From Microbulbifer agarilyticus (GTDB lineage: Bacteria > Pseudomonadota > Gammaproteobacteria > Pseudomonadales > Cellvibrionaceae): 64,000 bases of DNA. The position numbers were made by a program, and so were the translations under genes. A model generated the notes under the pieces. That model made no database searches. It saw only the letters and a program-made list of their open reading frames with translations, and had not been told where the DNA came from. Positions within the stretch are counted from its first letter, which is position 1, and every line of letters begins with the position of its first letter. Positions 1 through 64,000 of the stretch are shown here, one piece after another. The stretch covers positions 2,356,001-2,420,000 of the forward strand of contig NZ_CP019650.1 in NCBI RefSeq assembly GCF_001999945.1. Direction: 5' to 3'.

Positions 1-1
1 C

Positions 2-283
2 GTCGAGGGCCAGGAAAGCCGCTACCTCGGATTGTGGAGCCTCGGGCAGGTAATTGGTTTGTTCCTTTCCTTTACCGTCAGTGGCTGCCTGTATTCCCTG
101 CTGGTAGAAAGCCAAGTACTTACCGCCAATATTGCTTTCGCACTCATCTTTGTCCTGCAGGCATTGATGGTCGTCTTCAGCTATCTGGTTGTACGCAATG
201 TCACCATCGAAGGCCTCAACGAAGCAGCAGAACAAGAACCTGATGCTCCGATTACAGCCGACTTACAACCAACTACCAAATAA
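2..283 (+). CDS. Membrane transporter, C-terminal fragment (probably MFS)
   Basis: The reading frame is open from the left edge, so only about 93 C-terminal residues of a longer protein are visible. It shows two hydrophobic helices (around GLFLSFTVSGCLYSLL and IAFALIFVLQALMVVFSYLVV) followed by a short polar, acidic tail, the usual ending of a 12-helix major facilitator protein. The substrate cannot be inferred. A 37-bp gap separates it from the Trm112-like gene, so the two may be cotranscribed. Other polytopic transporter families are possible because only the tail is seen. Confidence 0.55.
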   Translation, partial: VEGQESRYLGLWSLGQVIGLFLSFTVSGCLYSLLVESQVLTANIAFALIFVLQALMVVFSYLVVRNVTIEGLNEAAEQEPDAPITADLQPTTK

Positions 284-320
284 CACCGAATAAGTAATAC
301 CCAAAAACGGGAGAGACATA

Positions 321-560
321 ATGAACATTCAAGATTACCTGGACATTCTCCGCTGCCCTCACTGTACCGCTGAAAACAAGGGCCTCCTGTCTGAAGTGAA
401 AAGTGATTGGCTGGGCTGCAGCGACTGTGGCCGCCAGTATCCGATGGTTGAAGGTATCCCAGTGATGCTTCCTGAAGAAGGCGACAAGTGGCAAGGCGTT
501 GCGGCAAGCGAGCTCCCCACCATCTCGGAGCACGATCGCTTCGTTAACAGCACTGACTGA
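321..560 (+). CDS. Trm112-like small zinc-ribbon protein
   Basis: A 79-residue protein with two CxxC pairs (C12/C15 and C33/C36) and the 'LRCPHC ... LGCSDCGRQYP...GIPVML' pattern of Trm112/YcaR-like (UPF0434) peptides. In eukaryotes and archaea Trm112 is the activating partner of SAM-dependent methyltransferases; most bacterial members have no assigned role. A good AGAG-type ribosome binding site lies just upstream. Its position directly before a methionine-synthase-like gene in a SAM-cycle neighbourhood suggests a link to methyl transfer, but that is context only. Confidence 0.75.
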   Translation: MNIQDYLDILRCPHCTAENKGLLSEVKSDWLGCSDCGRQYPMVEGIPVMLPEEGDKWQGVAASELPTISEHDRFVNSTD

Positions 561-650
561 AATTCTGGCACCAAGGTGATGGAGTAGATCTACCACGATC
601 GCTCCATTTACCGTTAAGACCGCGTAAGAAATAACAACGAATAAACAAAA

Positions 651-672
651 ACGTGACCGACAACAGTCACGT
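651..672 (+). promoter_or_regulatory. Small hairpin upstream of methionine synthase-like gene
   Basis: The 7-bp arms ACGTGAC and GTCACGT are separated by 8 bases and end 19 bases before the ATG at 692. There is no T-run after it, so it is not a classical terminator. It could be an operator or a leader hairpin. The rest of the 131-bp gap (561-691) shows nothing else recognisable. Confidence 0.35.
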
Positions 673-691
673 CCGGTTGAGGTATTGAGAT

Positions 692-1804
692 ATGTGGAAA
701 ACAGACCTGTTTCCAACGCAGCTCGTGGGCAGCTATGTAAAACCCCGCTGGCTCGCAGACCATAACAAGGTTTACCAGAAAGAAGGCACCTGGTGGAACG
801 TAGAACAAGATCTACTTCCTGAAGCCATCGATGATGCTGTGCGTCTTGCCGTCTACGATCAGAACATGGCCGGCATGACATTCGCCACCGACGGTGAAGT
901 ACGCCGACAAACCTTTAGCGGCCACTTCTACGACCTGAAAGGTATCGACCAGGAAAACCCGGAAGAATTCACCAACTTCCACAACGATATTACCGAATAT
1001 CTGAAAATGAAGCAGAAGGCCACCAATGTCGGTGCCGATCTGAAAAAAGAAGAAGCACCCAAGCAGACCCACAAGGTTTTGTTCCCCGCAGTACGGGAGA
1101 AAATCCAGTGGCCTGGGCCAATGGTTGTCAGCGACATTCCATTCCTGAAGCGCTATGCCGCAAACCGCAGCAAAATCACCGTGATTGGTCCTGTTACCCT
1201 CTCCTACCGACTGGTGGATGCAGGCGTGTACCCAGACCAGGCGGCTTTGTGCTTTGCGATTGCCGATGCGCTGAATCAGGAACTGAAGGCACTGGCTGCG
1301 GCCGGTGTGGATCTGATCCAGATCGACGAGCCGGAAGTGCACTTCCGCTACAGCCAGTGCCAGGACTTTGCCGTTGAAGCCATCAACCGCATGGTTCGCG
1401 GCGTAGACTGCCTCACCTCTGTGCACGTTTGCTACGGCTACTCGAAAAATATTGCGCTGAAAGAACCCAGCCCTATTTATCCGAAAGCGGTGTCACTGGT
1501 TGCCGAGTCCGACATTGATGCCATTCATACTGAATATGCACAACCCGGACACACGCCAGACTTCCTGCAGTCCGTTGGTAACAAGCTGGTTGCCATCGGT
1601 GTTCTCAATCTGGACCCACAGGGCCAGGTGGAGGAAGTGGAATCCATCCGCAAGATGATCATTGATGCGATGGAAGTCATCCCGAAAGAGCGCATCAGCC
1701 TGGCACCGGATTGCGGTATGTGGTTCCTCGAGCGCGACTTTGCCTTCCGCAAAATCCAATCCATGTGTCTTGCTGCAAGCTCCCTCCGAAACCAGTTTGG
1801 TTGA
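692..1804 (+). CDS. Cobalamin-independent methionine synthase-like protein (core MetE domain only)
   Basis: At 370 residues it corresponds to the C-terminal catalytic barrel of MetE and lacks the N-terminal half of full-length MetE (about 750 residues). Zinc/homocysteine signatures are visible: H245-x-C247 in 'SVHVCYGY', a Glu near 281 and C341 in 'LAPDCGMW', plus the homocysteine-binding 'QIDEPEV' at 210-216. The expected reaction is methyl transfer to homocysteine. Short core-MetE proteins often take the methyl group from a donor other than methyl-tetrahydrofolate, so the donor is open. It is followed 13 bp later by an unknown gene and then an adenosine-kinase-like gene, consistent with a role in recycling SAM by-products. 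Confidence 0.8.
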   Translation: MWKTDLFPTQLVGSYVKPRWLADHNKVYQKEGTWWNVEQDLLPEAIDDAVRLAVYDQNMAGMTFATDGEVRRQTFSGHFYDLKGIDQENPEEFTNFHNDITEYLKMKQKATNVGADLKKEEAPKQTHKVLFPAVREKIQWPGPMVVSDIPFLKRYAANRSKITVIGPVTLSYRLVDAGVYPDQAALCFAIADALNQELKALAAAGVDLIQIDEPEVHFRYSQCQDFAVEAINRMVRGVDCLTSVHVCYGYSKNIALKEPSPIYPKAVSLVAESDIDAIHTEYAQPGHTPDFLQSVGNKLVAIGVLNLDPQGQVEEVESIRKMIIDAMEVIPKERISLAPDCGMWFLERDFAFRKIQSMCLAASSLRNQFG

Positions 1805-1817
1805 TATTGGAGGACTT

Positions 1818-2441
1818 GTGGGAACCCGAAAAACCCTTGAGGAGCTGGTTCGGCAACTGCAGCTGCAACTGAACCCCGCTGTGTCAGTGGACCCGGAGAA
1901 CGTAAAGAGCATCCGGGTTCACTGCTACAGAGATGCGGCTGATCCTGCAGTATTAGACAACCTAAATAATTGCTTTCAACAGCAACTCCCTATTCCTCAG
2001 CACACCCCGGAAAGCTACACCGCTTTTATTCTATCTAAACCGTCTTTCAACGATGGCGTGATTGAAACCCATGCGTTGGAATGCCTCGGTAATGACGGTC
2101 ATCCTAATGGCGAGCTTTGGGTAAAATTTAAGTCGGGGGCGGCCCTAGCAGCCGCTTATGACCTTCCGCAGGAGAAGCCAGCGTTACCGCTGGAGGAGCT
2201 GCAGACTACCCTGCTTGGGGCGGTCGAATTACCCAATGTAACGCCCGCCATTCAATCCAGCGGCCCCGAGTGGCTGTGCAGCCCAATGGTGTGTGACGAA
2301 GGCTCTTGGTTGTTACCAGCCATCGAAACACCACTAGATGTTCCCGAGCGTTTCGCCGGGCACTGCTACATCAAACTCGTTACCGAAAACCACCCTGCCG
2401 GGGGATCACTGCGTACAGAATTAGAAGAGACAAATAAATGA
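1818..2441 (+). CDS. Protein of unknown function (weak RidA-like pattern)
   Basis: I place the start at the GTG at 1818, preceded by GGAGGA at good spacing, which gives 207 residues and avoids overlapping the methionine synthase-like gene. I do not recognise the family securely. The first half carries a pattern loosely like RidA/YjgF proteins ('SIRVHCYRDAADP' strand followed by 'PESYTAFILSKP' and a polar strand), but the usual RidA catalytic Arg context is not clear. No signal peptide or membrane segment is seen. It sits 6 bp upstream of the adenosine-kinase-like gene, so it is almost certainly cotranscribed with the methyl-cycle genes. Confidence 0.6.
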   Translation: MGTRKTLEELVRQLQLQLNPAVSVDPENVKSIRVHCYRDAADPAVLDNLNNCFQQQLPIPQHTPESYTAFILSKPSFNDGVIETHALECLGNDGHPNGELWVKFKSGAALAAAYDLPQEKPALPLEELQTTLLGAVELPNVTPAIQSSGPEWLCSPMVCDEGSWLLPAIETPLDVPERFAGHCYIKLVTENHPAGGSLRTELEETNK

Positions 2442-2447
2442 GTAAAT

Positions 2448-3452
2448 ATGATGAGTAAGTATCATGTGTATGGACTGGGCGCAGCCCTGGTCGATACGGA
2501 AATTGAAGTATCCGATCAAGATCTGCAGACGCTCAAGCTTGAGAAAGGCCTGATGACACTGGCAGATCGCGAACAGCAACAGCAACTGCTCGGCCAGTTG
2601 GAAGACCATCTGATCGCCGCGAAGCGCGCCAGTGGTGGCTCCGCAGCAAATACCGTGATCGCCGCCAGCTATTTTGGCAGCAACACCTTTTACAGCTGTA
2701 AAGTTGCTGCGGATGACAACGGCGATTTCTATCTCAACGATCTGGAATCTGCCGGTGTCGACTATCACCGCACCCTCCAGCGGGAATCCGGCGACACCGG
2801 GAAATGCCTGGTAATGATTACCCCGGATGCGGAACGCACCATGGTGACCTACCTAGGCATCAGTGAGACGCTTTCTTCCGTAGAGCTGCACCCAGAAGCG
2901 ATTGCCACTGCGGACTACCTCTACTTGGAGGGTTACCTGGTAACCTCCCCAACCGGGCGCGCTGCGGCCATCGAGGCCAGCCGAATCGCGAAAGCCAACG
3001 GCACTAAAGTCGCCATCAGCCTGTCCGACCCGGGCATCGTGCAGTACTTCCATGACGGACTGCTAGAAATGATTGGCGAAGGCGTCGACCTGCTCTTCTG
3101 TAACCAAGACGAGGCCACTGCGTTTACCAAGGCGGATTCCCTGGACGCCGCGGCTAAACAGCTCAAGCAATACGCCAACTGCTTTGCCATTACCCTGGGC
3201 GCCGAGGGCGCGCTGGTGTTTGATAGCAACGAAGCGGTAAAAGTCGCCTCCAGCCCAGTGAAGGCCGTCGACACTAACGGTGCCGGAGACATGTTCGCGG
3301 GAGCGTTTCTCTACGCCATCACCCATGGACACGATTTCACCTATGCCGCAACGCTGGCCAATCGCGCTGCGGGCACCGTGGTATCGCAGTTCGGTCCACG
3401 CCTGAAGGCTGAACAGCATCAGGAGATTTTGCAGGAGCCGGTTGCGGTCTAA
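2448..3452 (+). CDS. Adenosine kinase-like PfkB-family sugar/nucleoside kinase
   Basis: A 334-residue ribokinase-fold protein. The PfkB signature DTNGAGD is at about 275-281, the last Asp being the catalytic base, with the anion-hole glycines. The N-terminal 'ALVDTEIEV' strand and 'SGGSAANTVIA' motif are typical of bacterial proteins annotated as adenosine kinase. It would phosphorylate adenosine released by S-adenosylhomocysteine hydrolase, pulling that reaction forward. Other nucleoside or sugar substrates cannot be excluded. Two in-frame ATGs (2448, 2451) are possible. It is the last gene before a clear terminator. Confidence 0.8.
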   Translation: MMSKYHVYGLGAALVDTEIEVSDQDLQTLKLEKGLMTLADREQQQQLLGQLEDHLIAAKRASGGSAANTVIAASYFGSNTFYSCKVAADDNGDFYLNDLESAGVDYHRTLQRESGDTGKCLVMITPDAERTMVTYLGISETLSSVELHPEAIATADYLYLEGYLVTSPTGRAAAIEASRIAKANGTKVAISLSDPGIVQYFHDGLLEMIGEGVDLLFCNQDEATAFTKADSLDAAAKQLKQYANCFAITLGAEGALVFDSNEAVKVASSPVKAVDTNGAGDMFAGAFLYAITHGHDFTYAATLANRAAGTVVSQFGPRLKAEQHQEILQEPVAV

Positions 3453-3467
3453 CGGCAAGTCGGCACA

Positions 3468-3498
3468 AGGGGTATTCCTGAGCGATCAGAATACCCCT
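3468..3498 (+). terminator. Rho-independent terminator of the + strand methyl-cycle operon
   Basis: The arms AGGGGTATTC and GAATACCCCT (10 bp, perfect) enclose an 11-base loop and are followed by CTTTTCTCTT. It lies 16 bp after the stop codon of the adenosine-kinase-like gene. Confidence 0.85.
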
Positions 3499-3640
3499 CT
3501 TTTCTCTTCCTCGATTCTCTCTCTACTCTCTAAGCTATCTCCTATCCTCTCCGCTTATCTCTGTTCTACCGCACCGCTGTCCTCTTCTATCTCACCGCTG
3601 TCCTTTCTCATATTCACACAACTTCCCTACTCTTAATTCT
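3499..3640 (+). repeat. Pyrimidine-rich (C/T) tract with imperfect TCTC repeats
   Basis: About 140 bp are overwhelmingly C and T on the + strand, with repeated TCTC/CTCT units and two copies of CACCGCTGTCCT (near 3574 and 3593). It lies in the 389-bp gap between the adenosine kinase-like gene terminator and the convergent TonB receptor. It contains no convincing gene. Confidence 0.6.
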
Positions 3641-3790
3641 CATGGTTTCCGTGCTGGCACCGTCGCCATTGAAAATTATTAAATCGACACAACACAAAAT
3701 TGCTATAGCCGACGCACAGGAATCCCCGCAGTCGACAATTCAGAGGCTACAAATGAGAAAAACTGGGAAGGTGTGAGCAACAAGCGGGCA

Positions 3791-3816
3791 TAAAAATGCC
3801 CGCCGAAGCGGGCAAA
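3791..3816 (-). terminator. Rho-independent terminator of the TonB receptor gene
   Basis: Read on the - strand: GCCCGC, the tetraloop TTCG, GCGGGC, then ATTTTTA. It begins 29 bp downstream of the receptor stop codon. Confidence 0.9.
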
Positions 3817-3841
3817 GTCACACTCAATAAGGCGAGAACGA

Positions 3842-6421
3842 TTAGAAGCGGTACCCTACTGTCAGGCTGCTCATACGGCCCATACGGTTAACGATGGACG
3901 GGGCCTGATTCTGGGTCCAGATAAACGGACGGTAGGCACTGGAAGGCGTGTCATCATCCATCAGGTTTTTCACGCTGAGCTGGCCATACCAGTTGTCACC
4001 CTCAATACCGGTTACCAGGTTGGTATCCCAATGATCGTCGATCCAAAGGGTGTTCACGGTATTGATGTAACGCTTATCCTTCCATACGGCGCTCAGGTCC
4101 ATATAAAACTCGGCACCGTTGGCAAAGTCACGCGAGTAGCGCACGCCCGCATTGAAGGTATTCCGGTAGTTGTTGATCATTGTCTTGCCGGACAGATCAC
4201 CATCGGAAACCATCAGGTTGCTCATGACTTCACAGCCGCCACCAGCAACTGGCAAACAGAATGGGTAAGCGGTCGCATCAAGGCCCATCGCTTCGTAATC
4301 CACGTAACCGAAGGTCACACTTTGCACGCCCTTAACCACTTCCGCGTCGTTGAAGGTGTAGGCTGAGTGGAAGGCCCAGTTATCGCTGATCTGGAAGGCA
4401 GTCTCGATTTCGATACCACGAATTTCTACCGCACCCAGGTTAGTGGTGATCGCCGCAGGAATAGTGGCGCCGTTGCTGAACTGGGAGAACTGGCGAATAT
4501 GCTGGTCATCCCAATCAATACGGTAAGCAGCGATATTCATGTAACCGCGGCCATCCAGAACCGTGCGCTTCGCGCCCAGCTCAAAGGTAAGGTTGGTTTC
4601 CGGATCGTAGAGCATTTCGGACTCTACCGGAGTACCACCATTGATGCCGCCGGACTTGGTACCCCTGGCGATATTCAGGTAGAAGTTGGTGTATTCATCG
4701 TAGGTGTAGGTGGCGATCAGACGCGGAGACACCCAATCCCAATCACCCTGAACCTGGCCCTGGGCACCGGTGAAGTGCAGAACATTGTCCGCAACCTTGT
4801 CTTCACGGGTATAACGCGCTTCCACACCCACATTCAGCTTGTCGGTCACGTCATACGCAACAGCCGCAAATGCTGAGGTAACTTCAGTGCTGTGGTTGGT
4901 CTGGGTAATCTTGGTTGCGTTGCCGTTTTCATCCACCGCCAGGATAGAAGACGCAATAGACGCGGAGTTAATCTCATCGCCGAACGGGCTGCCGCTTGCC
5001 GCAAGTGCGCTGGAGGTCAGCCACTGATCAAGCTCCACTTCTGAATACAGCAAGCCTGCGCTCCACTGCAGTGGGCCAGCATCGTTGGACTGAATACGGA
5101 ACTCCTGGCTGAACGCGGTGCGGTCATCATTGGGCTGACCACCGTAGTTGTAGGCGTTCACATTCAGCAGATAGGCGTTGGTGCCACCAAGGTTCACGGT
5201 CGCCACATAGTTCGGCATCATCTCAGTGGGCGTAACGGGCCCAAAACCGGTGTCCACAGCGATTACCGGAGCAAACACCATGGTAGGCGCCATATAAGCG
5301 TTGGCATAGCCTTGCAGGGAACGAGTTACGGTGTCCGATGCAGCGGTGATGGAAGTCAGGGTAACGTCCGCAATATCCCAATTCACGCGCAGGCTATACA
5401 AATCGGATTCGTTGGTAACACCGAATGCATTGCCCGCGAAACCGTCCGGGTCTGCCGCCTTGGCTTCACCATAGTAAGCGCTGGGAGCACCAGTTACCGC
5501 TGCCATGCCCGCCGGGGTCAGTGCATTGATTCCCGGGGTATAGTGCACACCCGGAATCAGGAAAGGCGCACCACCGGTAACCATGGTATTGATCTCAGCG
5601 GCGTGCTCAGCGTTGGGGGTTACTTCGTAGCCCGCGTTGTGATGCTCGTGCACATCCACATGCGCCACAGAGAGATCAAGTTCGAGGGTGTCGGTCGGGG
5701 TAAACAACACTCGCAGGCGCTGCGCTTCATTGTCGATACCACCCAAATAGGTATCACCCTGCTTGAAGGTAGAACCGGACTCGGAGTCCACTAGGTCCAG
5801 GCTGACCGCCAGCTTGTCGCCAATGGCGCTTGCGATACGGGCCTCGACGCCGGACTGGCCTTCCGCACCAGTAGTGGCTTCGATCTTGGCCTCAAATTCT
5901 TCGGTAGGCTTGGTGGTGATGTAATTCATGGCGCCGGAAAAGGCGTTGCGACCATAGATCGCAGACTGGGGGCCGCGCACCACTTCCACGCGTTCCAGAC
6001 CCATCATCGGCATGAACGTAGAAGCACGGCCAGAAACGTAGACACCGTCCACAAACATAGCCACATTGGTGTCGTCGCCGATCAGACCCGGCTGGCTCAT
6101 GCCCCGAATAGTAATGGCGCCGGTGGCCATGGTGCCCGAGGAGTCATAAACAAGACCCGGTGAACTGCGCACCACATCGCGCAAGTCCTGCATGGCAGAG
6201 CGCTCAATGTCTTTCTCTGAGAAGGCATTGATGGCCACAGGAATTTCCTGAAGGCTCTCAGTCCGGTTACGGGCGGTAACCGTGACCTCTTCTAATACTG
6301 GCTGTCCTCGATTGATGTCACCGTCTTGTTTGACCGCTTCATCAGAAGCCGCCATAGCGGTTGATGCGAGGCTTCCGGCCACTACCGCAATGTAGAGCGG
6401 CTGCTGCTTGAATTTGGACAT
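3842..6421 (-). CDS. TonB-dependent outer-membrane receptor
   Basis: An 859-residue protein with an N-terminal signal peptide (cleavage likely after STAMA, about residue 24). A 'EEVTVTARNR' TonB-box/early-plug segment is followed by the plug domain ('AITIRGMSQPG', 'VEVVRGPQSAIYGRNAFSGAMNYIT') and a long 22-strand barrel ending in the terminal aromatic 'LTVGYRF'. It should take up a large or scarce substrate across the outer membrane using TonB energy. This plug/barrel subclass is common in catabolic gene sets and is not siderophore-specific. The start has a strong GGAGGG site. An 18-bp palindrome shared with catabolic operons lies 160 bp upstream (6581-6598), which argues that the receptor imports the substrate of the region to the right, not a methyl-cycle compound. 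Confidence 0.9.
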   Translation of the reverse strand: MSKFKQQPLYIAVVAGSLASTAMAASDEAVKQDGDINRGQPVLEEVTVTARNRTESLQEIPVAINAFSEKDIERSAMQDLRDVVRSSPGLVYDSSGTMATGAITIRGMSQPGLIGDDTNVAMFVDGVYVSGRASTFMPMMGLERVEVVRGPQSAIYGRNAFSGAMNYITTKPTEEFEAKIEATTGAEGQSGVEARIASAIGDKLAVSLDLVDSESGSTFKQGDTYLGGIDNEAQRLRVLFTPTDTLELDLSVAHVDVHEHHNAGYEVTPNAEHAAEINTMVTGGAPFLIPGVHYTPGINALTPAGMAAVTGAPSAYYGEAKAADPDGFAGNAFGVTNESDLYSLRVNWDIADVTLTSITAASDTVTRSLQGYANAYMAPTMVFAPVIAVDTGFGPVTPTEMMPNYVATVNLGGTNAYLLNVNAYNYGGQPNDDRTAFSQEFRIQSNDAGPLQWSAGLLYSEVELDQWLTSSALAASGSPFGDEINSASIASSILAVDENGNATKITQTNHSTEVTSAFAAVAYDVTDKLNVGVEARYTREDKVADNVLHFTGAQGQVQGDWDWVSPRLIATYTYDEYTNFYLNIARGTKSGGINGGTPVESEMLYDPETNLTFELGAKRTVLDGRGYMNIAAYRIDWDDQHIRQFSQFSNGATIPAAITTNLGAVEIRGIEIETAFQISDNWAFHSAYTFNDAEVVKGVQSVTFGYVDYEAMGLDATAYPFCLPVAGGGCEVMSNLMVSDGDLSGKTMINNYRNTFNAGVRYSRDFANGAEFYMDLSAVWKDKRYINTVNTLWIDDHWDTNLVTGIEGDNWYGQLSVKNLMDDDTPSSAYRPFIWTQNQAPSIVNRMGRMSSLTVGYRF

Positions 6422-6580
6422 TAGTCCCTCCGAGGCTCAATTATCTTTTTATTAATGCCTGAGTGGTCTGCAACAACTTCAAGGGTAAATGCATGGACTG
6501 GAATAATCCAAAGTCCCTTTGCTGACGTAACCCGTATATGGCTTTTTGTTTACATCGAGAACACAGTAACAAGCAGCAAA

Positions 6581-6598
6581 TGTACTATCAATATAACA
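6581..6598. promoter_or_regulatory. Candidate regulon operator upstream of TonB receptor
   Basis: TGTACTATCAATATAACA closely matches the shared element TGTTATATCAATATAACA. The rest of the 422-bp gap (6422-6843) holds the receptor leader and the ahcY terminator. An 86-codon open frame here has no supporting features. Confidence 0.6.
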
Positions 6599-6786
6599 TT
6601 TGCGCTGAACTCACGGATAAATTGAGAAAAGTCAATTTTCAAAGATGTCCAATATCTGGCGTCTCCTCCTCCTGCGGATTCCGCCCAAACAACGGGCGCA
6701 ACCTGCCCCAAAATTAGCCCTATAGCACCAAAATGGGCACTCTTCCTCGCCGAAGATGGCGGCCAAATAAACCAACCTATAAAACT

Positions 6787-6819
6787 AAACCCCCGCCACG
6801 ACAATCGCAACGGGGGTTT
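6787..6819 (-). terminator. Rho-independent terminator of ahcY
   Basis: The arms AAACCCCCG and CGGGGGTTT (9 bp, perfect) have a 15-base loop. On the - strand the second arm runs into a T-rich sequence. It is 25 bp after the ahcY stop. Confidence 0.8.
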
Positions 6820-6843
6820 GGCTACTAGAGAGCAAATGTCGCC

Positions 6844-8226
6844 TTAGTATTTGTAGCTGTCAGGCTTGTAAGGTCCCTCAACGTCCACATTGATGTACTC
6901 GGCTTGCGTATTGGTCAAGCGGGTGACCACACCGCCAAAGCCTTCCACCATGTCTTTTGCCACCTCTTCATCCAGTTTCTTGGGCAGCACCTTCACGTAC
7001 AGCTGAGCAGTCTTCTCCGCTTGCGGAAGATCCGCAAACTTGCGCTCCCACAGGTAGATTTGGGCCAGAACCTGGTTAGCAAAGGACCCATCCATAATGC
7101 GTGAAGGGTGGCCAGTCGCATTGCCGAGGTTTACCAGACGTCCTTCGGACAGCAGAATCAGGTGATCATTATTTGTGCGATCGCGATAGATTTTGTGCAC
7201 CTGCGGTTTTACCTCTTCCCACTCGTAGTGCTCGCGCATGAAAGCAGTGTCGATCTCATTGTCGAAGTGACCGATGTTACAAACCACAGCACCATTTTTC
7301 AGAGTCTGCAGCATGGCTGCGTCGCACACATTGACGTTGCCGGTAGTGGTAACCAGCAGGTCTGTGGTGCCGAGAACCGCGGTATCAATGTCGGCGATTT
7401 CGCCGGTGTTCACGCCATCTTTGTAGGCGGATACCACCTCAAAGCCATCCATGCAGGCCTGCATCGCGCAGATCGGGTCGATCTCGGTCACCTTTACGAT
7501 CATGCCCTCTTGGCGCAGGGACGCGGCAGATCCTTTACCCACATCACCGTAGCCAATAACCAGCGCTTTCTTGCCGGACAGCAGGTGATCGGTACCGCGC
7601 TTGATCGCGTCGTTCAGGGAGTGACGACACCCATACTTGTTGTCGTTTTTGGACTTGGTTACCGCATCGTTCACATTGATAGCCGGTACCTTCAGCTCGC
7701 CTTTGTCCAGCATCTCAACCAGACGGTGAACCCCAGTGGTGGTCTCTTCACTGATACCGTGGATGCGATCCAGCAGCGCCGGGTACTTTTCATGGCACAG
7801 CTGAGTCAGGTCGCCACCATCATCCAGAATCATGTTTGCGCCCCAAACATCACCGCCATCTTTTTCGGCCAGTACGGTTTGCTCGATGCACCACCAGAAT
7901 TCGTCTTCGGTTTCGCCTTTCCAGGCAAATACCGGAATACCGGCCGCAGCAATCGCCGCGGCAGCGTGATCCTGAGTAGAGAAGATATTGCAGGAAGACC
8001 AGCGCACTTCTGCCCCAAGCTCTACCAGGGTTTCAATTAGTACCGCAGTCTGGATGGTCATGTGGATACAACCCATGATCTTGGCGCCTGCCAGCGGCTG
8101 CGACTGCTTGTACTTGCGGCGCAACGCCATCAGTGCGGGCATCTCCCCTTCTGCGATCGCAATTTCCTTGCGTCCCCACTCCGCCAGGTTGATATCGGCA
8201 ACTTTGTAGTCTGTAAAATTTGTCAT
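6844..8226 (-). CDS. ahcY: S-adenosylhomocysteine hydrolase
   Basis: I choose the ATG at 8226 ('[20 protein letters not shown]'), preceded by a GGAAA site, giving 460 residues, the usual family size. An in-frame codon further upstream would add 16 residues of no family character. Family motifs are clear: '[16 protein letters not shown]', '[14 protein letters not shown]', the NAD-binding '[12 protein letters not shown]' and the C-terminal 'DGPYKPD-x-YKY'-type ending. It splits SAH to adenosine and homocysteine, NAD-dependent, in the cytosol. It lies downstream of metK on the same strand, but a strong terminator between them suggests partly independent transcription. Confidence 0.97.
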
Positions 8227-8305
8227 TTGTATTTCCGCATTCGCTGGCCGGTAAAGGTAAATCGCATACCTCATCCAACCGGCTTGAATAGTATTTTGAG
8301 AGATT

Positions 8306-8332
8306 AAAACCCCGGCACGCGTCGTGCCGGGG
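8306..8332 (-). terminator. Rho-independent terminator between metK and ahcY
   Basis: CCCCGGCACG / CGTGCCGGGG form a 10-bp perfect stem with a 3-base loop. On the - strand it is followed by TTTTAATC. It begins 8 bp after the metK stop codon. Confidence 0.9.
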
Positions 8333-8340
8333 AAACTCAG

Positions 8341-9558
8341 TTATTCGGCCACCGCACGCTGCAGGGCTTCTACCTTGTCGGTCTTTTCCCAGCTGAAAGC
8401 GGTAAAGGTTGCTGATTTTTCCTCACCACCCTCTTTCCAGGTGTAAGTGTGCTCAAACGGCTCGCGACCAAAGTGGCCGTAAGAAGCCGTCAGCTGATAC
8501 ATCGGATGCTGCAGGTCCAGCACGCGGGTAATCGCATATGGACGCAGGTCGAACACATCGCGAATCGCCTGAATCAGTTGCGCATCAGAAACTTTGCCGG
8601 TGCCAAATGTGTTAACCGATACTGAAGTGGGCTCGGCAACACCAATCGCATAAGAAACCTGCACTTCACACCGATCGGCGAGGCCGGCAGCAACAACGTT
8701 CTTCGCAACGTAACGGCCAGCATAGGCAGCAGAACGGTCTACTTTTGATGGGTCTTTGCCTGAGAAGGCGCCGCCGCCGTGACGAGCCATACCACCGTAG
8801 GTGTCTACAATAATTTTACGGCCGGTAACGCCGGCATCACCTACCGGACCACCAATCACAAAATTACCGGTTGGGTTGATGTGGTACTGGGTACCTTTAT
8901 GCAGAAGCTCGCTCGGCAGTACCTCAAGGATGATGTTCTCCATCACCGCAGCCTTGAGTTCTTCTTGAGAAATGTCTGGCGAATGTTGAGTCGACAGTAC
9001 GACCGCATCAATCGCTTCCGGTTTGCCGTCTTCGCCATAGCGGAAAGTCACCTGACTTTTCGCATCAGGGCGCAACCACGGCAGGATGTTTTTCTTTCTC
9101 AGGTAAGACTGACGCTCCACCAGACGGTGCGAGTAATACACTGGTGCAGGCATCAGGGTCGGGGTTTCGTTAGTGGCATAACCAAACATCAAACCTTGGT
9201 CGCCAGCACCCTGATCTTCCGGCTTCGCACGGTCAACGCCCTGGTTGATATCGACGGACTGTTTGCCAATGGCATTGATCACTGCACAGGTTGAACCGTC
9301 ATAGCCCACATCGGAGCTGTTGTAGCCGATGCCCGTAATCACATCCCGCACCACGTCTTCCAGGTCGACATAGCAGCTGGTGGTCACCTCACCTACCAAC
9401 ATGGCAAGTCCGGTTTTCACTACGGATTCAACCGCCACGCGGGCGTCCGGATCCCGCGCAATAATTGCATCCAGTACGGCATCGGAAATTTGATCGGCCA
9501 TTTTGTCCGGGTGACCCTCGGAAACAGACTCCGAGGTAAAAACGGAATATTCAGACAT
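8341..9558 (-). CDS. metK: S-adenosylmethionine synthetase
   Basis: The start is taken at the ATG at 9558 ('[20 protein letters not shown]'), which matches the family N-terminus and gives 405 residues. An upstream in-frame extension of 21 residues is not family-like. Signatures: '[19 protein letters not shown]', '[15 protein letters not shown]' and the P-loop-like '[19 protein letters not shown]'. It makes SAM from methionine and ATP. Together with ahcY, the MetE-like protein and the adenosine-kinase-like protein it completes the activated methyl cycle within 9 kb. Confidence 0.97.
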
Positions 9559-9648
9559 AGGTGCATCTACCTTATTAATTGCTTTAATGCGGGCGCCGAC
9601 AACCAGCGGTGAAGACGCCATACACCCAGTCTACCCACACAGATCTAC

Positions 9649-9664
9649 ATCAAAATATTTTGAT
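9649..9664. promoter_or_regulatory. Perfect 16-bp palindrome between metK and the symporter
   Basis: ATCAAAATATTTTGAT is a perfect palindrome 91 bp upstream of the metK start and 126 bp before the symporter start. Its ATCAA...TTGAT form resembles operators of ArsR-family SAM/SAH regulators (SahR-like) as I remember them. No such regulator gene is in the window. Confidence 0.5.
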
Positions 9665-9789
9665 ATAGCTATTTTTGATAAATCGCAATTTCCCTCCATA
9701 TCTCACACGTGGGGGCATGTAATCGGCGTGGAAACCTGAGATATTCACTTCGTCCAATACCAATAAAACCAACGCATCGTAGGCCCTGC

Positions 9790-11235
9790 ATGGATATTTC
9801 CGTCGCCCTGTACACCCTGGTAATTTACAAAGTACTGCTGCTATTGATCGGTTTTTGGTCGCAGCGGCGCACCAGCAATACCAAGGACTATTTCCTCGGC
9901 GGGCGCAATCTTGGGCCGGTTGTTGCCGCCATCAGTTACGGCGCGAGCAGCGCTTCGGCGTGGACATTACTCGGGATGAGTGGCGTGGCCTTTGTACTCG
10001 GCGTATCCGCGATCTGGATCGCCGCTGGTGCGGTGTTGGGGTGCATCTTTTCCTGGATATGGATCGCACCCCGTTTAATGCGCTACACCCGCGACAAGGA
10101 CCAGATCACCCTCACAAGCTTCCTTGCCGAAGATCAACGCGAGCAAAAATCGGATGCGCATCAGGGCGTACGACTGGTCGCTTCCATCGTAATTTTGCTG
10201 TCGTTCGTGGTTTACATCGCCGCGCAATTCCAAGGGGCTGCCACCACATTCTCTTCTGCTTTCGACATGCCGTTGATCGAAAGTTTGGTACTGGGCGCTG
10301 CGATCATCACCATTTATACCTACCTTGGTGGCTTCTGGGCGGCCAGTATCACCGACACCGTACAAGGCGGACTGATGCTCTTTGCGGCGGTATTACTACC
10401 CACCGTTGCATTTATGCATATCGGCGACTGGGAGGCGATCCGTGAATCTACCCTGTTTACCCGCGAAGCATGGTCACTGACAGGAAAGAATGTCGGGCTT
10501 TCAGCGCTAGGGTTCATCGCCGGTAGCCTGGCAATCGGCATCGGCACCTTGGGCCAGCCTCACCTCCTTCACCGCTTTATGGCATTGCGAGATGCGCAAG
10601 CACTTAAGCAGGCGCGGGTGATATCAATCGGGTGGTTTTCTATCGTATTTCTGAGCATGTTCAGCCTGGGCCTTATGGGCAAGATCCTGTTGCCCGACCT
10701 GCAAGACCCGGAAACACTATTCTTCGAGCTATCCTCTCTGCTACTGAATCCGTTGGTCGCCGCGGTGCTACTCGCCGCAGTGCTGTCCGCCATTATGTCT
10801 ACTGCCGATAGCATGCTACTCGTAGTAGCCTCAACAATTTCTTACGACCTGCGATTACAACGGCTTATGCCACAGCGCGCGTTACTGGTATCACGCCTGT
10901 CGATGCTGGCGGTCACCGTCGCCGCCGTACTGATCGCGCTCTTGTTGCCTGCGACGATTTTTGAACGCGTGCTATTCGCTTGGATCGCAATCGGCTCCGC
11001 ATTTGGCCCAACCATATTAGCCCGACTGGCGGGTATGCAGCTCGCGCCTACCAGCGTAATGCGCTCTATTGCCACCGGTTTCACACTCGCCGTGGTTCTC
11101 TCACTTTTCCCGAACACAACAGGCGATTGGGCGGAGCGTGTGCTTCCGTTTACCGCGGCCACACTGGTGCTTCTATTCCCTTTTTTCGCTATGGGGTTGT
11201 CCGCCCGCGTTAACCGTAAAGAAGCGATTGAATAA
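9790..11235 (+). CDS. Sodium:solute symporter (PutP-like SSS family)
   Basis: The ATG at 9790 ('MDISVALYTLVIYKVLLLL') starts directly at the first transmembrane helix. Upstream in-frame codons give a polar, unlikely N-terminus. The 481-residue protein has about 13 hydrophobic segments and SSS motifs including 'RRTSNTKDYFLGGRNLGP', 'YGASSASAWTLLGMSG' and 'LGQPHLLHRFMALRD', close to the proline/pantothenate symporter group. It should drive uptake of a small carboxylate or amino acid with sodium. The substrate is not determinable. It is divergent from metK and followed by a bidirectional terminator. Confidence 0.88.
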   Translation: MDISVALYTLVIYKVLLLLIGFWSQRRTSNTKDYFLGGRNLGPVVAAISYGASSASAWTLLGMSGVAFVLGVSAIWIAAGAVLGCIFSWIWIAPRLMRYTRDKDQITLTSFLAEDQREQKSDAHQGVRLVASIVILLSFVVYIAAQFQGAATTFSSAFDMPLIESLVLGAAIITIYTYLGGFWAASITDTVQGGLMLFAAVLLPTVAFMHIGDWEAIRESTLFTREAWSLTGKNVGLSALGFIAGSLAIGIGTLGQPHLLHRFMALRDAQALKQARVISIGWFSIVFLSMFSLGLMGKILLPDLQDPETLFFELSSLLLNPLVAAVLLAAVLSAIMSTADSMLLVVASTISYDLRLQRLMPQRALLVSRLSMLAVTVAAVLIALLLPATIFERVLFAWIAIGSAFGPTILARLAGMQLAPTSVMRSIATGFTLAVVLSLFPNTTGDWAERVLPFTAATLVLLFPFFAMGLSARVNRKEAIE

Positions 11236-11312
11236 CGCGCTAATGGGTAGCAAGTGCCCTGAAGACACCCCCCTATTTCTGGTTCAACGCGGTCTAGCCG
11301 CTATCACAAGCA

Positions 11313-11345
11313 CAAAAAAAGCCGCGCAAGTGCGCGGCTCTTTTG
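11313..11345. terminator. Bidirectional terminator between symporter and Rieske oxygenase
   Basis: AGCCGCGC / GCGCGGCT with loop AAGT, preceded by A7 and followed by CTCTTTT, so it can serve both converging genes (ends 11235 and 11426). Confidence 0.88.
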
Positions 11346-11425
11346 TGCTCCGACGTTTTTGGTCTAGCTTTTTGCTCTGACTGTATCGTCCAAGCTTGGG
11401 CGACGCGAATTGTCGCCCGTTCTTA

Positions 11426-12601
11426 TCAGACCGATTCCGTTGATGCAGGCTCTTCTGCCGGCGCAGCCACAGCGCGTCGGGTCGGCGCAATCAGCGGCAC
11501 CGTATCCAAAGCCCACTTGAAGTGTGGGTTCAGGCGACGGGCCGGTGAAGGAATGGTAAACACCTTTTCTCCTTCGTATGGCTTCATCGCCTTGGTATCA
11601 ATCTTCCAACCTTTCTCTTCAATATGCTTGCGGCGAATCATTCGCCAGGCGCCCATAAACTTGTCCTGCTCCACCGAGACTTCGTTCTCCAGAGACTCTG
11701 GCAGGTAGTTGGGAGAAAGCTGCGAAACAATATCGCCATCTTCACCAAAGACGCGCTTGGTACGCTTTTTCGCACCACCATCGAAGATAGGCCACTTGAA
11801 GAAGTTACGCACCTGCACCGCGAATGAACGTGTAGTGTTTTCATCGATCGGCGTGTTCGCATCAAAGATGATCATCTCCATCCAGGAGTTCACCTTGATA
11901 TGCAAACGCACACAGTGCCCGGGCAAGTAAAATGCCGGGGTTACATAGGTCGCTGCTTTATCCGCACGGAAAAGCTTGTTCAGGCCGAAGTTGCCTTCCA
12001 GTTGCGGCGGGTAAAGCACATTGTCGGAGGAGCCCCAATACTCACCGCGGTTGACCTTGAGAATTTCATTCTTCTCGGCCATTTCCGGGTAACCAAATCC
12101 AGGGTGTACAAATGCGGTATGGGCAATATCGATACCGTTCTCTACTACCCGATCAACGGAGCCTTCCCAGTTGTACTCTACTTCGACCGGACGCCAGTTT
12201 TTCTTGTCATCATACTCAGGGAAGTCTGGGATCGGATAGCGCTCTTCTTCTGGAAGATCACCGAGGAACACCCAAATCATTCCGTAACGCTCTTCCGTGG
12301 GATAAGCGTCGATACGCGCACGCTCCGGGATCGCAGAGTCTTCGCCACGGGAAGGAATGAATTGCACCTTACCTTCAGCATCAAACTCCCAGCCGTGGTA
12401 CGGGCAGGCAACACAATCACGTTTGGTGGTCCACCCCTTCGACAGTGAACCCCCGCGGTGGATACAAACATCGCTGAGGCAATTTACCTTGCCGGATTTG
12501 TCCCGAAAAAGAACAAAGTTCTGGCCAAGCATTTTTGCTCGAACAGGTTTGTCTTTTACGGTTTTGGACCACTCCGCCACGTACCAAAGGTTCGTCAACA
12601 T
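11426..12601 (-). CDS. Rieske non-heme iron oxygenase, PaO/VanA-like alpha subunit
   Basis: The ATG at 12601, with GAGGTG upstream, gives 391 residues. The Rieske centre is C46-x-H48-x17-C66-x2-H69. The mononuclear iron site is N155-x2-D158-x2-H161-x4-H166. The 'CPYHGWEFDAEGK...IPSRG' stretch and the preceding 'HRGGSLSKGW' resemble the pheophorbide a oxygenase/Tic55/VanA branch. The C-terminal CxxC and membrane helices of plant PaO are absent, so it is a soluble bacterial type. It would use electrons from a separate reductase (candidates at 49794 and 52322) to oxygenate or demethylate an aromatic or macrocyclic substrate. It is the last gene of the - strand block starting at 19739, with a 107-bp gap to the CoA-transferase upstream. 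Confidence 0.88.
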   Translation of the reverse strand: MLTNLWYVAEWSKTVKDKPVRAKMLGQNFVLFRDKSGKVNCLSDVCIHRGGSLSKGWTTKRDCVACPYHGWEFDAEGKVQFIPSRGEDSAIPERARIDAYPTEERYGMIWVFLGDLPEEERYPIPDFPEYDDKKNWRPVEVEYNWEGSVDRVVENGIDIAHTAFVHPGFGYPEMAEKNEILKVNRGEYWGSSDNVLYPPQLEGNFGLNKLFRADKAATYVTPAFYLPGHCVRLHIKVNSWMEMIIFDANTPIDENTTRSFAVQVRNFFKWPIFDGGAKKRTKRVFGEDGDIVSQLSPNYLPESLENEVSVEQDKFMGAWRMIRRKHIEEKGWKIDTKAMKPYEGEKVFTIPSPARRLNPHFKWALDTVPLIAPTRRAVAAPAEEPASTESV

Positions 12602-12708
12602 GATTAGCACCTCAGTGTGTTATTGATCTCGACATTTTTACGTAATGCTGATCGTCAAAGATCACTTATTTTTCTGATAAAGGTTACGTTTTGTCACGTA
12701 TTTTCGTG

Positions 12709-13824
12709 TCAGGCTTCCAGACCTGTATTAAGTAAACTTCCATTGTGCTCACCCAGTTCAGGCAATCGCGTGTTTACTTGTGCTGGCTCATCGAGAAACT
12801 TGATTGGCACCCCAAGGTGCCGGTTTCCCTGCTCGTCTTCAAAAACCATTTCACGGCTTTTTAAGTGCTGCTCGTCCAGTGCTTCATGCAATTGACGTAC
12901 CGGCGACCAGCAAACATCCAGGCCATCAAACCAGGCCTCCCATTCGGCCATGGTGCGACGGGAAAACTCAGCCTGCAGGAAAGCGATCACCTCACTCTGC
13001 TCACCGGGGGCACGCTTGCAGATTTCTGCGAGTTCAGGACGTCCTAATTTAGCAAACAGGTTTTCCGCAAATTTCACTTCGCTGCCGCCCAGTGTCAAAT
13101 AGCAGTCATCACTGGTGCGATAAATTCGATACATGGCATTCCCGCCCCAGGAACGCTCATCTTTGACCACCGGAGAGCGGCCTTCGGCAAAGACAGGCCC
13201 CACTGCATTCGGCAGCCATGCGATCAGGCTGTCCTGCATGGAGATATCCAAATAGTCGCCTTTACCGGTCTCGCTACGGCGCAGCAATGCCATCAGTATG
13301 CCCGATAACGCCATTAATGACCCGGCAATATCGGCCACAGGCATCGCAGGAGAACACGGCTCACCATTGCTCCCCTCATTGAGGAATACCGTTCCGGATT
13401 CGGCCTGGATACTGAGATCATGCGCAGGCTTTAAGCGTTTTTCTCCAGTCTGGCCAAATGCAGAAATGGAGCAATAGACCAGCCGCGGATTGCGTGCGAT
13501 GAGGGTCTCGTAGTCCAGCCCCAAACGGGCCATGGCACCAGGACGGAATCCCTCGACAAACACATCCGCGCTATCGATAAGCGCAAGAAGTTGCGCCTTC
13601 TGCTCCGGGTCTTTCAGGTTCAGGCAGAGGCTCTTCTTACCGCGATGGGTATTTCTGAACCAAACTGATTCGCCATTTTTGCGCAGCCCAATGTTTCGGG
13701 TTGGTTCGCCACTCAATGGCTCGACCTTGATCACTTCAGCACCGTGATCCGCCATCATCATGGTGAGGTGTGGCCCCGGTAGGAAGAGAGAAAGGTCGAC
13801 GACGCGGATACCTTGTAACTTCAT
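12709..13824 (-). CDS. Family III CoA-transferase (CaiB/BaiF type)
   Basis: A 371-residue protein with the family start 'GIRVVDLSLFLPGPHLTMMMADHGAEVIKVEP', the 'NTHRGKKSLCLNLK' segment and the catalytic Asp in 'AHDLSIQAESG'. It moves CoA between acids, typically from succinyl-CoA or another acyl-CoA to a dicarboxylic acid. It sits 39 bp after another family III CoA-transferase (13864-15060). Paired CaiB genes in one operon may form a heteromeric enzyme or act on two successive acids. Acyl-CoA dehydrogenase, MaoC and CitE-like genes upstream point to a mesaconate/methylsuccinate-type sequence. Confidence 0.9.
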   Translation of the reverse strand: MKLQGIRVVDLSLFLPGPHLTMMMADHGAEVIKVEPLSGEPTRNIGLRKNGESVWFRNTHRGKKSLCLNLKDPEQKAQLLALIDSADVFVEGFRPGAMARLGLDYETLIARNPRLVYCSISAFGQTGEKRLKPAHDLSIQAESGTVFLNEGSNGEPCSPAMPVADIAGSLMALSGILMALLRRSETGKGDYLDISMQDSLIAWLPNAVGPVFAEGRSPVVKDERSWGGNAMYRIYRTSDDCYLTLGGSEVKFAENLFAKLGRPELAEICKRAPGEQSEVIAFLQAEFSRRTMAEWEAWFDGLDVCWSPVRQLHEALDEQHLKSREMVFEDEQGNRHLGVPIKFLDEPAQVNTRLPELGEHNGSLLNTGLEA

Positions 13825-13863
13825 TGAAAGACTATCTCTTGTCAGTGCCGATTCGCGCCCTAC

Positions 13864-15060
13864 TCAGATGACTCGATCCGCAACCAAACGCGTAACGTCT
13901 TCCGCCGAATACCCGAGTCCATCGAGGAGTTCATGGGTGTCTGCGCCAAGCGGCGAGCAACCGGTTCCCGAGGGCCTGTTTCCGTCAAATTTTAACGGGC
14001 TTGCCAGCACTCTGAATTGACTATTATCAACATGTCCCACCGGCTGCAGCATCTGGGTTTGCGCCAACCAAGGGTTATCCATGGCCTGGGCAAAGGTATT
14101 TACCGGTGCAATCGGTAACTTGCCGGCAAAAAGATCCAACCAATGGGCACTCGGTTGTCTGGCAAACTCGGCGTCGAGTATTTCCGATAGTGCTTCACGG
14201 TACTGCCTGCGATCGGCCGCTGAGCTAAAGCGGAGGTCCGCCAGCAGATCTTTTCTGTCCAGGCCTTCCGCCAGGATCTGCCAAAACTTCTCTGTCATGG
14301 CCATGACGAAAACCCAGCCATCGGCACTGCGATAAATCTGGCAAGGTACCGTAGATGGATGGCCGGAGCGCGCGACACGCTCCGTCTCATGGCCTCGGTT
14401 CAAATACCAGGTAGCGGGGTATGTGAGCTGGGTAACCGCAACATCAAACAGGTTGACGTCCACATCGCGCCCTTTGCCCCCACGCAAGGTACCCACCAAG
14501 GCACCCAACACCGCCATCGCCAGTGTTACACCGCTCATGAAATCGACCATCGACAGACCAAAGCGCGCAGGTGGCGTTCCCGGCTCACCGGTAAGGTCCA
14601 TAAAACCGGCTTCCGCCTGCATCAGATAGTCGTAGCCCGGCCAGCTGGCGCGGTCATTATCTCGGCCATATGCCGATAAATGGCCACAAATAATTTCCGG
14701 CTTAATCGCGCTCAGATGAGCGTAATCCAACCCGAGCTTCGCGGGCTGATCCCCGCGGAGGTTGTTCATTACTACATCGGCACTGCGTACGAGGCGCTCG
14801 AAGATTTCACGCCCCTGTGGGCTTTTCAGGTCCAGTGTCAGGCTCTTTTTACTGCGATTGAAGGTCTGAAAGAAGTCGCTGTCGTTGTCACCCAGAAAAT
14901 ACGGACCGGACTTGCGCGCGATATCGCCACCGGTCGCGGGGTTTTCAATCTTGATGACTTCAGCCCCCATGTCCGCCAACTGCATTGAGCCGAACGGGCC
15001 GGCCCCGTACTGCTCAACAGCAATGACACGGATACCAGCCAGGGGTTTTGTCGCTTCCAT
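13864..15060 (-). CDS. Family III CoA-transferase (CaiB/BaiF type)
   Basis: 398 residues starting 'GIRVIAVEQYGAGPFGSMQLADMGAEVIKIENP', with 'TFNRSKKSLTLDLKS' and the catalytic Asp in 'GYDYLMQAEAGFM'. Its start codon overlaps the stop of the preceding acyl-CoA dehydrogenase by one base (TGATG), so translation is coupled. That coupling suggests it makes the CoA ester that the dehydrogenase oxidises. The exact acid is unknown; a C5-C7 dicarboxylate is the reasonable inference from neighbours. Confidence 0.9.
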   Translation of the reverse strand: MEATKPLAGIRVIAVEQYGAGPFGSMQLADMGAEVIKIENPATGGDIARKSGPYFLGDNDSDFFQTFNRSKKSLTLDLKSPQGREIFERLVRSADVVMNNLRGDQPAKLGLDYAHLSAIKPEIICGHLSAYGRDNDRASWPGYDYLMQAEAGFMDLTGEPGTPPARFGLSMVDFMSGVTLAMAVLGALVGTLRGGKGRDVDVNLFDVAVTQLTYPATWYLNRGHETERVARSGHPSTVPCQIYRSADGWVFVMAMTEKFWQILAEGLDRKDLLADLRFSSAADRRQYREALSEILDAEFARQPSAHWLDLFAGKLPIAPVNTFAQAMDNPWLAQTQMLQPVGHVDNSQFRVLASPLKFDGNRPSGTGCSPLGADTHELLDGLGYSAEDVTRLVADRVI

Positions 15061-16229
15061 CAGATGGCCTCACGCGCCGCCAGTTGCTTGGCAATAATGA
15101 TGCGCTGCATTTCGTTGGTACCCTCGCCCACACACATCAGCATGGCATCCCGGTAATAGCGCTCTATCTCGTACTCGGTAGAGAAGCCGTAGCCGCCGAA
15201 AATCCGCATCGCTTCCTGAGAACAGAAAACACCCGCTTCACTGGCAAAATACTTGGCCATACCTGCTTCCAGGTCGCAGCGCTGGCCGCTGTCATACATA
15301 CGCGCTGCCTGATCCACCAGCAGCTTGGCCGCCTCAACCTTGGCCGCCATTTCGCCGAGCTTAAGCTGAATAGCCTGATGCTTGATGATTGGCTTGCCGA
15401 AGGTTTCGCGCTCCTGGGCGTAGCGCAGTGCCAGCTTCAGCGCGCCCTGTGCAATACCAGCTCCGCGGGCGGCAACGTTAATGCGCCCGAGTTCAAGACC
15501 GCCCACGGCAATGTGGAATCCGCGACCTTCCTCACCTCCCACCAGCTGATCGATGGAAACACGAAAATCTTCGAACACGACCTCGGCGGTATCAATCGCG
15601 CGATAACAGGTCTTCTTGATTTTGTTGATGGTAATGCCCGGCAGCAGATTACCTTCATCATCCTTGGTGCGGATGATCAGCATGGACATGCCCCGGTGAC
15701 GTGGCTCGGCATCGGGATCGGTTTTTACCAGCAATGCAAGGCAGTTACCGTTAAGTGCATTGGTGATCCACATTTTGCTGCCGTTCACCACATACTCGTC
15801 ACCATCGCGACGCGCTACACAGCGAATGGACTGCAAGTCCGTACCTGCATTCGGTTCAGTGAGCGCAATACCACCGCGCAGCGTACCCTCGGCCATCAGC
15901 GGCAAATACTGCTGTTTCTGCTCCTCGGTACCGAAGCGCTCAATCGCAGCGGCCATGATGAGATGTGAATTAAAGATACCGCCGGGTGCCATCCACGCAG
16001 CAGAAATCTTTTGAACGATGCGGGCGTAGGTCGATGCCGACAACGACAGTCCGCCGAACTCTTCACCAATGGTGGCACCGAACAGACCGAGCTCCTTCAT
16101 GGTCTCTACCAATTCGTGCGGATACTCATCGGCCAGGTCTTTTTCCCGTGCAATGGGTGCGACATCATTGGCAACAAATTTATCAATGGTATCGAGGATC
16201 GCGGCCTCGTCTTCTGCACTCCAGCTCAT
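15060..16229 (-). CDS. Acyl-CoA dehydrogenase
   Basis: A 389-residue classical ACAD: 'GLFGATIGEEFGGLSLS' near the N-terminus, 'ALTEPNAGTDLQSI' and 'WITNALNG' flavin/substrate motifs, and the C-terminal 'FGGYGFSTEYEIERYYRDA'. It uses FAD to introduce an alpha-beta double bond and passes electrons to ETF (not in the window). Start has AGGAG at good spacing. Context: CoA-transferases downstream, and the MaoC hydratase and CitE-type lyase upstream, give activation, dehydrogenation, hydration and C-C cleavage in one operon. Confidence 0.93.
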   Translation of the reverse strand: MSWSAEDEAAILDTIDKFVANDVAPIAREKDLADEYPHELVETMKELGLFGATIGEEFGGLSLSASTYARIVQKISAAWMAPGGIFNSHLIMAAAIERFGTEEQKQQYLPLMAEGTLRGGIALTEPNAGTDLQSIRCVARRDGDEYVVNGSKMWITNALNGNCLALLVKTDPDAEPRHRGMSMLIIRTKDDEGNLLPGITINKIKKTCYRAIDTAEVVFEDFRVSIDQLVGGEEGRGFHIAVGGLELGRINVAARGAGIAQGALKLALRYAQERETFGKPIIKHQAIQLKLGEMAAKVEAAKLLVDQAARMYDSGQRCDLEAGMAKYFASEAGVFCSQEAMRIFGGYGFSTEYEIERYYRDAMLMCVGEGTNEMQRIIIAKQLAAREAI

Positions 16230-16254
16230 CGCCGTCTCCTGAAACTATTCGCAC

Positions 16255-16773
16255 TCAGTAATTTACTTTGTCTTCCATTTCCGCACCGCGCTTCCATACC
16301 AGCACCTTACGGACAAAAGAACACACCTCGGTTCCGTCTTGATTGAAACCACGGGTTCGCACGGTAACAATGCCCTGGGTTGGGCGAGACTTGGATGCGC
16401 GCTTTTCCAATACTTCCGATTCAGCGTAAAGTGTGTCGCCAACAAACAGTGGCGCAGACATGCGGATATCGTCCCAACCGAGATTAGCAATGGCTTTTTG
16501 GCTGATGTCGGTCACGCTCATGCCCACCATCAGGGCCACGGTAAACGGACTACAGACGAGCGGCTTGCCAAACTCTGTACCTGCGGCGTATTCCTTATCG
16601 AAATGCGCAGGGTGGGTATTCATGGTCAGCAGCGTAAACCAAGTGTTATCAGTTTCGGTGATGGTGCGACCTGGGCGGTGTTCATAGGTATCACCCACGG
16701 TAAAGTCGTCAAAGAAACGTCCAAACGTTTCCCGGTACCGATTTTCACCGACCTGTTTTACTTCTCCAGCCAT
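16255..16773 (-). CDS. MaoC-family enoyl-CoA hydratase
   Basis: 172 residues with hot-dog-fold features: 'FDDFTVGDTYEHRPGRTITETDNTWFT' and 'TMNTHPAHFD', the Asp and His positions of MaoC hydratases. 'GDTLYAESEVLEKR' follows later, as in mesaconyl-CoA hydratase-like proteins. It would add water to an unsaturated (possibly branched) dicarboxyl-CoA. The neighbouring CitE-like lyase is the expected consumer of a 3-hydroxyacyl- or malyl-CoA product. Confidence 0.88.
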   Translation of the reverse strand: MAGEVKQVGENRYRETFGRFFDDFTVGDTYEHRPGRTITETDNTWFTLLTMNTHPAHFDKEYAAGTEFGKPLVCSPFTVALMVGMSVTDISQKAIANLGWDDIRMSAPLFVGDTLYAESEVLEKRASKSRPTQGIVTVRTRGFNQDGTEVCSFVRKVLVWKRGAEMEDKVNY

Positions 16774-16793
16774 AGTAATTTTCCTACTGCGAT

Positions 16794-17627
16794 TCAGACT
16801 AATTCTTTATCCGCGTCTGATCGGGCGATCAAACGACGAGCACTATCCACGATGGGCTGATCAACCATGCGGCCATCGACAACGACAGCGCCACCGTTCG
16901 CCTGTTCAAAGGCATCCAGCATTTTTCGAGCAGTTGCAAGCGCTTCCTCAGAAGGCGCAAAAGCCCGATGAATGGGAGCAACTTGTGCGGGATGAATTGC
17001 GGCTTTCGCGGAGAATCCCAATGCGGAAACCCGGCGGGTTTCCTGCTCCAAACCCTCAGCATCCTGCACACTTAAATACGGGACATCGATAACTGGTAAA
17101 CCGTGCAAGGCCGCAGTCACTACAATCTGTGAACGCGCCCACAGCAATGGTTCCCACGAAAACTCGGCACCTATTTGCGCGGCGAAGTCGGCGCCGCCAA
17201 ACATAACTGCGTCCAAGTTGGGATCCTGGCAAATCGCATCCAGCGACAACAGGCCGGAGGCGCTTTCTATCAATGCGATCCAACGCACCTTGCCACCAAG
17301 CACTCTGTTGGCTTGGGGGATATCATTCTGTGATTCCGTCTTCGCCAGCATTAAGCGCGCAGGCAGTGTGCCCTGAGACAGGGCAGCCAGATCGTTCCTG
17401 CCCGCCTCTGTCGCCACGGCATTAATACGTATGCACAGTCGTGCCAAACGCGCTGCGTCACAGCTGGCCAAAAATGCGCACACCGCTGTGCGCGCATCTG
17501 CCTTGTTTGCGGCCGGTACGGCATCTTCGAGATCGATACACACAACATCCGCAGAACTAGCGAGGGCCTTTTCAAATCTTTCCGGGCGATTGCCCGGTAC
17601 GAACAGCAGGCTGCGAACATCAAACAT
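16794..17627 (-). CDS. CitE-like CoA-ester lyase (HpcH/HpaI family)
   Basis: 277 residues with 'RSLLFVPGNRPERFEKAL', the acidic 'VVCIDLEDAVP' motif, 'IALIESASGLLSL' and 'MFGGADFAAQIG' metal-binding segments and 'KAAIHPAQV'. The family cleaves malyl-, methylmalyl- or citramalyl-CoA into a 2-oxoacid plus acyl-CoA with Mg2+. Its place after a MaoC hydratase mirrors mesaconyl-CoA to (methyl)malyl- or citramalyl-CoA cleavage. The start overlaps the stop of the PuuE-like gene by one base (TAATG), so translation is coupled. Confidence 0.88.
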   Translation of the reverse strand: MFDVRSLLFVPGNRPERFEKALASSADVVCIDLEDAVPAANKADARTAVCAFLASCDAARLARLCIRINAVATEAGRNDLAALSQGTLPARLMLAKTESQNDIPQANRVLGGKVRWIALIESASGLLSLDAICQDPNLDAVMFGGADFAAQIGAEFSWEPLLWARSQIVVTAALHGLPVIDVPYLSVQDAEGLEQETRRVSALGFSAKAAIHPAQVAPIHRAFAPSEEALATARKMLDAFEQANGGAVVVDGRMVDQPIVDSARRLIARSDADKELV

Positions 17628-18526
17628 TAGAAACGCTCCCAGCCGCGCAAAGGCTCGCGAATTTGATTGGCAGGCACCTGTGCAGCAAACGTATCGGCAA
17701 TATCCGCCCGGGTCGCAAACCAGACGCCATCTTGGGCACGGGCGTACTTCAGGAATTCATCGAGTGCGCCGATACGCCCTGGCCGCCCGATAATGCGTAA
17801 ATGCAGTCCCAGCGACATCATGCGCGTTTGCTCTGCACCCTCCTGTAACAGGGTATCCAGTGTGCGGCAGGCATAGTCCAGCCAGGCATCCGGGGTAAGT
17901 GACGGAGCCGTCCAGAATTTCATGTCGTTGGAATCAATGGCATAGGGCAATACCAACATCGGGTCGTCAGTGCCTTGCACCGGCGCCCAGAAAGGCGCGT
18001 CGGCACTGTAGTCGTCCATGTGGTAATCGAAGCCCTCTTCCTGCAGCAAGCGACGGGTGTTGTCTGTGTGCAGGTAGCGGCTCAGCCAACCGCGGGGGCG
18101 CTGTCCGGTAGTCTCGGAGATGGAGGTAATGGCATTGCGGATAAAGGCTCTCTCCTCATCCTCGTCCATGGCAAACTGATGCTGCCAGCGATAACCGTGG
18201 CTACAGACTTCGTGCGCGCCTTCGCGAATACACTGGGCAATCTGTGGCGCCCGCTCAAGGGCCACCGCCGCCGCACAAAAAGTTGCCGGTACCTGGTAGC
18301 GCTCCAGCAATGCCTGTATGCGCGGCCAACCCTCGCGGATGCCGTATTCGTAGTTGCTTTCATTGGCATGGGCACGAATGGGCTTGCGCGGGGCAACCCC
18401 CAGCTCGTCCACGGGCTCCGGGCCCCGGTCCCCATCGAGCAGCGTGCTCTCTGAACCTTCCTCAACGTTAACGACAATCGACAGTGCCAACCGTGCACTG
18501 TCCGGCCAGGCTACTTGCTTGCTCAT
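17627..18526 (-). CDS. PuuE-like (allantoinase-type) polysaccharide deacetylase-fold hydrolase
   Basis: The ATG at 18526 gives 299 residues; an in-frame TTG six bases earlier is possible. It keeps the PuuE signatures 'SIVVNVEEGSES' near the N-terminus and 'CSHGYRWQHQ' mid-protein, which in PuuE sit around the active site of a cofactor-free or metal-light cyclic amide hydrolase. PuuE opens the hydantoin ring of allantoin. Here, with no purine genes around, a cyclic imide or lactam such as a maleimide or pyrrolinone ring is a plausible substrate (inference). Two more divergent relatives lie at 22253 and 23209. Confidence 0.82.
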   Translation of the reverse strand: MSKQVAWPDSARLALSIVVNVEEGSESTLLDGDRGPEPVDELGVAPRKPIRAHANESNYEYGIREGWPRIQALLERYQVPATFCAAAVALERAPQIAQCIREGAHEVCSHGYRWQHQFAMDEDEERAFIRNAITSISETTGQRPRGWLSRYLHTDNTRRLLQEEGFDYHMDDYSADAPFWAPVQGTDDPMLVLPYAIDSNDMKFWTAPSLTPDAWLDYACRTLDTLLQEGAEQTRMMSLGLHLRIIGRPGRIGALDEFLKYARAQDGVWFATRADIADTFAAQVPANQIREPLRGWERF

Positions 18527-18550
18527 ACCCAATAATCTCTCACAAGCGGA

Positions 18551-19402
18551 TCAGTGATATTCCTCACCGCCGGAGACATTCATCGCCTCCCCGGTGATAT
18601 AGGAAGCTTCGTCTGAACACAGGAAGGCACAGGCTTTGGCGATATCTTCCTGCAACCCCGGACGCCCCAGTGGAATACGCGCACGCATATCTTCCATGTA
18701 GCGGTCGTGTCCCTTCCCGGTGACTTCGGAAAAGTGCGCGTTTTGCCAGGCTCCGAGGCCGGTAGTTACATGGTTCGGGCAGATGGTATTTACCGTAATC
18801 CCCTCGGGACCCAGCTCCAGGGCAGCAGAACGCGTGAGCCCGACCATTCCATGTTTTGATGCGGTATAGGCAGCGGCATGGGCAAAGCCGGATTTGGAGG
18901 CCTGACTGCCGATGTTGATGATTCGACCACCGCGCCCCTGTCGCAACATAACTTCTGCGGCGTACTTGATGCCGAGAAACGTACCGCGCAGATTGACGCC
19001 CAGCACGGCATCCCACTTGTCTACGGCCATTTCAACGATGGGTTCCATCAGGTAGCCAATGCCGGCGTTGTTGACCCAGATATCCAGACTGCCGAAATGC
19101 CCGAGGGCAAATTCCGCTGCAGACTGCACTTCCTGGGGCTCCAGCACGTTGCAGGAAAAGGTGGCAACCTCACCACCGGCATCGCGAATTTCACGGGCGA
19201 TCTCTTCCATTTCCGCCGTGGTTCCAACCGCGTTTTCCGGCAGGTTCTCGCCCTGCCCGCGGCCGATATCCGTCAGTACCACTTTGACGCCTTCCGCTGC
19301 CAGGCGCCGCGCCATTGCTTCGCCCAACCCCTTGCGACGACCGGCTCCCGTAATCACGGCAACCTTGCCTTTCAGCTCCGGATACTTGCCCAATGCTTCC
19401 AT
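18551..19402 (-). CDS. Short-chain dehydrogenase/reductase
   Basis: A 283-residue classical SDR: cofactor motif 'ITGAGRRKGLGEAMA', 'NNAG' and the catalytic Ser/Tyr/Lys in 'NIGSQAS' and 'YTASK', with a C-terminal 'YITGEAMNVSGGEEYH'. It oxidises or reduces a hydroxy/keto group using NAD(P). A GGAG ribosome binding site supports the start. It is the second gene of the operon led by the RedY-like protein. SDRs annotated beside RedY/HapK-like proteins are common, but the substrate is unknown. Confidence 0.9.
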   Translation of the reverse strand: MEALGKYPELKGKVAVITGAGRRKGLGEAMARRLAAEGVKVVLTDIGRGQGENLPENAVGTTAEMEEIAREIRDAGGEVATFSCNVLEPQEVQSAAEFALGHFGSLDIWVNNAGIGYLMEPIVEMAVDKWDAVLGVNLRGTFLGIKYAAEVMLRQGRGGRIINIGSQASKSGFAHAAAYTASKHGMVGLTRSAALELGPEGITVNTICPNHVTTGLGAWQNAHFSEVTGKGHDRYMEDMRARIPLGRPGLQEDIAKACAFLCSDEASYITGEAMNVSGGEEYH

Positions 19403-19427
19403 CTGCCACGCTCTCCGTTGTCGTTGA

Positions 19428-19739
19428 TCAAATAGATTCGGTCAAAATGAATTGCGGATTGTCGGCAAACTGCTGGAACTCCGCCGCAACGCGCTGCATC
19501 GTCTCGCTGGACACATCCGCCCCCAGCTTTTCCATATCGTTTACTTCGAGCAGTTCGACGTATTGGTACGGGGCGGGCGCATCGGCGCCGAGCAGGCCGG
19601 TGGTACGCAGTACAGAGAATTGATTGACCGATGCCAGATCGCGCACCGTGGGTAAATCGGTAGTGTTAGCCCACTGCTCGTAATCGGACGGATTAACACC
19701 GGGTTTGAGGTTAAACAGCACAACGATCATGGTAGCCAT
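19428..19739 (-). CDS. RedY/HapK-like small protein (dimeric alpha/beta barrel)
   Basis: 103 residues: 'MIVVLFNLKPGVNPSDYEQWA' then 'LPTVRDLASVNQFSVLRTTGLLG' and 'APAPYQYVELLEVNDM', the pattern of the RedY/HapK family. The family is named after genes in clusters for the tripyrrole prodigiosins and probably adopts a ferredoxin-like dimeric barrel fold. The biochemical role is not settled. As the first gene behind the 19794-19811 operator-like element it leads the operon running to the Rieske oxygenase, which fits a pathway acting on pyrrole-containing compounds. Confidence 0.78.
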   Translation of the reverse strand: MATMIVVLFNLKPGVNPSDYEQWANTTDLPTVRDLASVNQFSVLRTTGLLGADAPAPYQYVELLEVNDMEKLGADVSSETMQRVAAEFQQFADNPQFILTESI

Positions 19740-19793
19740 GGCAGGCGCTCCGACGGTTAAGTGAATGTCACCAACATCCTATTCTTGAGATAT

Positions 19794-19811
19794 TGTTATG
19801 TCAATATAACA
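19794..19811. promoter_or_regulatory. Candidate regulon operator upstream of the RedY-like operon
   Basis: TGTTATGTCAATATAACA is a near-perfect palindrome, 55 bp upstream of the RedY-like start, and one of the best matches to the shared 18-bp element. The rest of the 232-bp gap (19740-19971) shows no gene. Confidence 0.65.
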
Positions 19812-19971
19812 TTTGATGCGCCAGAGACCCCGTAAGTACACATTTCAGGCATCTGGGAATTCGCCCTTTCGCACCGAGAAATCGAATCGCGAGCCCCAAA
19901 CCGCGAGGCCACCAAAAAGGGAATACCCCACCCACGGACAAACACCGTCGCAGGTGCGATAAACAATACAA

Positions 19972-20643
19972 TCAGGCCTTGGCAGCTAGCCCTTCTGCGA
20001 ATTTGCGGTAGGCCAACGCCATTTCCTGCAAGGTCTCACTGATGGCATCCACGGCGTTGACCTTCTGCCACCAGGCGGAAAGCGCAGGAAACGCTGCGAG
20101 CGGTGCATCCACCCCCACTACCGGGGACAGCTCCTCCAGGTAGCGTATGGTGGGCGCCAACGCCAAATCGCCCAGGTTCAGCGCGCGCTCACTGCCAAAG
20201 TCCGCCATCAAGCGCTCACCTTTCGCCAACTCAGCGTGGAGACCTTTTGCCATTTCCTCTCGATCGACATTGCCTCCGGACATCACCGCCCGAAACAGCG
20301 GGAACAAGGCATTCACCGCCAGATGCAGGTCTGCATAGCGCGCCAACATGCGCATTTGCGCCCGTTCAAGCGGCGATTCAGGGAGCAGCGCACTGCCACC
20401 GCTTACCGATGTTTCCGCGAGAAACTCCATAATCGCCCAGCTCTCGGCAATCGCCTCCCCGCTTTCCAACTCAAGAACCGGCAACTTGCCCAGCGGAAAC
20501 CGCTCGTAAAAGGCCTCAGTCCGCAGCGGCACGGGCGGCGGCAACACTTCAACAGGCAGGCTATCCAGCCGCGCCTGCATGCGCACACGCGTGGCGTAAG
20601 GAGAGTGCGGGAGGCTGAACAGCTTCATGGATGAGAGCTTCAT
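19972..20643 (-). CDS. Glutathione S-transferase family protein
   Basis: 223 residues with a thioredoxin-like N-terminal domain ('KLFSLPHSPYATRVRM', 'LPVLELESGEAIAESWAIMEFLAE') and an all-helical C-terminal domain. The 'SPYATRV' site resembles zeta/beta-type GSTs such as maleylacetoacetate isomerase relatives, in which a Ser or Cys activates glutathione. It may isomerise a maleyl compound or detoxify an intermediate. AAGGA lies upstream of the ATG at 20643. It is downstream of a membrane protein gene on the same strand (45 bp). Confidence 0.85.
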   Translation of the reverse strand: MKLSSMKLFSLPHSPYATRVRMQARLDSLPVEVLPPPVPLRTEAFYERFPLGKLPVLELESGEAIAESWAIMEFLAETSVSGGSALLPESPLERAQMRMLARYADLHLAVNALFPLFRAVMSGGNVDREEMAKGLHAELAKGERLMADFGSERALNLGDLALAPTIRYLEELSPVVGVDAPLAAFPALSAWWQKVNAVDAISETLQEMALAYRKFAEGLAAKA

Positions 20644-20688
20644 GAGTGATTTCCTTGGGTGACTTCCTTAGGTAGCGCCTTGCTGAAT

Positions 20689-21354
20689 TCAATAAATGAG
20701 GTGCAAGCCATAGGCTGCGTTTGCCAGCAGCCCCAGCCAAATCAGATAGACAAATGGTCGACAGGAGGCGATAGAACCATGAATGATCTGGTTGACAGAC
20801 TCACTGCTATCACCGGCCATCAACTTGCCCCAAGCAGCGCCAAACGCCACCAGGCGCATACGAATCAGCAAACCACACAGCACCAGCAAGGCAAAAATAC
20901 CCAGCTTGATCGCCAGCCAATCCGCCGCGAGGATGAAATTGGTTGCCAGTGCGTAGCCTGCGAGCCCCAACAGGCCCACGATCAGGACTACACGCAGGTA
21001 AAAGTCGAGACGGGTCAATACAGGAATAAAGGGTTTGCCGTGAGCGAAATGCAGGGTTGCGACCAACGCAAACCACGCGAGACACAGCCCCCACGCCAGC
21101 CACAGCCAGAACGGAGCCACTGCCCATTGCCCGGACATATACGCCAGCTGCAACCCAAGAGGCAGGATAATTGGCATACAGAAGCGCGGCCCCTGGTCAC
21201 ACCCCATCATGATGGTAAGTGCCGTACTCCGCGCCTGCGGGGAAAGGTCCGACCGGGTGACGTAGCGACTTGCGTAAAAAGTACCCAAATCACCACCAAG
21301 CCAATAAACAAAGCACAGGTTGTGCAGCAACTTTACAAACAGATAAGCACTCAT
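20689..21354 (-). CDS. Integral membrane protein of unknown function
   Basis: 221 residues with about six hydrophobic helices. The first carries 'KLLHNLCFVYWLGGDLGTFYASR', with a His and Asp in a helix-start context similar to CopD/HemJ-like and DUF2269-like membrane proteins, some of which bind haem or copper. A second His lies in 'ATLHFAHGKPF'. No function can be assigned. It is divergent from the hydrolase operon at 21563 and shares its direction with the GST gene. Confidence 0.65.
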   Translation of the reverse strand: MSAYLFVKLLHNLCFVYWLGGDLGTFYASRYVTRSDLSPQARSTALTIMMGCDQGPRFCMPIILPLGLQLAYMSGQWAVAPFWLWLAWGLCLAWFALVATLHFAHGKPFIPVLTRLDFYLRVVLIVGLLGLAGYALATNFILAADWLAIKLGIFALLVLCGLLIRMRLVAFGAAWGKLMAGDSSESVNQIIHGSIASCRPFVYLIWLGLLANAAYGLHLIY

Positions 21355-21472
21355 AGGGATCGCTTCTTATTGGTTTTCCCTCACCATACCGCAAGAAAAC
21401 CCCCGCGCATTGCTATAAGTCAAAACCCAGGGGCCGACGGATTGCTAACATCCTCCAATATGACGCCGTACG

Positions 21473-21512
21473 CCGAACTATGAGCGCTCGGCCCGAACTA
21501 TGAGCGCTCAGC
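21473..21512. repeat. Tandem 20-bp repeat with GAGCGCTC core
   Basis: Two adjacent 20-bp units beginning CCGAACTATGAGCGCTC differ at one base. Each contains the 8-bp palindrome GAGCGCTC. They lie in the divergent gap 21355-21562, 51 bp before the isochorismatase start, so they could be paired regulator sites. Confidence 0.6.
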
Positions 21513-21562
21513 GCCCGTCACAGGATGACAGTCTCCCACTCAGCACATTGCAGGTATTCGCT

Positions 21563-22234
21563 ATGGAAACCACAACGAAAACAGCCAAAGAAATCTACCT
21601 GGAAGTGAAAGCCAACCCCGCCCGCAAGCGCTTTGGTTTCGGCCGCAAGGCCGCACTCGTGAATGTGGACCCACAAAAGGCCTATACGCGCACCGACCTG
21701 TTCAAAACTGCGTACGAGACCGACCCCAATCAGATGCACTACACCAATGAACTGGCCAAAAGCTTTCGCGCCAAGGGCTGGCCGGTCATCTGGACTCATG
21801 TGGCCTATATGGAGTCCGGCGAGGATGCCGGCATCTGGGGTACGCGCACCGACACCCCGGACTCCCTGCAAAATATCAAATTCGACTCCACCCGAACCGA
21901 GTTCGATGATCGGCTGGAGATAGACCGCCAGCGCGATGTCATTTACTGCAAGAAAATGCCCAGCGCCTTTTTTGAAACCCAGCTGCAATCCCTGCTGGTG
22001 TGGCATCAGGTCGACACCGTGATCATTACCGGTGGCTCCACTTCCGGGTGCATCCGCGCAACCGCGGTAGACAGCCTTTCCCGCGGTTACCGCACCATCG
22101 TTCCGGAAGAGTGTGTAGCGGACAAGCACGAGAGCTACCACTTCGCCAACCTCACCGATTTGTCGCTCAAGTATGCCGATGTGGTGGATGTGGCAGAGGT
22201 GTTCCAGTGGCTGGAAAACGGCAACAACGAATAA
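21563..22234 (+). CDS. Isochorismatase-family cysteine hydrolase (amidase type)
   Basis: The ATG at 21563 ('METTTKTAKEIY') gives 223 residues; an upstream in-frame ATG at 21500 falls inside a tandem repeat and is less likely. The catalytic triad of the family is visible: D36 ('VNVDPQ'), K131 ('CKKMPSAFF') and C163 ('STSGCIRAT'), including the cis-peptide-type 'GGSTSGC' segment. Relatives such as N-carbamoylsarcosine and maleamate amidohydrolases release ammonia from small amides. It is the first gene of a + strand operon with two deacetylase-fold hydrolases, consistent with ring opening followed by amide hydrolysis. Confidence 0.87.
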   Translation: METTTKTAKEIYLEVKANPARKRFGFGRKAALVNVDPQKAYTRTDLFKTAYETDPNQMHYTNELAKSFRAKGWPVIWTHVAYMESGEDAGIWGTRTDTPDSLQNIKFDSTRTEFDDRLEIDRQRDVIYCKKMPSAFFETQLQSLLVWHQVDTVIITGGSTSGCIRATAVDSLSRGYRTIVPEECVADKHESYHFANLTDLSLKYADVVDVAEVFQWLENGNNE

Positions 22235-22252
22235 GTAATATCGAGGCTGACC

Positions 22253-23212
22253 ATGCGATCCGACCCCGGCTTCTACGACTACTGGCCCTATCACGAAAGA
22301 CCCAAGCTGCGCTGGCCGAACGGAGCGCGCGTAGCGTTCTGGGTAGCACCAAACATTGAGTTTTATGAGCTGAACCCGCCGGCAAACCCACACCGCAAAG
22401 CATGGCCACAACCCAGCCCTGCGGTGCCGGGATACAGCATTCGCGATTACGGCAACCGGGTCGGGCATATGCGGCAGATGGCCCTGCTCGACAAATATGG
22501 CATTCGCGGCTCCATCTCACTGTCTACCGCGCTGTGCGATCACCACCCGGAAATCATCGAGCTCTGCCGGGAGCGCAACTGGGAGTTCTTCAGCCACGGG
22601 ATTTACAACACCCGCTACACCTACGGCATGTCCAGCGAACAGGAACGGGACATGATTCGCGATTCCATGGAAACGATTCATCGGCACACCGGCCAGAAGT
22701 GCGCCGGATACCTGGCCCCAGCGCTTTCGCATTCGGAAGAGACTCTCGACCTGTTCGCGGAAACCGGTACAGAGCTGTTTGGCGATGAAGGTGGCTTTTA
22801 CACCTGCGACCTGTTCCACGATGACCAGCCCACGCCAATCAACTTGCGCAGCGGTAAGCGCTTCGTGTCGGTACCCTATTCGCTGGAAATGAACGACACC
22901 ATTGCCTACGTGGTCAACAAAGTGGAACCCCGCCGCTACGGGCAGATGCTGCGAGATAATTTTGATCGCCTTTACCAAGAAGGTGCGGAGAGTGGCACCG
23001 TGATGTGCATCCCCACGCACAATTACCAGGTAAGCTGCCCCCACCGCCTGCGCGCCTTTGAAGAAGCGCTCGAATACATCACCGGCCACTCCGACGTTTG
23101 GGTGACCACTGGTCGCGAAATTGCCGAATACTACCTGCAGAATTATTACGACACCGCGCGGGCAGACATCCAAGCAAAAAATGCGTCTGCGGCTCGAGAG
23201 GTACAGCCATGA
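22253..23212 (+). CDS. Polysaccharide deacetylase-fold hydrolase (divergent PuuE relative)
   Basis: 319 residues, cytosolic (no signal peptide). NodB-fold hallmarks: 'RVAFWVAPNIEFYELNPP' at the first strand, 'SIRDYGNRVGHMRQMALLDKYGI', 'FFSHGIYNTRYTYGM', and 'GYLAPALSHSEETLDLFAETG'. Strand 1 lacks the PuuE EEG triplet, so the active site differs from the enzyme at 17627. It probably hydrolyses a C-N bond in a non-sugar substrate. It is 18 bp after the isochorismatase gene, and its stop overlaps the next start by 4 bp. Confidence 0.82.
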   Translation: MRSDPGFYDYWPYHERPKLRWPNGARVAFWVAPNIEFYELNPPANPHRKAWPQPSPAVPGYSIRDYGNRVGHMRQMALLDKYGIRGSISLSTALCDHHPEIIELCRERNWEFFSHGIYNTRYTYGMSSEQERDMIRDSMETIHRHTGQKCAGYLAPALSHSEETLDLFAETGTELFGDEGGFYTCDLFHDDQPTPINLRSGKRFVSVPYSLEMNDTIAYVVNKVEPRRYGQMLRDNFDRLYQEGAESGTVMCIPTHNYQVSCPHRLRAFEEALEYITGHSDVWVTTGREIAEYYLQNYYDTARADIQAKNASAAREVQP

Positions 23213-24171
23213 GCGGAGAAAAGGCCATGAGTGATACGAAAGCCCTGCCCCCAGAGCACCTCCAATACCCCGAGCGTCACTACGGCATGGACCACGATCT
23301 CTACTCCTGGGAAATGCTGACTAATCGCAAACCGGTACACTGGCAGCAAGGAAAACTGGCGCTGTGGGTCAACGTCAGCCTGCAGTTTTTTCCGCTTAAT
23401 CAACGCGGCCTGCCATTTCCACCGGCCGGCGGCATGACCATGCCCTACCCCGACCTGCGCCATTTTTCCCTGCGAGACTATGGCAACCGAGTCGGTATCT
23501 ACCGCATTCTGCGCGCACTGGACAAATACAATATCAAGCCAACGTTTGCCGTGAACGGCGAACTGGTTCAACGCGCGCCGTACCTGCTTCACCTGCTGCG
23601 CGAACGCGGTGACGAAGTGATCGCCCACGGCTGGAATATGGACAGCCCCCACTACGGCGGGCAATCAAAAGGCGTGGAAAAAGAATTGATCTCCCGCACC
23701 CTGGGCTCCTTGCGCAAAGCCACTGGTCAGGAGGTCCGCGGCTGGCTGAGCCCCGGCAAAGTGCACAGCGAAAACACCCCCACCCTGCTAGCAGAACAGG
23801 GCTTTGAGTATTTTTGTGACTGGGTAAACGACGACATGCCCTACCGCTTCAACACCAACAGCGGTGCGCTATGGGCGATGCCTCTTTCGACAGAACTGGA
23901 AGACCAGTTCATATTGCGCAACAACCTGCACTCCGAAACCTCCTACGCAGAACAGATGGAAGATGCGTGCCGTTTTCTACTTTCTGAAGCGCAAACCCAG
24001 GGTGGCCGCATTCTGGCTCTCAACATCCACCCGTGGATGTTGGGGCAACCTCATCGAATTGCGTATCTTGAGCGCGCACTCGAATTTATTACCGCACAAC
24101 CGGGCGTATTTAGCGCTCCGGCACACTCCCTTCTGCAGCAACGTGAACAGGCAATTGCGCAGCCAGCCTAA
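23209..24171 (+). CDS. Polysaccharide deacetylase-fold hydrolase (divergent PuuE relative)
   Basis: The ATG at 23209 overlaps the stop of the previous gene in an ATGA arrangement, giving 320 residues. It is a paralogue of its neighbour: 'LALWVNVSLQFFPLNQRG', 'SLRDYGNRVGIYRILRALDKYNI', 'VIAHGWNMDSPHYGG' and 'GWLSPGKVHSENTPTLLAEQG'. The conserved 'RDYGNRVG' block marks this subfamily. Translation-coupled paralogues suggest a heteromeric enzyme or two closely related substrates. A further in-frame ATG (23227) is possible. Confidence 0.82.
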   Translation: MSGEKAMSDTKALPPEHLQYPERHYGMDHDLYSWEMLTNRKPVHWQQGKLALWVNVSLQFFPLNQRGLPFPPAGGMTMPYPDLRHFSLRDYGNRVGIYRILRALDKYNIKPTFAVNGELVQRAPYLLHLLRERGDEVIAHGWNMDSPHYGGQSKGVEKELISRTLGSLRKATGQEVRGWLSPGKVHSENTPTLLAEQGFEYFCDWVNDDMPYRFNTNSGALWAMPLSTELEDQFILRNNLHSETSYAEQMEDACRFLLSEAQTQGGRILALNIHPWMLGQPHRIAYLERALEFITAQPGVFSAPAHSLLQQREQAIAQPA

Positions 24172-24183
24172 GCGCTGGCTGCC

Positions 24184-24208
24184 ATTTGATATCAAATGAT
24201 ATATCATT
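24184..24208. promoter_or_regulatory. Overlapping double palindrome upstream of GntR gene
   Basis: Two perfect 14-bp palindromes overlap: ATTTGATATCAAAT (24184-24197) and AATGATATATCATT (24195-24208). They lie 33 bp before the GntR start and look like an autoregulatory operator. Confidence 0.65.
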
Positions 24209-24241
24209 AGCGCTTTTCGCCGGGCAGAAGGTCTCGATGTT

Positions 24242-25024
24242 ATGGATGCCATCAATACGCTTTTCAGCAAGCAGCAATTAGAATCGCTGTCGGAAGAGTC
24301 GCACTCCCCCCTGTATTTCCAGCTTTACACGCTGCTGAAGAATGCCATTTTAAATGGAACCCTTGAGCACGGTGACCAAATGCCTACGGAACTGCAGCTG
24401 GCGGAATCCTTCAGCGTATCCCGTATTACCGCCAAGCGCGCCATGGATGAGCTGGCCGCAGAGAGCTTGGTAGAACGCCGGCGCGGTAAAGGCACCCACG
24501 TCATTTATGAATATCAGCAACAGCCGGTAAAAGCGCCGCTGGTAGGTATGCTGCAAGAAATCGAAAGCATGGCGCGGCACTCCGAAGTTGAAGTGCGCAG
24601 CTGCGAATTCCTGCAGCCCTCCGCCGAAATTCGTGAGGAACTGGGCATCGAAACCGGTGACACCGCCCTGCTACTCGAGCGTACCCGCTCTCGTGACGGA
24701 GCGCCCTTTGGTTACTACGTCAGTTGGACCGCAGGACTGGGACAGAAAGTGACGGCCAAGCAGTTTGAGAAAACCCCGCGACTCGAAGTGTTCCGCAAGC
24801 AGGGTTTGGAAATTTCTCACGTAACCCAGACCCTGAGTGCCGAAGCCGCCACTCAGGAAAGCGCGCGCGAACTGGCAACCACCGTCGGCGCCCCACTGCT
24901 TAGCCTGACGCGACGCTCCTACGCAAAAGTGAATGGCCAGGAACAGCTGGTGGACCTGATGCACGTGCTTTACCACCCCGACCGCTTCCAATACCAGATG
25001 GACCTCAAAGCGGACGAGTTCTAA
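24242..25024 (+). CDS. GntR-family transcriptional regulator with UTRA domain (HutC subfamily)
   Basis: 260 residues. The N-terminal winged helix-turn-helix (about 22-90) has 'PLYFQLYTLLKNAILNGTLEHGDQMPTELQLAESFSVSRITAKRAMDEL...RRRGKGT', textbook GntR. The C-terminal UTRA ligand domain (about 105-250) has 'LLLERTRSRDGAPFGYYVSW' and 'LLSLTRRSYAKVNGQEQLVDLM'. Such proteins are usually repressors released by a pathway intermediate. The overlapping palindromes just upstream and the related elements across the window make it the likely master regulator of this catabolic region (inference). Confidence 0.92.
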   Translation: MDAINTLFSKQQLESLSEESHSPLYFQLYTLLKNAILNGTLEHGDQMPTELQLAESFSVSRITAKRAMDELAAESLVERRRGKGTHVIYEYQQQPVKAPLVGMLQEIESMARHSEVEVRSCEFLQPSAEIREELGIETGDTALLLERTRSRDGAPFGYYVSWTAGLGQKVTAKQFEKTPRLEVFRKQGLEISHVTQTLSAEAATQESARELATTVGAPLLSLTRRSYAKVNGQEQLVDLMHVLYHPDRFQYQMDLKADEF

Positions 25025-25074
25025 TCCCGACAAGAAATTTGTTTAGCGGGCTATGCTTTTATAGATAGGTTTTA

Positions 25075-25824
25075 TCAGGCATAGCCCCAAATTACCGCAC
25101 CCGGCCACTGCCCGCTGAAGTCTTGCAACTGTACCTGCCACTCTTTTTCACCCTGCACCCAGCAGTATTCCCGCAGCAAGCCATCGCACAGCAAGTATTC
25201 GGAACCATTTTCATACTGACCGCCGGAATAGCGATAGCGCTCAACCTGCTCGCTGCTAACCTCTTCCGACTCCCCTACTAATCCCCTTATTGATTGCCCT
25301 ACCGATTCCTGCCCCAAGTACTCCAACCTGCGACTGGAGACATCCGGCATAAACAGCTTGTCTCGCTGCCCCGGGTCCTGAATCCACGGCACTAGAATTT
25401 CTCCGCGCCCGCCAGCGGTAGCAAGTCCGGTAAGGAGCTGGCCCGCGAAAATCCGCATAAGTGGGAAGAAGTGCATTTCAGCCGCAGGAAAGCTTTGCGC
25501 TGGTGAGCCGGGGCGGCGATAACGATAGCGCGCGTTACTGGACCTACCTTGATTATCTGGCTCGCAGCGATAGGTCGCCAATGCGAGTGGTACGTCGCCA
25601 CCCTCACACCATTTCAGCAGCCCCCGCATACCGCCGGATTCATCGATCCTTACGCGGGCGCTTATGCGCAGAGACAGGGATGGCACCTCGCGCACACTGG
25701 AGATTTCATAGCCGCTACCAAACTGTCGCAGCTGCCATGTCTCCGCGAGTGGTACCGGCTTGCCGTCGCATTGATATTCATAGCGCCCAGCTGCCAGAGG
25801 AGAAGAAACGTCGTTCGGTATCAT
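25075..25824 (-). CDS. Protein of unknown function, probably beta-rich
   Basis: 249 residues, no signal peptide or membrane helix. I do not recognise a family. The sequence alternates short polar/hydrophobic strands rich in Arg, Tyr and Trp ('GRYEYQCDGKPVPLAETWQLRQFGSGYEISSVRE', a late 'RYRYSGGQYENGSEYLLCDG'), suggesting a beta-barrel or sandwich, perhaps ligand-binding like the calycin-type proteins at 49012 and 51361. Its start overlaps the stop of the nitrilase-family gene by 4 bp (ATGA), so it is made together with that enzyme. Confidence 0.7.
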   Translation of the reverse strand: MIPNDVSSPLAAGRYEYQCDGKPVPLAETWQLRQFGSGYEISSVREVPSLSLRISARVRIDESGGMRGLLKWCEGGDVPLALATYRCEPDNQGRSSNARYRYRRPGSPAQSFPAAEMHFFPLMRIFAGQLLTGLATAGGRGEILVPWIQDPGQRDKLFMPDVSSRRLEYLGQESVGQSIRGLVGESEEVSSEQVERYRYSGGQYENGSEYLLCDGLLREYCWVQGEKEWQVQLQDFSGQWPGAVIWGYA

Positions 25825-27536
25825 TCCACCGTGTCCGCAGCCACTTGCAGCAAGTGATCCGTGGACTGATGCGCGCGATCACGCAACAGATGCGTATTGG
25901 AGGAAAGCATTTTGTTGACCGCAGCACGCGGGTGCAGCGCCGCCACCGTCAGCGCCCCCTGCTGGCGCGTCATAATCGGCTTGTTGATGTTGCCGTCGAA
26001 GTGACGCTCTCGCCACGGCTCCAACAGGGTAAACTCCCGCTCCAGACTGGCCACAAGCCCACCATCGGTACCGGGCATTGCCGCAACCAGGCAGATGCGG
26101 TTTTCCGCAGCCCGCGCGGCCATCAGTAACGGTACGTTTTCGTCTTTTCTGCTGCCGCGGCTCGCTCGCTGCGAGGGTACCGCCAACACACAGTGCGCGC
26201 CCTTGAGCGCCGCCATACGGGATAGCTCTGGGTAAAAGCAATCTTCCCCGACCAACAGTGCAACCCGCCCCCAGGGCAAGTCAAACACCTGTAACACACT
26301 GCCCGCCGGCGCCAGCCCCATGGCACAGCGATGCAACTGCGGCTGCACCAGCCTGCGCCCGCTTTCATCGAGCAGAATGCCGACGTGGTGCCAGCCGTGC
26401 ACACCTTCTTCGATCACACTGGTACAGATGGCAACGCCGTTTTTACGGCTTACCTCTGCCAGGCGCTCTTCTGCCAAGCTGCACAACTGCATGGTGCGCG
26501 CCCAATCTTGTGCGGGGTCCGCAACCGGGAAACACGCCGGCAATACCGCAAGCGCGACATTTTCCGGCAGATCCACAATCAGTTCTTCGGCACGCTCTAT
26601 CGCCTCGATACCAGTACCCTGCGGGCTAATCAAGGCCACTTTTACTTCTTCCTCTGCGTCACTCGAGGGCGTCAACGCGCTCTGCTTGAGCCCCTCGTAC
26701 AGCGAAGACTGACGGCGGGCAAGCGTGCCCATGCTCAACCGCAGCCGGGCATCTCGATCGGGCAGTTCGGCCATCACCACTTGCTCAACGCCCCGCTTAC
26801 CCTCAACCACTGGGCGCCCATCCAAACCGACGACCTGGCTTTCTCCCGCGCCGTAGAGCAAGGACTCGGGGATCGATGTCATTGCACTGACCTGCGCCAG
26901 CTCCTGTTCCGGCACCAACGGCCCAACCTTGTTCGCCGCCACCATAAACAACCGGTTCTCCGCCGCGCGCGCGCGCACATGCAGGCTCGCCTCATCAAAC
27001 GCAAACGAATTCAGGGAGTTGCACAGCAAATCGGCGCCGGCCAATGCCAGGCGTCGCGCAGGCTCAAAGCTGATGCCGTCGCGACAGGCGATAAACCCAA
27101 TTCTTCCGAGCTCCGTATCCACGAGTCCCGCCGCCCGGGTCGCGGGGGTAAAGAAGTCATTTTCATGCCCCATCAAACTCTGCTTGTCCGCCTCACCCAG
27201 CAGATCACCACCTGGCCCATAGAACAGTGAGGTCACGGTGATTACCGGTTTCTCTCCTTTCCTGTACTGGCGCCGCAAAGATACGTTGATCAGCACATAG
27301 CTCTTGTGCATTCGTGCGCGCGCCGCGATCGTCCGCAGGAACGGGCCATCCAGGTCCAACGCATACTCCCAGGCCTGATCCAGATCCTGATACCAAGAGA
27401 TCCGGTTACAGAACTCCGGCAACACCATCAGCTTTGCCCCGTCCGCAGCCGCGCGATCAATCATGCGGATACAGGTGGCTAGGTTTTCATCAACATCCGT
27501 TCCGGTAGCAAATTGCAGTGCGGCGACCTTAGGCAT
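25821..27536 (-). CDS. Tandem-domain nitrilase-superfamily amidohydrolase (second domain degenerate)
   Basis: The ATG at 27536 ('MPKVAALQFATGTDVDENLA') with GGGGGAA upstream gives 571 residues, about twice a nitrilase. Domain 1 (about 1-270) keeps the Glu ('LPEFCN'), Lys ('ADKQSLMGHENDFF') and Cys ('FIACRDGISFEPARRLALAGA') positions. Domain 2 (about 310-560) keeps the fold but has Ala for Glu ('LPACFP') and Gly at the Cys position ('VGEDCFYPE'), so it is probably inactive. It should hydrolyse an amide, ureido or nitrile bond. A paralogue with the same architecture lies at 44638-46350. It is divergent from the MFS gene at 27759 across an operator-like site. Confidence 0.85.
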   Translation of the reverse strand: MPKVAALQFATGTDVDENLATCIRMIDRAAADGAKLMVLPEFCNRISWYQDLDQAWEYALDLDGPFLRTIAARARMHKSYVLINVSLRRQYRKGEKPVITVTSLFYGPGGDLLGEADKQSLMGHENDFFTPATRAAGLVDTELGRIGFIACRDGISFEPARRLALAGADLLCNSLNSFAFDEASLHVRARAAENRLFMVAANKVGPLVPEQELAQVSAMTSIPESLLYGAGESQVVGLDGRPVVEGKRGVEQVVMAELPDRDARLRLSMGTLARRQSSLYEGLKQSALTPSSDAEEEVKVALISPQGTGIEAIERAEELIVDLPENVALAVLPACFPVADPAQDWARTMQLCSLAEERLAEVSRKNGVAICTSVIEEGVHGWHHVGILLDESGRRLVQPQLHRCAMGLAPAGSVLQVFDLPWGRVALLVGEDCFYPELSRMAALKGAHCVLAVPSQRASRGSRKDENVPLLMAARAAENRICLVAAMPGTDGGLVASLEREFTLLEPWRERHFDGNINKPIMTRQQGALTVAALHPRAAVNKMLSSNTHLLRDRAHQSTDHLLQVAADTVE

Positions 27537-27613
27537 AGTTCCCCCGGCATGGCTATTTCCCGGCAAAGTTATTCTCCGCCGGGACACTGGATAAATTCCT
27601 CTTTCGAGCCAAT

Positions 27614-27631
27614 TGTACTATTGATATAACT
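27614..27631. promoter_or_regulatory. Candidate regulon operator between nitrilase and MFS genes
   Basis: TGTACTATTGATATAACT is an imperfect copy of the shared 18-bp palindrome, in the 222-bp divergent gap 27537-27758, 78 bp from the nitrilase start. Nothing else is recognised in this gap. Confidence 0.6.
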
Positions 27632-27758
27632 TTATTACACTACCCCATCTAGACCGACTACTTTAGACCGGCTTTGCAGTAGCCATGTACACTCATGGGC
27701 GGTCTCGTAATAAAAAGAAAACAGCTGGGAAAATCCGTCAACAGCGAGGCGCTGCACA

Positions 27759-29120
27759 ATGGATACAACAAACCTGACCCCAAACCACCAAGCTTCCCGT
27801 ACCTGGCTTGGTGCCCAATTGGCAGCGGGCATTTCCCGCGGCAACTTTGCCACCTACCTGTTCGCCGTATTTATTTCCTCCGGGTATGCGGGAGCCCTGG
27901 CGGTGTTACAGCCCGGGCTACTACACGTAATGGGCTTTGCCCAGGACACCCAGGCCATGGTGACCGGTTACCTCAGTGCCATGCAGGAGCTTGTGTTCAT
28001 TCTGCTGCTTGGCTCTGCAGGAGCACTGTCTGACCGCATCGGCCGCCGGCCGGTCTACGTGTTCGGTCTCGCCCTCACCGGAATTGGCTTTGTCCTCTAC
28101 CCTCACGCCGATTCAATTACGCAGCTGTTCGCCTACCGTCTGCTGGTCGCTGTTGGCAGTGCCGCGATGATCGGAATGATGGTGACGGTGGTTGCCGACT
28201 ACTCGAGCGAATCCTCCCGCGGCCGCGCCAATGGCCTGCAAGCCCTGGCCGCGACACTAGGTGCCTTTATCCCCCCTATTCTCGCCAGCCTTCCGCAAGT
28301 CTTCAGTGGGCGCGGCATGGATGAACTGGCAGCGCAACAACTGACATTTGCCGTAGGCGGCGCCCTCGGAATCGTCGCTGCGGTTGTGGCGCTGTTCGGG
28401 CTGGCACCCAGAGTTATTCAGACCGCCTCTGCGGCCAGGGAGTCGCTGGTGCAAACACTGCTCGGCGGCCTCAAGGCGGCGCGCGATCCGCAGACCGCCC
28501 TTTCCTACGGTGCGGCTTTTATTTCCCGTGGCGACCTTGCGGTAACCGGAGCCTTTATCTCCCTTTGGCTGGTGCAATACGGCACGCGCGAACTCGGCAT
28601 GACCGCCAGTGAAGCGATGTTTCAGCTGGCAGTGCCGCGGGTACTGGCAACCGTCGCCGGTGCCCTGCTCGGCTCGGTGATTATGGGGCGCATTGCGGAC
28701 CGCACCTCGCGCGTAAATGCTGTCGCCTTGGCATCCGGGCTCGCCGCGATTGTGTACAGCGCGGTATTCCTGATCCAGGATCCGACCGCCAACTGGGTGA
28801 TCGGCCTGCTGTTTGTGATGGGTATTGCTGAGATCAGTGCATTCGTCAGCAGTCAGGCACTGGTGGGCCAACAAGCACCGGAAGCCTACCGCGGTGCGAC
28901 CATCGGCTTCTTCGGCGTTGCCGGTGCATTTGGTATTTTACTCGGCACCTCTGGCGGCGGCGTTCTGTTCGCGAAAGTTTCACCCAGTGCGCCCTTCGTG
29001 CTGTTCGGATTTCTCAATTTTGCCGTTTGCGTCTGGAGTATTTGGCTCAGCAAGCGGCTAACTCGTCAAACCACAACACCTGAGTCGTCGACCGTCTCTG
29101 CCGTTGCAACCAGCCAATAG
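27759..29120 (+). CDS. Major facilitator superfamily transporter
   Basis: 453 residues with 12 predicted helices and the MFS loop motif 'GALSDRIGRRPVYVFG' between helices 2 and 3. It also has 'ADYSSESSRGRANG' in the 4-5 region and a repeat of the loop motif in the second half ('GRIADRTSRVNA'). It likely imports an organic acid or catabolite across the inner membrane. It is closely related to the MFS protein at 46601 ('GLKAARDPQTALSYGAAF' here against 'GLRAARDPSIALAYGASF' there). It is 12 bp before the RCCR-like gene. Confidence 0.9.
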   Translation: MDTTNLTPNHQASRTWLGAQLAAGISRGNFATYLFAVFISSGYAGALAVLQPGLLHVMGFAQDTQAMVTGYLSAMQELVFILLLGSAGALSDRIGRRPVYVFGLALTGIGFVLYPHADSITQLFAYRLLVAVGSAAMIGMMVTVVADYSSESSRGRANGLQALAATLGAFIPPILASLPQVFSGRGMDELAAQQLTFAVGGALGIVAAVVALFGLAPRVIQTASAARESLVQTLLGGLKAARDPQTALSYGAAFISRGDLAVTGAFISLWLVQYGTRELGMTASEAMFQLAVPRVLATVAGALLGSVIMGRIADRTSRVNAVALASGLAAIVYSAVFLIQDPTANWVIGLLFVMGIAEISAFVSSQALVGQQAPEAYRGATIGFFGVAGAFGILLGTSGGGVLFAKVSPSAPFVLFGFLNFAVCVWSIWLSKRLTRQTTTPESSTVSAVATSQ

Positions 29121-29132
29121 AGAGCTATTGAT

Positions 29133-29948
29133 ATGGAAAACACTGAAAATTTGACAGAAGAATTTGTCGCCCATCTCGCCGGCGACGTAAAGATCGACAC
29201 CAGTGAAACCTTTGACGCGGTAATGACGACCCGCGATCGGATTTGGGAAAAGATTCAGAATAGCCTGTCGCTAAAAGAAGACCTGCGGTGCGCGGACCTG
29301 CACAACTTCGACAATTTGAATGGCGAACACATTGGCCGCATGCGTACGTTCACCGGCGACCAATCCCCGGTGGACTGGATCATTCACTCCAATATCGGTA
29401 CACCGCAAAATACGTTTACCAATATTCACCTGACCATCTATCTGGATGACTCGGTGGATGTACCCCATCTGGGTATGGCGTTTGGCACCCTGCCCGATGC
29501 GTTTTTCTACATTGATCCAATGCCGCGCTACGAGCCGCTGAGCTACCCCGAGCATTTGCAGGAATACCTGTCACCCCTGAATGACATTTACATGAGCCTG
29601 CAGGCAGAACTTTTCGAGGCCGGAGTAAAACCATTTAACGCCGCAATGCCATTTATCCGCGGTTCCCTGTCGCCTGTGGCACTGGCCGGTATCGCTCCAC
29701 TGGATTTCTACCGCGAAAAAGTGGAGCCGAAAGTTTTCGCTTACGTAGATCATTGGCTGAAGCTGGTTCACGAAGCTAAGGCGGTGCAGGATGCGGAAAC
29801 ACGCGCGCAACTGAAACAGCGCGACGAACTGATCCGCCGCAATATCGTGCACCTTGACCCGGCCAACCCGATCGCCGAGCGCCTGGTCGGCAAGCCACTG
29901 GCAGATCGCCTGGTGCGCATTCTGTGTGCCGAAGAGCGCAGCGAATAA
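29133..29948 (+). CDS. Red chlorophyll catabolite reductase-like protein
   Basis: 271 residues. The middle matches the plant RCCR pattern point by point as I recall it: 'SPVDWIIHSNI' (78-88), a beta strand 'NIHLTIYLDDS' (97-107), 'VPHLGMAFG' (110-118) for plant 'APN/HLxxEF', 'YIDPMPR' (126-132) for 'ILDLPHR/LPR', 'SYPEHLQEY' (137-145) for 'HPDYLKEYY', and 'FIRGSLSPVALAGI' (174-187) for 'FVRSAFSPTA'. RCCR belongs to the ferredoxin-dependent bilin reductase fold and reduces a linear tetrapyrrole without metal or flavin. The bacterial protein therefore probably reduces an open-chain tetrapyrrole; the electron donor could be the rubredoxin system at 49794. Conservation of the plant catalytic acids could not be judged by eye. 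Confidence 0.78.
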   Translation: MENTENLTEEFVAHLAGDVKIDTSETFDAVMTTRDRIWEKIQNSLSLKEDLRCADLHNFDNLNGEHIGRMRTFTGDQSPVDWIIHSNIGTPQNTFTNIHLTIYLDDSVDVPHLGMAFGTLPDAFFYIDPMPRYEPLSYPEHLQEYLSPLNDIYMSLQAELFEAGVKPFNAAMPFIRGSLSPVALAGIAPLDFYREKVEPKVFAYVDHWLKLVHEAKAVQDAETRAQLKQRDELIRRNIVHLDPANPIAERLVGKPLADRLVRILCAEERSE

Positions 29949-29976
29949 CTTTCTTGGCCAAGAACGGGAGGTAAGC

Positions 29977-30843
29977 ATGTCGGAGTCATTGAGGCAGTTA
30001 CTGGCCGGAGATCAGGTACTTTCCGTACCCGGTATCTACGATGGCCTGAGCGCCCGACTGGTGGAACAAGCCGGATTCAAGGCGGCCTTCCTGTCCGGGG
30101 CATGCTTGTCTTTCGCCCGTTTCGGTCGTCCGGATATGGGCATTGTCAGCGCCGCCGAAGTGGCAGAAACGGTAGCGGTGATTCGCGAACGCACGCCTAT
30201 GCCGCTGATCGTGGATATCGATACCGGTTTTGGCAATGCGTTGAATGTACAGCGTACCGTGACGACCTTTGAGCGCGCCGGCGCCTCTGCATTGCAAATG
30301 GAAGACCAGCTGATGCCCAAGCGCTGCGGCCATATGCGTGGCAAGCAGGTTATCAGCCGACAGGAAATGGTGGGTAAGATTCACGCGGCACTGGACGCGC
30401 GACACAGCGACGAGACGCTGATCTTTGCCCGCACCGATGCCCTTGGGGTCAATGGGTTTGACGATGCGCTGGAGCGCGCCGAGCACTATCTGGAGGCTGG
30501 TGCCGATGCAATCTTTGTTGAGGCACCGGCAAACCTCGAACAAATGCAGATTATTGGCGAGCGCCTGGGCAGCCGAACGCCCCTTATCCATAATCTGGTT
30601 GAAGGTGGCCAATCCCCTGTCCAGTCCGCCGATGAACTGCAAGCGCTGAACTACCGCATCGCACTGTTCCCAGCGTCACTGCTCCACCTGTTCATTCCTG
30701 CCGCACAGAAATTACTCGCGCAATTAGCTCATAGCGGCCACCTGAACGAACTGCGCAATCAGATGATTGACCTGGCCACAGTAAATGACCTGCTCGGCGC
30801 CGACGAGCTGCTGGCGGCGGGCAAAAAATATCAATACGAATAA
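29977..30843 (+). CDS. Isocitrate lyase/PEP mutase-superfamily carboxy-lyase (dimethylmalate/methylisocitrate lyase-like)
   Basis: The ATG at 29977, with GGGAGGT upstream, gives 288 residues. Motifs: 'PGIYDGLSARLVEQAGF', metal-binding 'VDIDTGFGN' (79-87), 'QMEDQLMPKRCGHMRGK' with C117 in the K(K/R)CGH lyase signature, and 'FARTDALGVNG'. The active-site Cys marks a C-C lyase rather than a PEP mutase. Family reactions include 2,3-dimethylmalate to propionate plus pyruvate and 2-methylisocitrate cleavage. A branched malate made from a dialkylmaleate would fit this neighbourhood (inference). It follows the RCCR-like gene by 28 bp. Confidence 0.88.
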   Translation: MSESLRQLLAGDQVLSVPGIYDGLSARLVEQAGFKAAFLSGACLSFARFGRPDMGIVSAAEVAETVAVIRERTPMPLIVDIDTGFGNALNVQRTVTTFERAGASALQMEDQLMPKRCGHMRGKQVISRQEMVGKIHAALDARHSDETLIFARTDALGVNGFDDALERAEHYLEAGADAIFVEAPANLEQMQIIGERLGSRTPLIHNLVEGGQSPVQSADELQALNYRIALFPASLLHLFIPAAQKLLAQLAHSGHLNELRNQMIDLATVNDLLGADELLAAGKKYQYE

Positions 30844-30860
30844 AAAGACGGTACGCAATT

Positions 30861-32333
30861 ATGAGCCGTGACCACTCGCTTCCGGAACTTGCAAACTACA
30901 TCGACGGTGCATTTTCCACACCGGCTATCGACCGCGAGCGCAGCTTGCACGACGCCAATACGGACAAACCCATTCAGGGACGCCGCAACTCCAACCGGGA
31001 GCAGATTCAGGCCGCACTTACCACCACCGACCGCATTTACCAGGCAGGTACCTGGGAAGATACGCCTGCTGAGGAGCGCGCAGAGCACCTGGAAGCGATG
31101 GCAGTAGAACTAAGCAGTGCGGAATACGCAGAAACCATCAGTATCGCCGACAGCCTCACCTCGGGCGCGATAGTACGCACCACCCGAAAAATGGCGCAGA
31201 TGCTGCCGTTCGTATTCCGCGGCGCGGCTGCTTATCTGCGCGAAGGACATCTGGACAAACAAGTCCCCGGCCCGCGCGGCTCGGTAGACTACCTGCGCCG
31301 CCCTTGGGGCCCCGCACTGCTGATTGCCCCATGGAATGGCCCGACCGCGATCGGCTCTCACAAAGTAGCCAGCGCACTCGCAGCGGGTGCGCCATGTATT
31401 CTCAAACCTTCTGAATTTACTCCGCACTCGGCCATTATGATGGCACGCGCTGCAGATCGGGCAGGACTGCCCAAAGGTGTATTTCAGCTGACACTGGGAG
31501 ATCGATCCGTCGGCGCTCAGCTGGTGGAAGACCCGCGCATCAAGGCCGTGTCGTTTACCGGTGGACTTGCCGGTGGGCGCGCCATCGCCCGTGCATGTGC
31601 AGACGACTTCGTACCAACGCAACTGGAGCTCGGCGGCAACAACCAGCTGGTTGTATTTGCCGATGCCGACCTGGATCTCGCCGCTACCGGCATCGTTTAC
31701 GGGATGACAAATCTCAATGGACAGTGGTGCCGCGCGCTTGGACGCCTTCTGGTACACGAGTCAGTGAAAGATCGCCTGCTGGATAAGGTTATGAGCCAGC
31801 TGGCGAATATTCATATCGGCCACTCCCTCGATGAGGAAAGTGATATGGGGCCGCTGGTACACCGCGGTCACTTTGAGCAGGTGCAATCGGACATCGAACG
31901 TTTGCGGAGTTGCGGTGGGGAGATGCTGACGGCGACTCCACTACCACAGCTGGAAGGTAACTTTATTGCCCCAACCCTGATCGATGGTTGTCGCCCCGAG
32001 GATACCCGCGAGGAGATTTTTGGTCCCGTTGCCACGATCCACACATTCCGTGATGACAGCGAGGCACTCGCCCTGGCCAACGGCACCGACCTTGGTCTTG
32101 CCGGCTATGTCTATAGCGAGAATGAAGAAAAGGCCTTTGCGTTTGCGCGCAAGATGCGTACCGGTGGGGTCAAGATTAACGGCTACAGCCTGCTGAGTAT
32201 CGGTGAAGGCACACCGCGCGGCGCCTGGGGGCTGTCAGGACTTGGTGAAGAGGGGCATGGGCAATCCATCGAGTTCTTTACTGGAGCCCGGGTGGTTGGC
32301 CTTTCTCCGCAGGATCCACTGGGTGGGCGCTAA
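30861..32333 (+). CDS. Aldehyde dehydrogenase
   Basis: 490 residues. The NAD-dependent ALDH core is clear: 'LLIAPWNGPTAIGSHKVASALAAGAPCILKPSEFTP', 'SFTGG', the general base in 'LELGGNN' and the nucleophile in 'NGQWCRALGRLLV', plus 'EEIFGPVATIHTF'. It oxidises an aldehyde to an acid, perhaps a semialdehyde from ring cleavage. It is the last gene of the + strand unit starting at 27759 (MFS, RCCR-like, lyase, ALDH), 17 bp after the lyase. Confidence 0.92.
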   Translation: MSRDHSLPELANYIDGAFSTPAIDRERSLHDANTDKPIQGRRNSNREQIQAALTTTDRIYQAGTWEDTPAEERAEHLEAMAVELSSAEYAETISIADSLTSGAIVRTTRKMAQMLPFVFRGAAAYLREGHLDKQVPGPRGSVDYLRRPWGPALLIAPWNGPTAIGSHKVASALAAGAPCILKPSEFTPHSAIMMARAADRAGLPKGVFQLTLGDRSVGAQLVEDPRIKAVSFTGGLAGGRAIARACADDFVPTQLELGGNNQLVVFADADLDLAATGIVYGMTNLNGQWCRALGRLLVHESVKDRLLDKVMSQLANIHIGHSLDEESDMGPLVHRGHFEQVQSDIERLRSCGGEMLTATPLPQLEGNFIAPTLIDGCRPEDTREEIFGPVATIHTFRDDSEALALANGTDLGLAGYVYSENEEKAFAFARKMRTGGVKINGYSLLSIGEGTPRGAWGLSGLGEEGHGQSIEFFTGARVVGLSPQDPLGGR

Positions 32334-32341
32334 TGCGCCCA
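32324..32341. terminator. Hairpin spanning the ALDH stop codon (possible convergent terminator)
   Basis: TGGGCGC / GCGCCCA with loop TAAT overlaps the stop codon, between converging genes ending at 32333 and 32348. There is no T-run on either side, so termination is uncertain. Confidence 0.4.
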
Positions 32342-32347
32342 ACAGCA

Positions 32348-32878
32348 TTAATCGACCAGCGCAATAAATGTCTGCTGCTCGGGCTGTGAAATTTCGATCA
32401 CTGCCTTGGAGAATTTGGGCGGGCCAAACTTTGGCACATGTCCATTAGACAAGCCCACCGGCTCTTTCGGAATACCGATAAAATTCCGGTCCATTTCACC
32501 GTTTGCATTGTCGTCATGGTGGACACTAATTGCGAAGGCGCCATACGGCAGTGTCAGTAACACTTCAAGCTGACCGTCTTGCAGGTTTTCCAGGCCGGTT
32601 TCTAGGGCATAAACCTTGGTATCGCCAAGAAACGTATCTTTGGAATCGTATACGGAGATATACAGCTTCCCGACTTGGGACTGGATATTGGCGATGGTGA
32701 GCTTTACGGCGGCGGTGTTCTCATCAATAGACTCACCAGAAACTTCAGCACCAGATTCTTCACCACCAGATACTTCAACAGAAACGTCTTCAGCGGCTTC
32801 TGTCGTTTCAGCAACAACCGCGCCGCCGTAGAGGGCGACAAGCCCGGCAAAACAACCACATAGGATTCGATTGATCAT
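32348..32878 (-). CDS. Secreted DUF2141 protein
   Basis: 176 residues with a signal peptide (hydrophobic 'LCGCFAGLVALYGGAVVAE') and an acidic spacer rich in Glu, Ser, Val and Gly (about 25-55). A DUF2141 domain follows ('KLTIANIQSQVGKLYISVYDSKDTFLG...LPYGAFAISVHHDDNANGEMDRNFIGIPKEPVGLSNG'). The family is periplasmic or outer-surface and of unknown function. It lies at the end of the long - strand operon, 105 bp after the HMGL-like gene, and may be transcribed separately. No link to the pathway is evident. Confidence 0.85.
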   Translation of the reverse strand: MINRILCGCFAGLVALYGGAVVAETTEAAEDVSVEVSGGEESGAEVSGESIDENTAAVKLTIANIQSQVGKLYISVYDSKDTFLGDTKVYALETGLENLQDGQLEVLLTLPYGAFAISVHHDDNANGEMDRNFIGIPKEPVGLSNGHVPKFGPPKFSKAVIEISQPEQQTFIALVD

Positions 32879-32983
32879 TACAGAGCTCTCCTTGGTGTAA
32901 AAGGAATATCGATTCAGGGGTTACATCAGCCACACACAGTTTGTCATTCACACGCCGATAAAACCAACACACATCAACCAACC

Positions 32984-33901
32984 TCAGGTCAGTGGCGCGT
33001 CTTTTTCGACTTGCAACCGGCGCCAGGTATCCGCCCTGCCCCCGGTGGGCACATCAAGCATTGATCCTACCATGCTGCCAACTTCCATCAACGCAATCAG
33101 GTCGATTCCCGTATCGAACCCCATCTGCTCAAGCAGCATAACCACATCTTCGCTGGCGGCATTACCGGTGGCGCCCGGGGCGAAAGGACAACCGCCGATT
33201 CCGCCGATGGCGCTGTCAAACTTGCGCACATCCGCATCCAGTGCAGCGTAAATGTTTCCAAGTGCCAACGCCCGGGTATCGTGGAAATGACAGGCCAGAC
33301 GCTGTGCTCCATATTCACGTGCCAGCGCGCCCATCAAGCTGCGCACAGCCATCGGGTTGGCCGCACCAATGGTGTCTGCGATGTTCACATCATCCGCACC
33401 AAACTCGAATAGCCGCCCGGCAAGATCCATTACCTTACCCGGATCCGTAGCGCCCTCGAACGGACACTGCCAAGCCACAGCAATACATCCCACTGCGCGA
33501 ATACCGTCCGCCTGTGCTGCCTGGAAAATCCCCTGTGCTTGCGCCAGTGAATCCTCAACGGACATGCGCACATTGCGCTGATTCATGGTCTCAGTGGCGC
33601 AGATCACCAGCACCACCGTGTTTGCACCGGCATCGCGGGCTAACTCATAACCCTTGGCATTGGGAATCAGCACCTGGCGATCGACACCGGAGTCGCCGGC
33701 AATTCCGGCGAGCACCTGATCGGTATGGGCCATCGCCGGTACCGCCTTTGGTGACACAAATGCTCCGGCTTCCACCGAGCGGACGCCGGCTTTTAGCAAG
33801 CCTCGGATTATTTGCACCCGTTGTTCAACCCGCAGAACCCGCTGCTGATTCTGCAACCCGTCCCGCGGACCCACGTCGTTGATCAGTACCTTTTCACGCA
33901 T
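32984..33901 (-). CDS. HMG-CoA lyase-like carbon-carbon lyase
   Basis: 305 residues of the HMGL TIM-barrel family: 'INDVGPRDGLQNQQ' at strand 1, 'SVEAGAFVSPKAVPAMA', 'FHDTRALALGN' and the cysteine-containing signature 'GIGGCPFAPGATGN'. HMG-CoA lyases cleave tertiary 3-hydroxyacyl-CoA to acetyl-CoA and a ketoacid; relatives act on other branched substrates. Preceded by a CoA-transferase (24 bp), so the two probably act in sequence on a hydroxylated branched acid. A second copy is at 52948. Confidence 0.9.
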   Translation of the reverse strand: MREKVLINDVGPRDGLQNQQRVLRVEQRVQIIRGLLKAGVRSVEAGAFVSPKAVPAMAHTDQVLAGIAGDSGVDRQVLIPNAKGYELARDAGANTVVLVICATETMNQRNVRMSVEDSLAQAQGIFQAAQADGIRAVGCIAVAWQCPFEGATDPGKVMDLAGRLFEFGADDVNIADTIGAANPMAVRSLMGALAREYGAQRLACHFHDTRALALGNIYAALDADVRKFDSAIGGIGGCPFAPGATGNAASEDVVMLLEQMGFDTGIDLIALMEVGSMVGSMLDVPTGGRADTWRRLQVEKDAPLT

Positions 33902-33924
33902 CGGTCAGCTCCGTTGTATCCGAC

Positions 33925-35124
33925 TCAAGCCGCATCGCCGTCATCTTTCAGTGCATCGATATCGGCCTGCGTATAGCCACACAGTTCACTCAGGATCTGA
34001 TCCGTGTGCTCACCAATATGTGGTGCCGGCGAGAAGGTGTCCTCATGGGTTCGGGACAGTTTGATCGGGTTACCTGGCGCCTTGGTTTTCTTGCCATTGG
34101 GGTGCGCGATATCCACCACCATATTGCGATGCAATACCTGCGGGTCGTTCAGTGCTCGCTCCAGATTATTAATCGGTGCACACGGTATGCGCTGCGCTTC
34201 CAGCTTTTCCAGCCATGCTTCCGTAGTGTCAGTGGCAAAAATTTCCGCGAGCTTTTCATCAATAAACGTCTTGTCGGCAAAGCGTCCCGGCTGCCCATCG
34301 TATTTTGGATCGTCAAACTCAGGAACCTGTACCACCGGCTTGAGGTTCTGCCAGAAATTGTCGGTAATCACTGCGATAATCACGAAGCCATCCGACGTCG
34401 CGTAGCTGTTATATGGCACATGCACAAAATGTGCATTGCCGATCGGATACGGATTTTTTCCGCTCAGGAAATGCATGGTGGCCATATAGTTCAGCATGGA
34501 TATCTGACAATCCACCATGGAAATATCCACGTGCTGACCCTTGCCGCTCGTAGCCCGCTCGGTAATCGCCGCCAGAATACCCATCACCGCAAACATGCCA
34601 CCACCCAGGTCGCCAATGGGGATACCAGCGCGCACCGGGTTGGCCGGGTCTTCGCCGGTAATCGACATACCGCCACCGTACGCCTGCGCCACCTGATCAA
34701 ACGCCGGACGCTTGGCCCCGGGGCCGTCAGAGCCAAAGCCCGACACACAACAGGTGATGATGCGAGGATTAATTGCATTGAGTGAGGCGTAATCGATCCC
34801 GAGACGCTCCGGAACACCGGGGCCAAAATTGCTGATGACCACATCCGCCTGCTTCACCAAATCATAAAAAACCTGACGACCGCGCTCGCTCTTAAGGTTC
34901 AGCGCCACACTGCGCTTGTTGCGATTCAGGGTCAGATAGTAAGCGCCAAACCCGTCAATTGAGTTTTCCGGGTCTTTCGCCAGCAATTTGCGGGTACCCT
35001 CACCAGCCAGCGGCTCCACCTTGATCATGTCCGCACCCAAATCGGCAAGAAGCATCGCGCCATAGGGACCAGACAGCATGTGTGTCAGGTCCAGTATGCG
35101 TATCCCGTTTAGTGCTTTATTCAT
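33925..35124 (-). CDS. Family III CoA-transferase (CaiB/BaiF type)
   Basis: 399 residues with 'GIRILDLTHMLSGPYGAMLLADLGADMIKVEP', 'TLNRNKRSVALNLKSERGR' and the catalytic Asp in 'RPAFDQVAQAYGG'. GGGAGG sits 8 bp before the ATG. Located between the decarboxylase/isomerase-like gene (35190) and the HMGL-like gene, it likely makes the CoA ester that the lyase cleaves. One of four family III CoA-transferases in the window. Confidence 0.92.
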   Translation of the reverse strand: MNKALNGIRILDLTHMLSGPYGAMLLADLGADMIKVEPLAGEGTRKLLAKDPENSIDGFGAYYLTLNRNKRSVALNLKSERGRQVFYDLVKQADVVISNFGPGVPERLGIDYASLNAINPRIITCCVSGFGSDGPGAKRPAFDQVAQAYGGGMSITGEDPANPVRAGIPIGDLGGGMFAVMGILAAITERATSGKGQHVDISMVDCQISMLNYMATMHFLSGKNPYPIGNAHFVHVPYNSYATSDGFVIIAVITDNFWQNLKPVVQVPEFDDPKYDGQPGRFADKTFIDEKLAEIFATDTTEAWLEKLEAQRIPCAPINNLERALNDPQVLHRNMVVDIAHPNGKKTKAPGNPIKLSRTHEDTFSPAPHIGEHTDQILSELCGYTQADIDALKDDGDAA

Positions 35125-35189
35125 TGGTGAAACCTCCCGAAAATATCCATCATCAATCGTTGTAACTTATTACTCAGTGCGGGCATTGC

Positions 35190-35966
35190 TCAGAACTCTT
35201 CGAGCAAGCGCCCTTTCCCGATAATTCGATCTTCAATGCCGCAGGCGCGCAGCGCGTGCCAGACCGTCGCAATGTTGATCGGGATCAGGGGTTTCTGCAG
35301 CACATGCTCGAGGGTGGGGAAAAGATCCAGCGTTGAGAGATTGGTACCACACTGGATGATTGCGTCGACATCATCACCATCCACTTCGCGCACAGCGTCA
35401 AGCACCTGCTGGATAGGCGTTTCGGCGATCGCAGTCGCCGAGGGGCGATTCATCCCCTTGACGTTCACCACTTCAAAGCCGATATCGGAGAAAAAGCGGC
35501 GTACGTTGTCATCACCCACCTGCGGGTACGGCGTAATCACAGAAATGCGTTTGGCACCAAAGCAATTGAGCGCGTCTTTGGTGGCACCTGCACCGGTGGT
35601 CAGGCCGAGATCGCCGATCTGATCGCGGATCTCACGCTCAAACGCGATATTCCCCTCAAGGCCACCCCAGAAGGTTTCCGCAGACATGCCCAACATGATG
35701 TGGGAGACCTTCGCAGACAGCACATTGCGAATAGAGACCGGAATTTCGCCGCGCATAATGTCGAGAAAACGCTCAAACACCGTATTCTCATCATCACCAC
35801 TGCGGCTCATTTCATCAGACCAGTTACGCAACTCGATCCAGAACCGCGATGGATGCCAGGTTACGCCATCCAGCCTGAGCTGCTGCAGGTCGTATTCGAC
35901 GCCGGTATTGGTGGAAGGAATGATGACGCCGATTTGGGCGCGGCGGGCGATCTGATAATTATCCAT
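35190..35966 (-). CDS. Arylmalonate decarboxylase/maleate isomerase-like Asp/Glu racemase-superfamily protein
   Basis: 258 residues: 'AQIGVIIPSTNTGVEYDLQQL' at the N-terminus, 'MLGMSAETFWGG' (91-102) at the first catalytic loop and 'AIIQCGTNLSTLDLF' with C206 at the second. Two-Cys racemases and maleate isomerases carry Cys in both loops. This protein has Gly-Met-Ser in the first and keeps only the second Cys, the arrangement of arylmalonate decarboxylase. It may therefore decarboxylate a malonate-like acid or isomerise a maleate by a one-Cys mechanism. Paralogue at 37311. FNR-box-like elements overlap its start and lie 56 bp upstream. Confidence 0.85.
   Translation of the reverse strand: MDNYQIARRAQIGVIIPSTNTGVEYDLQQLRLDGVTWHPSRFWIELRNWSDEMSRSGDDENTVFERFLDIMRGEIPVSIRNVLSAKVSHIMLGMSAETFWGGLEGNIAFEREIRDQIGDLGLTTGAGATKDALNCFGAKRISVITPYPQVGDDNVRRFFSDIGFEVVNVKGMNRPSATAIAETPIQQVLDAVREVDGDDVDAIIQCGTNLSTLDLFPTLEHVLQKPLIPINIATVWHALRACGIEDRIIGKGRLLEEF
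35953..35964. promoter_or_regulatory. FNR-box-like element overlapping the 35190-35966 gene start
   Basis: TGATAATTATCC shares the GATAATTATC palindrome with the element at 36022-36033. It lies inside the first codons, so it may partly reflect coding constraint. Confidence 0.3.
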
Positions 35967-36021
35967 AACGACTCCGGAAAATACTTAACGGAGTTATACC
36001 GGCCGCCCGTGCTGACCGGCA

Positions 36022-36033
36022 TGATAATTATCA
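36022..36033. promoter_or_regulatory. FNR-box-like palindrome TGATAATTATCA
   Basis: A perfect 12-bp palindrome; with flanks ATGATaattATCAA it matches nine of ten positions of TTGAT-N4-ATCAA. It is 56 bp upstream of the gene starting at 35966 and overlaps the stop codon of the MFS gene. Confidence 0.5.
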
Positions 36034-37242
36034 AGAACCTTCTGCGACTGCCGCTAGCGGCACAGGTTCTTTGGCTCGTGGTGCGCGCTGCGCTATGGCG
36101 AGCAGGAGCAACAGCCCCATCAACGCAGTGCCAATGTAGTAAGGGGCGTGAATACCGATACCCGCGAAGGCAGTGCCGGTAATCGCGGTACCCATACCGC
36201 GGCCAAGTGTACCCAGGGCGTTGTATAGCCCCATGACGGCGCCCCGGTTATCCGCCTGCGCCTCTTTTGAGGTGAGTGACTGCATTGAGGTCAGCACAAA
36301 CGCCGCACCAATGCCCTGCCCCACCAGCGCAGCGGCGACTCCAGGGACGCTGGCGTAGCCGCCAGCCACGGTAACCAGAATGGCAGAGACACCGAACAGA
36401 ATAGCTCCGGCACGCATCAGGCGGCGCTCACCAAAACGCCGGGACAGAGGCCCGATAAGCCCGCCCTGCACAATCACCATGGCAATGCCCGCTGCGATCA
36501 ATACCGGCACCAGATCTTTGGGGCCATGGGCAATATCCGTGGCGTCCGCCCAAATCGGAAAGATCGACTCGACGAACCCCGCCGCCAGGTTGTACACGGT
36601 CACTGCACCCAGCAACAGACACAGGCCGCGCCGCTCGGCCACCCAGCCCAGTAGCTGGGAAAAGGACTGTGACTGCGTATTTGATTTTGCAGTGCCAGAC
36701 AGGCTTTCCTTGAGGAAAAATATCACCACCAGTAACGCGGACAGCGACAAACCCGCAGACACCATGGCCGGAAGCTGCAAGTTGGCATCTTCAAAGCTAT
36801 CGCCGGCTAAAAAGCCGCCCAAGGCTGGGCCCACAATAAAGCTGATACCAAACGCTGCCCCGAGCATACCCATGGCTTTCGCGCGATCCTGATCGGTGGT
36901 GACATCCGCAACGTAGGCCTGGGCCACAGACAGGTTACCTGCCATCAGCCCGCTAAACAGTCGCGATATGGCAACCATCCAGACAGTTGTGGCAAAGCCC
37001 AGCAGCACGTAACCCAGAACCGCACCGGCAAGGCTGACCACCAGAATGGGCTTGCGTCCAAAGCGATCGCTCAAGCGCCCCCATATGGGAGTGGAGAAAA
37101 ACATACCCACTACGTATAACGCCATGCACAGTGTGGCAATACCGGGTGTGGCGCCGAGCTGTAGCGCATAGTACGCGAGGATGGGCAACATGATGGCAAA
37201 GCCAATCATGTCTAATAACACAATAGCTACCGCGATATACAT
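36031..37242 (-). CDS. MFS transporter (TetA-like drug:H+ antiporter family)
   Basis: 403 residues, 12 helices, beginning almost inside helix 1 ('MYIAVAIVLLDMIGFAIMLPIL'). The 'GRLSDRFGRKPILVVSLAG' loop and the 'GPALGGFLAG' motif C of 12-helix antiporters favour export or proton-coupled exchange. It lies between the two decarboxylase/isomerase-like genes in the same operon, so it may move a pathway acid or relieve toxicity. It belongs to a different MFS branch from the proteins at 27759 and 46601. Confidence 0.9.
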   Translation of the reverse strand: MYIAVAIVLLDMIGFAIMLPILAYYALQLGATPGIATLCMALYVVGMFFSTPIWGRLSDRFGRKPILVVSLAGAVLGYVLLGFATTVWMVAISRLFSGLMAGNLSVAQAYVADVTTDQDRAKAMGMLGAAFGISFIVGPALGGFLAGDSFEDANLQLPAMVSAGLSLSALLVVIFFLKESLSGTAKSNTQSQSFSQLLGWVAERRGLCLLLGAVTVYNLAAGFVESIFPIWADATDIAHGPKDLVPVLIAAGIAMVIVQGGLIGPLSRRFGERRLMRAGAILFGVSAILVTVAGGYASVPGVAAALVGQGIGAAFVLTSMQSLTSKEAQADNRGAVMGLYNALGTLGRGMGTAITGTAFAGIGIHAPYYIGTALMGLLLLLAIAQRAPRAKEPVPLAAVAEGS

Positions 37243-37272
37243 GCCGCTTTGTCTCCCCGAAACCCTTGTTAC

Positions 37273-37308
37273 TACTTGTGTCGTTTCTTGTGTCGCTACT
37301 TGTGTTGC
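37273..37308. repeat. Three 12-bp tandem repeats (TACTTGTGTCGT type)
   Basis: Three consecutive 12-bp units with core CTTGTGT(C/T)G fill most of the 68-bp gap between the stop of the gene at 37311 and the MFS start at 37242. Confidence 0.7.
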
Positions 37309-37310
37309 GA

Positions 37311-38144
37311 TCAGTGTTCTTCGAGCAGCCAGCCCATATTGTCGAACTTATCGTGAATACCGCAGCTGCGCAGCGCATGCCAGCAGGTGGCCACGTTGAT
37401 CGGGAGTATCGGCTTTTGCAGCATTTTCTCCATGGCCGGGAACACACCTACGGTCGACAGATTGGTCCCCACCTGCACGATGGCATCCACATCGTCGCCA
37501 TCAATTTCGCGCACGATGTCCAATACGTGCGGTTCCGGTACCAGTGCAATGGCATCGTGGGCATTGGCACAGCGCAGGCCCACGAGGTGTTTAATTCGAT
37601 AACCCGCGTCTTCAAAGAACAGGCGAACGTTCTTGTCGCCCACCGGTTGATACGGAGTGATGATCGACAAGGTCTTGCCCTTGCCTTCCGGCAAGCCCAG
37701 CGCCTCCAGCGCCGAGATAACCGCGTTCGCTCCGGTAGTGAGACCCGTGTCTTCACCCACCAGCTCCTGAATACGATCAACAAAGCCGTCATTACCCTTA
37801 ATGCCACCCCAGAAGGTCTCCGCCGACATACCCATCATCACGTGATCAGGCTTGCAGGTCATCAAGCTCTCAATGGAGTCACCAATGGTTTCACGCAAAC
37901 GCTCAAGGAAGCGCATGAAGTTGGCATCATCACTAAGATCCGGGTGGTCGATCATAAAGCGTGTGGTATGCCAGGTAACACCGCGCGGCAACAGGCGCTG
38001 GCAGTCGTATTCCACCGAGGTATTGGTCGAGGGAATCACCACGCCAATTTTCGCGCGATGGCCGATGTAGCTATCGCGGTGGCCATTGCTCAGCTGGGAT
38101 CTCTCCCGAGTTTTGGACAGATCGATTTTCTCAGGGAATGTCAT
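37311..38144 (-). CDS. Asp/Glu racemase-superfamily protein lacking catalytic cysteines
   Basis: 277 residues and clearly a paralogue of 35190-35966: shared 'IGVVIPSTNTSVEYDCQRL', 'MMGMSAETFWGG' (103-114) and 'DGDDVDAIVQVGTNLST'. The Cys at the second catalytic loop is replaced by V225 and the first loop also has no Cys, so ordinary racemase, isomerase or decarboxylase chemistry is unlikely. It could be a regulatory or structural partner of the active paralogue, or use a different residue; a Cys in 'VATCWHALRSCG' is nearby in sequence. Downstream of the FAD monooxygenase by 20 bp. Confidence 0.82.
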   Translation of the reverse strand: MTFPEKIDLSKTRERSQLSNGHRDSYIGHRAKIGVVIPSTNTSVEYDCQRLLPRGVTWHTTRFMIDHPDLSDDANFMRFLERLRETIGDSIESLMTCKPDHVMMGMSAETFWGGIKGNDGFVDRIQELVGEDTGLTTGANAVISALEALGLPEGKGKTLSIITPYQPVGDKNVRLFFEDAGYRIKHLVGLRCANAHDAIALVPEPHVLDIVREIDGDDVDAIVQVGTNLSTVGVFPAMEKMLQKPILPINVATCWHALRSCGIHDKFDNMGWLLEEH

Positions 38145-38164
38145 CAGACTAAGCCTCGTATGCT

Positions 38165-39379
38165 TTATTGGACGGCCAAACTATCGCGCACGCAATTGAT
38201 CATGGAACGCTCCAGCAAAAAGGCCTTGGCCTTGTCCGGATCGGCGGCGGTTTCCATCAGCATCTGCTGGCGCTTGCGCTGGATATTCGGATCGCGCGCT
38301 TCCATCAGTTTTTTATTCTCGATGGTGTGACGCTGCACAAACTGCACCGCCAGCTCACGGCGCTGACGATCGTACAGGGAGAAGGCCGCGTCCGCGTCAG
38401 CGCCCTCCTGAATCACCTTCTGGAGTTTTTCCGCGAGATTGAAGGCATCGTGCAGACCACCATTCATACCCATACCACCCAGAGGATTATTGATATGACA
38501 GGCATCGCCCACGAGTAGCGCGCGCCCTTGATAGTAGGTTTCGGCTACACGCTGGTTTACCGCATAGATACTGCGATGATGCACATCGTAATCTTCCTCG
38601 CGGGGATGCAGACGCTTGAGGCGCGACTGCACAAACTCATCGGAAAGATAGTAATTTTCTTCTGCCTCATTGGCAGGAAATACCGGCACCAGTACCCGCC
38701 ACAACTTGTCGGTACGCAGGATTACACACCACTCTTCCGGGTCGGATACGTAATTCACATAGGAGAAATCTTCAAAGACCTCTTCGAATGGAAAGCTGGT
38801 GCTAACCACGAGAAACTTCTCGTCGTAAGTGAAACCGGAGTAGCCGATCTCCGAGCGCTTGCGTACCACACTGCGCGCACCTTCGGCACCGATAAGATAG
38901 GAGCCAGCCAAACGCTGCTCACCCTGGGCCGTGCGTACAACCGCCGTCACGCCACCATTGTCCTGCTCGTAGTCCACCAGCTCGCAACCAAAACGCACTT
39001 CTGCGCAGGCGTATTCTTTCAGTGCCTCGCAAATAAACCCGGTGAGTTCATACTGCTCCAACTGCAGGCGAAACGGAAAACGCGTATCTTCCTCGATCAT
39101 GGACATATCGAAGGTGGCCACTTCACCGGTGGCACGATCGCGATACTGGTAACGATCCGCACGCAGGCCGCGCTCCAGCATTTTCCCAATCACCCCTTCA
39201 TCCAGATCGGCAATCATTTCCAACGATGGTGGATGAAAGGTGGATGCCCGCAGGTCGACGGGCAATTTGTCGCATTTTTCCAGCAGCAGTACAGAGATAC
39301 CCTGCTTCGCCAGAGAAAGCGCCAGCACGCCACCACTTGGGCCGGCGCCAGCAATAATTACGGGAGACTGATTCGACAT
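38165..39379 (-). CDS. FAD-dependent monooxygenase (aromatic hydroxylase type)
   Basis: 404 residues of the PHBH group A fold: N-terminal FAD motif 'VIIAGAGPSGGVLALSLAKQG', Arg in 'DLRASTFHPPSLEM', 'YLIGAEGARSVVR' (DG-type motif) and 'ALLVGDACHINNPLGGMGMNGGLHDAFNL'. It hydroxylates or oxygenatively opens an electron-rich ring with NAD(P)H and O2. With an alpha/beta hydrolase-fold protein and a maleamate-amidase-like protein next to it, the group recalls nicotinate and vitamin B6 ring degradation. A pyrrole or pyrrolinone ring is an alternative here. Confidence 0.92.
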   Translation of the reverse strand: MSNQSPVIIAGAGPSGGVLALSLAKQGISVLLLEKCDKLPVDLRASTFHPPSLEMIADLDEGVIGKMLERGLRADRYQYRDRATGEVATFDMSMIEEDTRFPFRLQLEQYELTGFICEALKEYACAEVRFGCELVDYEQDNGGVTAVVRTAQGEQRLAGSYLIGAEGARSVVRKRSEIGYSGFTYDEKFLVVSTSFPFEEVFEDFSYVNYVSDPEEWCVILRTDKLWRVLVPVFPANEAEENYYLSDEFVQSRLKRLHPREEDYDVHHRSIYAVNQRVAETYYQGRALLVGDACHINNPLGGMGMNGGLHDAFNLAEKLQKVIQEGADADAAFSLYDRQRRELAVQFVQRHTIENKKLMEARDPNIQRKRQQMLMETAADPDKAKAFLLERSMINCVRDSLAVQ

Positions 39380-39457
39380 AGTGACTCGCCAAATTCAATT
39401 ATTGTTATCGATGATTCGCAGTAAAACGCTGCCATTTCCAGCTACCTCTCCAGCTAC

Positions 39458-40072
39458 CTAGGCTTGCTGTTCCGCCTGCTGGGAAGTGGGCAGCGACTGC
39501 AAAACGTCTTGCACAGACATGACATCGGCATATTTTGCATGCATGTCAAACAGGTTGGCCTCGTGGGCTTCCGGGTTGCGATCCCCCACCGCTTCGCGAG
39601 GCACCACTACCGGGTAGTCGTGCTGCAAACCGTCGACCACCGTCGCGCGCACACAACCACTGGTGGTGAGGCCGGTGACCACGAGGGAGTCCACCCCTTG
39701 CGTTTGCAACCAGGTGTCCAAAGAAGTCTTGAAGAAGCTACTGGCCCATTGCTTGGCGATCACCGGTTCATCATCTTGCGGCTGCAGACGTGGATCGACT
39801 TGCACCCATTCAGAATCAGGGGTCAACACATTCAAGTGATTAATGCGATCGCGAAACACGCGCGCCTGTTGTTCGTGGTGATACACCACGGTGGTAAACA
39901 CCACCGGCAAGCCGAGTGTGCGAAAACGCTCGAGCAGTTGAGAATTTGCCTGAACCACATCCGGGCAATCGGTACCGAGCGGGCAACGGGCACTGGTGAA
40001 ACCGACGATCATATCGACCAGTAACAGTGCGGGCCTGGCGCCCAGACCGAGATTTTTTCGCTCAAGATCCAC
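39458..40072 (-). CDS. Isochorismatase-family cysteine hydrolase (maleamate/carbamoyl amidase-like)
   Basis: The open frame extends into the upstream hydrolase gene, but the GTG at 40072 with AAGGGGG seven bases before it is the best start, giving 204 residues. Catalytic residues are visible: D20 ('LLLVDMIVGF'), K107 ('IAKQWASSFF') and C140 ('GLTTSGCVRAT'). The pattern 'D..GF', 'W..F' and 'TTSGCVR' is that of N-carbamoylsarcosine/maleamate amidohydrolases (NicF-like). It probably hydrolyses a substituted maleamate to maleate plus ammonia. Paralogue at 21563. Confidence 0.88.
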   Translation of the reverse strand: MDLERKNLGLGARPALLLVDMIVGFTSARCPLGTDCPDVVQANSQLLERFRTLGLPVVFTTVVYHHEQQARVFRDRINHLNVLTPDSEWVQVDPRLQPQDDEPVIAKQWASSFFKTSLDTWLQTQGVDSLVVTGLTTSGCVRATVVDGLQHDYPVVVPREAVGDRNPEAHEANLFDMHAKYADVMSVQDVLQSLPTSQQAEQQA

Positions 40073-40116
40073 TTGCAAGCCCCCTTGGCCAAGTTGGCGG
40101 AAGTAAAATCGGTCGC

Positions 40117-40935
40117 TCAGTGTTCTTCGACCACTTCCATAAAAAATCGGCGCAGTAATGTCGCCACCGCAGCAGGCTGCTGCTCGCATACGTAGGTACC
40201 GGCATTTTGTGGCAAGGCCGATGCCATGCCGCGCGGCAACAGCTTCACGGTAGGCACCACCGCCGAACGCAGTTGATCTTGCCCACCTGCAAACACCACA
40301 GCAGGACAATCAATGGCCGCCAGCTGCTCAGCTACCGCCTGTTCGGTGACCGCCTTGTAGGAGGCCAGGTAATACTCACCACACGCAAACGCGGAAAGTG
40401 TTTCGCGCATACTCAGTGCCAAATCCGCCTGTGGGTCCTTGGCCCGCAGCCGCTGCCACATCGCCTGCCAGTGACTGCCCTCTTCGTCTGCCGCAATGGT
40501 CTTGGCTGCCAGCGGCAGCGCCTGTTTCTGGGCCTCAGATAACAGCGTCGGCCCACTCAGTGCCATCGCGCGCACAAATTCCGGATATTGAAAGGCCAAC
40601 TGCACCGCAATAGCGGCGCCGGTGTGATGGCCAAATACCAGTGCGGGGCGATCAAATGTGGTGCTCACCGCCTGATAGATCGCTTCCGCAAACCCCGCGA
40701 TCGAAATACTCCCTGCCAGCCCGTCACTTTCCCCAAACCCCGGAGTATCCACTGCAACCACAAAAAATGTGTCCGACAGCAGCGGCATCAAACGCTCATA
40801 CATTGCCGATGAGCTGGGCGTCTGATGTAGCAACAGCAACAGCGGCAAATGCGCACTACCGCAGTAGCGGTAATGGATTTGGCCCGCCGCGTGGTCGAGA
40901 TAACCTCGGCGCACTGTCCCTGTGGAATCCACCAT
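40117..40935 (-). CDS. Alpha/beta hydrolase-fold protein with His at the nucleophile position
   Basis: The ATG at 40935 overlaps the ALDH stop (TAATG), giving 272 residues. The fold is clear ('LLLLLHQTPSSSAMYERLMPLLS', 'VVAVDTPGFGESDG', 'PAVVFAGGQDQL'), but the nucleophile elbow reads 'VFGHHTGAA' (101-109), with H104 where Ser, Asp or Cys is normal. Related proteins with GYHTG/GHHTG elbows exist. Whether they hydrolyse by another mechanism or are cofactor-free lyases or oxygenases is unclear. A role next to the FAD monooxygenase in ring-fragment hydrolysis is expected by analogy with NicD. Confidence 0.83.
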   Translation of the reverse strand: MVDSTGTVRRGYLDHAAGQIHYRYCGSAHLPLLLLLHQTPSSSAMYERLMPLLSDTFFVVAVDTPGFGESDGLAGSISIAGFAEAIYQAVSTTFDRPALVFGHHTGAAIAVQLAFQYPEFVRAMALSGPTLLSEAQKQALPLAAKTIAADEEGSHWQAMWQRLRAKDPQADLALSMRETLSAFACGEYYLASYKAVTEQAVAEQLAAIDCPAVVFAGGQDQLRSAVVPTVKLLPRGMASALPQNAGTYVCEQQPAAVATLLRRFFMEVVEEH

Positions 40936-42377
40936 TAGCGCGGCAGACTCCCAACATCCGCGCTGATCCATTTCATCTCGGTGAATTCCTCGGTGCTGTA
41001 GTGACCACCACTGCGTCCAACCCCTGAGAGACCTACACCACCAATAGGCGCCAGTGCATTACTCTGGAATGCGTGCATACCAATATGTACCGCACCGGAA
41101 GCAATCCGCCGCGCGGCATGCAGCCCCCATTGCAGGTTATTCGTCAGCACTGCTGCGGAGAGCCCGTAGTCACAGTCGTTCGCAATGGCGATCGCCTGCT
41201 CCAGGTCTTCGGCCTGCACCACGCTGGCAACCGGACCGAAACTTTCCTCGCGCCAGGCGCGACTGGTACGCGGAGGATCAAGCAGTACCGTGGGTTTCAC
41301 CACCAGCCCCTGCAGTACCTCACCACCAGTCAACAGGCCCGCGCCACCATCGATGGCTTCCTTAACGTGCTCGAGTACTTTTTCCACCGCACGACCGTTG
41401 ATCAGCGGCCCGTATACGGTTTTTTCATCACGCAAGTCGCCAAGATGCAACGATTCTGCCTCGGCCTTTAACGCGGCGATAAATGGCGCATAAACTTCTT
41501 TGGCCACCACAATGCGCGAGTTGGCCATACAAATTTGGCCACTATGGGTAAAAATACCCTGCGCTGCGATCTTCGCGGCTTCGGCGGGGTCAGCGTCTCG
41601 CAACACCAGCAGCGCACTTTTGCCCCCGAGTTCCAGCTGCATGCGTCGCATTTGTTTCAGCCCGGCCTGCCCTACTGCAATGCCGGTATTGGTCGAACCG
41701 GTAAGCGCAATACAGCGTACGCCGGGGTGGTTTACCAGCTCGGAGCCACATTCCGCACCAAACCCGGTAACGATATTCACTGCTTCAGGTGGCACGCCGG
41801 CATCCCACAGCAGGCGACCAAACGCGAGTGCGGTTAATGGGGTTTCTTCCGAGGGCTTAACAACCAGGCTGTTGCCCGCCGCCAACGGAAAGGCACACAT
41901 TTTTGTTAGCAACGACAGAGGTGCGTTATACGGGGACACCACACCGACCACCCCCAGTGGCTCGCGAAAAACCATGGAGATTCGGTGCGGATCATCATTC
42001 GGGAAAGTTTCACCATAAAGGCGGCGCGCCTCACCTGCGGCAGTACGCAACAAATCGACGGTATAGGAAATTTCGCCGCGCGCCTTGGTGATCGTCGAGC
42101 CGCTTTCGTCAATCAATGTATCCAGAAAGCGCGCCTCGCCTTCCGCAGCGACGAGTTCCGCCGCACGCAACAGGGCGGCTTCTCGCTGGGCTGGTCGCAG
42201 GCGGAACCAGGCATCGAACCCGCGAGCAGCGGCCGCGACCGCGTCACCCACATCCTTGGCCCCGGCGCGCGGCACATGGCCCAAAACGTCATCGCTGGCG
42301 GGCGCGGTTACCGCGAAAGTGGTGCCATTCGCGGAGGGAACTTCTGCCCCGCCGATCAGCATGTCGTAATTCTGCAT
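40935..42377 (-). CDS. Aldehyde dehydrogenase
   Basis: 480 residues: 'PLGVVGVVSPYNAPLSLLTKMCAFPLAAGNSLVVKPSEETP', 'LTGSTNTG', general base in 'LELGGKS', nucleophile in 'HSGQICMANSRIVV', and 'EESFGPVASV'. It resembles benzaldehyde/vanillin and semialdehyde dehydrogenases. It follows the flavoprotein gene at 42389 by 11 bp and is translationally coupled to the alpha/beta hydrolase-fold gene. An aldehyde released by oxidative ring or bridge cleavage is the likely substrate. Confidence 0.92.
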   Translation of the reverse strand: MQNYDMLIGGAEVPSANGTTFAVTAPASDDVLGHVPRAGAKDVGDAVAAAARGFDAWFRLRPAQREAALLRAAELVAAEGEARFLDTLIDESGSTITKARGEISYTVDLLRTAAGEARRLYGETFPNDDPHRISMVFREPLGVVGVVSPYNAPLSLLTKMCAFPLAAGNSLVVKPSEETPLTALAFGRLLWDAGVPPEAVNIVTGFGAECGSELVNHPGVRCIALTGSTNTGIAVGQAGLKQMRRMQLELGGKSALLVLRDADPAEAAKIAAQGIFTHSGQICMANSRIVVAKEVYAPFIAALKAEAESLHLGDLRDEKTVYGPLINGRAVEKVLEHVKEAIDGGAGLLTGGEVLQGLVVKPTVLLDPPRTSRAWREESFGPVASVVQAEDLEQAIAIANDCDYGLSAAVLTNNLQWGLHAARRIASGAVHIGMHAFQSNALAPIGGVGLSGVGRSGGHYSTEEFTEMKWISADVGSLPR

Positions 42378-42388
42378 AGTGGCCCCGC

Positions 42389-43678
42389 TCAGGCTGGCTG
42401 CGCGGAAGACTTTTCGCCGACACCAAACAGACTCTGCTCAGCGCCTTCTACTTCCATCTGGGCCGCCATCAAGCGGCCACGCTCTGCAGGGAATGCCTGC
42501 ACAATGCCCATCGTCATTTCACGCAGGTAGCGCGCCGGGTCACCCATGGTCCCGGAGGTACCGCTGGCTTTGAGCGCATTGGCTGCCACCTGGAAGCCCG
42601 CTTCCGCAACAACGCCCTTACACAGTCGCCACTGCTTAACAACTTCATGCTTATCGGCGATCGGGGGCTCACTGGTTTCGAGATCTAACTGGCGGCGCAG
42701 CCACAAAAGCGAGGTTTGCACATCGACCATCATTTTGCCGATCAGCTCCTGCTGGTATGGCGCGGTGCCTATTGGCTTGCCGGTGTCGGCAAATTTTTTC
42801 TCGGTCAGGTGCTTCAGTACATTCTGATACGCGGAATGTGCGGAACCGGCATAACCGCATACCGCGGCCATCTGGTTGCCTACAAAACTACCGCGGCTCA
42901 TTTGCATACAGCGGGTAAAGGCGCCGGGGATAGCAAGGGATTTGTCATCTGGCACAAAGCAATCTTCCAGAACAATACCGCCAGAGCTGGTGCCGCGCAT
43001 GCCGATTGCGTCCCAGGGCGCACGCGGGCGTACACCGTCACCATCGCGATCCACAAAAAATGTACAGAGGCCCTCTGCGGTGTCATAACCTTCCAGGCTG
43101 GCGGTCACTAGGTATTTATCCGCTACTCCGGTGCCTGTACCGAAGGACTTGACTCCATTTAGCAGATAGCCGCCTTCCACCTTGCGCGCCTTGGTGCTGA
43201 TGGTAACGGCAGCCTTTTCCGACTTGACGGATTCACTGGCGAAATTGGCGAACCAGAATCCGTCACGCCCCATTCCGTGCAATACCTGCTCGGCAAAGTT
43301 GCGAACCTGTACAGATTCTTCTTCGTTAAACAGGCCCGCTTCCAGCGCCTCGATGGCAAGGAGCCCGCGGGAAGCCGCACTGCAGTGAAAAAAGAATGCC
43401 AGCGCGGTGGATGGGCAGGCAGAACCCAACGCAAAGCAGGCCGCAGCCATATCGCGCAACCCGCCACCCAGACCGCCGTATTCGGTGGGAATGATTAACC
43501 CCAGCAATCCGGCTTCGCTGAACTGCTTGACGTGCGGCATATGAAACTGGGCGTTGGCGTCAACTTCACGTGCGGCCTCGCGTACCGCAGGCAATACAGA
43601 CTCGACCACTTTGGCACGCGCACGCTCTGCCTCAGTCATACCTTCCAGCAGAATTTCACCTGTCAGTTTCATCGACAT
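42389..43678 (-). CDS. Acyl-CoA dehydrogenase-fold flavoprotein, possibly a flavin-dependent monooxygenase
   Basis: 429 residues with the ACAD fold ('AGLLGLIIPTEYGGLGGGL', 'GVKSFGTGTGVADKYLV', 'DAIGMRGTSSGGIVLEDCFVP'). The C-terminal region, where classical ACADs have the Glu-containing G-x-G-[YF] block, reads 'ASGTSGTMGDPARYLREM' with no obvious base. The substrate strand also lacks the usual 'TEPxAGSD'. Both features resemble DszC/HsaA-like group D monooxygenases, which need reduced flavin; a flavin reductase is encoded at 52322. It could still be an unusual dehydrogenase. Confidence 0.8.
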   Translation of the reverse strand: MSMKLTGEILLEGMTEAERARAKVVESVLPAVREAAREVDANAQFHMPHVKQFSEAGLLGLIIPTEYGGLGGGLRDMAAACFALGSACPSTALAFFFHCSAASRGLLAIEALEAGLFNEEESVQVRNFAEQVLHGMGRDGFWFANFASESVKSEKAAVTISTKARKVEGGYLLNGVKSFGTGTGVADKYLVTASLEGYDTAEGLCTFFVDRDGDGVRPRAPWDAIGMRGTSSGGIVLEDCFVPDDKSLAIPGAFTRCMQMSRGSFVGNQMAAVCGYAGSAHSAYQNVLKHLTEKKFADTGKPIGTAPYQQELIGKMMVDVQTSLLWLRRQLDLETSEPPIADKHEVVKQWRLCKGVVAEAGFQVAANALKASGTSGTMGDPARYLREMTMGIVQAFPAERGRLMAAQMEVEGAEQSLFGVGEKSSAQPA

Positions 43679-43785
43679 TCCCTACCCCAATTATTCTTAT
43701 TCACTCAACACATGCGCAACCAAATGAACGTGCGCACGCTGCCCTCTTAATGCAAAACCCAGCTTTCGACTATTCGATCAGGCGA

Positions 43786-44532
43786 TTAATCGACAGCCTT
43801 CAGCAATCCGCGCAGTGCTTCACTGCTTTCGGCGCCAATCAATCCGGTGATCTGATTCCAAACTTTGTCTACGTCTGGATCGAAAACGATTTCGCGATTG
43901 CGGCGGTCACGCTCAGCGAGCGCCGCGCTGTCTACCGCCTCCAGCGCCTTCTCACTAACGCCTTTCTCCAGCACGGCAAACCAGTGATCCAGATAGGCAT
44001 CGACAGCACCGTCAATTTTGGCAAACGCTTCCTTGGTGGCACGCTGTACCAGCATCCACGGAGACATAATCGCCAGCTGGCGAATATCCAGGTGTGCAGC
44101 ACTCATGCCTTCCATACTGCGGGTAGCGGTGCAGATTTCTGTCAGCGGGGTGTAAACCTCATCCATGTAGGCAAGGTTTGCACCGAGATCGAGACGCGGT
44201 ACAAGATCCAGGTGGAATGCACAGTGCTCACCAGCACCGACGGAATCCAACGTGTAATGCGGCACCGCACTCTCGCCCGGGGTGAAGGCAAACAACATAT
44301 GGGAGTCGAGACCGATCTGCGGAACGACCAAGGCGCAGGTCACCATTTTTTGTAGTGGGCCGCCCTCGTAGAGACGCACCTCTCCAACCTTGCCCTGGGC
44401 CATTGGCATATGGCTTTCCAGTGTCAGGTATGGGCCGCTATCGGCGCCATAAACTTCCTTAAGGCCGAGCGTTTCGATCAGTCGGTCGCGTGTTTTATTG
44501 GCCAGAGACTCAGGCAAAGACGTTGCGCTCAT
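43786..44532 (-). CDS. RCCR/ferredoxin-dependent bilin reductase-superfamily protein (divergent)
   Basis: 248 residues. The order of elements parallels bilin reductases and the RCCR-like protein at 29133: 'EVRLYEGGPLQKMVTCALVVPQ' strands (51-72), 'HMLFAFTPGESAVPHYTLDSV' (79-98) like 'PHxxxDxV', 'HCAFHLDLVPRLDL' (103-116) like 'xxxLDLLPRxDL', 'AYMDEVYTPL' (121-130), and 'SPWMLVQRA' (157-165). Identity to plant RCCR is visibly lower than for 29133. It would reduce or bind a linear tetrapyrrole or fragment. It lies between a tandem nitrilase (44638) and the flavoprotein gene. The assignment rests on pattern only. Confidence 0.6.
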   Translation of the reverse strand: MSATSLPESLANKTRDRLIETLGLKEVYGADSGPYLTLESHMPMAQGKVGEVRLYEGGPLQKMVTCALVVPQIGLDSHMLFAFTPGESAVPHYTLDSVGAGEHCAFHLDLVPRLDLGANLAYMDEVYTPLTEICTATRSMEGMSAAHLDIRQLAIMSPWMLVQRATKEAFAKIDGAVDAYLDHWFAVLEKGVSEKALEAVDSAALAERDRRNREIVFDPDVDKVWNQITGLIGAESSEALRGLLKAVD

Positions 44533-44583
44533 AGGTGACTCCTAAGAAAAGTGCCATTGATAGGATAAGATTTTGGGCAAGCC

Positions 44584-44625
44584 GGCACGGTGTCACATTG
44601 ATATTTCTCAATAAGACACCGTGCC
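44584..44625. repeat. 11-bp perfect inverted repeat between nitrilase and bilin-reductase-like genes
   Basis: GGCACGGTGTC and GACACCGTGCC enclose 20 bases in the 105-bp gap. There is no T-run on the - strand side, so it is more likely a mRNA processing or stability hairpin, attenuator or operator than a terminator. Confidence 0.65.
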
Positions 44626-44637
44626 ATGTAGAAGTGA

Positions 44638-46350
44638 TTAATGTGCAGTAATCGGGCCACACAAATTCCAGGGTCGATTGACCACAAGATCGGTATTTCG
44701 GGAGACCTCTTTATTTTCTGCGGCCGCCGGATACAAGGTCACCGCTAAAATCGGCTGCTGATCTGCCACACGATAAAGTTCGGGCTGGCTCAACAAACCG
44801 TCAAAGACACGTTCTTGCCACGGCGTGAGCACAGTAAAATCTCGCTGCAACGCAGTTGCAAACCCGGATCCCAGCGGTGAAGCAATGGCAGCCGCCAACA
44901 AATTAATCCGGTTTTCTGCCGAGCGCTCCAGCAGCCCGGTGCGCAATTCCCAAGCACCGAGAGGCTCCAGCGAAACCACAGCTGTATCGACACCAGCCAT
45001 CGCCAACAAGCGGAAGGTCTCTGGATACAGGCTGTCATCAGACGTAACCGCCGCCAACCGACCAAATGGCAAAACAATATTGTCAAAACGATCGACCGGC
45101 GCGGACCATTCGAAACGCGCACTGCGATGCACCTGGCCCTGGCTGAACACAACACCGCCCGCACCAATCACAACGGCACAATAGCGATCTTGCCCGTCTT
45201 CGCAACGCATTGGTAACGCGGTGGAGATATAGCTCTCTTCACTACAACACAGGCGCAGCGTCTCGATCACTTCGCCAGAAAAATCCAGTGCCGCAGGAAG
45301 ATCTGCCGCGATCGCAGCCGCACCCATTAATGGCGGCACCGCCACCAGCTGGGCACCAGCTTCAATCGCTTTGCGTGCCGAATCCGCCGCTTCCCGCAGG
45401 CCGTCGCGTCCATCGGCGGTAAGATTAATGACCGCAGCTTCCACGGACTCAGCCCCCGACCATTCGGGGTACGTTTGCGCACCCGGATTTTCGCCAATGG
45501 ACTGGTACAAACCCGGGCGGCGACTGGCAAAAATATCCGTTCCGTCTGGGCGACGCTTGTCATCCGCCTGCGCGGGCTGAATGTCCGCGTAGATCACCTC
45601 TTCCTTGTCGACGGATGCACAAGCCAGGACGGTACCATCGGGCGCTACGATTTGGCTCTCACCGGCTCCATGTAGAAATTTCTGCGGAATACCCGTGGCT
45701 TCACTGACCGGAACTAGGATGGCCTCGGGCACGAGCGGCCCCACCTTATTCGCCGCAACGATAAACACGTGATTCTCTGGCGCGCGCACCGGGACATGCA
45801 AAGATCCCTCATCGCTGGCAAACGAATTCAGGCTATTGCAAAGCACCTGCGCTCCACGCAATGCCAGCGTGCGCGGTGGTTCGTTAATAACACCATCCAT
45901 GCAGGAATAGAGGCCAAAACGTCCCAGCGGTGTCTCAACCACTGGGCCCGGCTCTTTCGCGGGTTCGAGAAAGTCATTTTCATGACCGATATAGATTTGC
46001 TTAGTATTGTCGACGATCAGTTCGCCCTCCGGCGAGTACATCAGGCTCGATCCGGTGACCGTGCCATCTTCCCGGCGCACGGTGCAATTAACCACAACAT
46101 AGATTTTCAGAGTGCGCGCCTTGGCGGCTACCGCCTGCAAAAAGTCACCGTCCAGAGTGACGGACACCTCTGCACAATGCTCCTGGCCGTCATACCAGGA
46201 CAGGTGGTTACAGAACTCGGGCAGCACCACCATATCCGGGCGAACTTCGGCAGCCTGATCCAGCATTCGCAACACCGTACTCAGGTTCTTACCAACATCA
46301 GTCCCCACATGGAACTGGACGGCTGCGACACGAATGGATTTATTGTTCAT
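44638..46350 (-). CDS. Tandem-domain nitrilase-superfamily amidohydrolase (second domain degenerate)
   Basis: The ATG at 46350 ('MNNKSIRVAAVQFHVGTDVG') gives 570 residues. Domain 1 keeps Glu ('LPEFCNHLSW'), Lys ('DNTKQIYIGHENDF') and Cys ('GLYSCMDGVINEPPRTLALRGA'). In domain 2 the Glu is lost ('VPPLMGAA') and the Cys position is Ser ('TSDDSLYPE'), so it is presumably inactive. It has the same two-domain layout as 25821-27536, including a conserved 'RGAQVLCNSLNSF' type segment. It heads the - strand operon reaching 32984 and is divergent from the MFS gene at 46601. Confidence 0.85.
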   Translation of the reverse strand: MNNKSIRVAAVQFHVGTDVGKNLSTVLRMLDQAAEVRPDMVVLPEFCNHLSWYDGQEHCAEVSVTLDGDFLQAVAAKARTLKIYVVVNCTVRREDGTVTGSSLMYSPEGELIVDNTKQIYIGHENDFLEPAKEPGPVVETPLGRFGLYSCMDGVINEPPRTLALRGAQVLCNSLNSFASDEGSLHVPVRAPENHVFIVAANKVGPLVPEAILVPVSEATGIPQKFLHGAGESQIVAPDGTVLACASVDKEEVIYADIQPAQADDKRRPDGTDIFASRRPGLYQSIGENPGAQTYPEWSGAESVEAAVINLTADGRDGLREAADSARKAIEAGAQLVAVPPLMGAAAIAADLPAALDFSGEVIETLRLCCSEESYISTALPMRCEDGQDRYCAVVIGAGGVVFSQGQVHRSARFEWSAPVDRFDNIVLPFGRLAAVTSDDSLYPETFRLLAMAGVDTAVVSLEPLGAWELRTGLLERSAENRINLLAAAIASPLGSGFATALQRDFTVLTPWQERVFDGLLSQPELYRVADQQPILAVTLYPAAAENKEVSRNTDLVVNRPWNLCGPITAH

Positions 46351-46477
46351 TTTTAGACCTGCCTTTGCGAATACGTACAATCCAATTGGACGGAAGTACG
46401 GTTACCAATCAATAAGCCACTTCTTGTAGGCTACCGGAAAGAACCTACTAGCAAACTGCTACTAACCTACTACCAAT

Positions 46478-46503
46478 TGTTATAAAACTCTATCATTATA
46501 TCA
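46478..46503. promoter_or_regulatory. Candidate regulon operator between nitrilase and MFS genes (weaker copy)
   Basis: AACTCTATCATTATATCA (46486-46503) matches 12 of 18 positions of the shared element and is preceded by an extra TTGTTATAA half site. It is in the 250-bp divergent gap 46351-46600. A further 10-bp palindrome CGTTATAACG lies at 46581-46590. Confidence 0.4.
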
Positions 46504-46600
46504 TTTCAAGCCAAATCCAAATAATATCGACGGATCCAACTAAGCATCACGGTTCGCACCTGTAGCAAAGTTGATCAAACCGTTATAACGAGGCGCTACT

Positions 46601-47947
46601 ATGGCCAACCAGCAGGACCACCGGTTTTTAGGGCTCAAGCTAGAGAATGATGTCTCCCGCTCCAATGTGCTCACCTTCTACTTCGCGTGCTTGGCGACCA
46701 TCATGTTCGCCTCCTTCATTCCCCAGAGCCAACCCTTCCTGCTCACAGAGTTTCTCAATATTCCCCCTGAGCGCCACGGCATGGTCAGCGGCCTGCTCAA
46801 TTTCTGGGCGGAGATTGTGATTATCATCTCGGTCGCTATATTCGGCCCCCTTTCCGACCGTTTCGGCCGCCGCCCTATCACCGGGTTCGGTTTCCTTGTG
46901 ATGTCTGCAGGTATTGCGCTTTACCCCCACGCCGAGAATATCACCGAGTTACTGATCGTTCGGCTGGGCTATTCCGTGGGGCTAGCCGCAGTGACGACCA
47001 CCATCGTTGCCCTCATTGCCGACTATGTGCGCAATGAAAGCCGCGGCCGTGCGACCGGCCTGCAAGGCGTAATGAATGGTGTGGGCGCAATGATTTGTGT
47101 GTTTTTGCTGCTGCAACTACCGGCGATCCTGCAAAACAGCGGTGCAACCGCCCAGGAAGCCGGCATCCAGACCTACGGCCTTGTAGCCATCGTTTCGTTT
47201 GTCACCGGCGTGTTGATGTTGATTGGACTGAAGCCCGGCAGCAGCCAGGCCGAACCGAGTGAACACAGTGAAAGCTTGATCAGTATCACCCGCAACGGCC
47301 TGCGCGCGGCGCGCGACCCGAGCATCGCGCTGGCCTACGGCGCCTCGTTTGTAGCGCGCGGCAACCTGATGATTGTCGGCACCTTTTTCACATTGTGGGT
47401 CACCAATTACGGCACTGCGGAGCTGGGTATGAGCCGAGCCGAGGCGCTGGCGCGTGCGGGCATGATTGTGGGCATCGCCCAGGGCTGCGCATTACTGACC
47501 GCCCCGGTATTCGGCATACTCGCCGACAAGATCTCGCGCATTCGCGCCCTGATCATCGCGCTACTGATTTCCGCAATTGGCTACGGCTCAACCATTTTCA
47601 TTACCGACCCCTTTACCACCGGCATGATTATTTGCGCCGCACTAATTGGCCTCGGTGAAATTGGCTGCATTATTACCAGCGGCGTTCTAGTGGCCCAGCA
47701 GGCGCCACAATCGCACCGCGGCGCGGTGATTGGTTTCTTCACCCTCTCCGGTGCGGTGGGAATTCTGGTTGCGAGCGTGGCTGGCGGCTACCTGTTCGAT
47801 ACCTGGCGCGCTTCAGGGCCGTTTGTGTTCTTTGCCGGTGTTGCCCTACTCGTCCTGTGTTGGGCCATAGTCTTGGAAAAGCGCTTGGGAAAACGCCTGG
47901 TAACATCCGAGCAACCGTTAACTCCGGCTGGTGACATGCCTGCTTAA
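46601..47947 (+). CDS. Major facilitator superfamily transporter
   Basis: 448 residues, 12 helices, loop motif 'GPLSDRFGRRPITGFG' and 'ADYVRNESRGRATG', a paralogue of the MFS protein at 27759 throughout. It is monocistronic, with a strong terminator 29 bp after the stop. As each of the two paralogues pairs divergently with a tandem nitrilase, each may import the compound that its nitrilase or associated bilin-reductase-like protein handles. Confidence 0.9.
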   Translation: MANQQDHRFLGLKLENDVSRSNVLTFYFACLATIMFASFIPQSQPFLLTEFLNIPPERHGMVSGLLNFWAEIVIIISVAIFGPLSDRFGRRPITGFGFLVMSAGIALYPHAENITELLIVRLGYSVGLAAVTTTIVALIADYVRNESRGRATGLQGVMNGVGAMICVFLLLQLPAILQNSGATAQEAGIQTYGLVAIVSFVTGVLMLIGLKPGSSQAEPSEHSESLISITRNGLRAARDPSIALAYGASFVARGNLMIVGTFFTLWVTNYGTAELGMSRAEALARAGMIVGIAQGCALLTAPVFGILADKISRIRALIIALLISAIGYGSTIFITDPFTTGMIICAALIGLGEIGCIITSGVLVAQQAPQSHRGAVIGFFTLSGAVGILVASVAGGYLFDTWRASGPFVFFAGVALLVLCWAIVLEKRLGKRLVTSEQPLTPAGDMPA

Positions 47948-47975
47948 CACGCTATCTAGTCAAGCCATACACCCC

Positions 47976-48006
47976 AATAAAAAAGCCCGCATATGCGGGC
48001 TTTTTT
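47976..48006. terminator. Bidirectional terminator between MFS and NYC1-like genes
   Basis: GCCCGC / GCGGGC with loop ATAT, preceded by AATAAAAAA and followed by TTTTTTAT. It lies between converging genes ending at 47947 and 48038. Confidence 0.9.
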
Positions 48007-48037
48007 ATCCTGTGAGAAGAGTAATCAACACAACCCG

Positions 48038-48844
48038 CTACGCCGGTGGTGCGTCATACTCGGCAAACAAATCACGTTTGTTAAAACCTGCAGTAAGAAA
48101 GCGCCAGAATGCCTTGCGCCCGGTTAGCCACGCCACCCGGCTACCGGATTTTTGTGCATTCAATACACCACGCACCAAATACGGGGTAACCGTCTCCACC
48201 GTATCCCCGAGGATATTCAGGATCTTGCGGGTCTTCTGCCACTCAGGCGAAGCAAGGTCGTAATCTCCAACCAATAGATCCGTCACCACAATACCGGGAC
48301 TCAAAGTATTTACCTGCACGTCGGTGCCCTTCACCTCTTTCTGCAGTGAAGTGGTCAGGTAATTGAGCGCGCGCTTGGTCGCTCCGTAGGCCGCCATACC
48401 GGTATTGGTTTGGCCGGTACTGCCAAAACCTTCCATATTCCAGATTTGCCCGTGGCCCTGTTTCAACATCCCTGCCAGCGCAACCTTACAGGCCAGCAGC
48501 AGGCCGGTCAGATTGGTATCGACGATCGCACGCAAATCTTGCGCAGACTGTTCATGCAGCGGCTTCCGCACAATGCTCATACCGGCATTGTTAATCCAGA
48601 TATCCACCGCACCCTGGCTATTGGCGAAACCCCAGAGCTTGGCCAGATCGGCCTCCGAAGTGATATCACAGGCGATTCCCGCTACCGCGTCCTTACCATG
48701 CTGGCTTTGCAACTCAGCGACCACGCTATCTACCTTGCTCTGGCCGCGTGCACTGATAATTACGCGACACCCGCTTGCCAAAAAGTTTTCCGCGAGCCCT
48801 CGCCCTATTCCTCGGGTACTACCGGTTATGACCACAGTCTTCAT
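48038..48844 (-). CDS. NYC1/NOL-like (chlorophyll b reductase-like) short-chain dehydrogenase
   Basis: 268 residues. It fits plant NYC1/NOL chlorophyll b reductases better than generic SDRs: 'VVITGSTRGIGRGLAENFL' (4-22), 'GIACDITSEADL' (56-67), 'DIWINNAG' (81-88), 'IWNMEGFGSTG' (134-144) where the plant enzymes have 'FNMDGAGSGG', 'AAYGATK' with Y153 and K157, and 'LSPGIVVTDLL' (181-191). The plant enzyme reduces the 7-formyl group of chlorophyll b. Here it may reduce a formyl or keto group on a tetrapyrrole or one of its fragments. An operator-like site lies 81 bp upstream in a divergent gap. Confidence 0.82.
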   Translation of the reverse strand: MKTVVITGSTRGIGRGLAENFLASGCRVIISARGQSKVDSVVAELQSQHGKDAVAGIACDITSEADLAKLWGFANSQGAVDIWINNAGMSIVRKPLHEQSAQDLRAIVDTNLTGLLLACKVALAGMLKQGHGQIWNMEGFGSTGQTNTGMAAYGATKRALNYLTTSLQKEVKGTDVQVNTLSPGIVVTDLLVGDYDLASPEWQKTRKILNILGDTVETVTPYLVRGVLNAQKSGSRVAWLTGRKAFWRFLTAGFNKRDLFAEYDAPPA

Positions 48845-48924
48845 CGAGTCACTCCTGTTTTCGTTGTCAGGGAAACGTTGATGCGCCGGTGACAGAGTTG
48901 GCCGCCGCCTTTATTTTGAGTTAT

Positions 48925-48942
48925 TGTTATATCATTATCATT
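48925..48942. promoter_or_regulatory. Candidate regulon operator upstream of NYC1-like gene
   Basis: TGTTATATCATTATCATT matches the left half and centre of the shared 18-bp element; the right half is degenerate. It sits in the 167-bp divergent gap 48845-49011, able to serve both directions. Confidence 0.5.
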
Positions 48943-49011
48943 TTTAACGCAACTTTTGGTGTGAACAGGGTGGCGTGAGCAGAGCTAACTTTTACCTGAG
49001 ATAGACCCGGA

Positions 49012-49644
49012 ATGGCCGAACGATTCCCCGAAAAAACCAACCCCACGGCGACGAGCTACCCCACTTTTCCCATAGGCTCCGTGGGCTACAACCTGATGAT
49101 GATGCGCGGTACCTGGCACGACCAGGTCGAGCTGTTTCATCTAGACGGCAGGCCACTGGAAGACGACACCGCAGCTGGCAGTGGCACGCCGGGACCAAGC
49201 CCGTTTGACAACCTGGTCTACCTCGACTTTGACGGGCACCGCCTGCAACTGACCAATGTGCACTTCCGCGGACGCGAGCCCACCGCCAAAACCTTTACCG
49301 GCCAGCTACGCGACAACCTGCTGGTGTTTGATCCACTCGGCCCCGGCGCTTATGAAAATGTCGGCGTCTCCGGCGGTGTCGGCATCCTGACCTTCAATGC
49401 GCTCAGGCTGAACCCCGCCTGCGAGGTCTATATGGAACCCGATTTCATTATGCTCACCGCCCCGGGCCAACGGGTTCGCCATACCGTTCTGTACCGTGAA
49501 GGTGTCGCCACCCGCACGCTTACTGCGCGCGGTGTACGCCTTTCGCCAACCTGCGATCAACGCCATGAACTCGATCCAAGAGGCAAGGCTGGCCCGGTTC
49601 ACGAAGAACCCTTCAGCGCATCCATCTGGAAACACCTCGCCTGA
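49012..49644 (+). CDS. Probable calycin-like beta-barrel protein (DUF3598-like pattern)
   Basis: 210 residues, no signal peptide. Repeated strand-turn units suggest a single antiparallel barrel: 'YNLMMMRGTWHDQVELFHLDG', 'LVYLDFDGHRLQLTNVHFRG', 'VGVSGGVGILTFNAL', 'EVYMEPDFIMLTAPGQRVRHTVLYREG'. The Gly-x-Trp start and late Arg-rich strand resemble lipocalin-related DUF3598 proteins of phototrophs, a fold used elsewhere to bind bilins. This is a fold-level guess. It is the first gene of a + strand group with a rubredoxin reductase fusion, a second barrel protein and a flavin reductase. Confidence 0.6.
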   Translation: MAERFPEKTNPTATSYPTFPIGSVGYNLMMMRGTWHDQVELFHLDGRPLEDDTAAGSGTPGPSPFDNLVYLDFDGHRLQLTNVHFRGREPTAKTFTGQLRDNLLVFDPLGPGAYENVGVSGGVGILTFNALRLNPACEVYMEPDFIMLTAPGQRVRHTVLYREGVATRTLTARGVRLSPTCDQRHELDPRGKAGPVHEEPFSASIWKHLA

Positions 49645-49793
49645 TCCAGTGACATCGCCGGTAGTACGAATAATTCGTGCACCGGTTGATAAATATCATC
49701 CCTAAAATTTCATCGCCTTTTTATCCTGCATAGAACTTCCACAGTTTTGCGCTGTGGCAGACCATCAAAATAAAAGTGATTTTGGAGCACTGA

Positions 49794-51257
49794 ATGCAGG
49801 GGTATCGGATTTGGGAATGCCTGGTATGCGGCTGGGTTTACGATGAATTAAAAGGCGCACCCGAGGATGGCATACCACCAAAAACCCGCTGGGAAGATGT
49901 CCCCGATGACTGGCTGTGCCCGGAGTGCGGTGTAGGCAAGAGCGACTTTGAAATGATCGAAGTCCACACGCAGCCTTCAAGTACCGCAACCAGTACCGCA
50001 GCTAGCACTGCAATCCAGAACGATAGCCCGGAAACTCAAGAAGCAGCCGAGTCCAACGCAGAATTGGCTGCTTTTGCCAACATCGATTACGCGCGCAAAC
50101 CCATCATCATTGTTGGCACCGGACTCGCGGGCTATCAACTGGCGAAAGAACTGCGCAAGCATGACGCCAGCACACCCCTCATTATGATTACCGCGGATGA
50201 TGGAAACAGCTATTCCAAACCGCAGTTAAGTACCGCATTCCAAAAAAGGCGCTCACCGGAGCAGCTAGTCAGCTACAGTGCCCGCGAAATGGCTGAGACG
50301 CTTCAGGCCAACATCCTGACCTTCTCGAAGGTAAGCGCGATCGACACCGATGCCCACACGGTGACAATCGATAGCGGGCGACAGCAGTCTCACCTGACCT
50401 ACAACAAACTGGTGCTGGCACTTGGCTCAGAGCCAATTCATGCCCCGGTAGCAGGCAACGCCGCCGGTTGCGCATTCCATATCAATGACCTGCAAGATTT
50501 TCAGCGTTTTTACACCGCGGCCAGCGGTGCAAAATCGGCGCTGGTGATCGGCGGTGGCCTGATTGGTTGCGAATACGCGAACGACCTCGTTCAGTCCGGC
50601 TTCGAAGTGCACGTGGTTGAGCCGCAATCTCAGGTGCTCGGTAATTTGCTGCCGCCCGATGCCAGTGCACTGGTACAGACAACACTGAGCCAAGCGGGGG
50701 TCAGCTTCCACCTTGGCACCACGGTTAAGTCACTCGATCATCGCGGTTCCGGTATTCAAGTGGTGCTTGAGAATGGCACCCATATTCAAGTTGACCGGGT
50801 GATCAGCGCGATTGGCGTGCGCCCCAGAGTTGAACTGGCACAACAGTGTGGCATTCCCTGCAACCGCGGCATACTGACCGACCGCTTGCTGGCCACGGAA
50901 GTCGAAGATGTCTACGCGCTGGGCGACTGCGCCGAGGTAGATGGCCACAACCTCTGCTATGTGGCACCGCTACTCGCTTCCGCGCAGGCGCTGGCGCGGA
51001 CCCTGGCCGGCACACCGACACCGGTTTTTTATGACAGCATGCCGGTCAACGTCAAAACCACACTCTGCCCGGTGATTACCTCACCCCCACCGCGTGGGAC
51101 GGAGGGCGACTGGCATTACACACGCGCGGACAGCCAGGGCGTCGCAGCCCGTTTTACCAGCCCCAACGGAGAGCTGCTAGGTTTTGCACTGGCCGGGGAA
51201 GCCTGCCAGCAAGTCACCGAATTCAGTGAACAGGCGCCACCAATCATGCAGAATTGA
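49794..51257 (+). CDS. Rubredoxin-NAD(P)H:rubredoxin reductase fusion
   Basis: 487 residues. An N-terminal rubredoxin domain (1-57) with C9-x2-C12 and C42-x2-C45 is joined by a Ser/Thr/Ala/Glu-rich linker to an FAD/NAD-binding reductase. The reductase has 'IIIVGTGLAGYQLAKEL' near 102, 'ALVIGGGLIGCEYANDL' near 245 and 'VYALGDCAEVDGHNLCYVAPLLASAQALA'. It passes electrons from NAD(P)H through its own rubredoxin to an acceptor. In this setting the Rieske oxygenase (11426) or the ferredoxin-dependent RCCR-like proteins are candidate acceptors; no separate ferredoxin gene was found. The ATG is preceded by TTTTGGAGC. Confidence 0.93.
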   Translation: MQGYRIWECLVCGWVYDELKGAPEDGIPPKTRWEDVPDDWLCPECGVGKSDFEMIEVHTQPSSTATSTAASTAIQNDSPETQEAAESNAELAAFANIDYARKPIIIVGTGLAGYQLAKELRKHDASTPLIMITADDGNSYSKPQLSTAFQKRRSPEQLVSYSAREMAETLQANILTFSKVSAIDTDAHTVTIDSGRQQSHLTYNKLVLALGSEPIHAPVAGNAAGCAFHINDLQDFQRFYTAASGAKSALVIGGGLIGCEYANDLVQSGFEVHVVEPQSQVLGNLLPPDASALVQTTLSQAGVSFHLGTTVKSLDHRGSGIQVVLENGTHIQVDRVISAIGVRPRVELAQQCGIPCNRGILTDRLLATEVEDVYALGDCAEVDGHNLCYVAPLLASAQALARTLAGTPTPVFYDSMPVNVKTTLCPVITSPPPRGTEGDWHYTRADSQGVAARFTSPNGELLGFALAGEACQQVTEFSEQAPPIMQN

Positions 51258-51360
51258 TTTTTGCCAAGGCGGGCACACACCCGTAGATTAGGATGGCATG
51301 AATATCCGCCAAAGCGACCCCCAAATGGGTAATAAAAGCGCACACAACCGGTAACCGACT

Positions 51361-52332
51361 ATGAGTAACGAAAAGAAGCCCAGTAACTGGCAGCAAGCGA
51401 TTGAAGGTGAATGGCACGGCCTACCATCATTGTTTGAAGCGGACGGCACCCATGTGGGTTACAACAAGGTAAGCCGAGCCAGTGAGCACGAAAATGGCCG
51501 CACCACCTATTGGATGAACACTCAATTCGATGCAACCGGTCCGCTGAATGATCGGTTTGAAATCGGTTCACCGTTTCGCTTTGGGGTACTCGATTCCGAT
51601 ATGGACCGGATCTATACCGGCCCGGACTTTTTTGGCAGTGGCCGCCCCTACGGGCTTCTGGTCGATTCCAATTATTTTTCCCCGGGCTGGAACGTCAACC
51701 TGCGCACCATGAACCACGTGGTTCCGGACCTCGGCATGCAGGTTTACTCCTCACAGCTGTTCGAGGGCGACACCCTGGTTGGGGTATTTAATGGACTGTA
51801 TGTGGTAACCCACGATCACGACACCAACCCCACCACCCAGAAGCGTGTCACAGCCTTCCTGGAGCAAGAAAAAGTGAACGGCAAGCGTCCGTTTAACTTG
51901 CCAGTAAAACATGCGGGCAAATTTACCGGCCGCTTTGAGGTGTACAACGATAAACAGGAGCTGGTGGGCCACAACGACGTCGTCATTCACCACAACCCCC
52001 TCAACCTTCTGCACTCCGAGCAGACGATCGAAATTAGCGGCGTGGTCAATGCCAGCTGGAAAACCATGCGCACGCGCAACGGTAACCACCACCAGTATCA
52101 CGGCCCAGACATGTACGGTAACGGTATGTCTTATGGACGCTACCTCTACTCCGTGCGCCACGTGTACGGTGAAGCGTTCAAGTTGTGGTCACGGGAAACG
52201 CAAATTGACGAAGATTACACCTTCGTTTGTGCCTGGCAGTTTATGCAGTCTCAGAAAGAAAAATACACCACCTTCGGCGTACTGCGCTGGGAAGAAGGTG
52301 ACCTGAAACTGGGAGCGAATTATGTCGACTGA
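51361..52332 (+). CDS. Internally duplicated beta-rich protein of unknown function
   Basis: 323 residues, no signal peptide. Two halves share a motif about 160 residues apart: 'YTGPDFFGSGRPYG' (85-98) and 'YHGPDMYGNGMSYG' (246-259), each preceded by Trp/Asn-rich strands and followed by long polar strands. This indicates a duplicated barrel-type fold. I do not recognise the family. It may be an enzyme or binding protein for a bulky, planar or chiral ligand. Its end overlaps the flavin reductase start by 11 bp, so the two are coproduced, possibly as an oxygenase component with its reductase. Confidence 0.7.
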   Translation: MSNEKKPSNWQQAIEGEWHGLPSLFEADGTHVGYNKVSRASEHENGRTTYWMNTQFDATGPLNDRFEIGSPFRFGVLDSDMDRIYTGPDFFGSGRPYGLLVDSNYFSPGWNVNLRTMNHVVPDLGMQVYSSQLFEGDTLVGVFNGLYVVTHDHDTNPTTQKRVTAFLEQEKVNGKRPFNLPVKHAGKFTGRFEVYNDKQELVGHNDVVIHHNPLNLLHSEQTIEISGVVNASWKTMRTRNGNHHQYHGPDMYGNGMSYGRYLYSVRHVYGEAFKLWSRETQIDEDYTFVCAWQFMQSQKEKYTTFGVLRWEEGDLKLGANYVD

Positions 52333-52852
52333 AGCAGAACTGTTGGCACCGGCCAATGCCGATATCGCGGAACAGCACCACAAAATTGAACCGCTGAACT
52401 TGCGTCAGGTTTTCGGCCAGTTTGCCACTGGCGTAACCATTGTCACCACCGGTGGCGAATCCGGTGAAGCCGTGGGTATGACGGTAAGCAGCTTCAACAC
52501 CGTATCCCTCGATCCACCCCTGATATTGTGGTGCATCGACAAGAAAACCGGCTGCTTCGATGCGTTCAATCAGTGTGAGCACTTTGCCATTCATGTGCTG
52601 AGCGACCAGCAAGACAACCTATCGAGCCTGTTCGCTCGCCGCGGCGTGGACAAGTTCTCCGAGCTGGATTACCACATGAGCGCCCAAGGTGTGCCGTTGC
52701 TGCATGAATACTGCGCGCGACTGCAATGCACGCTGACTGCGCGCCACGAAGGTGGTGATCACCTAATTATGGTGGGCCGGGTAGACGCCATGCACACCCA
52801 GGATCGCGAGCCGCTGCTATTTCATCGCGGCGCCTACGCTCGGATCGCCTAA
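52322..52852 (+). CDS. Flavin reductase-like (HpaC/DIM6-NTAB family) protein
   Basis: 176 residues: 'FGQFATGVTIVTTGGESGEAVGMTVSSFNTVSLDPPLILWCIDKKTGCFDAF' and 'FAIHVLSDQQDNLSSLFA', the split-barrel flavin reductase signature. It supplies reduced FMN or FAD to a two-component monooxygenase. The partner could be the ACAD-fold flavoprotein at 42389 or the coupled protein at 51361. GGGAGC lies before the ATG. Confidence 0.9.
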   Translation: MSTEAELLAPANADIAEQHHKIEPLNLRQVFGQFATGVTIVTTGGESGEAVGMTVSSFNTVSLDPPLILWCIDKKTGCFDAFNQCEHFAIHVLSDQQDNLSSLFARRGVDKFSELDYHMSAQGVPLLHEYCARLQCTLTARHEGGDHLIMVGRVDAMHTQDREPLLFHRGAYARIA

Positions 52853-52898
52853 CGAATTCTTCATCGCTTGATTTACGTTCTCAAACTTGTAGATCCTT

Positions 52899-52926
52899 GC
52901 CGGCAGTTTACCTGCCGGCTTTTTTA
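52899..52926 (+). terminator. Rho-independent terminator after flavin reductase
   Basis: GCCGGCAG / CTGCCGGC, loop TTTAC, then TTTTTTT. It is 47 bp after the stop. Confidence 0.92.
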
Positions 52927-52947
52927 TGCGCGCGATAAAGTGGCCGA

Positions 52948-53925
52948 TCAGGCGACCACTTCAGGCTGAGGTTCTGCGTACTGAAAACCTTTAGGCAGAC
53001 CCGCGTCCGGTACAAACCCAAACAGCGGCTCATCCGGCAGGCCTCGCGCAAGTACTTCCCGCGCCGCCATCAATCGGTCGACATCCACCCCTGTCGAATA
53101 CCCCATCGCTTCCAGCAAGAACACCAGGTCCTCGGTAACAATATTGCCACTGGCACCCGGGGCAAACGGACAACCACCAATGCCACCCATAGAGGCATCC
53201 ACTGTGGTAATGCCTGCTTCCACCGCCGCCAGTACATTGGCCAACCCCTGGCCACGGGTATTGTGCAAATGGATTCCATTCAAGGCATCCCGGCCGAGGT
53301 GAGACCAGACAAGCTGGATCAAACGGCGTACCTGCACCGGGTTTCCGTAACCGGTGGTATCGGACAGCCCCACCTCATCACATCCGGCCTTCATCAATCC
53401 CTCTCCCAGACGCAGCACCGCCTCTTCCGCTACCGCCCCTTCCAGCGTACAGCCAAAGCAAGTGGAAAGACTGCCCTCAAAACTCGGGCGCTGCTCCGCG
53501 GGCAACTGGTCCAACTGCGCGCGAATTTGACGCACTTCCTCCAACACCTGCTCGTGTGTTTTGCGCAGATTCTTCAGGCTATGGGTTTCACTAACGGATA
53601 GCGGGATCGTTAACTTGTGTGCGCCCGCCGCGATCGCATCCTTCGCGCCGCGCGCATTGGGCACCAGCACCGCCACCGTCAGGCCCGGCAGGGTTCTGGC
53701 GTAGCGCACGATTTCTGCGGCATCCGCCAACTGCGGTAGCAACTTTGCCGGCACAAAGGACCCAACCTCAATCTCCCGCAACCCCGCATTGGCGAGCGCA
53801 GCAATCCAGCGCTTCTTGTCTTCGGTTGCCATGATGGCACTGATACTTTGCAAGCCGTCACGCGGCCCTACTTCGCTAATTTCGATCTGTTTGCCGCTCA
53901 CGCCCGCCCCTCTCTGGTTACTCAT
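52948..53925 (-). CDS. HMG-CoA lyase-like carbon-carbon lyase
   Basis: The ATG at 53925 gives 325 residues with 'EISEVGPRDGLQSI' close to the N-terminus. An upstream in-frame extension would cross the operator-like site and is not family-like. Motifs: 'REIEVGSFVPAKLLPQLA', 'IHLHNTRGQGLAN' and 'GIGGCPFAPGASGN' with the catalytic Cys. It probably cleaves a branched hydroxyacyl-CoA. It is divergent from a CoA-transferase (54049) and forms with it the same CaiB plus HMGL pair seen at 32984-35124. Confidence 0.9.
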   Translation of the reverse strand: MSNQRGAGVSGKQIEISEVGPRDGLQSISAIMATEDKKRWIAALANAGLREIEVGSFVPAKLLPQLADAAEIVRYARTLPGLTVAVLVPNARGAKDAIAAGAHKLTIPLSVSETHSLKNLRKTHEQVLEEVRQIRAQLDQLPAEQRPSFEGSLSTCFGCTLEGAVAEEAVLRLGEGLMKAGCDEVGLSDTTGYGNPVQVRRLIQLVWSHLGRDALNGIHLHNTRGQGLANVLAAVEAGITTVDASMGGIGGCPFAPGASGNIVTEDLVFLLEAMGYSTGVDVDRLMAAREVLARGLPDEPLFGFVPDAGLPKGFQYAEPQPEVVA

Positions 53926-53982
53926 CTTTTCATTCGAATTGCTACGCGGCGTGCCCCCTGCGGGCACCCCGGCTTGACCTAA

Positions 53983-54000
53983 TGATATATTATTATAACA
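53983..54000. promoter_or_regulatory. Candidate regulon operator between HMGL-like and CoA-transferase genes
   Basis: TGATATATTATTATAACA is a close palindromic match to the shared 18-bp element, midway in the 123-bp divergent gap (58 bp from one start, 49 bp from the other). Confidence 0.6.
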
Positions 54001-54048
54001 TATACCCCATTGGCGATATAAACCGACGCATTCAGTGGAGAAGCCCTC

Positions 54049-55260
54049 ATGGCGCAACAGGAACAGTTACCCCTCGCCGGCATCAAGGTTGTCGAGTTCA
54101 CGCACATGGTGATGGGACCGGCCGCAGGAGGCATCCTCGCGGATCTCGGTGCAGAGGTAACCAAGGTCGAACCTTGCCAGGGCGATAACACCCGACGCCT
54201 GCGTGGCTCCGGAGCCGGCTACTTCGCCATGTACAACCGCAACAAGCGCAGCCTGGCGTTGGACCTCAAGTCCAAAGAAGGCAAAGACATCGCCCTGAGG
54301 CTGGTGGATGAAGCCGATGTGGTCATCGAGAACTTCCGCCACGGGGCCATGGATCGCTTGGGCCTTGGCTACGCTGACCTGAGCGCACGCAACCCGCGCC
54401 TTGTTTACTGCTCCCTGAAAGGCTTCCTTAGCGGGCCCTACGAACACCGCACCGCACTGGACGAAGTGACGCAAATGATGGGCGGCCTCGCCTACATGAC
54501 GGGCCTGCCGGACCGCCCACTGCGCGCGGGGACCTCAGTGGTAGACATTACCGGGGGCATGTTCGGCGTCATCGCTATTTTGTCTGCACTGCAGCAGCGC
54601 CAGACCAGCGGGCGCGGCCAGCAGGTAACCAGCTCCCTGTTCGAAACAACCGCCTATCTGGTGGGCCAGCATATGGCTCAGCAAGCGGTCACCGGTGAAG
54701 AACCGCCGCCCATGTCGGTGCGCCGCAGCGCCTGGTCTGTGTATGACATTTTCCTGAGCAAAGAGAACGAGCGCGTATTCGTCGGCGTGGTGAGCGACAC
54801 CCTGTGGCGGGCGTTCTGCGAAGAGTTTGACCTGGACGAGCTGGCGAATGACCCAGCACTCAGCAGCAATGCCGGGCGCGTGGCTGCCCGCGACCGCCTG
54901 ATTCCACAAATCAGCGCCCTGTTTGCCAGCCTGCCCAAGAACGACATGATGGCGCGCCTCGACCGCGCAGGTATCCCCTTCGCCCCCATCAACAAACCCG
55001 CAGACCTGTTTGAAGACCCCCAGCTCAGCAGCGCCGGAGGCCTGATCCCGGTCACCCTCGAAAACGGCGCAGAGACCCAGCTGCCGGCGCTGCCGGTGGA
55101 ATTTGGGGGCCAGCGGCTGGGCCTACGCCGGGATCTGCCGGAAATCGGCGAGCACAGTGTTGAGGTAGCGCGCTCCTTGGGGCTGACCGATGAGCAGATC
55201 GACGCTTTGCTCGAACAGGGCCTGCTACTGGGTAGTCAACGCACCGAAGCCGCAAACTGA
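54049..55260 (+). CDS. Family III CoA-transferase (CaiB/BaiF type)
   Basis: 403 residues: 'GIKVVEFTHMVMGPAAGGILADLGAEVTKVEP', 'MYNRNKRSLALDLKSKEGK' and the catalytic Asp in 'RTALDEVTQMMGG'. GGAGAAG precedes the ATG. Divergent from an HMGL-like gene with a shared operator-like element, so the two are probably induced together to activate and cleave the same acid. Confidence 0.92.
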   Translation: MAQQEQLPLAGIKVVEFTHMVMGPAAGGILADLGAEVTKVEPCQGDNTRRLRGSGAGYFAMYNRNKRSLALDLKSKEGKDIALRLVDEADVVIENFRHGAMDRLGLGYADLSARNPRLVYCSLKGFLSGPYEHRTALDEVTQMMGGLAYMTGLPDRPLRAGTSVVDITGGMFGVIAILSALQQRQTSGRGQQVTSSLFETTAYLVGQHMAQQAVTGEEPPPMSVRRSAWSVYDIFLSKENERVFVGVVSDTLWRAFCEEFDLDELANDPALSSNAGRVAARDRLIPQISALFASLPKNDMMARLDRAGIPFAPINKPADLFEDPQLSSAGGLIPVTLENGAETQLPALPVEFGGQRLGLRRDLPEIGEHSVEVARSLGLTDEQIDALLEQGLLLGSQRTEAAN

Positions 55261-55308
55261 CCCCCACGGACGTAGACAGGCACGCTTGTTGGGTTTAGGC
55301 TGCTGGAA

Positions 55309-55320
55309 TAAGAATTATCA
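55309..55320. promoter_or_regulatory. FNR-box-like element upstream of the Crp/Fnr gene
   Basis: TAAGAATTATCA keeps the right half of TGATAATTATCA and lies 12 bp before the GTG start, a position suited to autorepression. Confidence 0.35.
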
Positions 55321-55332
55321 GGAAGGATCACG

Positions 55333-56022
55333 GTGCCTAATCCCGCATTGAAACCGCCGGAAACGTTTTTCCATTCCAGACTATTCCGCGGCCTTGGTAA
55401 CGAGGAGCTCGCGGACCTCACCGCTATATGCCAGCGCCGGCGCATCTCCGCCGGTGAACAGCTCATTAAGCAGCACAGCACTGCTCAAAATGTGTACGTG
55501 GTTGTCTCCGGTACCCTCATGATTGAACGCCTTTCCCGCTCGGGCCGCAGGCAGGTAATCGCCTTTGCCTACTCCGGGGACTATATCGGCTTCACCAATA
55601 CGGAAGAATACGAATACAGCGTGGTCTCCCTGCGTGAAACAGAGCTGCAATCCTTTGTTCGCCGCGAATTTCTCGCGCTGGTGGACCAGTCTTCCACGCT
55701 GAAGGCCAATGCCCGCCAGATCGGCGGCAATGTACTGGCGCAGACCCTCGATCAGTTGTTCGCGCTCGGGCAGAAAAAAGCCCACGAGCGCCTGTGCTTT
55801 TTGCTGGCGCAAATCGGGCGACGTCAGTGCGGTACGCAGAATGCCGATATCGAACTGATTATGAGCCGCCAGGATATCGCCGACTATCTCGGCCTGACCA
55901 TCGAAACCGTCAGCCGCGCTTTTGCCCGCCTCAAATCCATGAAGCTGATCGAAATTGTAAGTGCCCACCGCATTCGCATTCTCGATAACGCCATCCTGGA
56001 AGAACTCGCCAGCGTTCACTGA
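55333..56022 (+). CDS. Crp/Fnr-family transcriptional regulator
   Basis: 229 residues from the GTG at 55333 with AAGGA at good spacing. It has an N-terminal cyclic-nucleotide-type beta-roll (about 15-120: 'RRISAGEQLIKQHSTAQNVYVVVSGTLMI') and a C-terminal helix-turn-helix with recognition helix 'LTIETVSRAFARLKSM'. Its E-x2-S-R pattern is that of FNR proteins reading TTGAT half sites. The N-terminal cysteine cluster of oxygen-sensing FNR is missing, so it probably senses something else. FNR-like boxes lie on both sides of the gene and near 36022. Confidence 0.9.
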   Translation: MPNPALKPPETFFHSRLFRGLGNEELADLTAICQRRRISAGEQLIKQHSTAQNVYVVVSGTLMIERLSRSGRRQVIAFAYSGDYIGFTNTEEYEYSVVSLRETELQSFVRREFLALVDQSSTLKANARQIGGNVLAQTLDQLFALGQKKAHERLCFLLAQIGRRQCGTQNADIELIMSRQDIADYLGLTIETVSRAFARLKSMKLIEIVSAHRIRILDNAILEELASVH

Positions 56023-56088
56023 TTCTCGCCGGGCATTCTTTGCAGAAAGTGGGCGCCTTAGCGGCGCCTGCCGTGCAACCCACCCAAG

Positions 56089-56102
56089 TTGATAATTGTC
56101 AT
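56089..56102. promoter_or_regulatory. FNR-box-like element upstream of the methyltransferase gene
   Basis: TTGATAATTGTCAT resembles TTGAT-N4-ATCAA, with one full half site. It is 60 bp before the methyltransferase start and 67 bp after the Crp/Fnr gene. Confidence 0.4.
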
Positions 56103-56161
56103 GGGCAATGCCTCGTGCGCCGCTAGACTATGGGAAATCCTCGCAAATTGCGGAGTTCCCA

Positions 56162-57349
56162 ATGGCCGACGCAGCTCGACAGGCACCGCCGGCGTGGAAC
56201 GCAGTCGGGCGCCATGGTGTGTTTCCGAAAGCAAACCACGATGAAGTAGCCCGGTTCAATTTTCTTACGAACCTCAACATTCACCTCGCCTCGCAGGTAC
56301 TGCCAGGTGTACGCAAAGCCTACGATCACCGGGTTGAGCAAGGTGCGGCCCCGACCACGCGACGCGAAGTGGGTGAACTACTCAAGCGCGAACCGCTGTA
56401 TCAATTCTGGAGCTCGTTGCGCCGCAACACCATGGAAATGCGCCAGCAAAACAGCCGCTCTATGGTCTTCCGCCAGCTGCCGTCACTGATTGATCAGGCC
56501 AGCACCCTGAACAAAGACAGCCAATCGCTGCAATTAAATCCTGAGGTCAAAGTACCCCGCTATGTCAGTGCCGTGGATATTCACTGCATGCCGGGTGGTT
56601 ACCACACCGAGTATTGCGAAGATGACATCGCAGCCGGAGCCAACTACGACAGTGGTATTTTTGTGACCACTGCTGGCATGCTGGGTCGCTACAGCGATGG
56701 CGGCGGTCAGGCACTGGTTGAGTGGCTGCGGGAACAGGCAGAAAAAGGTTTCCGCCCACGGCGTATTCTCGACATCGGCTGTACCGTTGGACACAACATT
56801 GTGCCGCTGGCTCAGGCATTCCCGGATACCGAAATTGTTGCCATTGATGTGGCCGCGCCGATGTTGCGCTATGCGAATGCACGCGCTAAATCCCTCGGTG
56901 TAAATAACATCTTGTTCCGTCAGGAAAACGCTGAAGCGATCGAAGCGGAAGACGGCAGTTTTGATCTGATCATTACCTGCATGTTCCTGCACGAGACCTC
57001 GAGCCGCGCACTGCCGCGTATTCTCAAGGAAACCCACCGACTGCTGGCCGATGGCGGCAAGGTGGTACACATCGAGCAACCGCAGTTCACTCCCGAAATG
57101 CCTCCCTACGAGCAATTCATGCGCGACTGGGATACCCGCAACAACAACGAGCCCTTCTGGGGCACCCTGCACGATCTGGACCTGTTTGAGGCCATCGAAC
57201 AGGCGGGTTTCGCGCGGGAAAATATTGCCACGCTGGGGCTGTACGCGGTGGTTGATGAAGAGCTGTTCCCAAGTGCGGCAAAAGCAGAAAGTGACACCGA
57301 AGATTATGGCCGCAAGCCAGCTTGGCACGCGTACATCGCGAGCAAGTAG
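56162..57349 (+). CDS. SAM-dependent class I methyltransferase with N-terminal extra domain
   Basis: The ATG at 56162 with GGAG upstream gives 395 residues. The Rossmann methyltransferase is in the C-terminal half: motif I 'RILDIGCTVGHN' (201-212), 'EIVAIDVAAPMLRYA', and 'FDLIITCMFLHE', followed by 'ETHRLLADGGKVVHIE'. The first 200 residues form a separate helical domain ending in 'DIHCMPGGYHTEY', not recognised. The substrate is unknown. It is the only clear SAM consumer in the window and so a possible reason for the methyl-cycle genes at the left. Confidence 0.88.
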   Translation: MADAARQAPPAWNAVGRHGVFPKANHDEVARFNFLTNLNIHLASQVLPGVRKAYDHRVEQGAAPTTRREVGELLKREPLYQFWSSLRRNTMEMRQQNSRSMVFRQLPSLIDQASTLNKDSQSLQLNPEVKVPRYVSAVDIHCMPGGYHTEYCEDDIAAGANYDSGIFVTTAGMLGRYSDGGGQALVEWLREQAEKGFRPRRILDIGCTVGHNIVPLAQAFPDTEIVAIDVAAPMLRYANARAKSLGVNNILFRQENAEAIEAEDGSFDLIITCMFLHETSSRALPRILKETHRLLADGGKVVHIEQPQFTPEMPPYEQFMRDWDTRNNNEPFWGTLHDLDLFEAIEQAGFARENIATLGLYAVVDEELFPSAAKAESDTEDYGRKPAWHAYIASK

Positions 57350-57385
57350 TCGAAATGTATATCAACGGAAATCCGGAGTAAGGGC

Positions 57386-57781
57386 ATGACGCTAGATCCG
57401 ATCACCATGGCGGGCACCAAAGCCCGCGGCAAGCGCCCGACGTATTTCAAGGATTCGGATACCGACCGCCTGCTGTCTATCCTGATGGCGGTTGCCGGCG
57501 AGCTGGCGGTAACGCGAGAGCGTATGGACACGCTGGAACGCCTGCTCGAAGAGCGCGGCCTGCTGAGCCGCGAGTCCATTGAGGGTTACACGCCGGATTC
57601 CGATGCCGCGCAGGCCCGCGGACTATGGCACCAGGATTTTATCGCCAGGATTTTGCGCGTGATCCAGCAGGAAATGGAACAATTCGACGAAGATAAAAGT
57701 GCGCGTCAGCAGGCGCGTGAAGAAGCCGTCAGTGCGACCACCGAGCTGGATGAGCTTATTGAGGAACTGGCCAATACCTGA
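57386..57781 (+). CDS. Small helical protein of unknown function
   Basis: 131 residues, mostly charged helix with coiled-coil character in two stretches ('GELAVTRERMDTLERLLEERG' region near 38-59 and the Glu/Gln/Ala-rich C-terminus). No signal peptide, metal motif or known domain. It follows the methyltransferase by 36 bp and may be a partner subunit of it; this is context only. A GGAG-type site is present upstream. Confidence 0.65.
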   Translation: MTLDPITMAGTKARGKRPTYFKDSDTDRLLSILMAVAGELAVTRERMDTLERLLEERGLLSRESIEGYTPDSDAAQARGLWHQDFIARILRVIQQEMEQFDEDKSARQQAREEAVSATTELDELIEELANT

Positions 57782-57824
57782 GTATTTAATACTCCTTTTG
57801 CTACTCCTCTTATTACCCCTCTTT

Positions 57825-58679
57825 TTACTTCTGGGGCCAGCGAAAATCGGCTTTGCGTCGAGCCAAAAAAGCGGCGCAACCTTCCGCAAAATCGTTTCCG
57901 GAAAAAGCCTCGTCGAATGCACACTTAAGCGCATCCGCCCCATCTTTGCCTTCCTCCGGCTCATCCCCAGAGCCTCCGGCAAGATAACCCAGAGTAGCCT
58001 TGGTCCAGCGCACGGAATACTGGGAATTCTCGATCAACGCTCGCGCTAGCCCGCGCGCCTTTTCCTCCAGCGCATCCCCTTCTGCCACATGCTGCACCAG
58101 GCCTATCTGCAGCGCGCGGACCGCATCTACGGGTAACCCGGTAAGCAGCATCTCGCGCGCATTGCCGTCGCCCACCGCACGTACCAAGCGGCGTGTATCT
58201 TCAATGCTATACAGGATGCCGAGCTTGGCCGGAGTAATCGCAAAGGTTGCCGCGGTATCGGCAATACGCAGGTCACAGGCCAACGCCAGGCCACAGCCAC
58301 CGCCATAACAGGCACCGCGAACCAGCGCGATTGTCGGCCGGCTCAGACGCTGCAATTTCAGCTGCACTTCCTGGATCAGGGCATTCTGCTGGCGCATCAC
58401 CGCGGGATCTGACATCGCCTGCGACAGCTCGGCGATATTGGCGCCCGCACAAAAAGCCCGGGAGCCCGCCCCGCTGATCAATACCGCGCGAACCTGGTCA
58501 TTCTGTTCAACCTGATCAAGCACACTGGCGAGCTGCTGCCACATTGCCACCGTCATGGCATTGCGCTGGTCTGGGTTTACCAGGGTGATGCAGGCCAGTC
58601 CGTCATCCAACCGCATTTCAACGCGCGGCGTGTCGGTGGTATGGCCTTTGGTTTGTTGCGCAGCTACTTCACTTGTCAT
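57825..58679 (-). CDS. Enoyl-CoA hydratase/isomerase family protein
   Basis: 284 residues with a 20-residue polar N-terminal extension, then the crotonase fold: 'ITLVNPDQRNAMTVAMW', oxyanion-hole 'SRAFCAGANIAEL' and 'VRGACYGGGCGLALACDLRIA'. The Glu positions of true hydratases are not both clear ('ITPAKLGILYSIEDTRRL'), so it may be an isomerase, thioesterase-like or other crotonase. Last gene of the - strand operon running in from the right edge. AGGAG precedes the start. Confidence 0.88.
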   Translation of the reverse strand: MTSEVAAQQTKGHTTDTPRVEMRLDDGLACITLVNPDQRNAMTVAMWQQLASVLDQVEQNDQVRAVLISGAGSRAFCAGANIAELSQAMSDPAVMRQQNALIQEVQLKLQRLSRPTIALVRGACYGGGCGLALACDLRIADTAATFAITPAKLGILYSIEDTRRLVRAVGDGNAREMLLTGLPVDAVRALQIGLVQHVAEGDALEEKARGLARALIENSQYSVRWTKATLGYLAGGSGDEPEEGKDGADALKCAFDEAFSGNDFAEGCAAFLARRKADFRWPQK

Positions 58680-58705
58680 GCTTTCTCTCCTGCTTCTCAG
58701 CAGTG

Positions 58706-60082
58706 TTATGCGGTAACCGCAAGATCATGTTCTGCCAGCCACTCCTGCAGCGCCACGGAAATCGCCAGCAACGCAACTTCCGACCCTACCGCTCCAATTA
58801 CCTGCAGGCCAAACGGCAAGCCTTCTGCGGAGTCCCCGAGCGGGATACTGATTGCCGGTAACCCCGCCATATTTGCCACACTGGTCAGGTTCGCCTGGTT
58901 GACCGGCACGGCCTGCTCAAACGGAAACGCTGTCTGCGGTGCGGTGGGGGTCAACAGAAAATCGACATTCTGTAATTGCTGTCGCAGCCAGTCTCCGGCC
59001 GCTTGCACCTTGTCCGAGGCCTGCACCAGTTCCGGCGCAGAGCGTTCTGCACCCCACTGCATGAGCCCGCGCAGCTGTTCAGAAAACAATTGCGGCTGAC
59101 GCTGGCGTTCGGCAGAAAAGGTGACGTTCGCTTCCGCCTCGCACAACAAAAGCCCTGCACGGCGAATCGCGGAAAAGTCGATGGCGGAAAAATTTAACGG
59201 TACATGCCCGGCGCCCGGCAGGCGTTTGGCCAGATCGCGAAAAGCTTCGCTGATCCCCTCCTCCACGCCAACCCCCGCGCAGTCTTCCAGCACCGCCCAG
59301 CGCACACTGCCTAAATCGGTCCTGCGCGCTGGCGGTACCTGATTATTCGCGGTGCCATTCAGGATCGGCCACAGTTCCCGTAGATCCCGTGCCGACCTCG
59401 CCAGTGGTCCCACGGTATCCAGTTGCCGGCACAAACGGGTAACACCCGCTGTTGTCAGGCCCTCGCGGCCGGGTTTAAGACCGGCAACGCCGCAGTAGCT
59501 GGCCGGGATGCGCACCGACCCCATGGTGTCGGTACCGAGGGCGAAAGCACACAGGCCCGCCGCTACTGCCGCGCCGGAACCGCCACTGGAACCACCCGGG
59601 GTATAACCGGCCCGCAGCGGATTTTCACAACGGCCCCAGTGCGGGTTGTCGTTGGTCGCACCCAGCGCAACCTCATGCATATTCAGCTTGCCGAGAATAA
59701 TCACACCGGCCGCACGCAGCCGCGCCACTACCGGGGCATCTTCCCGTGCCAGCGGCGCCGTATCGCCATAACCGAGGCCATTGGAGGTGGGCATGCCCGC
59801 AACATCGATATTGTCTTTTACCGCACAGGTCAGCCCGTCGAACATCGATAAGGGCTTACCCATACGCCTGCGTACATCCGCCTCGCGTGCGGCATTCATG
59901 GCACCCTCGCGATCAATGTACAGGAAGGCATTGATGCCCTGCTGGCTGTCGGCAATGGCCGCGAGCGTGCGCGCGGTGAGCGCCTGGCTACTCAGGTCAC
60001 CGCGCTGCAGACACGTCGCCAGTGCGGTTGCATCCTTGGCAAGAATTTCATCACTGATCGCACGATGTTGCTTACGGGACAT
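58706..60082 (-). CDS. Amidase signature-family hydrolase
   Basis: The ATG at 60082 gives 458 residues; a longer in-frame reading adds a non-family N-terminus. The catalytic Ser-cisSer-Lys triad is visible: Lys in 'TCAVKDNIDVAG' and the serines in 'GYTPGGSSGGSGAAVAAG' and 'GTDTMGSVRIPASYCG'. It hydrolyses an amide to acid plus ammonia or amine. In a pathway feeding on N-heterocycles it could act on a ring-opened amide. It lies 26 bp upstream of the ECH gene in the same operon. Confidence 0.92.
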   Translation of the reverse strand: MSRKQHRAISDEILAKDATALATCLQRGDLSSQALTARTLAAIADSQQGINAFLYIDREGAMNAAREADVRRRMGKPLSMFDGLTCAVKDNIDVAGMPTSNGLGYGDTAPLAREDAPVVARLRAAGVIILGKLNMHEVALGATNDNPHWGRCENPLRAGYTPGGSSGGSGAAVAAGLCAFALGTDTMGSVRIPASYCGVAGLKPGREGLTTAGVTRLCRQLDTVGPLARSARDLRELWPILNGTANNQVPPARRTDLGSVRWAVLEDCAGVGVEEGISEAFRDLAKRLPGAGHVPLNFSAIDFSAIRRAGLLLCEAEANVTFSAERQRQPQLFSEQLRGLMQWGAERSAPELVQASDKVQAAGDWLRQQLQNVDFLLTPTAPQTAFPFEQAVPVNQANLTSVANMAGLPAISIPLGDSAEGLPFGLQVIGAVGSEVALLAISVALQEWLAEHDLAVTA

Positions 60083-60113
60083 GGCTTTTTTCCAAAAAAG
60101 AATACGCACAGAG

Positions 60114-61514
60114 TTACCCAAACCGGCGATCAAGTAAACGCAGGGGCTTCTGCCGGCGGTCAATCTCGGTCCAGCGCGCGGTTTCTCCCGCGGACACTAT
60201 CTCAACGCCCACTTCCAGGCCGAGCTTGAGCTTCAGCAAGGCAGCACACTGGTCGGCAATTGCCGGGTGCCCTGCGACCGGATCGGAGACTTCCACCATC
60301 ACCGTCAGCGTTTCCCGCCCGCTATCATCGCGCTCGGCAATACAGACATATTCACCGGTAAAGCTCGACAGCTCTGCCAGCATGCCGCCGATACCGTGCG
60401 GATAGACGTTGATGCCGCGCAGCTTGACCATGTTGTCGGAGCGCCCGAGGAATCCGCGGATACGGCGGAACGGCAGCTGGAACGGGTTTTCACCAACAAT
60501 TTCCGAGGTGATATCGCAGGTATTGAAGCGGATCACCGGATAGATATCGTCCTTATACAGGCAGGTCACTACCATGTTGCCGGTGTCACCGGGTGTTACC
60601 GGCTGATCGCTATCCACGTCTAGCAGCTCTAGGTACTGGGCGTCTTCCCACACGTAAAGACCACCTTGGTCCGGCCCCTCGGCGGCGACACAGCCGGTAT
60701 CGGCAACGCCATACCAGTCGTACAGTTTCGCACCGCCCCAAGCTTCGCTCAGCGCTGCACGCGTCTCCTGTCCGAGGTGCCCGATAATCATATCCACGGG
60801 TATATCTTTGCCCGGCTGAATCCCCTGGTCTTTCGCCACACTGGCGAGTTTTTTTATGTAATCCGCAAACCCCACCAGTACATTGACGCCAAAGTCCTGC
60901 ATCAATTGCACCTGCTGGGCAGAGCGGGTTTCCAGACCGGTACCGGAGGAAAGGAACAGTGCATTGGTATAACGGGTTACCGCTTCACGGATATAGTGTC
61001 CGCCGTTAATCATGCCGTGCCCATAGGTCGACTGCACAGTAGCGCCGGGCTTTAGTCCCATAAAGCGGTAGGAACGCGCCACCAACATGGCCTGGATCTC
61101 GCGCCCGCGCGGCCCGAAAATAATTGGCTGGGGTCTGCCGGTGGTACCGCTGGTGGTATGGAAAACCACGGGCGGACGCTCCTCCGGGGCCAGCCCTTCG
61201 AGCCCGCTGAAATCGCCGATCGGCGGAAATTTCTCGACGCTTTGCATAATGTCGGACTTGGAAAAGACCGGCAGCTTTTCAATATCGTCGAGGCTCTGAA
61301 TATCCTCTCGTTTAATACCCGCATCGCCCCACAGGCGCTGGTAAAACGGAATTTCCCAGCCACGTGCCATCAACTTGAGGAAGCGCTGGTTCTGCAGCTC
61401 GCGCAGTTGTTCACGCGACATTCCCTGATAACGCTCTAGAAAGGCATCCCCCAGTGGGTAATCCGCAAGCGCCTGCTGGACATCAAAGCTTTCAAAATAG
61501 CTTGGGTAAGGCAT
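60114..61514 (-). CDS. Phenylacetate-CoA ligase-like (PaaK family) acyl-CoA ligase
   Basis: 466 residues of the ANL superfamily. The P-loop-like 'FHTTSGTTGRPQPIIFGP', 'YDWYGVADTGCVAAEG' and the C-terminal 'GRSDNMVKLRGINVYPHGI' match PaaK-type ligases. It activates a carboxylic acid with ATP and CoA. Arylacetates are the best-known substrates, but distant members act on other acids. It is between MmgE/PrpD and amidase genes, so the substrate may be an acid released by these. Confidence 0.92.
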   Translation of the reverse strand: MPYPSYFESFDVQQALADYPLGDAFLERYQGMSREQLRELQNQRFLKLMARGWEIPFYQRLWGDAGIKREDIQSLDDIEKLPVFSKSDIMQSVEKFPPIGDFSGLEGLAPEERPPVVFHTTSGTTGRPQPIIFGPRGREIQAMLVARSYRFMGLKPGATVQSTYGHGMINGGHYIREAVTRYTNALFLSSGTGLETRSAQQVQLMQDFGVNVLVGFADYIKKLASVAKDQGIQPGKDIPVDMIIGHLGQETRAALSEAWGGAKLYDWYGVADTGCVAAEGPDQGGLYVWEDAQYLELLDVDSDQPVTPGDTGNMVVTCLYKDDIYPVIRFNTCDITSEIVGENPFQLPFRRIRGFLGRSDNMVKLRGINVYPHGIGGMLAELSSFTGEYVCIAERDDSGRETLTVMVEVSDPVAGHPAIADQCAALLKLKLGLEVGVEIVSAGETARWTEIDRRQKPLRLLDRRFG

Positions 61515-61549
61515 AACTGGTTTGCACTCTCTTTTACTAATTACTGGCT

Positions 61550-62944
61550 TTAACTGGTTACAGAAACAGGCCGCTGTTCGGGCGTCAGCAGCGCGCTCAA
61601 TTCGTTAATAGATTGCAGCTGATCCAGCCGCGCTATCTTCGCGAGGATTTGTTCGGCCTGATCTGTGTCGATGGGGTTGCGCGCAGATGCCAGGCAGTTA
61701 ACAAACTTTTCCTGCTGTCGCTTGCGACTCAAGGGACTGTCGGGGTGGCCGAGGATGCTGGCCATCTCCCGCCGGTATTCACTGCCATCTTTCAAGCAAA
61801 CGATTACTGTCTGCGGCGCCAGTGCATTTGGGTCCTTACTGGCGGACGGGCACATGCGTACATGTTGTGCCAGTGCCAGACGCGCTGGATCTGCCAGCGC
61901 ATCGAGATCAAATGCCTGCACGCCGACATCGCCGGTCAGCAACAAGGTTGCGGCCACATAACCGATACACAAGCGGGCGTAATTCACGCTCATGTCAGGA
62001 TACGCCGGGCGATCCACCAAGCGTCTCACCAACGGCGGCGCTTCTATCTGGACAGACTCAATGTCATTTGCGGCAAAGCCGTGTTCACTACGCAGTTGCA
62101 TCAGCGCATCCAGCGTTCCGTGTGCGGCACGGCCAGTGGGAAACGGTTTGTGGCTTACCCGGCCGATTTGCCATTCACGCCCTAACTTTGCAAAGGCGCC
62201 CTGGGCGTGGCCGTCGGATTCCATAATGGAGAAGTAACCGTAATCACCACTGAGAAAATTCGCCGGACCGATCAAGCCGAAACCGGCCATGTCCGCCGCG
62301 GTAATCGCATTGCGCGCGTTGAACGCAACTTGCATGGGTAACACAGCCACGCCTTCCGTGTGCGCCTGCATGGTGCCACCGGTCTGGCTGTAGGCAATGG
62401 ACATCGCCTGCTGAATCTGCGCGCGGTCGTAGCGCCGCAAGCGCGCGATCCCCGCCGCTGCGCCAATGCACCCGGCGGTACCCGGGCGGAAAAAACGCAT
62501 GGGTTTATCGGCACTCATTCCGAGTACCGTGGCCACGTCGACCGCCAACGCCAGCGATAACAACAGCGCTCGCCCATCGGTATTGCGCGCTTCTGCCTCT
62601 GCCATCAGCGCGGAGAGAATCACTGCCATTGGATGCACTACCGCATCTTCATGGACACAGTCGAATTCCTGACAGTGGATTTGATAGGCGTTGACCATCG
62701 CCGCATGCAGGACCGGCAGGCGAACCCTTGTACCCCAGACCGTCGCAGATTTACCCTCGTCAGCGCAGCCCCATCCCCGAGCGGTTTCAAGCAACTGTTC
62801 CGCATAGGGAATTCTTGAGCCGCTAATGCCAACGCCGATGGAATCCAGCAAAAATGTCTTGCAGGCTTCTATTGCCGCAGCATCCAGATATTCAAACTGG
62901 CTCTCGGCAACATGCTCCACCAGCCGCTGCTCGTAGCTGGTCAC
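61550..62944 (-). CDS. MmgE/PrpD-family protein
   Basis: 464 residues from a GTG at 62944, which overlaps the stop of the next MmgE/PrpD gene by 4 bp. Family features: 'KTFLLDSIGVGISGSRIPYAEQLL', 'HCQEFDCVHEDAVVHPMAVI', 'RFFRPGTAGCIGAAAGIARL' and 'AHGTLDALMQL'. Members include 2-methylcitrate dehydratase, cis-aconitate decarboxylase and iminodisuccinate epimerase; all act on di- or tricarboxylates. The specific reaction is not deducible. Two coupled paralogues suggest a heteromer. Confidence 0.9.
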   Translation of the reverse strand: MTSYEQRLVEHVAESQFEYLDAAAIEACKTFLLDSIGVGISGSRIPYAEQLLETARGWGCADEGKSATVWGTRVRLPVLHAAMVNAYQIHCQEFDCVHEDAVVHPMAVILSALMAEAEARNTDGRALLLSLALAVDVATVLGMSADKPMRFFRPGTAGCIGAAAGIARLRRYDRAQIQQAMSIAYSQTGGTMQAHTEGVAVLPMQVAFNARNAITAADMAGFGLIGPANFLSGDYGYFSIMESDGHAQGAFAKLGREWQIGRVSHKPFPTGRAAHGTLDALMQLRSEHGFAANDIESVQIEAPPLVRRLVDRPAYPDMSVNYARLCIGYVAATLLLTGDVGVQAFDLDALADPARLALAQHVRMCPSASKDPNALAPQTVIVCLKDGSEYRREMASILGHPDSPLSRKRQQEKFVNCLASARNPIDTDQAEQILAKIARLDQLQSINELSALLTPEQRPVSVTS

Positions 62945-63999
62945 AGGGACTCTCCCAACCCACGCAGGGCCGTAAACAGAGAATTCAGGTCGTCCTGCCC
63001 ACTCAGGTTCAACGTTACCTCCAGCACATCTTCCGTGGTTTCCGTGCCGACACCAGCTGCGGCGAACAACGTACGAGCCTTATCGATAATATCTTCACTA
63101 GTGAGCGGCCATTCTGGGTCACCCCAGGCATCGGGTGATGCCATTTCCCATTCGCTGCCATCGTGCAGAACCACTCGCACCGTCGCACCAAAATGCGCGG
63201 GATATGCGCGCTGATGTGTCTCAGTCACGTGCAGGATGACTTTGTCGCGCAGCTCCGCCACATCAGACCGGGCAATAATTTCTTCGCCAAAGTGCTCAAT
63301 CGCCGGCGCGCCAAACAGTATTGTCACCGCAGCGCAGTGCTGGAGGCTGAAGCGTGCCTGCGCCGATGATTCTGGGTGTTTGCGGTCGCAAAACATCAAT
63401 GCATCGCCGAAGGTACTGATATGCAACTCGCGCACGTCTTCAGCTGACACCTCGCCCAAAGCTCGCACGGCATCGATCGTCGGGTGGGTGTGGCGGCAAG
63501 CCGGCCAAGGTTTGAAGCTGCACTGAAACAGCAGCCATGCTTCTGATGCCTGATCAATAACAGCCAGAGGCATAGCCTGCGAGGAGGTTGCGGCGAAGAA
63601 CCCCTGTGTCCCCTCGAGTAGGCTGGCCGGGCCACGCAACTCACTGGAAGCGAGTAGCGCAGCCTGTACACCGGCATGCGCTGCGCCGGCGTTGTGCAGA
63701 TGCTTGGTCTCTACCGCCTCATGGCGCATTTGCCAAAAGCCACCGGTACGGCTCCCTGCATTGGCAAGGGCCCACACGGTTTGTTCGTGATTAAGGTCCA
63801 ACAGGTGTGCGGCCGCTGCCGCCGCACCGAAACTGCCACAGGTAGAAGTGCTGTGGTAAAGCGCATAGTGATCGCGCCCGAGTGCGCGACCAATACGGAT
63901 CATCACTTCATAACCCACCACAATGGATGACAGCAGCGCACGAGGGCTTGCCTCCACCATTTCGGCAACTGCCAACGCGGCAGGAATAATTACTGGCCC
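62941..63999 (-). CDS. MmgE/PrpD-family protein, N-terminus beyond the window
   Basis: About 352 C-terminal residues are visible and the frame is open to the right edge. Family blocks: 'LLSSIVVGYEVMIRIGRAL', 'YHSTSTCGSFGAAAAAAHLL' (the glycine-rich segment matching 'RPGTAGCIGAA' of its neighbour), and 'FKPWPACRHTHPTIDAV'. A paralogue of 61550-62944, translationally coupled to it. The operon clearly continues to the right. Confidence 0.88.
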   Translation of the reverse strand, partial: GPVIIPAALAVAEMVEASPRALLSSIVVGYEVMIRIGRALGRDHYALYHSTSTCGSFGAAAAAAHLLDLNHEQTVWALANAGSRTGGFWQMRHEAVETKHLHNAGAAHAGVQAALLASSELRGPASLLEGTQGFFAATSSQAMPLAVIDQASEAWLLFQCSFKPWPACRHTHPTIDAVRALGEVSAEDVRELHISTFGDALMFCDRKHPESSAQARFSLQHCAAVTILFGAPAIEHFGEEIIARSDVAELRDKVILHVTETHQRAYPAHFGATVRVVLHDGSEWEMASPDAWGDPEWPLTSEDIIDKARTLFAAAGVGTETTEDVLEVTLNLSGQDDLNSLFTALRGLGESL

Positions 64000-64000
64000 G

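What the first reader, a model, noticed from the sequence alone, without database searches (positions are those of the whole stretch)
11426..52852. Bacterial gene set resembling plant chlorophyll breakdown: a candidate tetrapyrrole-degradation pathway
Seen in one 41-kb stretch: an RCCR-like protein (29133), a second RCCR/bilin-reductase-superfamily protein (43786), an NYC1/NOL-like SDR (48038), a PaO/VanA-type Rieske oxygenase (11426), a RedY/HapK-like protein (19428) and a rubredoxin reductase fusion (49794). In plants NYC1, PaO and RCCR act in one pathway from chlorophyll to phyllobilins. The remaining genes (imide/amide hydrolases, maleate-type enzymes, CoA-dependent lyases) fit mineralisation of monopyrrole fragments. 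Each resemblance is by eye; the combined pathway is inference. Alternatives are bilin/haem products, prodiginines or another N-heterocycle.
Basis: partly seen in the sequence, partly recalled or inferred. Interest (0 to 1): 0.95.

Follow-up and report, generated by a model that had tools for sequence, protein, structure and literature searches.

The report
Bacterial gene island for pigment breakdown
A marine bacterium carries a 50-kilobase set of genes, with related sets in two distant bacterial phyla, that looks like a pathway for taking apart ring-opened chlorophyll-type pigments and burning the fragments; the chemistry is untested, but it would answer how microbes mineralise these pigments.

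Summary
The genes are real. 29133-29948+ is an RCC_reductase homologue above Pfam's cut-off; 43786-44532- is a divergent relative (profile-profile E 3e-13) that Pfam misses. The Rieske oxygenase is VanA-type, not PaO-type; HapK-like protein, rubredoxin reductase and an SDR are confirmed, the SDR's NYC1/NOL kinship untested. It is no chance neighbourhood: stretches around 43786 homologues in 7 of 9 other genomes hold 6-18 window-gene homologues per 20 kb, against 0-5 weak ones in 14 controls. An RCCR-esterase-Rieske-RCCR2-U51361-SDR2 core has one order in Streptomyces and one Chloroflexota genome. 43786 and orphan 51361 occur in the same 12 of 390 genomes. I propose a catabolic island for open-chain tetrapyrroles: reduction, oxidative cleavage to methyl-R-maleimides and -succinimides, imide and amide hydrolysis, then CoA-transferase/hydratase/lyase steps giving pyruvate plus R-acetyl-CoA. 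Feedstock is open: chlorophyllase-profile esterases in two relatives and absence of haem oxygenase in 21 of 24 genomes lean to chlorophyll; no Stay-Green match, no cluster-linked PaO and loss of plant RCCR's Glu154 speak against a copy of the plant route. No activity, substrate or structure was tested.

The parts
11426..12610 (-). Rieske non-haem iron oxygenase, VanA_C type; Rieske and mononuclear-iron motifs present
   Evidence: homologues in the cluster stretches of 13 of 20 genomes
12709..13824 (-). family III CoA-transferase (CoAT1)
13864..15060 (-). family III CoA-transferase (CoAT2)
15060..16229 (-). acyl-CoA dehydrogenase (ACAD1)
16255..16773 (-). MaoC hydratase; best NCBIfam model RipB/Ich itaconyl-CoA hydratase (5e-74, below curated cut-off)
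16794..17627 (-). CitE-type lyase; best NCBIfam model RipC (5e-73, below cut-off)
17627..18532 (-). polysaccharide-deacetylase-fold cyclic amide/imide hydrolase candidate (PDA1; best model allantoinase PuuE 9e-77, below cut-off)
18551..19402 (-). SDR (SDR1)
19428..19739 (-). HapK/RedY-like small protein
   Evidence: Pfam PF11639 6.2e-11
19972..20643 (-). glutathione S-transferase-like protein
20689..21354 (-). protein without Pfam match, membrane protein by eye; homologue next to CNhyd2 in L064, L066, L067, L068
21500..22234 (+). isochorismatase-fold amidase candidate (Isoch1; best solved relatives 4l07 and N-carbamoylsarcosine amidohydrolase)
22253..23212 (+). cyclic amide/imide hydrolase candidate PDA2 (best solved relative PuuE allantoinase)
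23098..24171 (+). cyclic amide/imide hydrolase candidate PDA3 (true start probably further downstream)
24242..25024 (+). GntR/UTRA regulator, next to Isoch1-PDA2-PDA3 also in L113 and L115
25075..25824 (-). protein of unknown family (U25075)
   Evidence: homologues in relatives
25821..27587 (-). CN-hydrolase-fold amidase candidate, two stretches matched (CNhyd1)
27759..29120 (+). MFS transporter (MFS1)
29133..29948 (+). RCCR: red-chlorophyll-catabolite-reductase family protein
29977..30843 (+). PEP mutase/isocitrate-lyase-superfamily lyase (PEPm), best model methylisocitrate lyase PrpB, below cut-off; listed ORF opens at 29854, likely start 29977
30861..32333 (+). aldehyde dehydrogenase (ALDH1)
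32984..33901 (-). HMG-CoA-lyase-like enzyme (HMGL1)
33925..35124 (-). family III CoA-transferase (CoAT3; best models succinate-glutarate and mesaconate CoA-transferase, below cut-off)
35190..35966 (-). maleate isomerase/arylmalonate decarboxylase-family enzyme (Amd1)
36031..37242 (-). MFS transporter (MFS2)
37311..38144 (-). maleate isomerase/arylmalonate decarboxylase-family enzyme (Amd2)
38165..39379 (-). FAD monooxygenase (FADmo)
   Evidence: 13 of 20
39458..40309 (-). isochorismatase-fold amidase candidate (Isoch2; true start probably downstream)
40117..40971 (-). alpha/beta hydrolase (abH)
40935..42377 (-). aldehyde dehydrogenase (ALDH2)
42389..43678 (-). acyl-CoA dehydrogenase-fold flavoprotein (ACAD2)
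43786..44532 (-). RCCR2: divergent RCCR/bilin-reductase-superfamily protein with Asp96 where plant RCCR has Glu154
44638..46380 (-). CN-hydrolase-fold amidase candidate (CNhyd2)
   Evidence: 15 of 20
46601..47947 (+). MFS transporter (MFS3)
48038..48844 (-). SDR2, motif NMEGFGSTG...YGATK
   Evidence: 16 of 20 (SDR2-like paralogues counted in)
49012..49644 (+). orphan family U49012
   Evidence: 10 of 20
49794..51257 (+). rubredoxin-rubredoxin reductase fusion, candidate electron supply
51361..52332 (+). orphan family U51361, same phyletic pattern as RCCR2
52322..52852 (+). flavin reductase
52948..54057 (-). HMG-CoA-lyase-like enzyme (HMGL2)
54049..55260 (+). family III CoA-transferase (CoAT4)
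55333..56022 (+). Crp-family regulator; homologue follows U51361 in L064, L066, L067, L068
58706..60163 (-). amidase-signature amidase
60114..61514 (-). PaaK-like CoA ligase
61550..62944 (-). MmgE/PrpD-like protein (weak match)
62941..63975 (-). MmgE/PrpD-like protein (weak match); a LeuD-LeuC pair follows just beyond the window (G000:C1:2420296-2422391)

Best explanation
The region (about 11.4 kb to past the right edge) is a catabolic island that degrades exogenous open-chain tetrapyrrole pigments, most likely chlorophyll-derived, to central metabolites. Inferred route: TonB-dependent and MFS uptake; alpha/beta hydrolases remove ester groups; the Rieske oxygenase, fed by rubredoxin reductase or flavin reductase, and the FAD monooxygenase oxidise or cleave the chromophore; RCCR-superfamily proteins (RCCR and RCCR2 here, RCCR3 and RCCR4 in relatives) with SDR2-type dehydrogenases reduce different bridges or carbonyls; aldehyde dehydrogenases and CN-hydrolases process bridge carbons and lactams. 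Rings of natural tetrapyrroles of the haem/chlorophyll kind bear one methyl and one other group R (vinyl, ethyl, propionate), so they end as methyl-R-maleimides or, if already reduced, -succinimides. Imidases (PDA1-3) open these, isochorismatase-fold amidases release ammonia, Amdase-family enzymes isomerise the maleates, and CoA-transferase + hydratase (RipB-like, or LeuCD) + lyase (RipC-like, HMGL, or PrpB-like on the free acid) split methyl-R-malate units into pyruvate and R-CH2-CO-CoA. Shown: homology, linkage, conservation, co-occurrence. Inferred: substrate, reaction order and every activity.
For: RCCR membership by Pfam and PDB search. RCCR2 homology. Core order RCCR4-esterase-Rieske-RCCR2-U51361-SDR2 in Streptomyces L041 and in one Chloroflexota genome, G054, L147. 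Clusters in other gammaproteobacteria with controls. Two or three RCCR-superfamily members in the cluster stretches of 14 of 20 genomes. RCCR2 and U51361 in exactly the same 12 of 390 genomes, 1/C(390,12)=4.6e-23 ignoring relatedness. Imide/amide/branched-diacid enzymes by family searches. In G054 the operon continues with flavin reductase-HMGL, LeuC/LeuD (homoaconitase/DmdB-family models), CoA-transferase and an allantoinase/hydantoinase-type amidohydrolase, an unrelated candidate for the imidase role. No haem oxygenase in 21 of 24 cluster genomes, the other 3 being Streptomyces. Chlorophyllase profile over cut-off in Paraglaciecola L023 and in G219 L089. Haematinic acid is a reported chlorophyll product (PMC7318184, passages).
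Against: No activity or substrate data. Plant RCCR's Glu154 (importance recalled) is Ala in RCCR and RCCR4 and Val in RCCR3. Rieske is not PaO-type; its best NCBIfam model is a 4beta-methylsterol monooxygenase (below cut-off) and best PDB match a methylxanthine demethylase. PaO profile rings in 2 of 24 genomes, over cut-off in 1, away from the cluster. Stay-Green 0 of 22 (no control rang). The LeuC/LeuD pair right of the window passes curated 3-isopropylmalate dehydratase models and may simply make leucine. RipB, RipC, allantoinase and PrpB models are hit below their cut-offs. Of 10 cluster-linked alpha/beta hydrolases of relatives scanned, 2 pass the chlorophyllase cut-off, 2 touch the profile below it and 6 do not; best PDB matches of the L023 one are PAF acetylhydrolases; window 40117 shows no such hit. 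In PMC7318184 maleimides were not detected in the authors' own samples. G130 and G234 keep RCCR2 paralogues outside such clusters. The RipB/RipC-like block is seen in 1 of 20 genomes, a Microbulbifer.
Confidence: 0.6

Rival explanations
1. Same kind of pathway, but the feedstock is bilins (phycobilins of red algae and cyanobacteria, biliverdin, bilirubin or urobilinoids), not chlorophyll; the Rieske protein is a side-chain hydroxylase and no macrocycle opening occurs.
For: RCCR and bilin reductases are one superfamily; 29133 also touches Fe_bilin_red and phycoerythrobilin reductase models weakly. No PaO-type Rieske in the cluster, no Stay-Green match. RCCR2 carries an acidic residue at the Glu154 place.
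Against: Esterases are linked in relatives, two over the chlorophyllase cut-off, while free bilins carry no ester (recalled). RCC_reductase outscores Fe_bilin_red. Absence of haem oxygenase in 21 of 24 genomes speaks only against an internal source.
Confidence: 0.23
2. A catabolic island for another N-heterocycle or imide (nicotinate-type maleamate pathway, hydantoins, corrinoids or prodiginines); the RCCR-fold proteins were recruited for a non-tetrapyrrole substrate.
For: Isoch1 and Amd1 best match 4l07 (recalled as a maleamate amidase) and maleate cis-trans isomerase; imidases resemble allantoinase; HapK-like protein. RCCR2 is so divergent that Pfam misses it.
Against: Two or three RCCR-superfamily members in 14 of 20 cluster genomes, in three phyla, are hard to explain without an open-chain tetrapyrrole. 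HapK homologue in 1 of 20, a Microbulbifer.
Confidence: 0.13
3. A biosynthetic or detoxification cluster making or modifying a pigment rather than a catabolic one.
For: Bilin reductases are biosynthetic in phototrophs (PMC10151467, passages); MFS carriers could export; HapK is named after a prodiginine-type gene set (recalled).
Against: Hydrolases, CoA-transferases, lyases and acyl-CoA dehydrogenases dominate; TonB-receptor homologues, 24-27% identical, lie inside relatives' clusters.
Confidence: 0.04

Closest known systems
Plant PaO/phyllobilin pathway of chlorophyll breakdown (NYC1/NOL, SGR, PPH, PaO, RCCR)
   Same: RCCR-family reductase, a Rieske oxygenase, an SDR and, in two relatives, chlorophyllase-profile esterases in one linkage group
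   Different: Rieske is VanA-type, no Stay-Green match, Glu154 not kept, several RCCR paralogues, and a downstream catabolic set; plants stop at phyllobilins (recalled)
Ferredoxin-dependent bilin reductases and pre-PcyA of heterotrophic bacteria (PMC10151467, passages read)
   Same: same superfamily, in non-photosynthetic bacteria
   Different: those clusters carry bilin-binding globins, V4R and Fe-S proteins; 29133 is below the Fe_bilin_red cut-off; the passages read mention no catabolic genes
Itaconate/methylsuccinate degradation cluster (PMC12290011, abstract and outline read)
   Same: the window has CoA-transferases, acyl-CoA dehydrogenase, RipB-like hydratase, RipC-like lyase and two weak MmgE/PrpD-like proteins
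   Different: below the curated RipB/RipC cut-offs and set beside imidases and RCCR genes, which suggests 3-substituted substrates
Dimethylmaleate hydratase/dimethylmalate lyase steps of nicotinate fermentation (recalled)
   Same: a LeuCD-type hydratase and a PEP-mutase/PrpB-type lyase in one region
   Different: the LeuCD pair beside the window passes leucine-pathway models; other nicotinate genes were not looked for
Bacterial Stay-Green homologues (PMC8531759, passages read)
   Same: plant-type chlorophyll enzyme in an Anaerolineae bacterium, physiological relevance said to be unknown
   Different: different protein; no match in the 22 genomes searched here

Membership tests
RCC reductase family (PF06405) | 29133 scores above Pfam's gathering cut-off | tested here: met
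   50.1 bits against 24.9
RCC reductase family (PF06405) | 43786 scores above the same cut-off | tested here: not met
   12 bits, E 0.12; homology only by pairwise and profile-profile comparison
Plant RCC reductase | Glu154 near the substrate (importance recalled) | tested here: not met
   Ala116 in all 18 aligned RCCR proteins, set against Arabidopsis RCCR; Asp96 in all 19 RCCR2, but not in the divergent paralogue L061
Plant RCC reductase | Asp291 (importance recalled) | tested here: inconclusive
   HMMER pairs it with invariant Asp242; MAFFT puts the conserved Asp about two columns away
Plant RCC reductase | reduces RCC to pFCC with ferredoxin | not testable with these tools
   needs assay
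Ferredoxin-dependent bilin reductase (PF05996) | score above cut-off | tested here: not met
   29133: 26.2 bits against 31; 43786: 14.4
Pheophorbide a oxygenase | PaO C-terminal domain PF08417 | tested here: not met
   VanA_C instead; no PaO domain at E<=10; no match in G000
Rieske non-haem iron oxygenase | Rieske CxH..CxxH and mononuclear iron D..H...H motifs | tested here: met
   positions 49 and 161
NYC1/NOL chlorophyll b reductase | groups with NYC1/NOL among SDRs | not testable with these tools
   no plant sequence at hand; motif N-M-[EL]-G-x-G-S is kept in most SDR2/SDR2-like matches, its likeness to NYC1/NOL is recalled
Stay-Green Mg-dechelatase | PF12638 match | tested here: not met
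   0 of 22 genomes (one further handle not held); nothing rang in the controls either
Chlorophyllase | PF07224 over cut-off in the cluster | tested here: inconclusive
   L023 (43.5 bits) and L089 (49.3) against 26, 2 of 10 linked hydrolases scanned; not seen in the window; PETase/PAF-hydrolase likeness
Haem oxygenase route to biliverdin | PF01126 in the genome | tested here: not met
   absent in G000 and in 21 of 24 cluster genomes; controls rang in 3 of 14
Itaconate degradation RipB/RipC | score above NCBIfam cut-off | tested here: not met
   247.9 against 340 and 245.9 against 375 bits
Allantoinase PuuE | score above NCBIfam cut-off | tested here: not met
   258 (PDA1) and 92.8 (PDA3) against 424.6; PDA2 not scanned there
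3-isopropylmalate dehydratase LeuCD (pair right of the window) | score above NCBIfam cut-off | tested here: met
   leuC 564.6 against 560.25, leuD 204.4 against 116.25; so a leucine role is not excluded
HapK/RedY-like | PF11639 above cut-off | tested here: met
   43.2 against 25 bits

The most novel reading that the evidence does not exclude
This is a complete bacterial pathway that mineralises chlorophyll: an independently assembled counterpart of the plant PaO route (esterase, SDR, Rieske oxygenase, several RCCR-superfamily reductases, two orphan proteins) coupled to a 'methyl-R-maleimide funnel' in which every pyrrole ring, whatever its second substituent, is hydrolysed, hydrated and split into pyruvate plus R-acetyl-CoA, and shared among Gammaproteobacteria, Actinomycetota and Chloroflexota.
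Probability: 0.37. Interest if true: 0.96.

Novelty: new variant of a known kind. Interest (0 to 1): 0.86.

Why it matters
Chlorophyll is made and destroyed on a scale of about 10^12 kg a year (figure in PMC7318184), and I know of no described bacterial gene set that carries it, or bilins, to carbon dioxide and ammonia. Ten literature searches listed none (the listings are capped and the library lacks most subscription journals). A conserved, compact gene set in cultured marine bacteria would make this directly testable, would give marker genes for pigment turnover in sea, soil and microbial mats, would give roles to two orphan protein families, and would bear on where plant RCCR came from.

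Tried and rejected
Rejected: PaO membership of the Rieske protein. Rejected as sole basis: Pfam for 43786; profile-profile comparison was used instead. Rejected: chance neighbourhood (control stretches). Not settled: whether the LeuCD pair beyond the window serves this pathway or leucine; a second LeuC exists at 2800051, whose neighbourhood was fetched (L135) but only searched for LeuC/LeuD, and the pair itself passes leucine-pathway models. Considered and ranked low: corrinoid or nicotinate breakdown, biosynthesis. Led nowhere: PDB searches for U51361 and RCCR2; tRNA scan; Stay-Green search without a ringing control; PDB search for SDR2, which gave only general SDRs; papers on bacterial RCCR clusters (searches listed under Why it matters); PMC12930011 and PMC12503162 (passages), which had nothing on the question. 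The tree supports RCCR2 apart from the rest and separate RCCR3 and RCCR4 groups; RCCR falls into a Chloroflexota and a gammaproteobacterial group, the Streptomyces row sits beside RCCR3/RCCR4, and the plant row is a long branch whose place is unsure. Dropped before a count: of 16 control stretches fetched, the two from G016 were not counted, as G016 was not among the test genomes. After the report was first sent back I changed: RCCR3 residue (Val), the RCCR count per cluster, the LeuCD caveat, the G130/G234 sites and the chlorophyllase tally; odds of the main statement and of the novel case were lowered by 0.02 and 0.01 for the LeuCD result, two rivals raised by 0.01.

Full report
WHAT WAS CHECKED. 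The window is G000:C1:2356001-2420000 of a complete 4.26-Mb genome; its 29133 protein is 95-98% identical to three proteins named Microbulbifer agarilyticus. 29133-29948+ scores 50.1 bits against PF06405 RCC_reductase (cut-off 24.9) and 26.2 against Fe_bilin_red (cut-off 31), and finds solved Arabidopsis RCCR at E 6.6e-9 and a eukaryotic bilin reductase at 2.8e-4. 43786-44532- fails Pfam and PDB sequence search, but aligns with 29133 (BLASTP E 1e-9; hhalign of 18 against 19 sequences, probability 97.9, E 3.3e-13). The Rieske protein has both iron motifs and a VanA C-terminal domain. SDR, HapK-like protein and rubredoxin reductase are confirmed; NYC1/NOL kinship of the SDR is untested.

SURROUNDINGS. 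Pfam and NCBIfam scans show that most genes from 11.4 to 64 kb are catabolic enzymes, transporters or regulators: three PuuE-fold hydrolases, two isochorismatase-fold amidases, two CN-hydrolases, two maleate isomerase/arylmalonate decarboxylase relatives, four family III CoA-transferases, a RipB-like hydratase, a RipC-like lyase, two HMG-CoA-lyase-like enzymes, a PrpB-like lyase, acyl-CoA and aldehyde dehydrogenases, an FAD monooxygenase, an amidase, a CoA ligase and two weak MmgE/PrpD-like proteins. Just right of the window lie LeuD and LeuC (L084), which pass the curated leucine-pathway models; a second LeuC, 48% identical, lies elsewhere.

DISTRIBUTION. PF06405 rings in 12 of 48 Microbulbifer genomes and in 3 of 301 Chloroflexota genomes (one of them the seed genome). 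A pattern scan of one genome per GTDB species gave 29 loci: 6 Microbulbifer or near kin, Thalassotalea, Thalassomonas, Paraglaciecola, Rheinheimera, 15 Chloroflexota and 4 Streptomyces. RCCR2 has 1256 relatives in the protein collection, of which 120 were listed, named ones in Microbulbifer, Halioglobus and Halieaceae among them; U51361 has 272, 120 listed. In 390 genomes of the order, RCCR2 and U51361 are found in the same 12 genomes, 7 of 142 genera; under independence that agreement has probability 4.6e-23, a figure that ignores kinship.

CONSERVED LINKAGE. Stretches picked only because they hold RCCR2 (L064-L070, 7 genomes of 3 unnamed families, f40, f39, f23; f40 I take for Halieaceae, not shown) contain 6-18 homologues of window-cluster genes per 20 kb, RCCR2 included, 6-16 at 45% identity or more; 14 control stretches of the same genomes hold 0-5, none at 45%. 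The f40 order Amd1-Amd2-FADmo-Isoch2-abH-ALDH2-ACAD2-RCCR2-CNhyd2-MFS3-SDR2-U49012-RCCR4-U51361-Crp parallels window 35-56 kb, and Isoch1-PDA2-PDA3-GntR-HMGL2-CoAT4-LeuD-LeuC follows within the next 20 kb in G168 and G299. In Streptomyces L041 and in G054 (L147) the order RCCR4-esterase-Rieske-RCCR2-U51361-SDR2 is the same. In G054 the operon goes on with a flavin reductase-HMGL fusion, LeuC/LeuD of the homoaconitase/DmdB kind, a CoA-transferase and an allantoinase/hydantoinase-type amidohydrolase. That last enzyme is unrelated to the PuuE-fold enzymes but could do the same job; I take this as a point for imide hydrolysis, by inference. A table over 20 genomes is (SDR2 16, CNhyd2 15, Rieske 13, FADmo 13, Amd1 13, Isoch2 13, U51361 12, RCCR2 11, RCCR4 10, RCCR 9, RCCR3 7 of 20; stretches of unequal length); 14 of 20 have two or three RCCR-superfamily members. 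Results against a uniform picture: in G130 and G234 the RCCR2 paralogue sites examined, 6 of 9, lie outside such clusters, although clusters around U51361 exist there (L136, L139); the RipB/RipC/HapK block is seen only in Microbulbifer; most Chloroflexota loci show only the RCCR-FADmo-CNhyd2 half within the 10-kb flanks.

RCCR CLASSES AND ACTIVE SITE. Four classes were distinguished by alignment and tree: RCCR (29133), RCCR2 (43786), RCCR3 (beside an SDR2-like gene in relatives; PF06405 finds only 29133 in the window's genome) and RCCR4. The Arabidopsis row joins RCCR3, but on a branch too long to trust. The place of plant Glu154 is Ala in RCCR and RCCR4, Val in RCCR3 and Asp in all 19 aligned RCCR2 proteins (not in the divergent paralogue L061); an Asp near plant Asp291 is kept throughout, with a two-column ambiguity. 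The role of these plant residues, and the numbering anchor F218V for the pair 3aga/3agb, are recalled. So the bacterial proteins should not be called RCC reductases by function.

SUBSTRATE. For chlorophyll: RCCR outscores bilin reductase; alpha/beta hydrolases are linked in relatives, 2 of 10 scanned over the chlorophyllase cut-off; no haem oxygenase in G000 or in 21 of 24 cluster genomes, with controls ringing; an alkyl-succinate type module (acyl-CoA dehydrogenase plus MmgE/PrpD, as in the methylsuccinate cluster of PMC12290011, abstract) would suit the reduced ring D of chlorophylls (inference). Against: no Stay-Green match (weak negative), no PaO in the cluster, no chlorophyllase hit in the window, and the chlorophyllase profile is shared with other hydrolases. 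Bilins therefore stay a serious rival. PMC7318184 (passages) reports haematinic acid and dipyrrolic products in leaves and herbivore material and cites maleimides from senescent leaves and lake sediments, but found no maleimides in its own samples.

MECHANISM. Rings of natural haem- and chlorophyll-type tetrapyrroles have a methyl and one other beta substituent R. A methyl-R-maleimide opened by an imidase and deaminated by an amidase is a methyl-R-maleate; activation, hydration and C-C cleavage, as in itaconate breakdown, gives pyruvate and R-CH2-CO-CoA (butyryl-, crotonyl- or glutaryl-CoA for ethyl, vinyl or propionate). The window and its right flank hold three possible sets in parallel (CoAT1/2 + 16255 + 16794; CoAT3 + HMGL1; CoAT4 + HMGL2 + LeuCD) plus a PrpB-like lyase, which would fit several R groups. 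All of this paragraph is inference from families.

LITERATURE. Searches listed no paper on an RCCR-bearing bacterial catabolic cluster in the open-licence library; the listings are capped and subscription journals are mostly not held. PMC10151467 (passages) treats bilin reductases of heterotrophic bacteria and uses RCCRs as outgroup; PMC8531759 (passages) says the physiological relevance of bacterial Stay-Green homologues is unknown. UniRef already names single Microbulbifer proteins 'red chlorophyll catabolite reductase', so the gene name is not new; the conserved system is what I found no account of.

VERDICT. A real, conserved, multi-phylum gene set; catabolic; most probably for open-chain tetrapyrroles (0.60 for the statement as given, chlorophyll favoured over bilins).

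Noticed in passing
L055-L063 (genomes G130, G234): Five and four RCCR2-superfamily paralogues in one genome, 25-42% identical to 43786; the 6 of 9 sites examined lie outside the catabolic cluster: an unexplored expansion of this fold.
   Followed up: partly
window 20689-21354: Small membrane protein (by eye) without Pfam match, homologue next to CNhyd2 in f40 clusters; two other such families sit in Chloroflexota and Streptomyces clusters (L029:14134-14958 and 15047-15763, L041:15411-16283).
   Followed up: no
window 12709-17627 with 60114-63975: Block resembling the itaconate/methylsuccinate cluster (CoA-transferases, acyl-CoA dehydrogenase, RipB/RipC-like, MmgE/PrpD-like), seen only in Microbulbifer among the genomes tabulated.
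   Followed up: partly
L016, L017, L018, L020, L021, L074 between CoAT3 and Amd1: A TonB-dependent receptor of 25-27% identity to window 3842 lies inside relatives' clusters; the window has no room for it at that place, nor has L019.
   Followed up: partly
L147:6607-7989: Fusion of a flavin reductase with an HMG-CoA-lyase-like enzyme in a Chloroflexota operon; the two are separate neighbours in the window (52322, 52948).
   Followed up: no
window 3842-11235: TonB receptor, SahH, MetK and SSF carrier just left of the Rieske gene; in G130 (L083) SahH and MetK also lie beside a Rieske gene, perhaps by old chromosomal order.
   Followed up: no
window 25075-25824, 49012-49644, 51361-52332: Three families without Pfam match at E<=0.001, two of them conserved in the cluster; pigment-binding or lyase roles are guesses.
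   Followed up: partly
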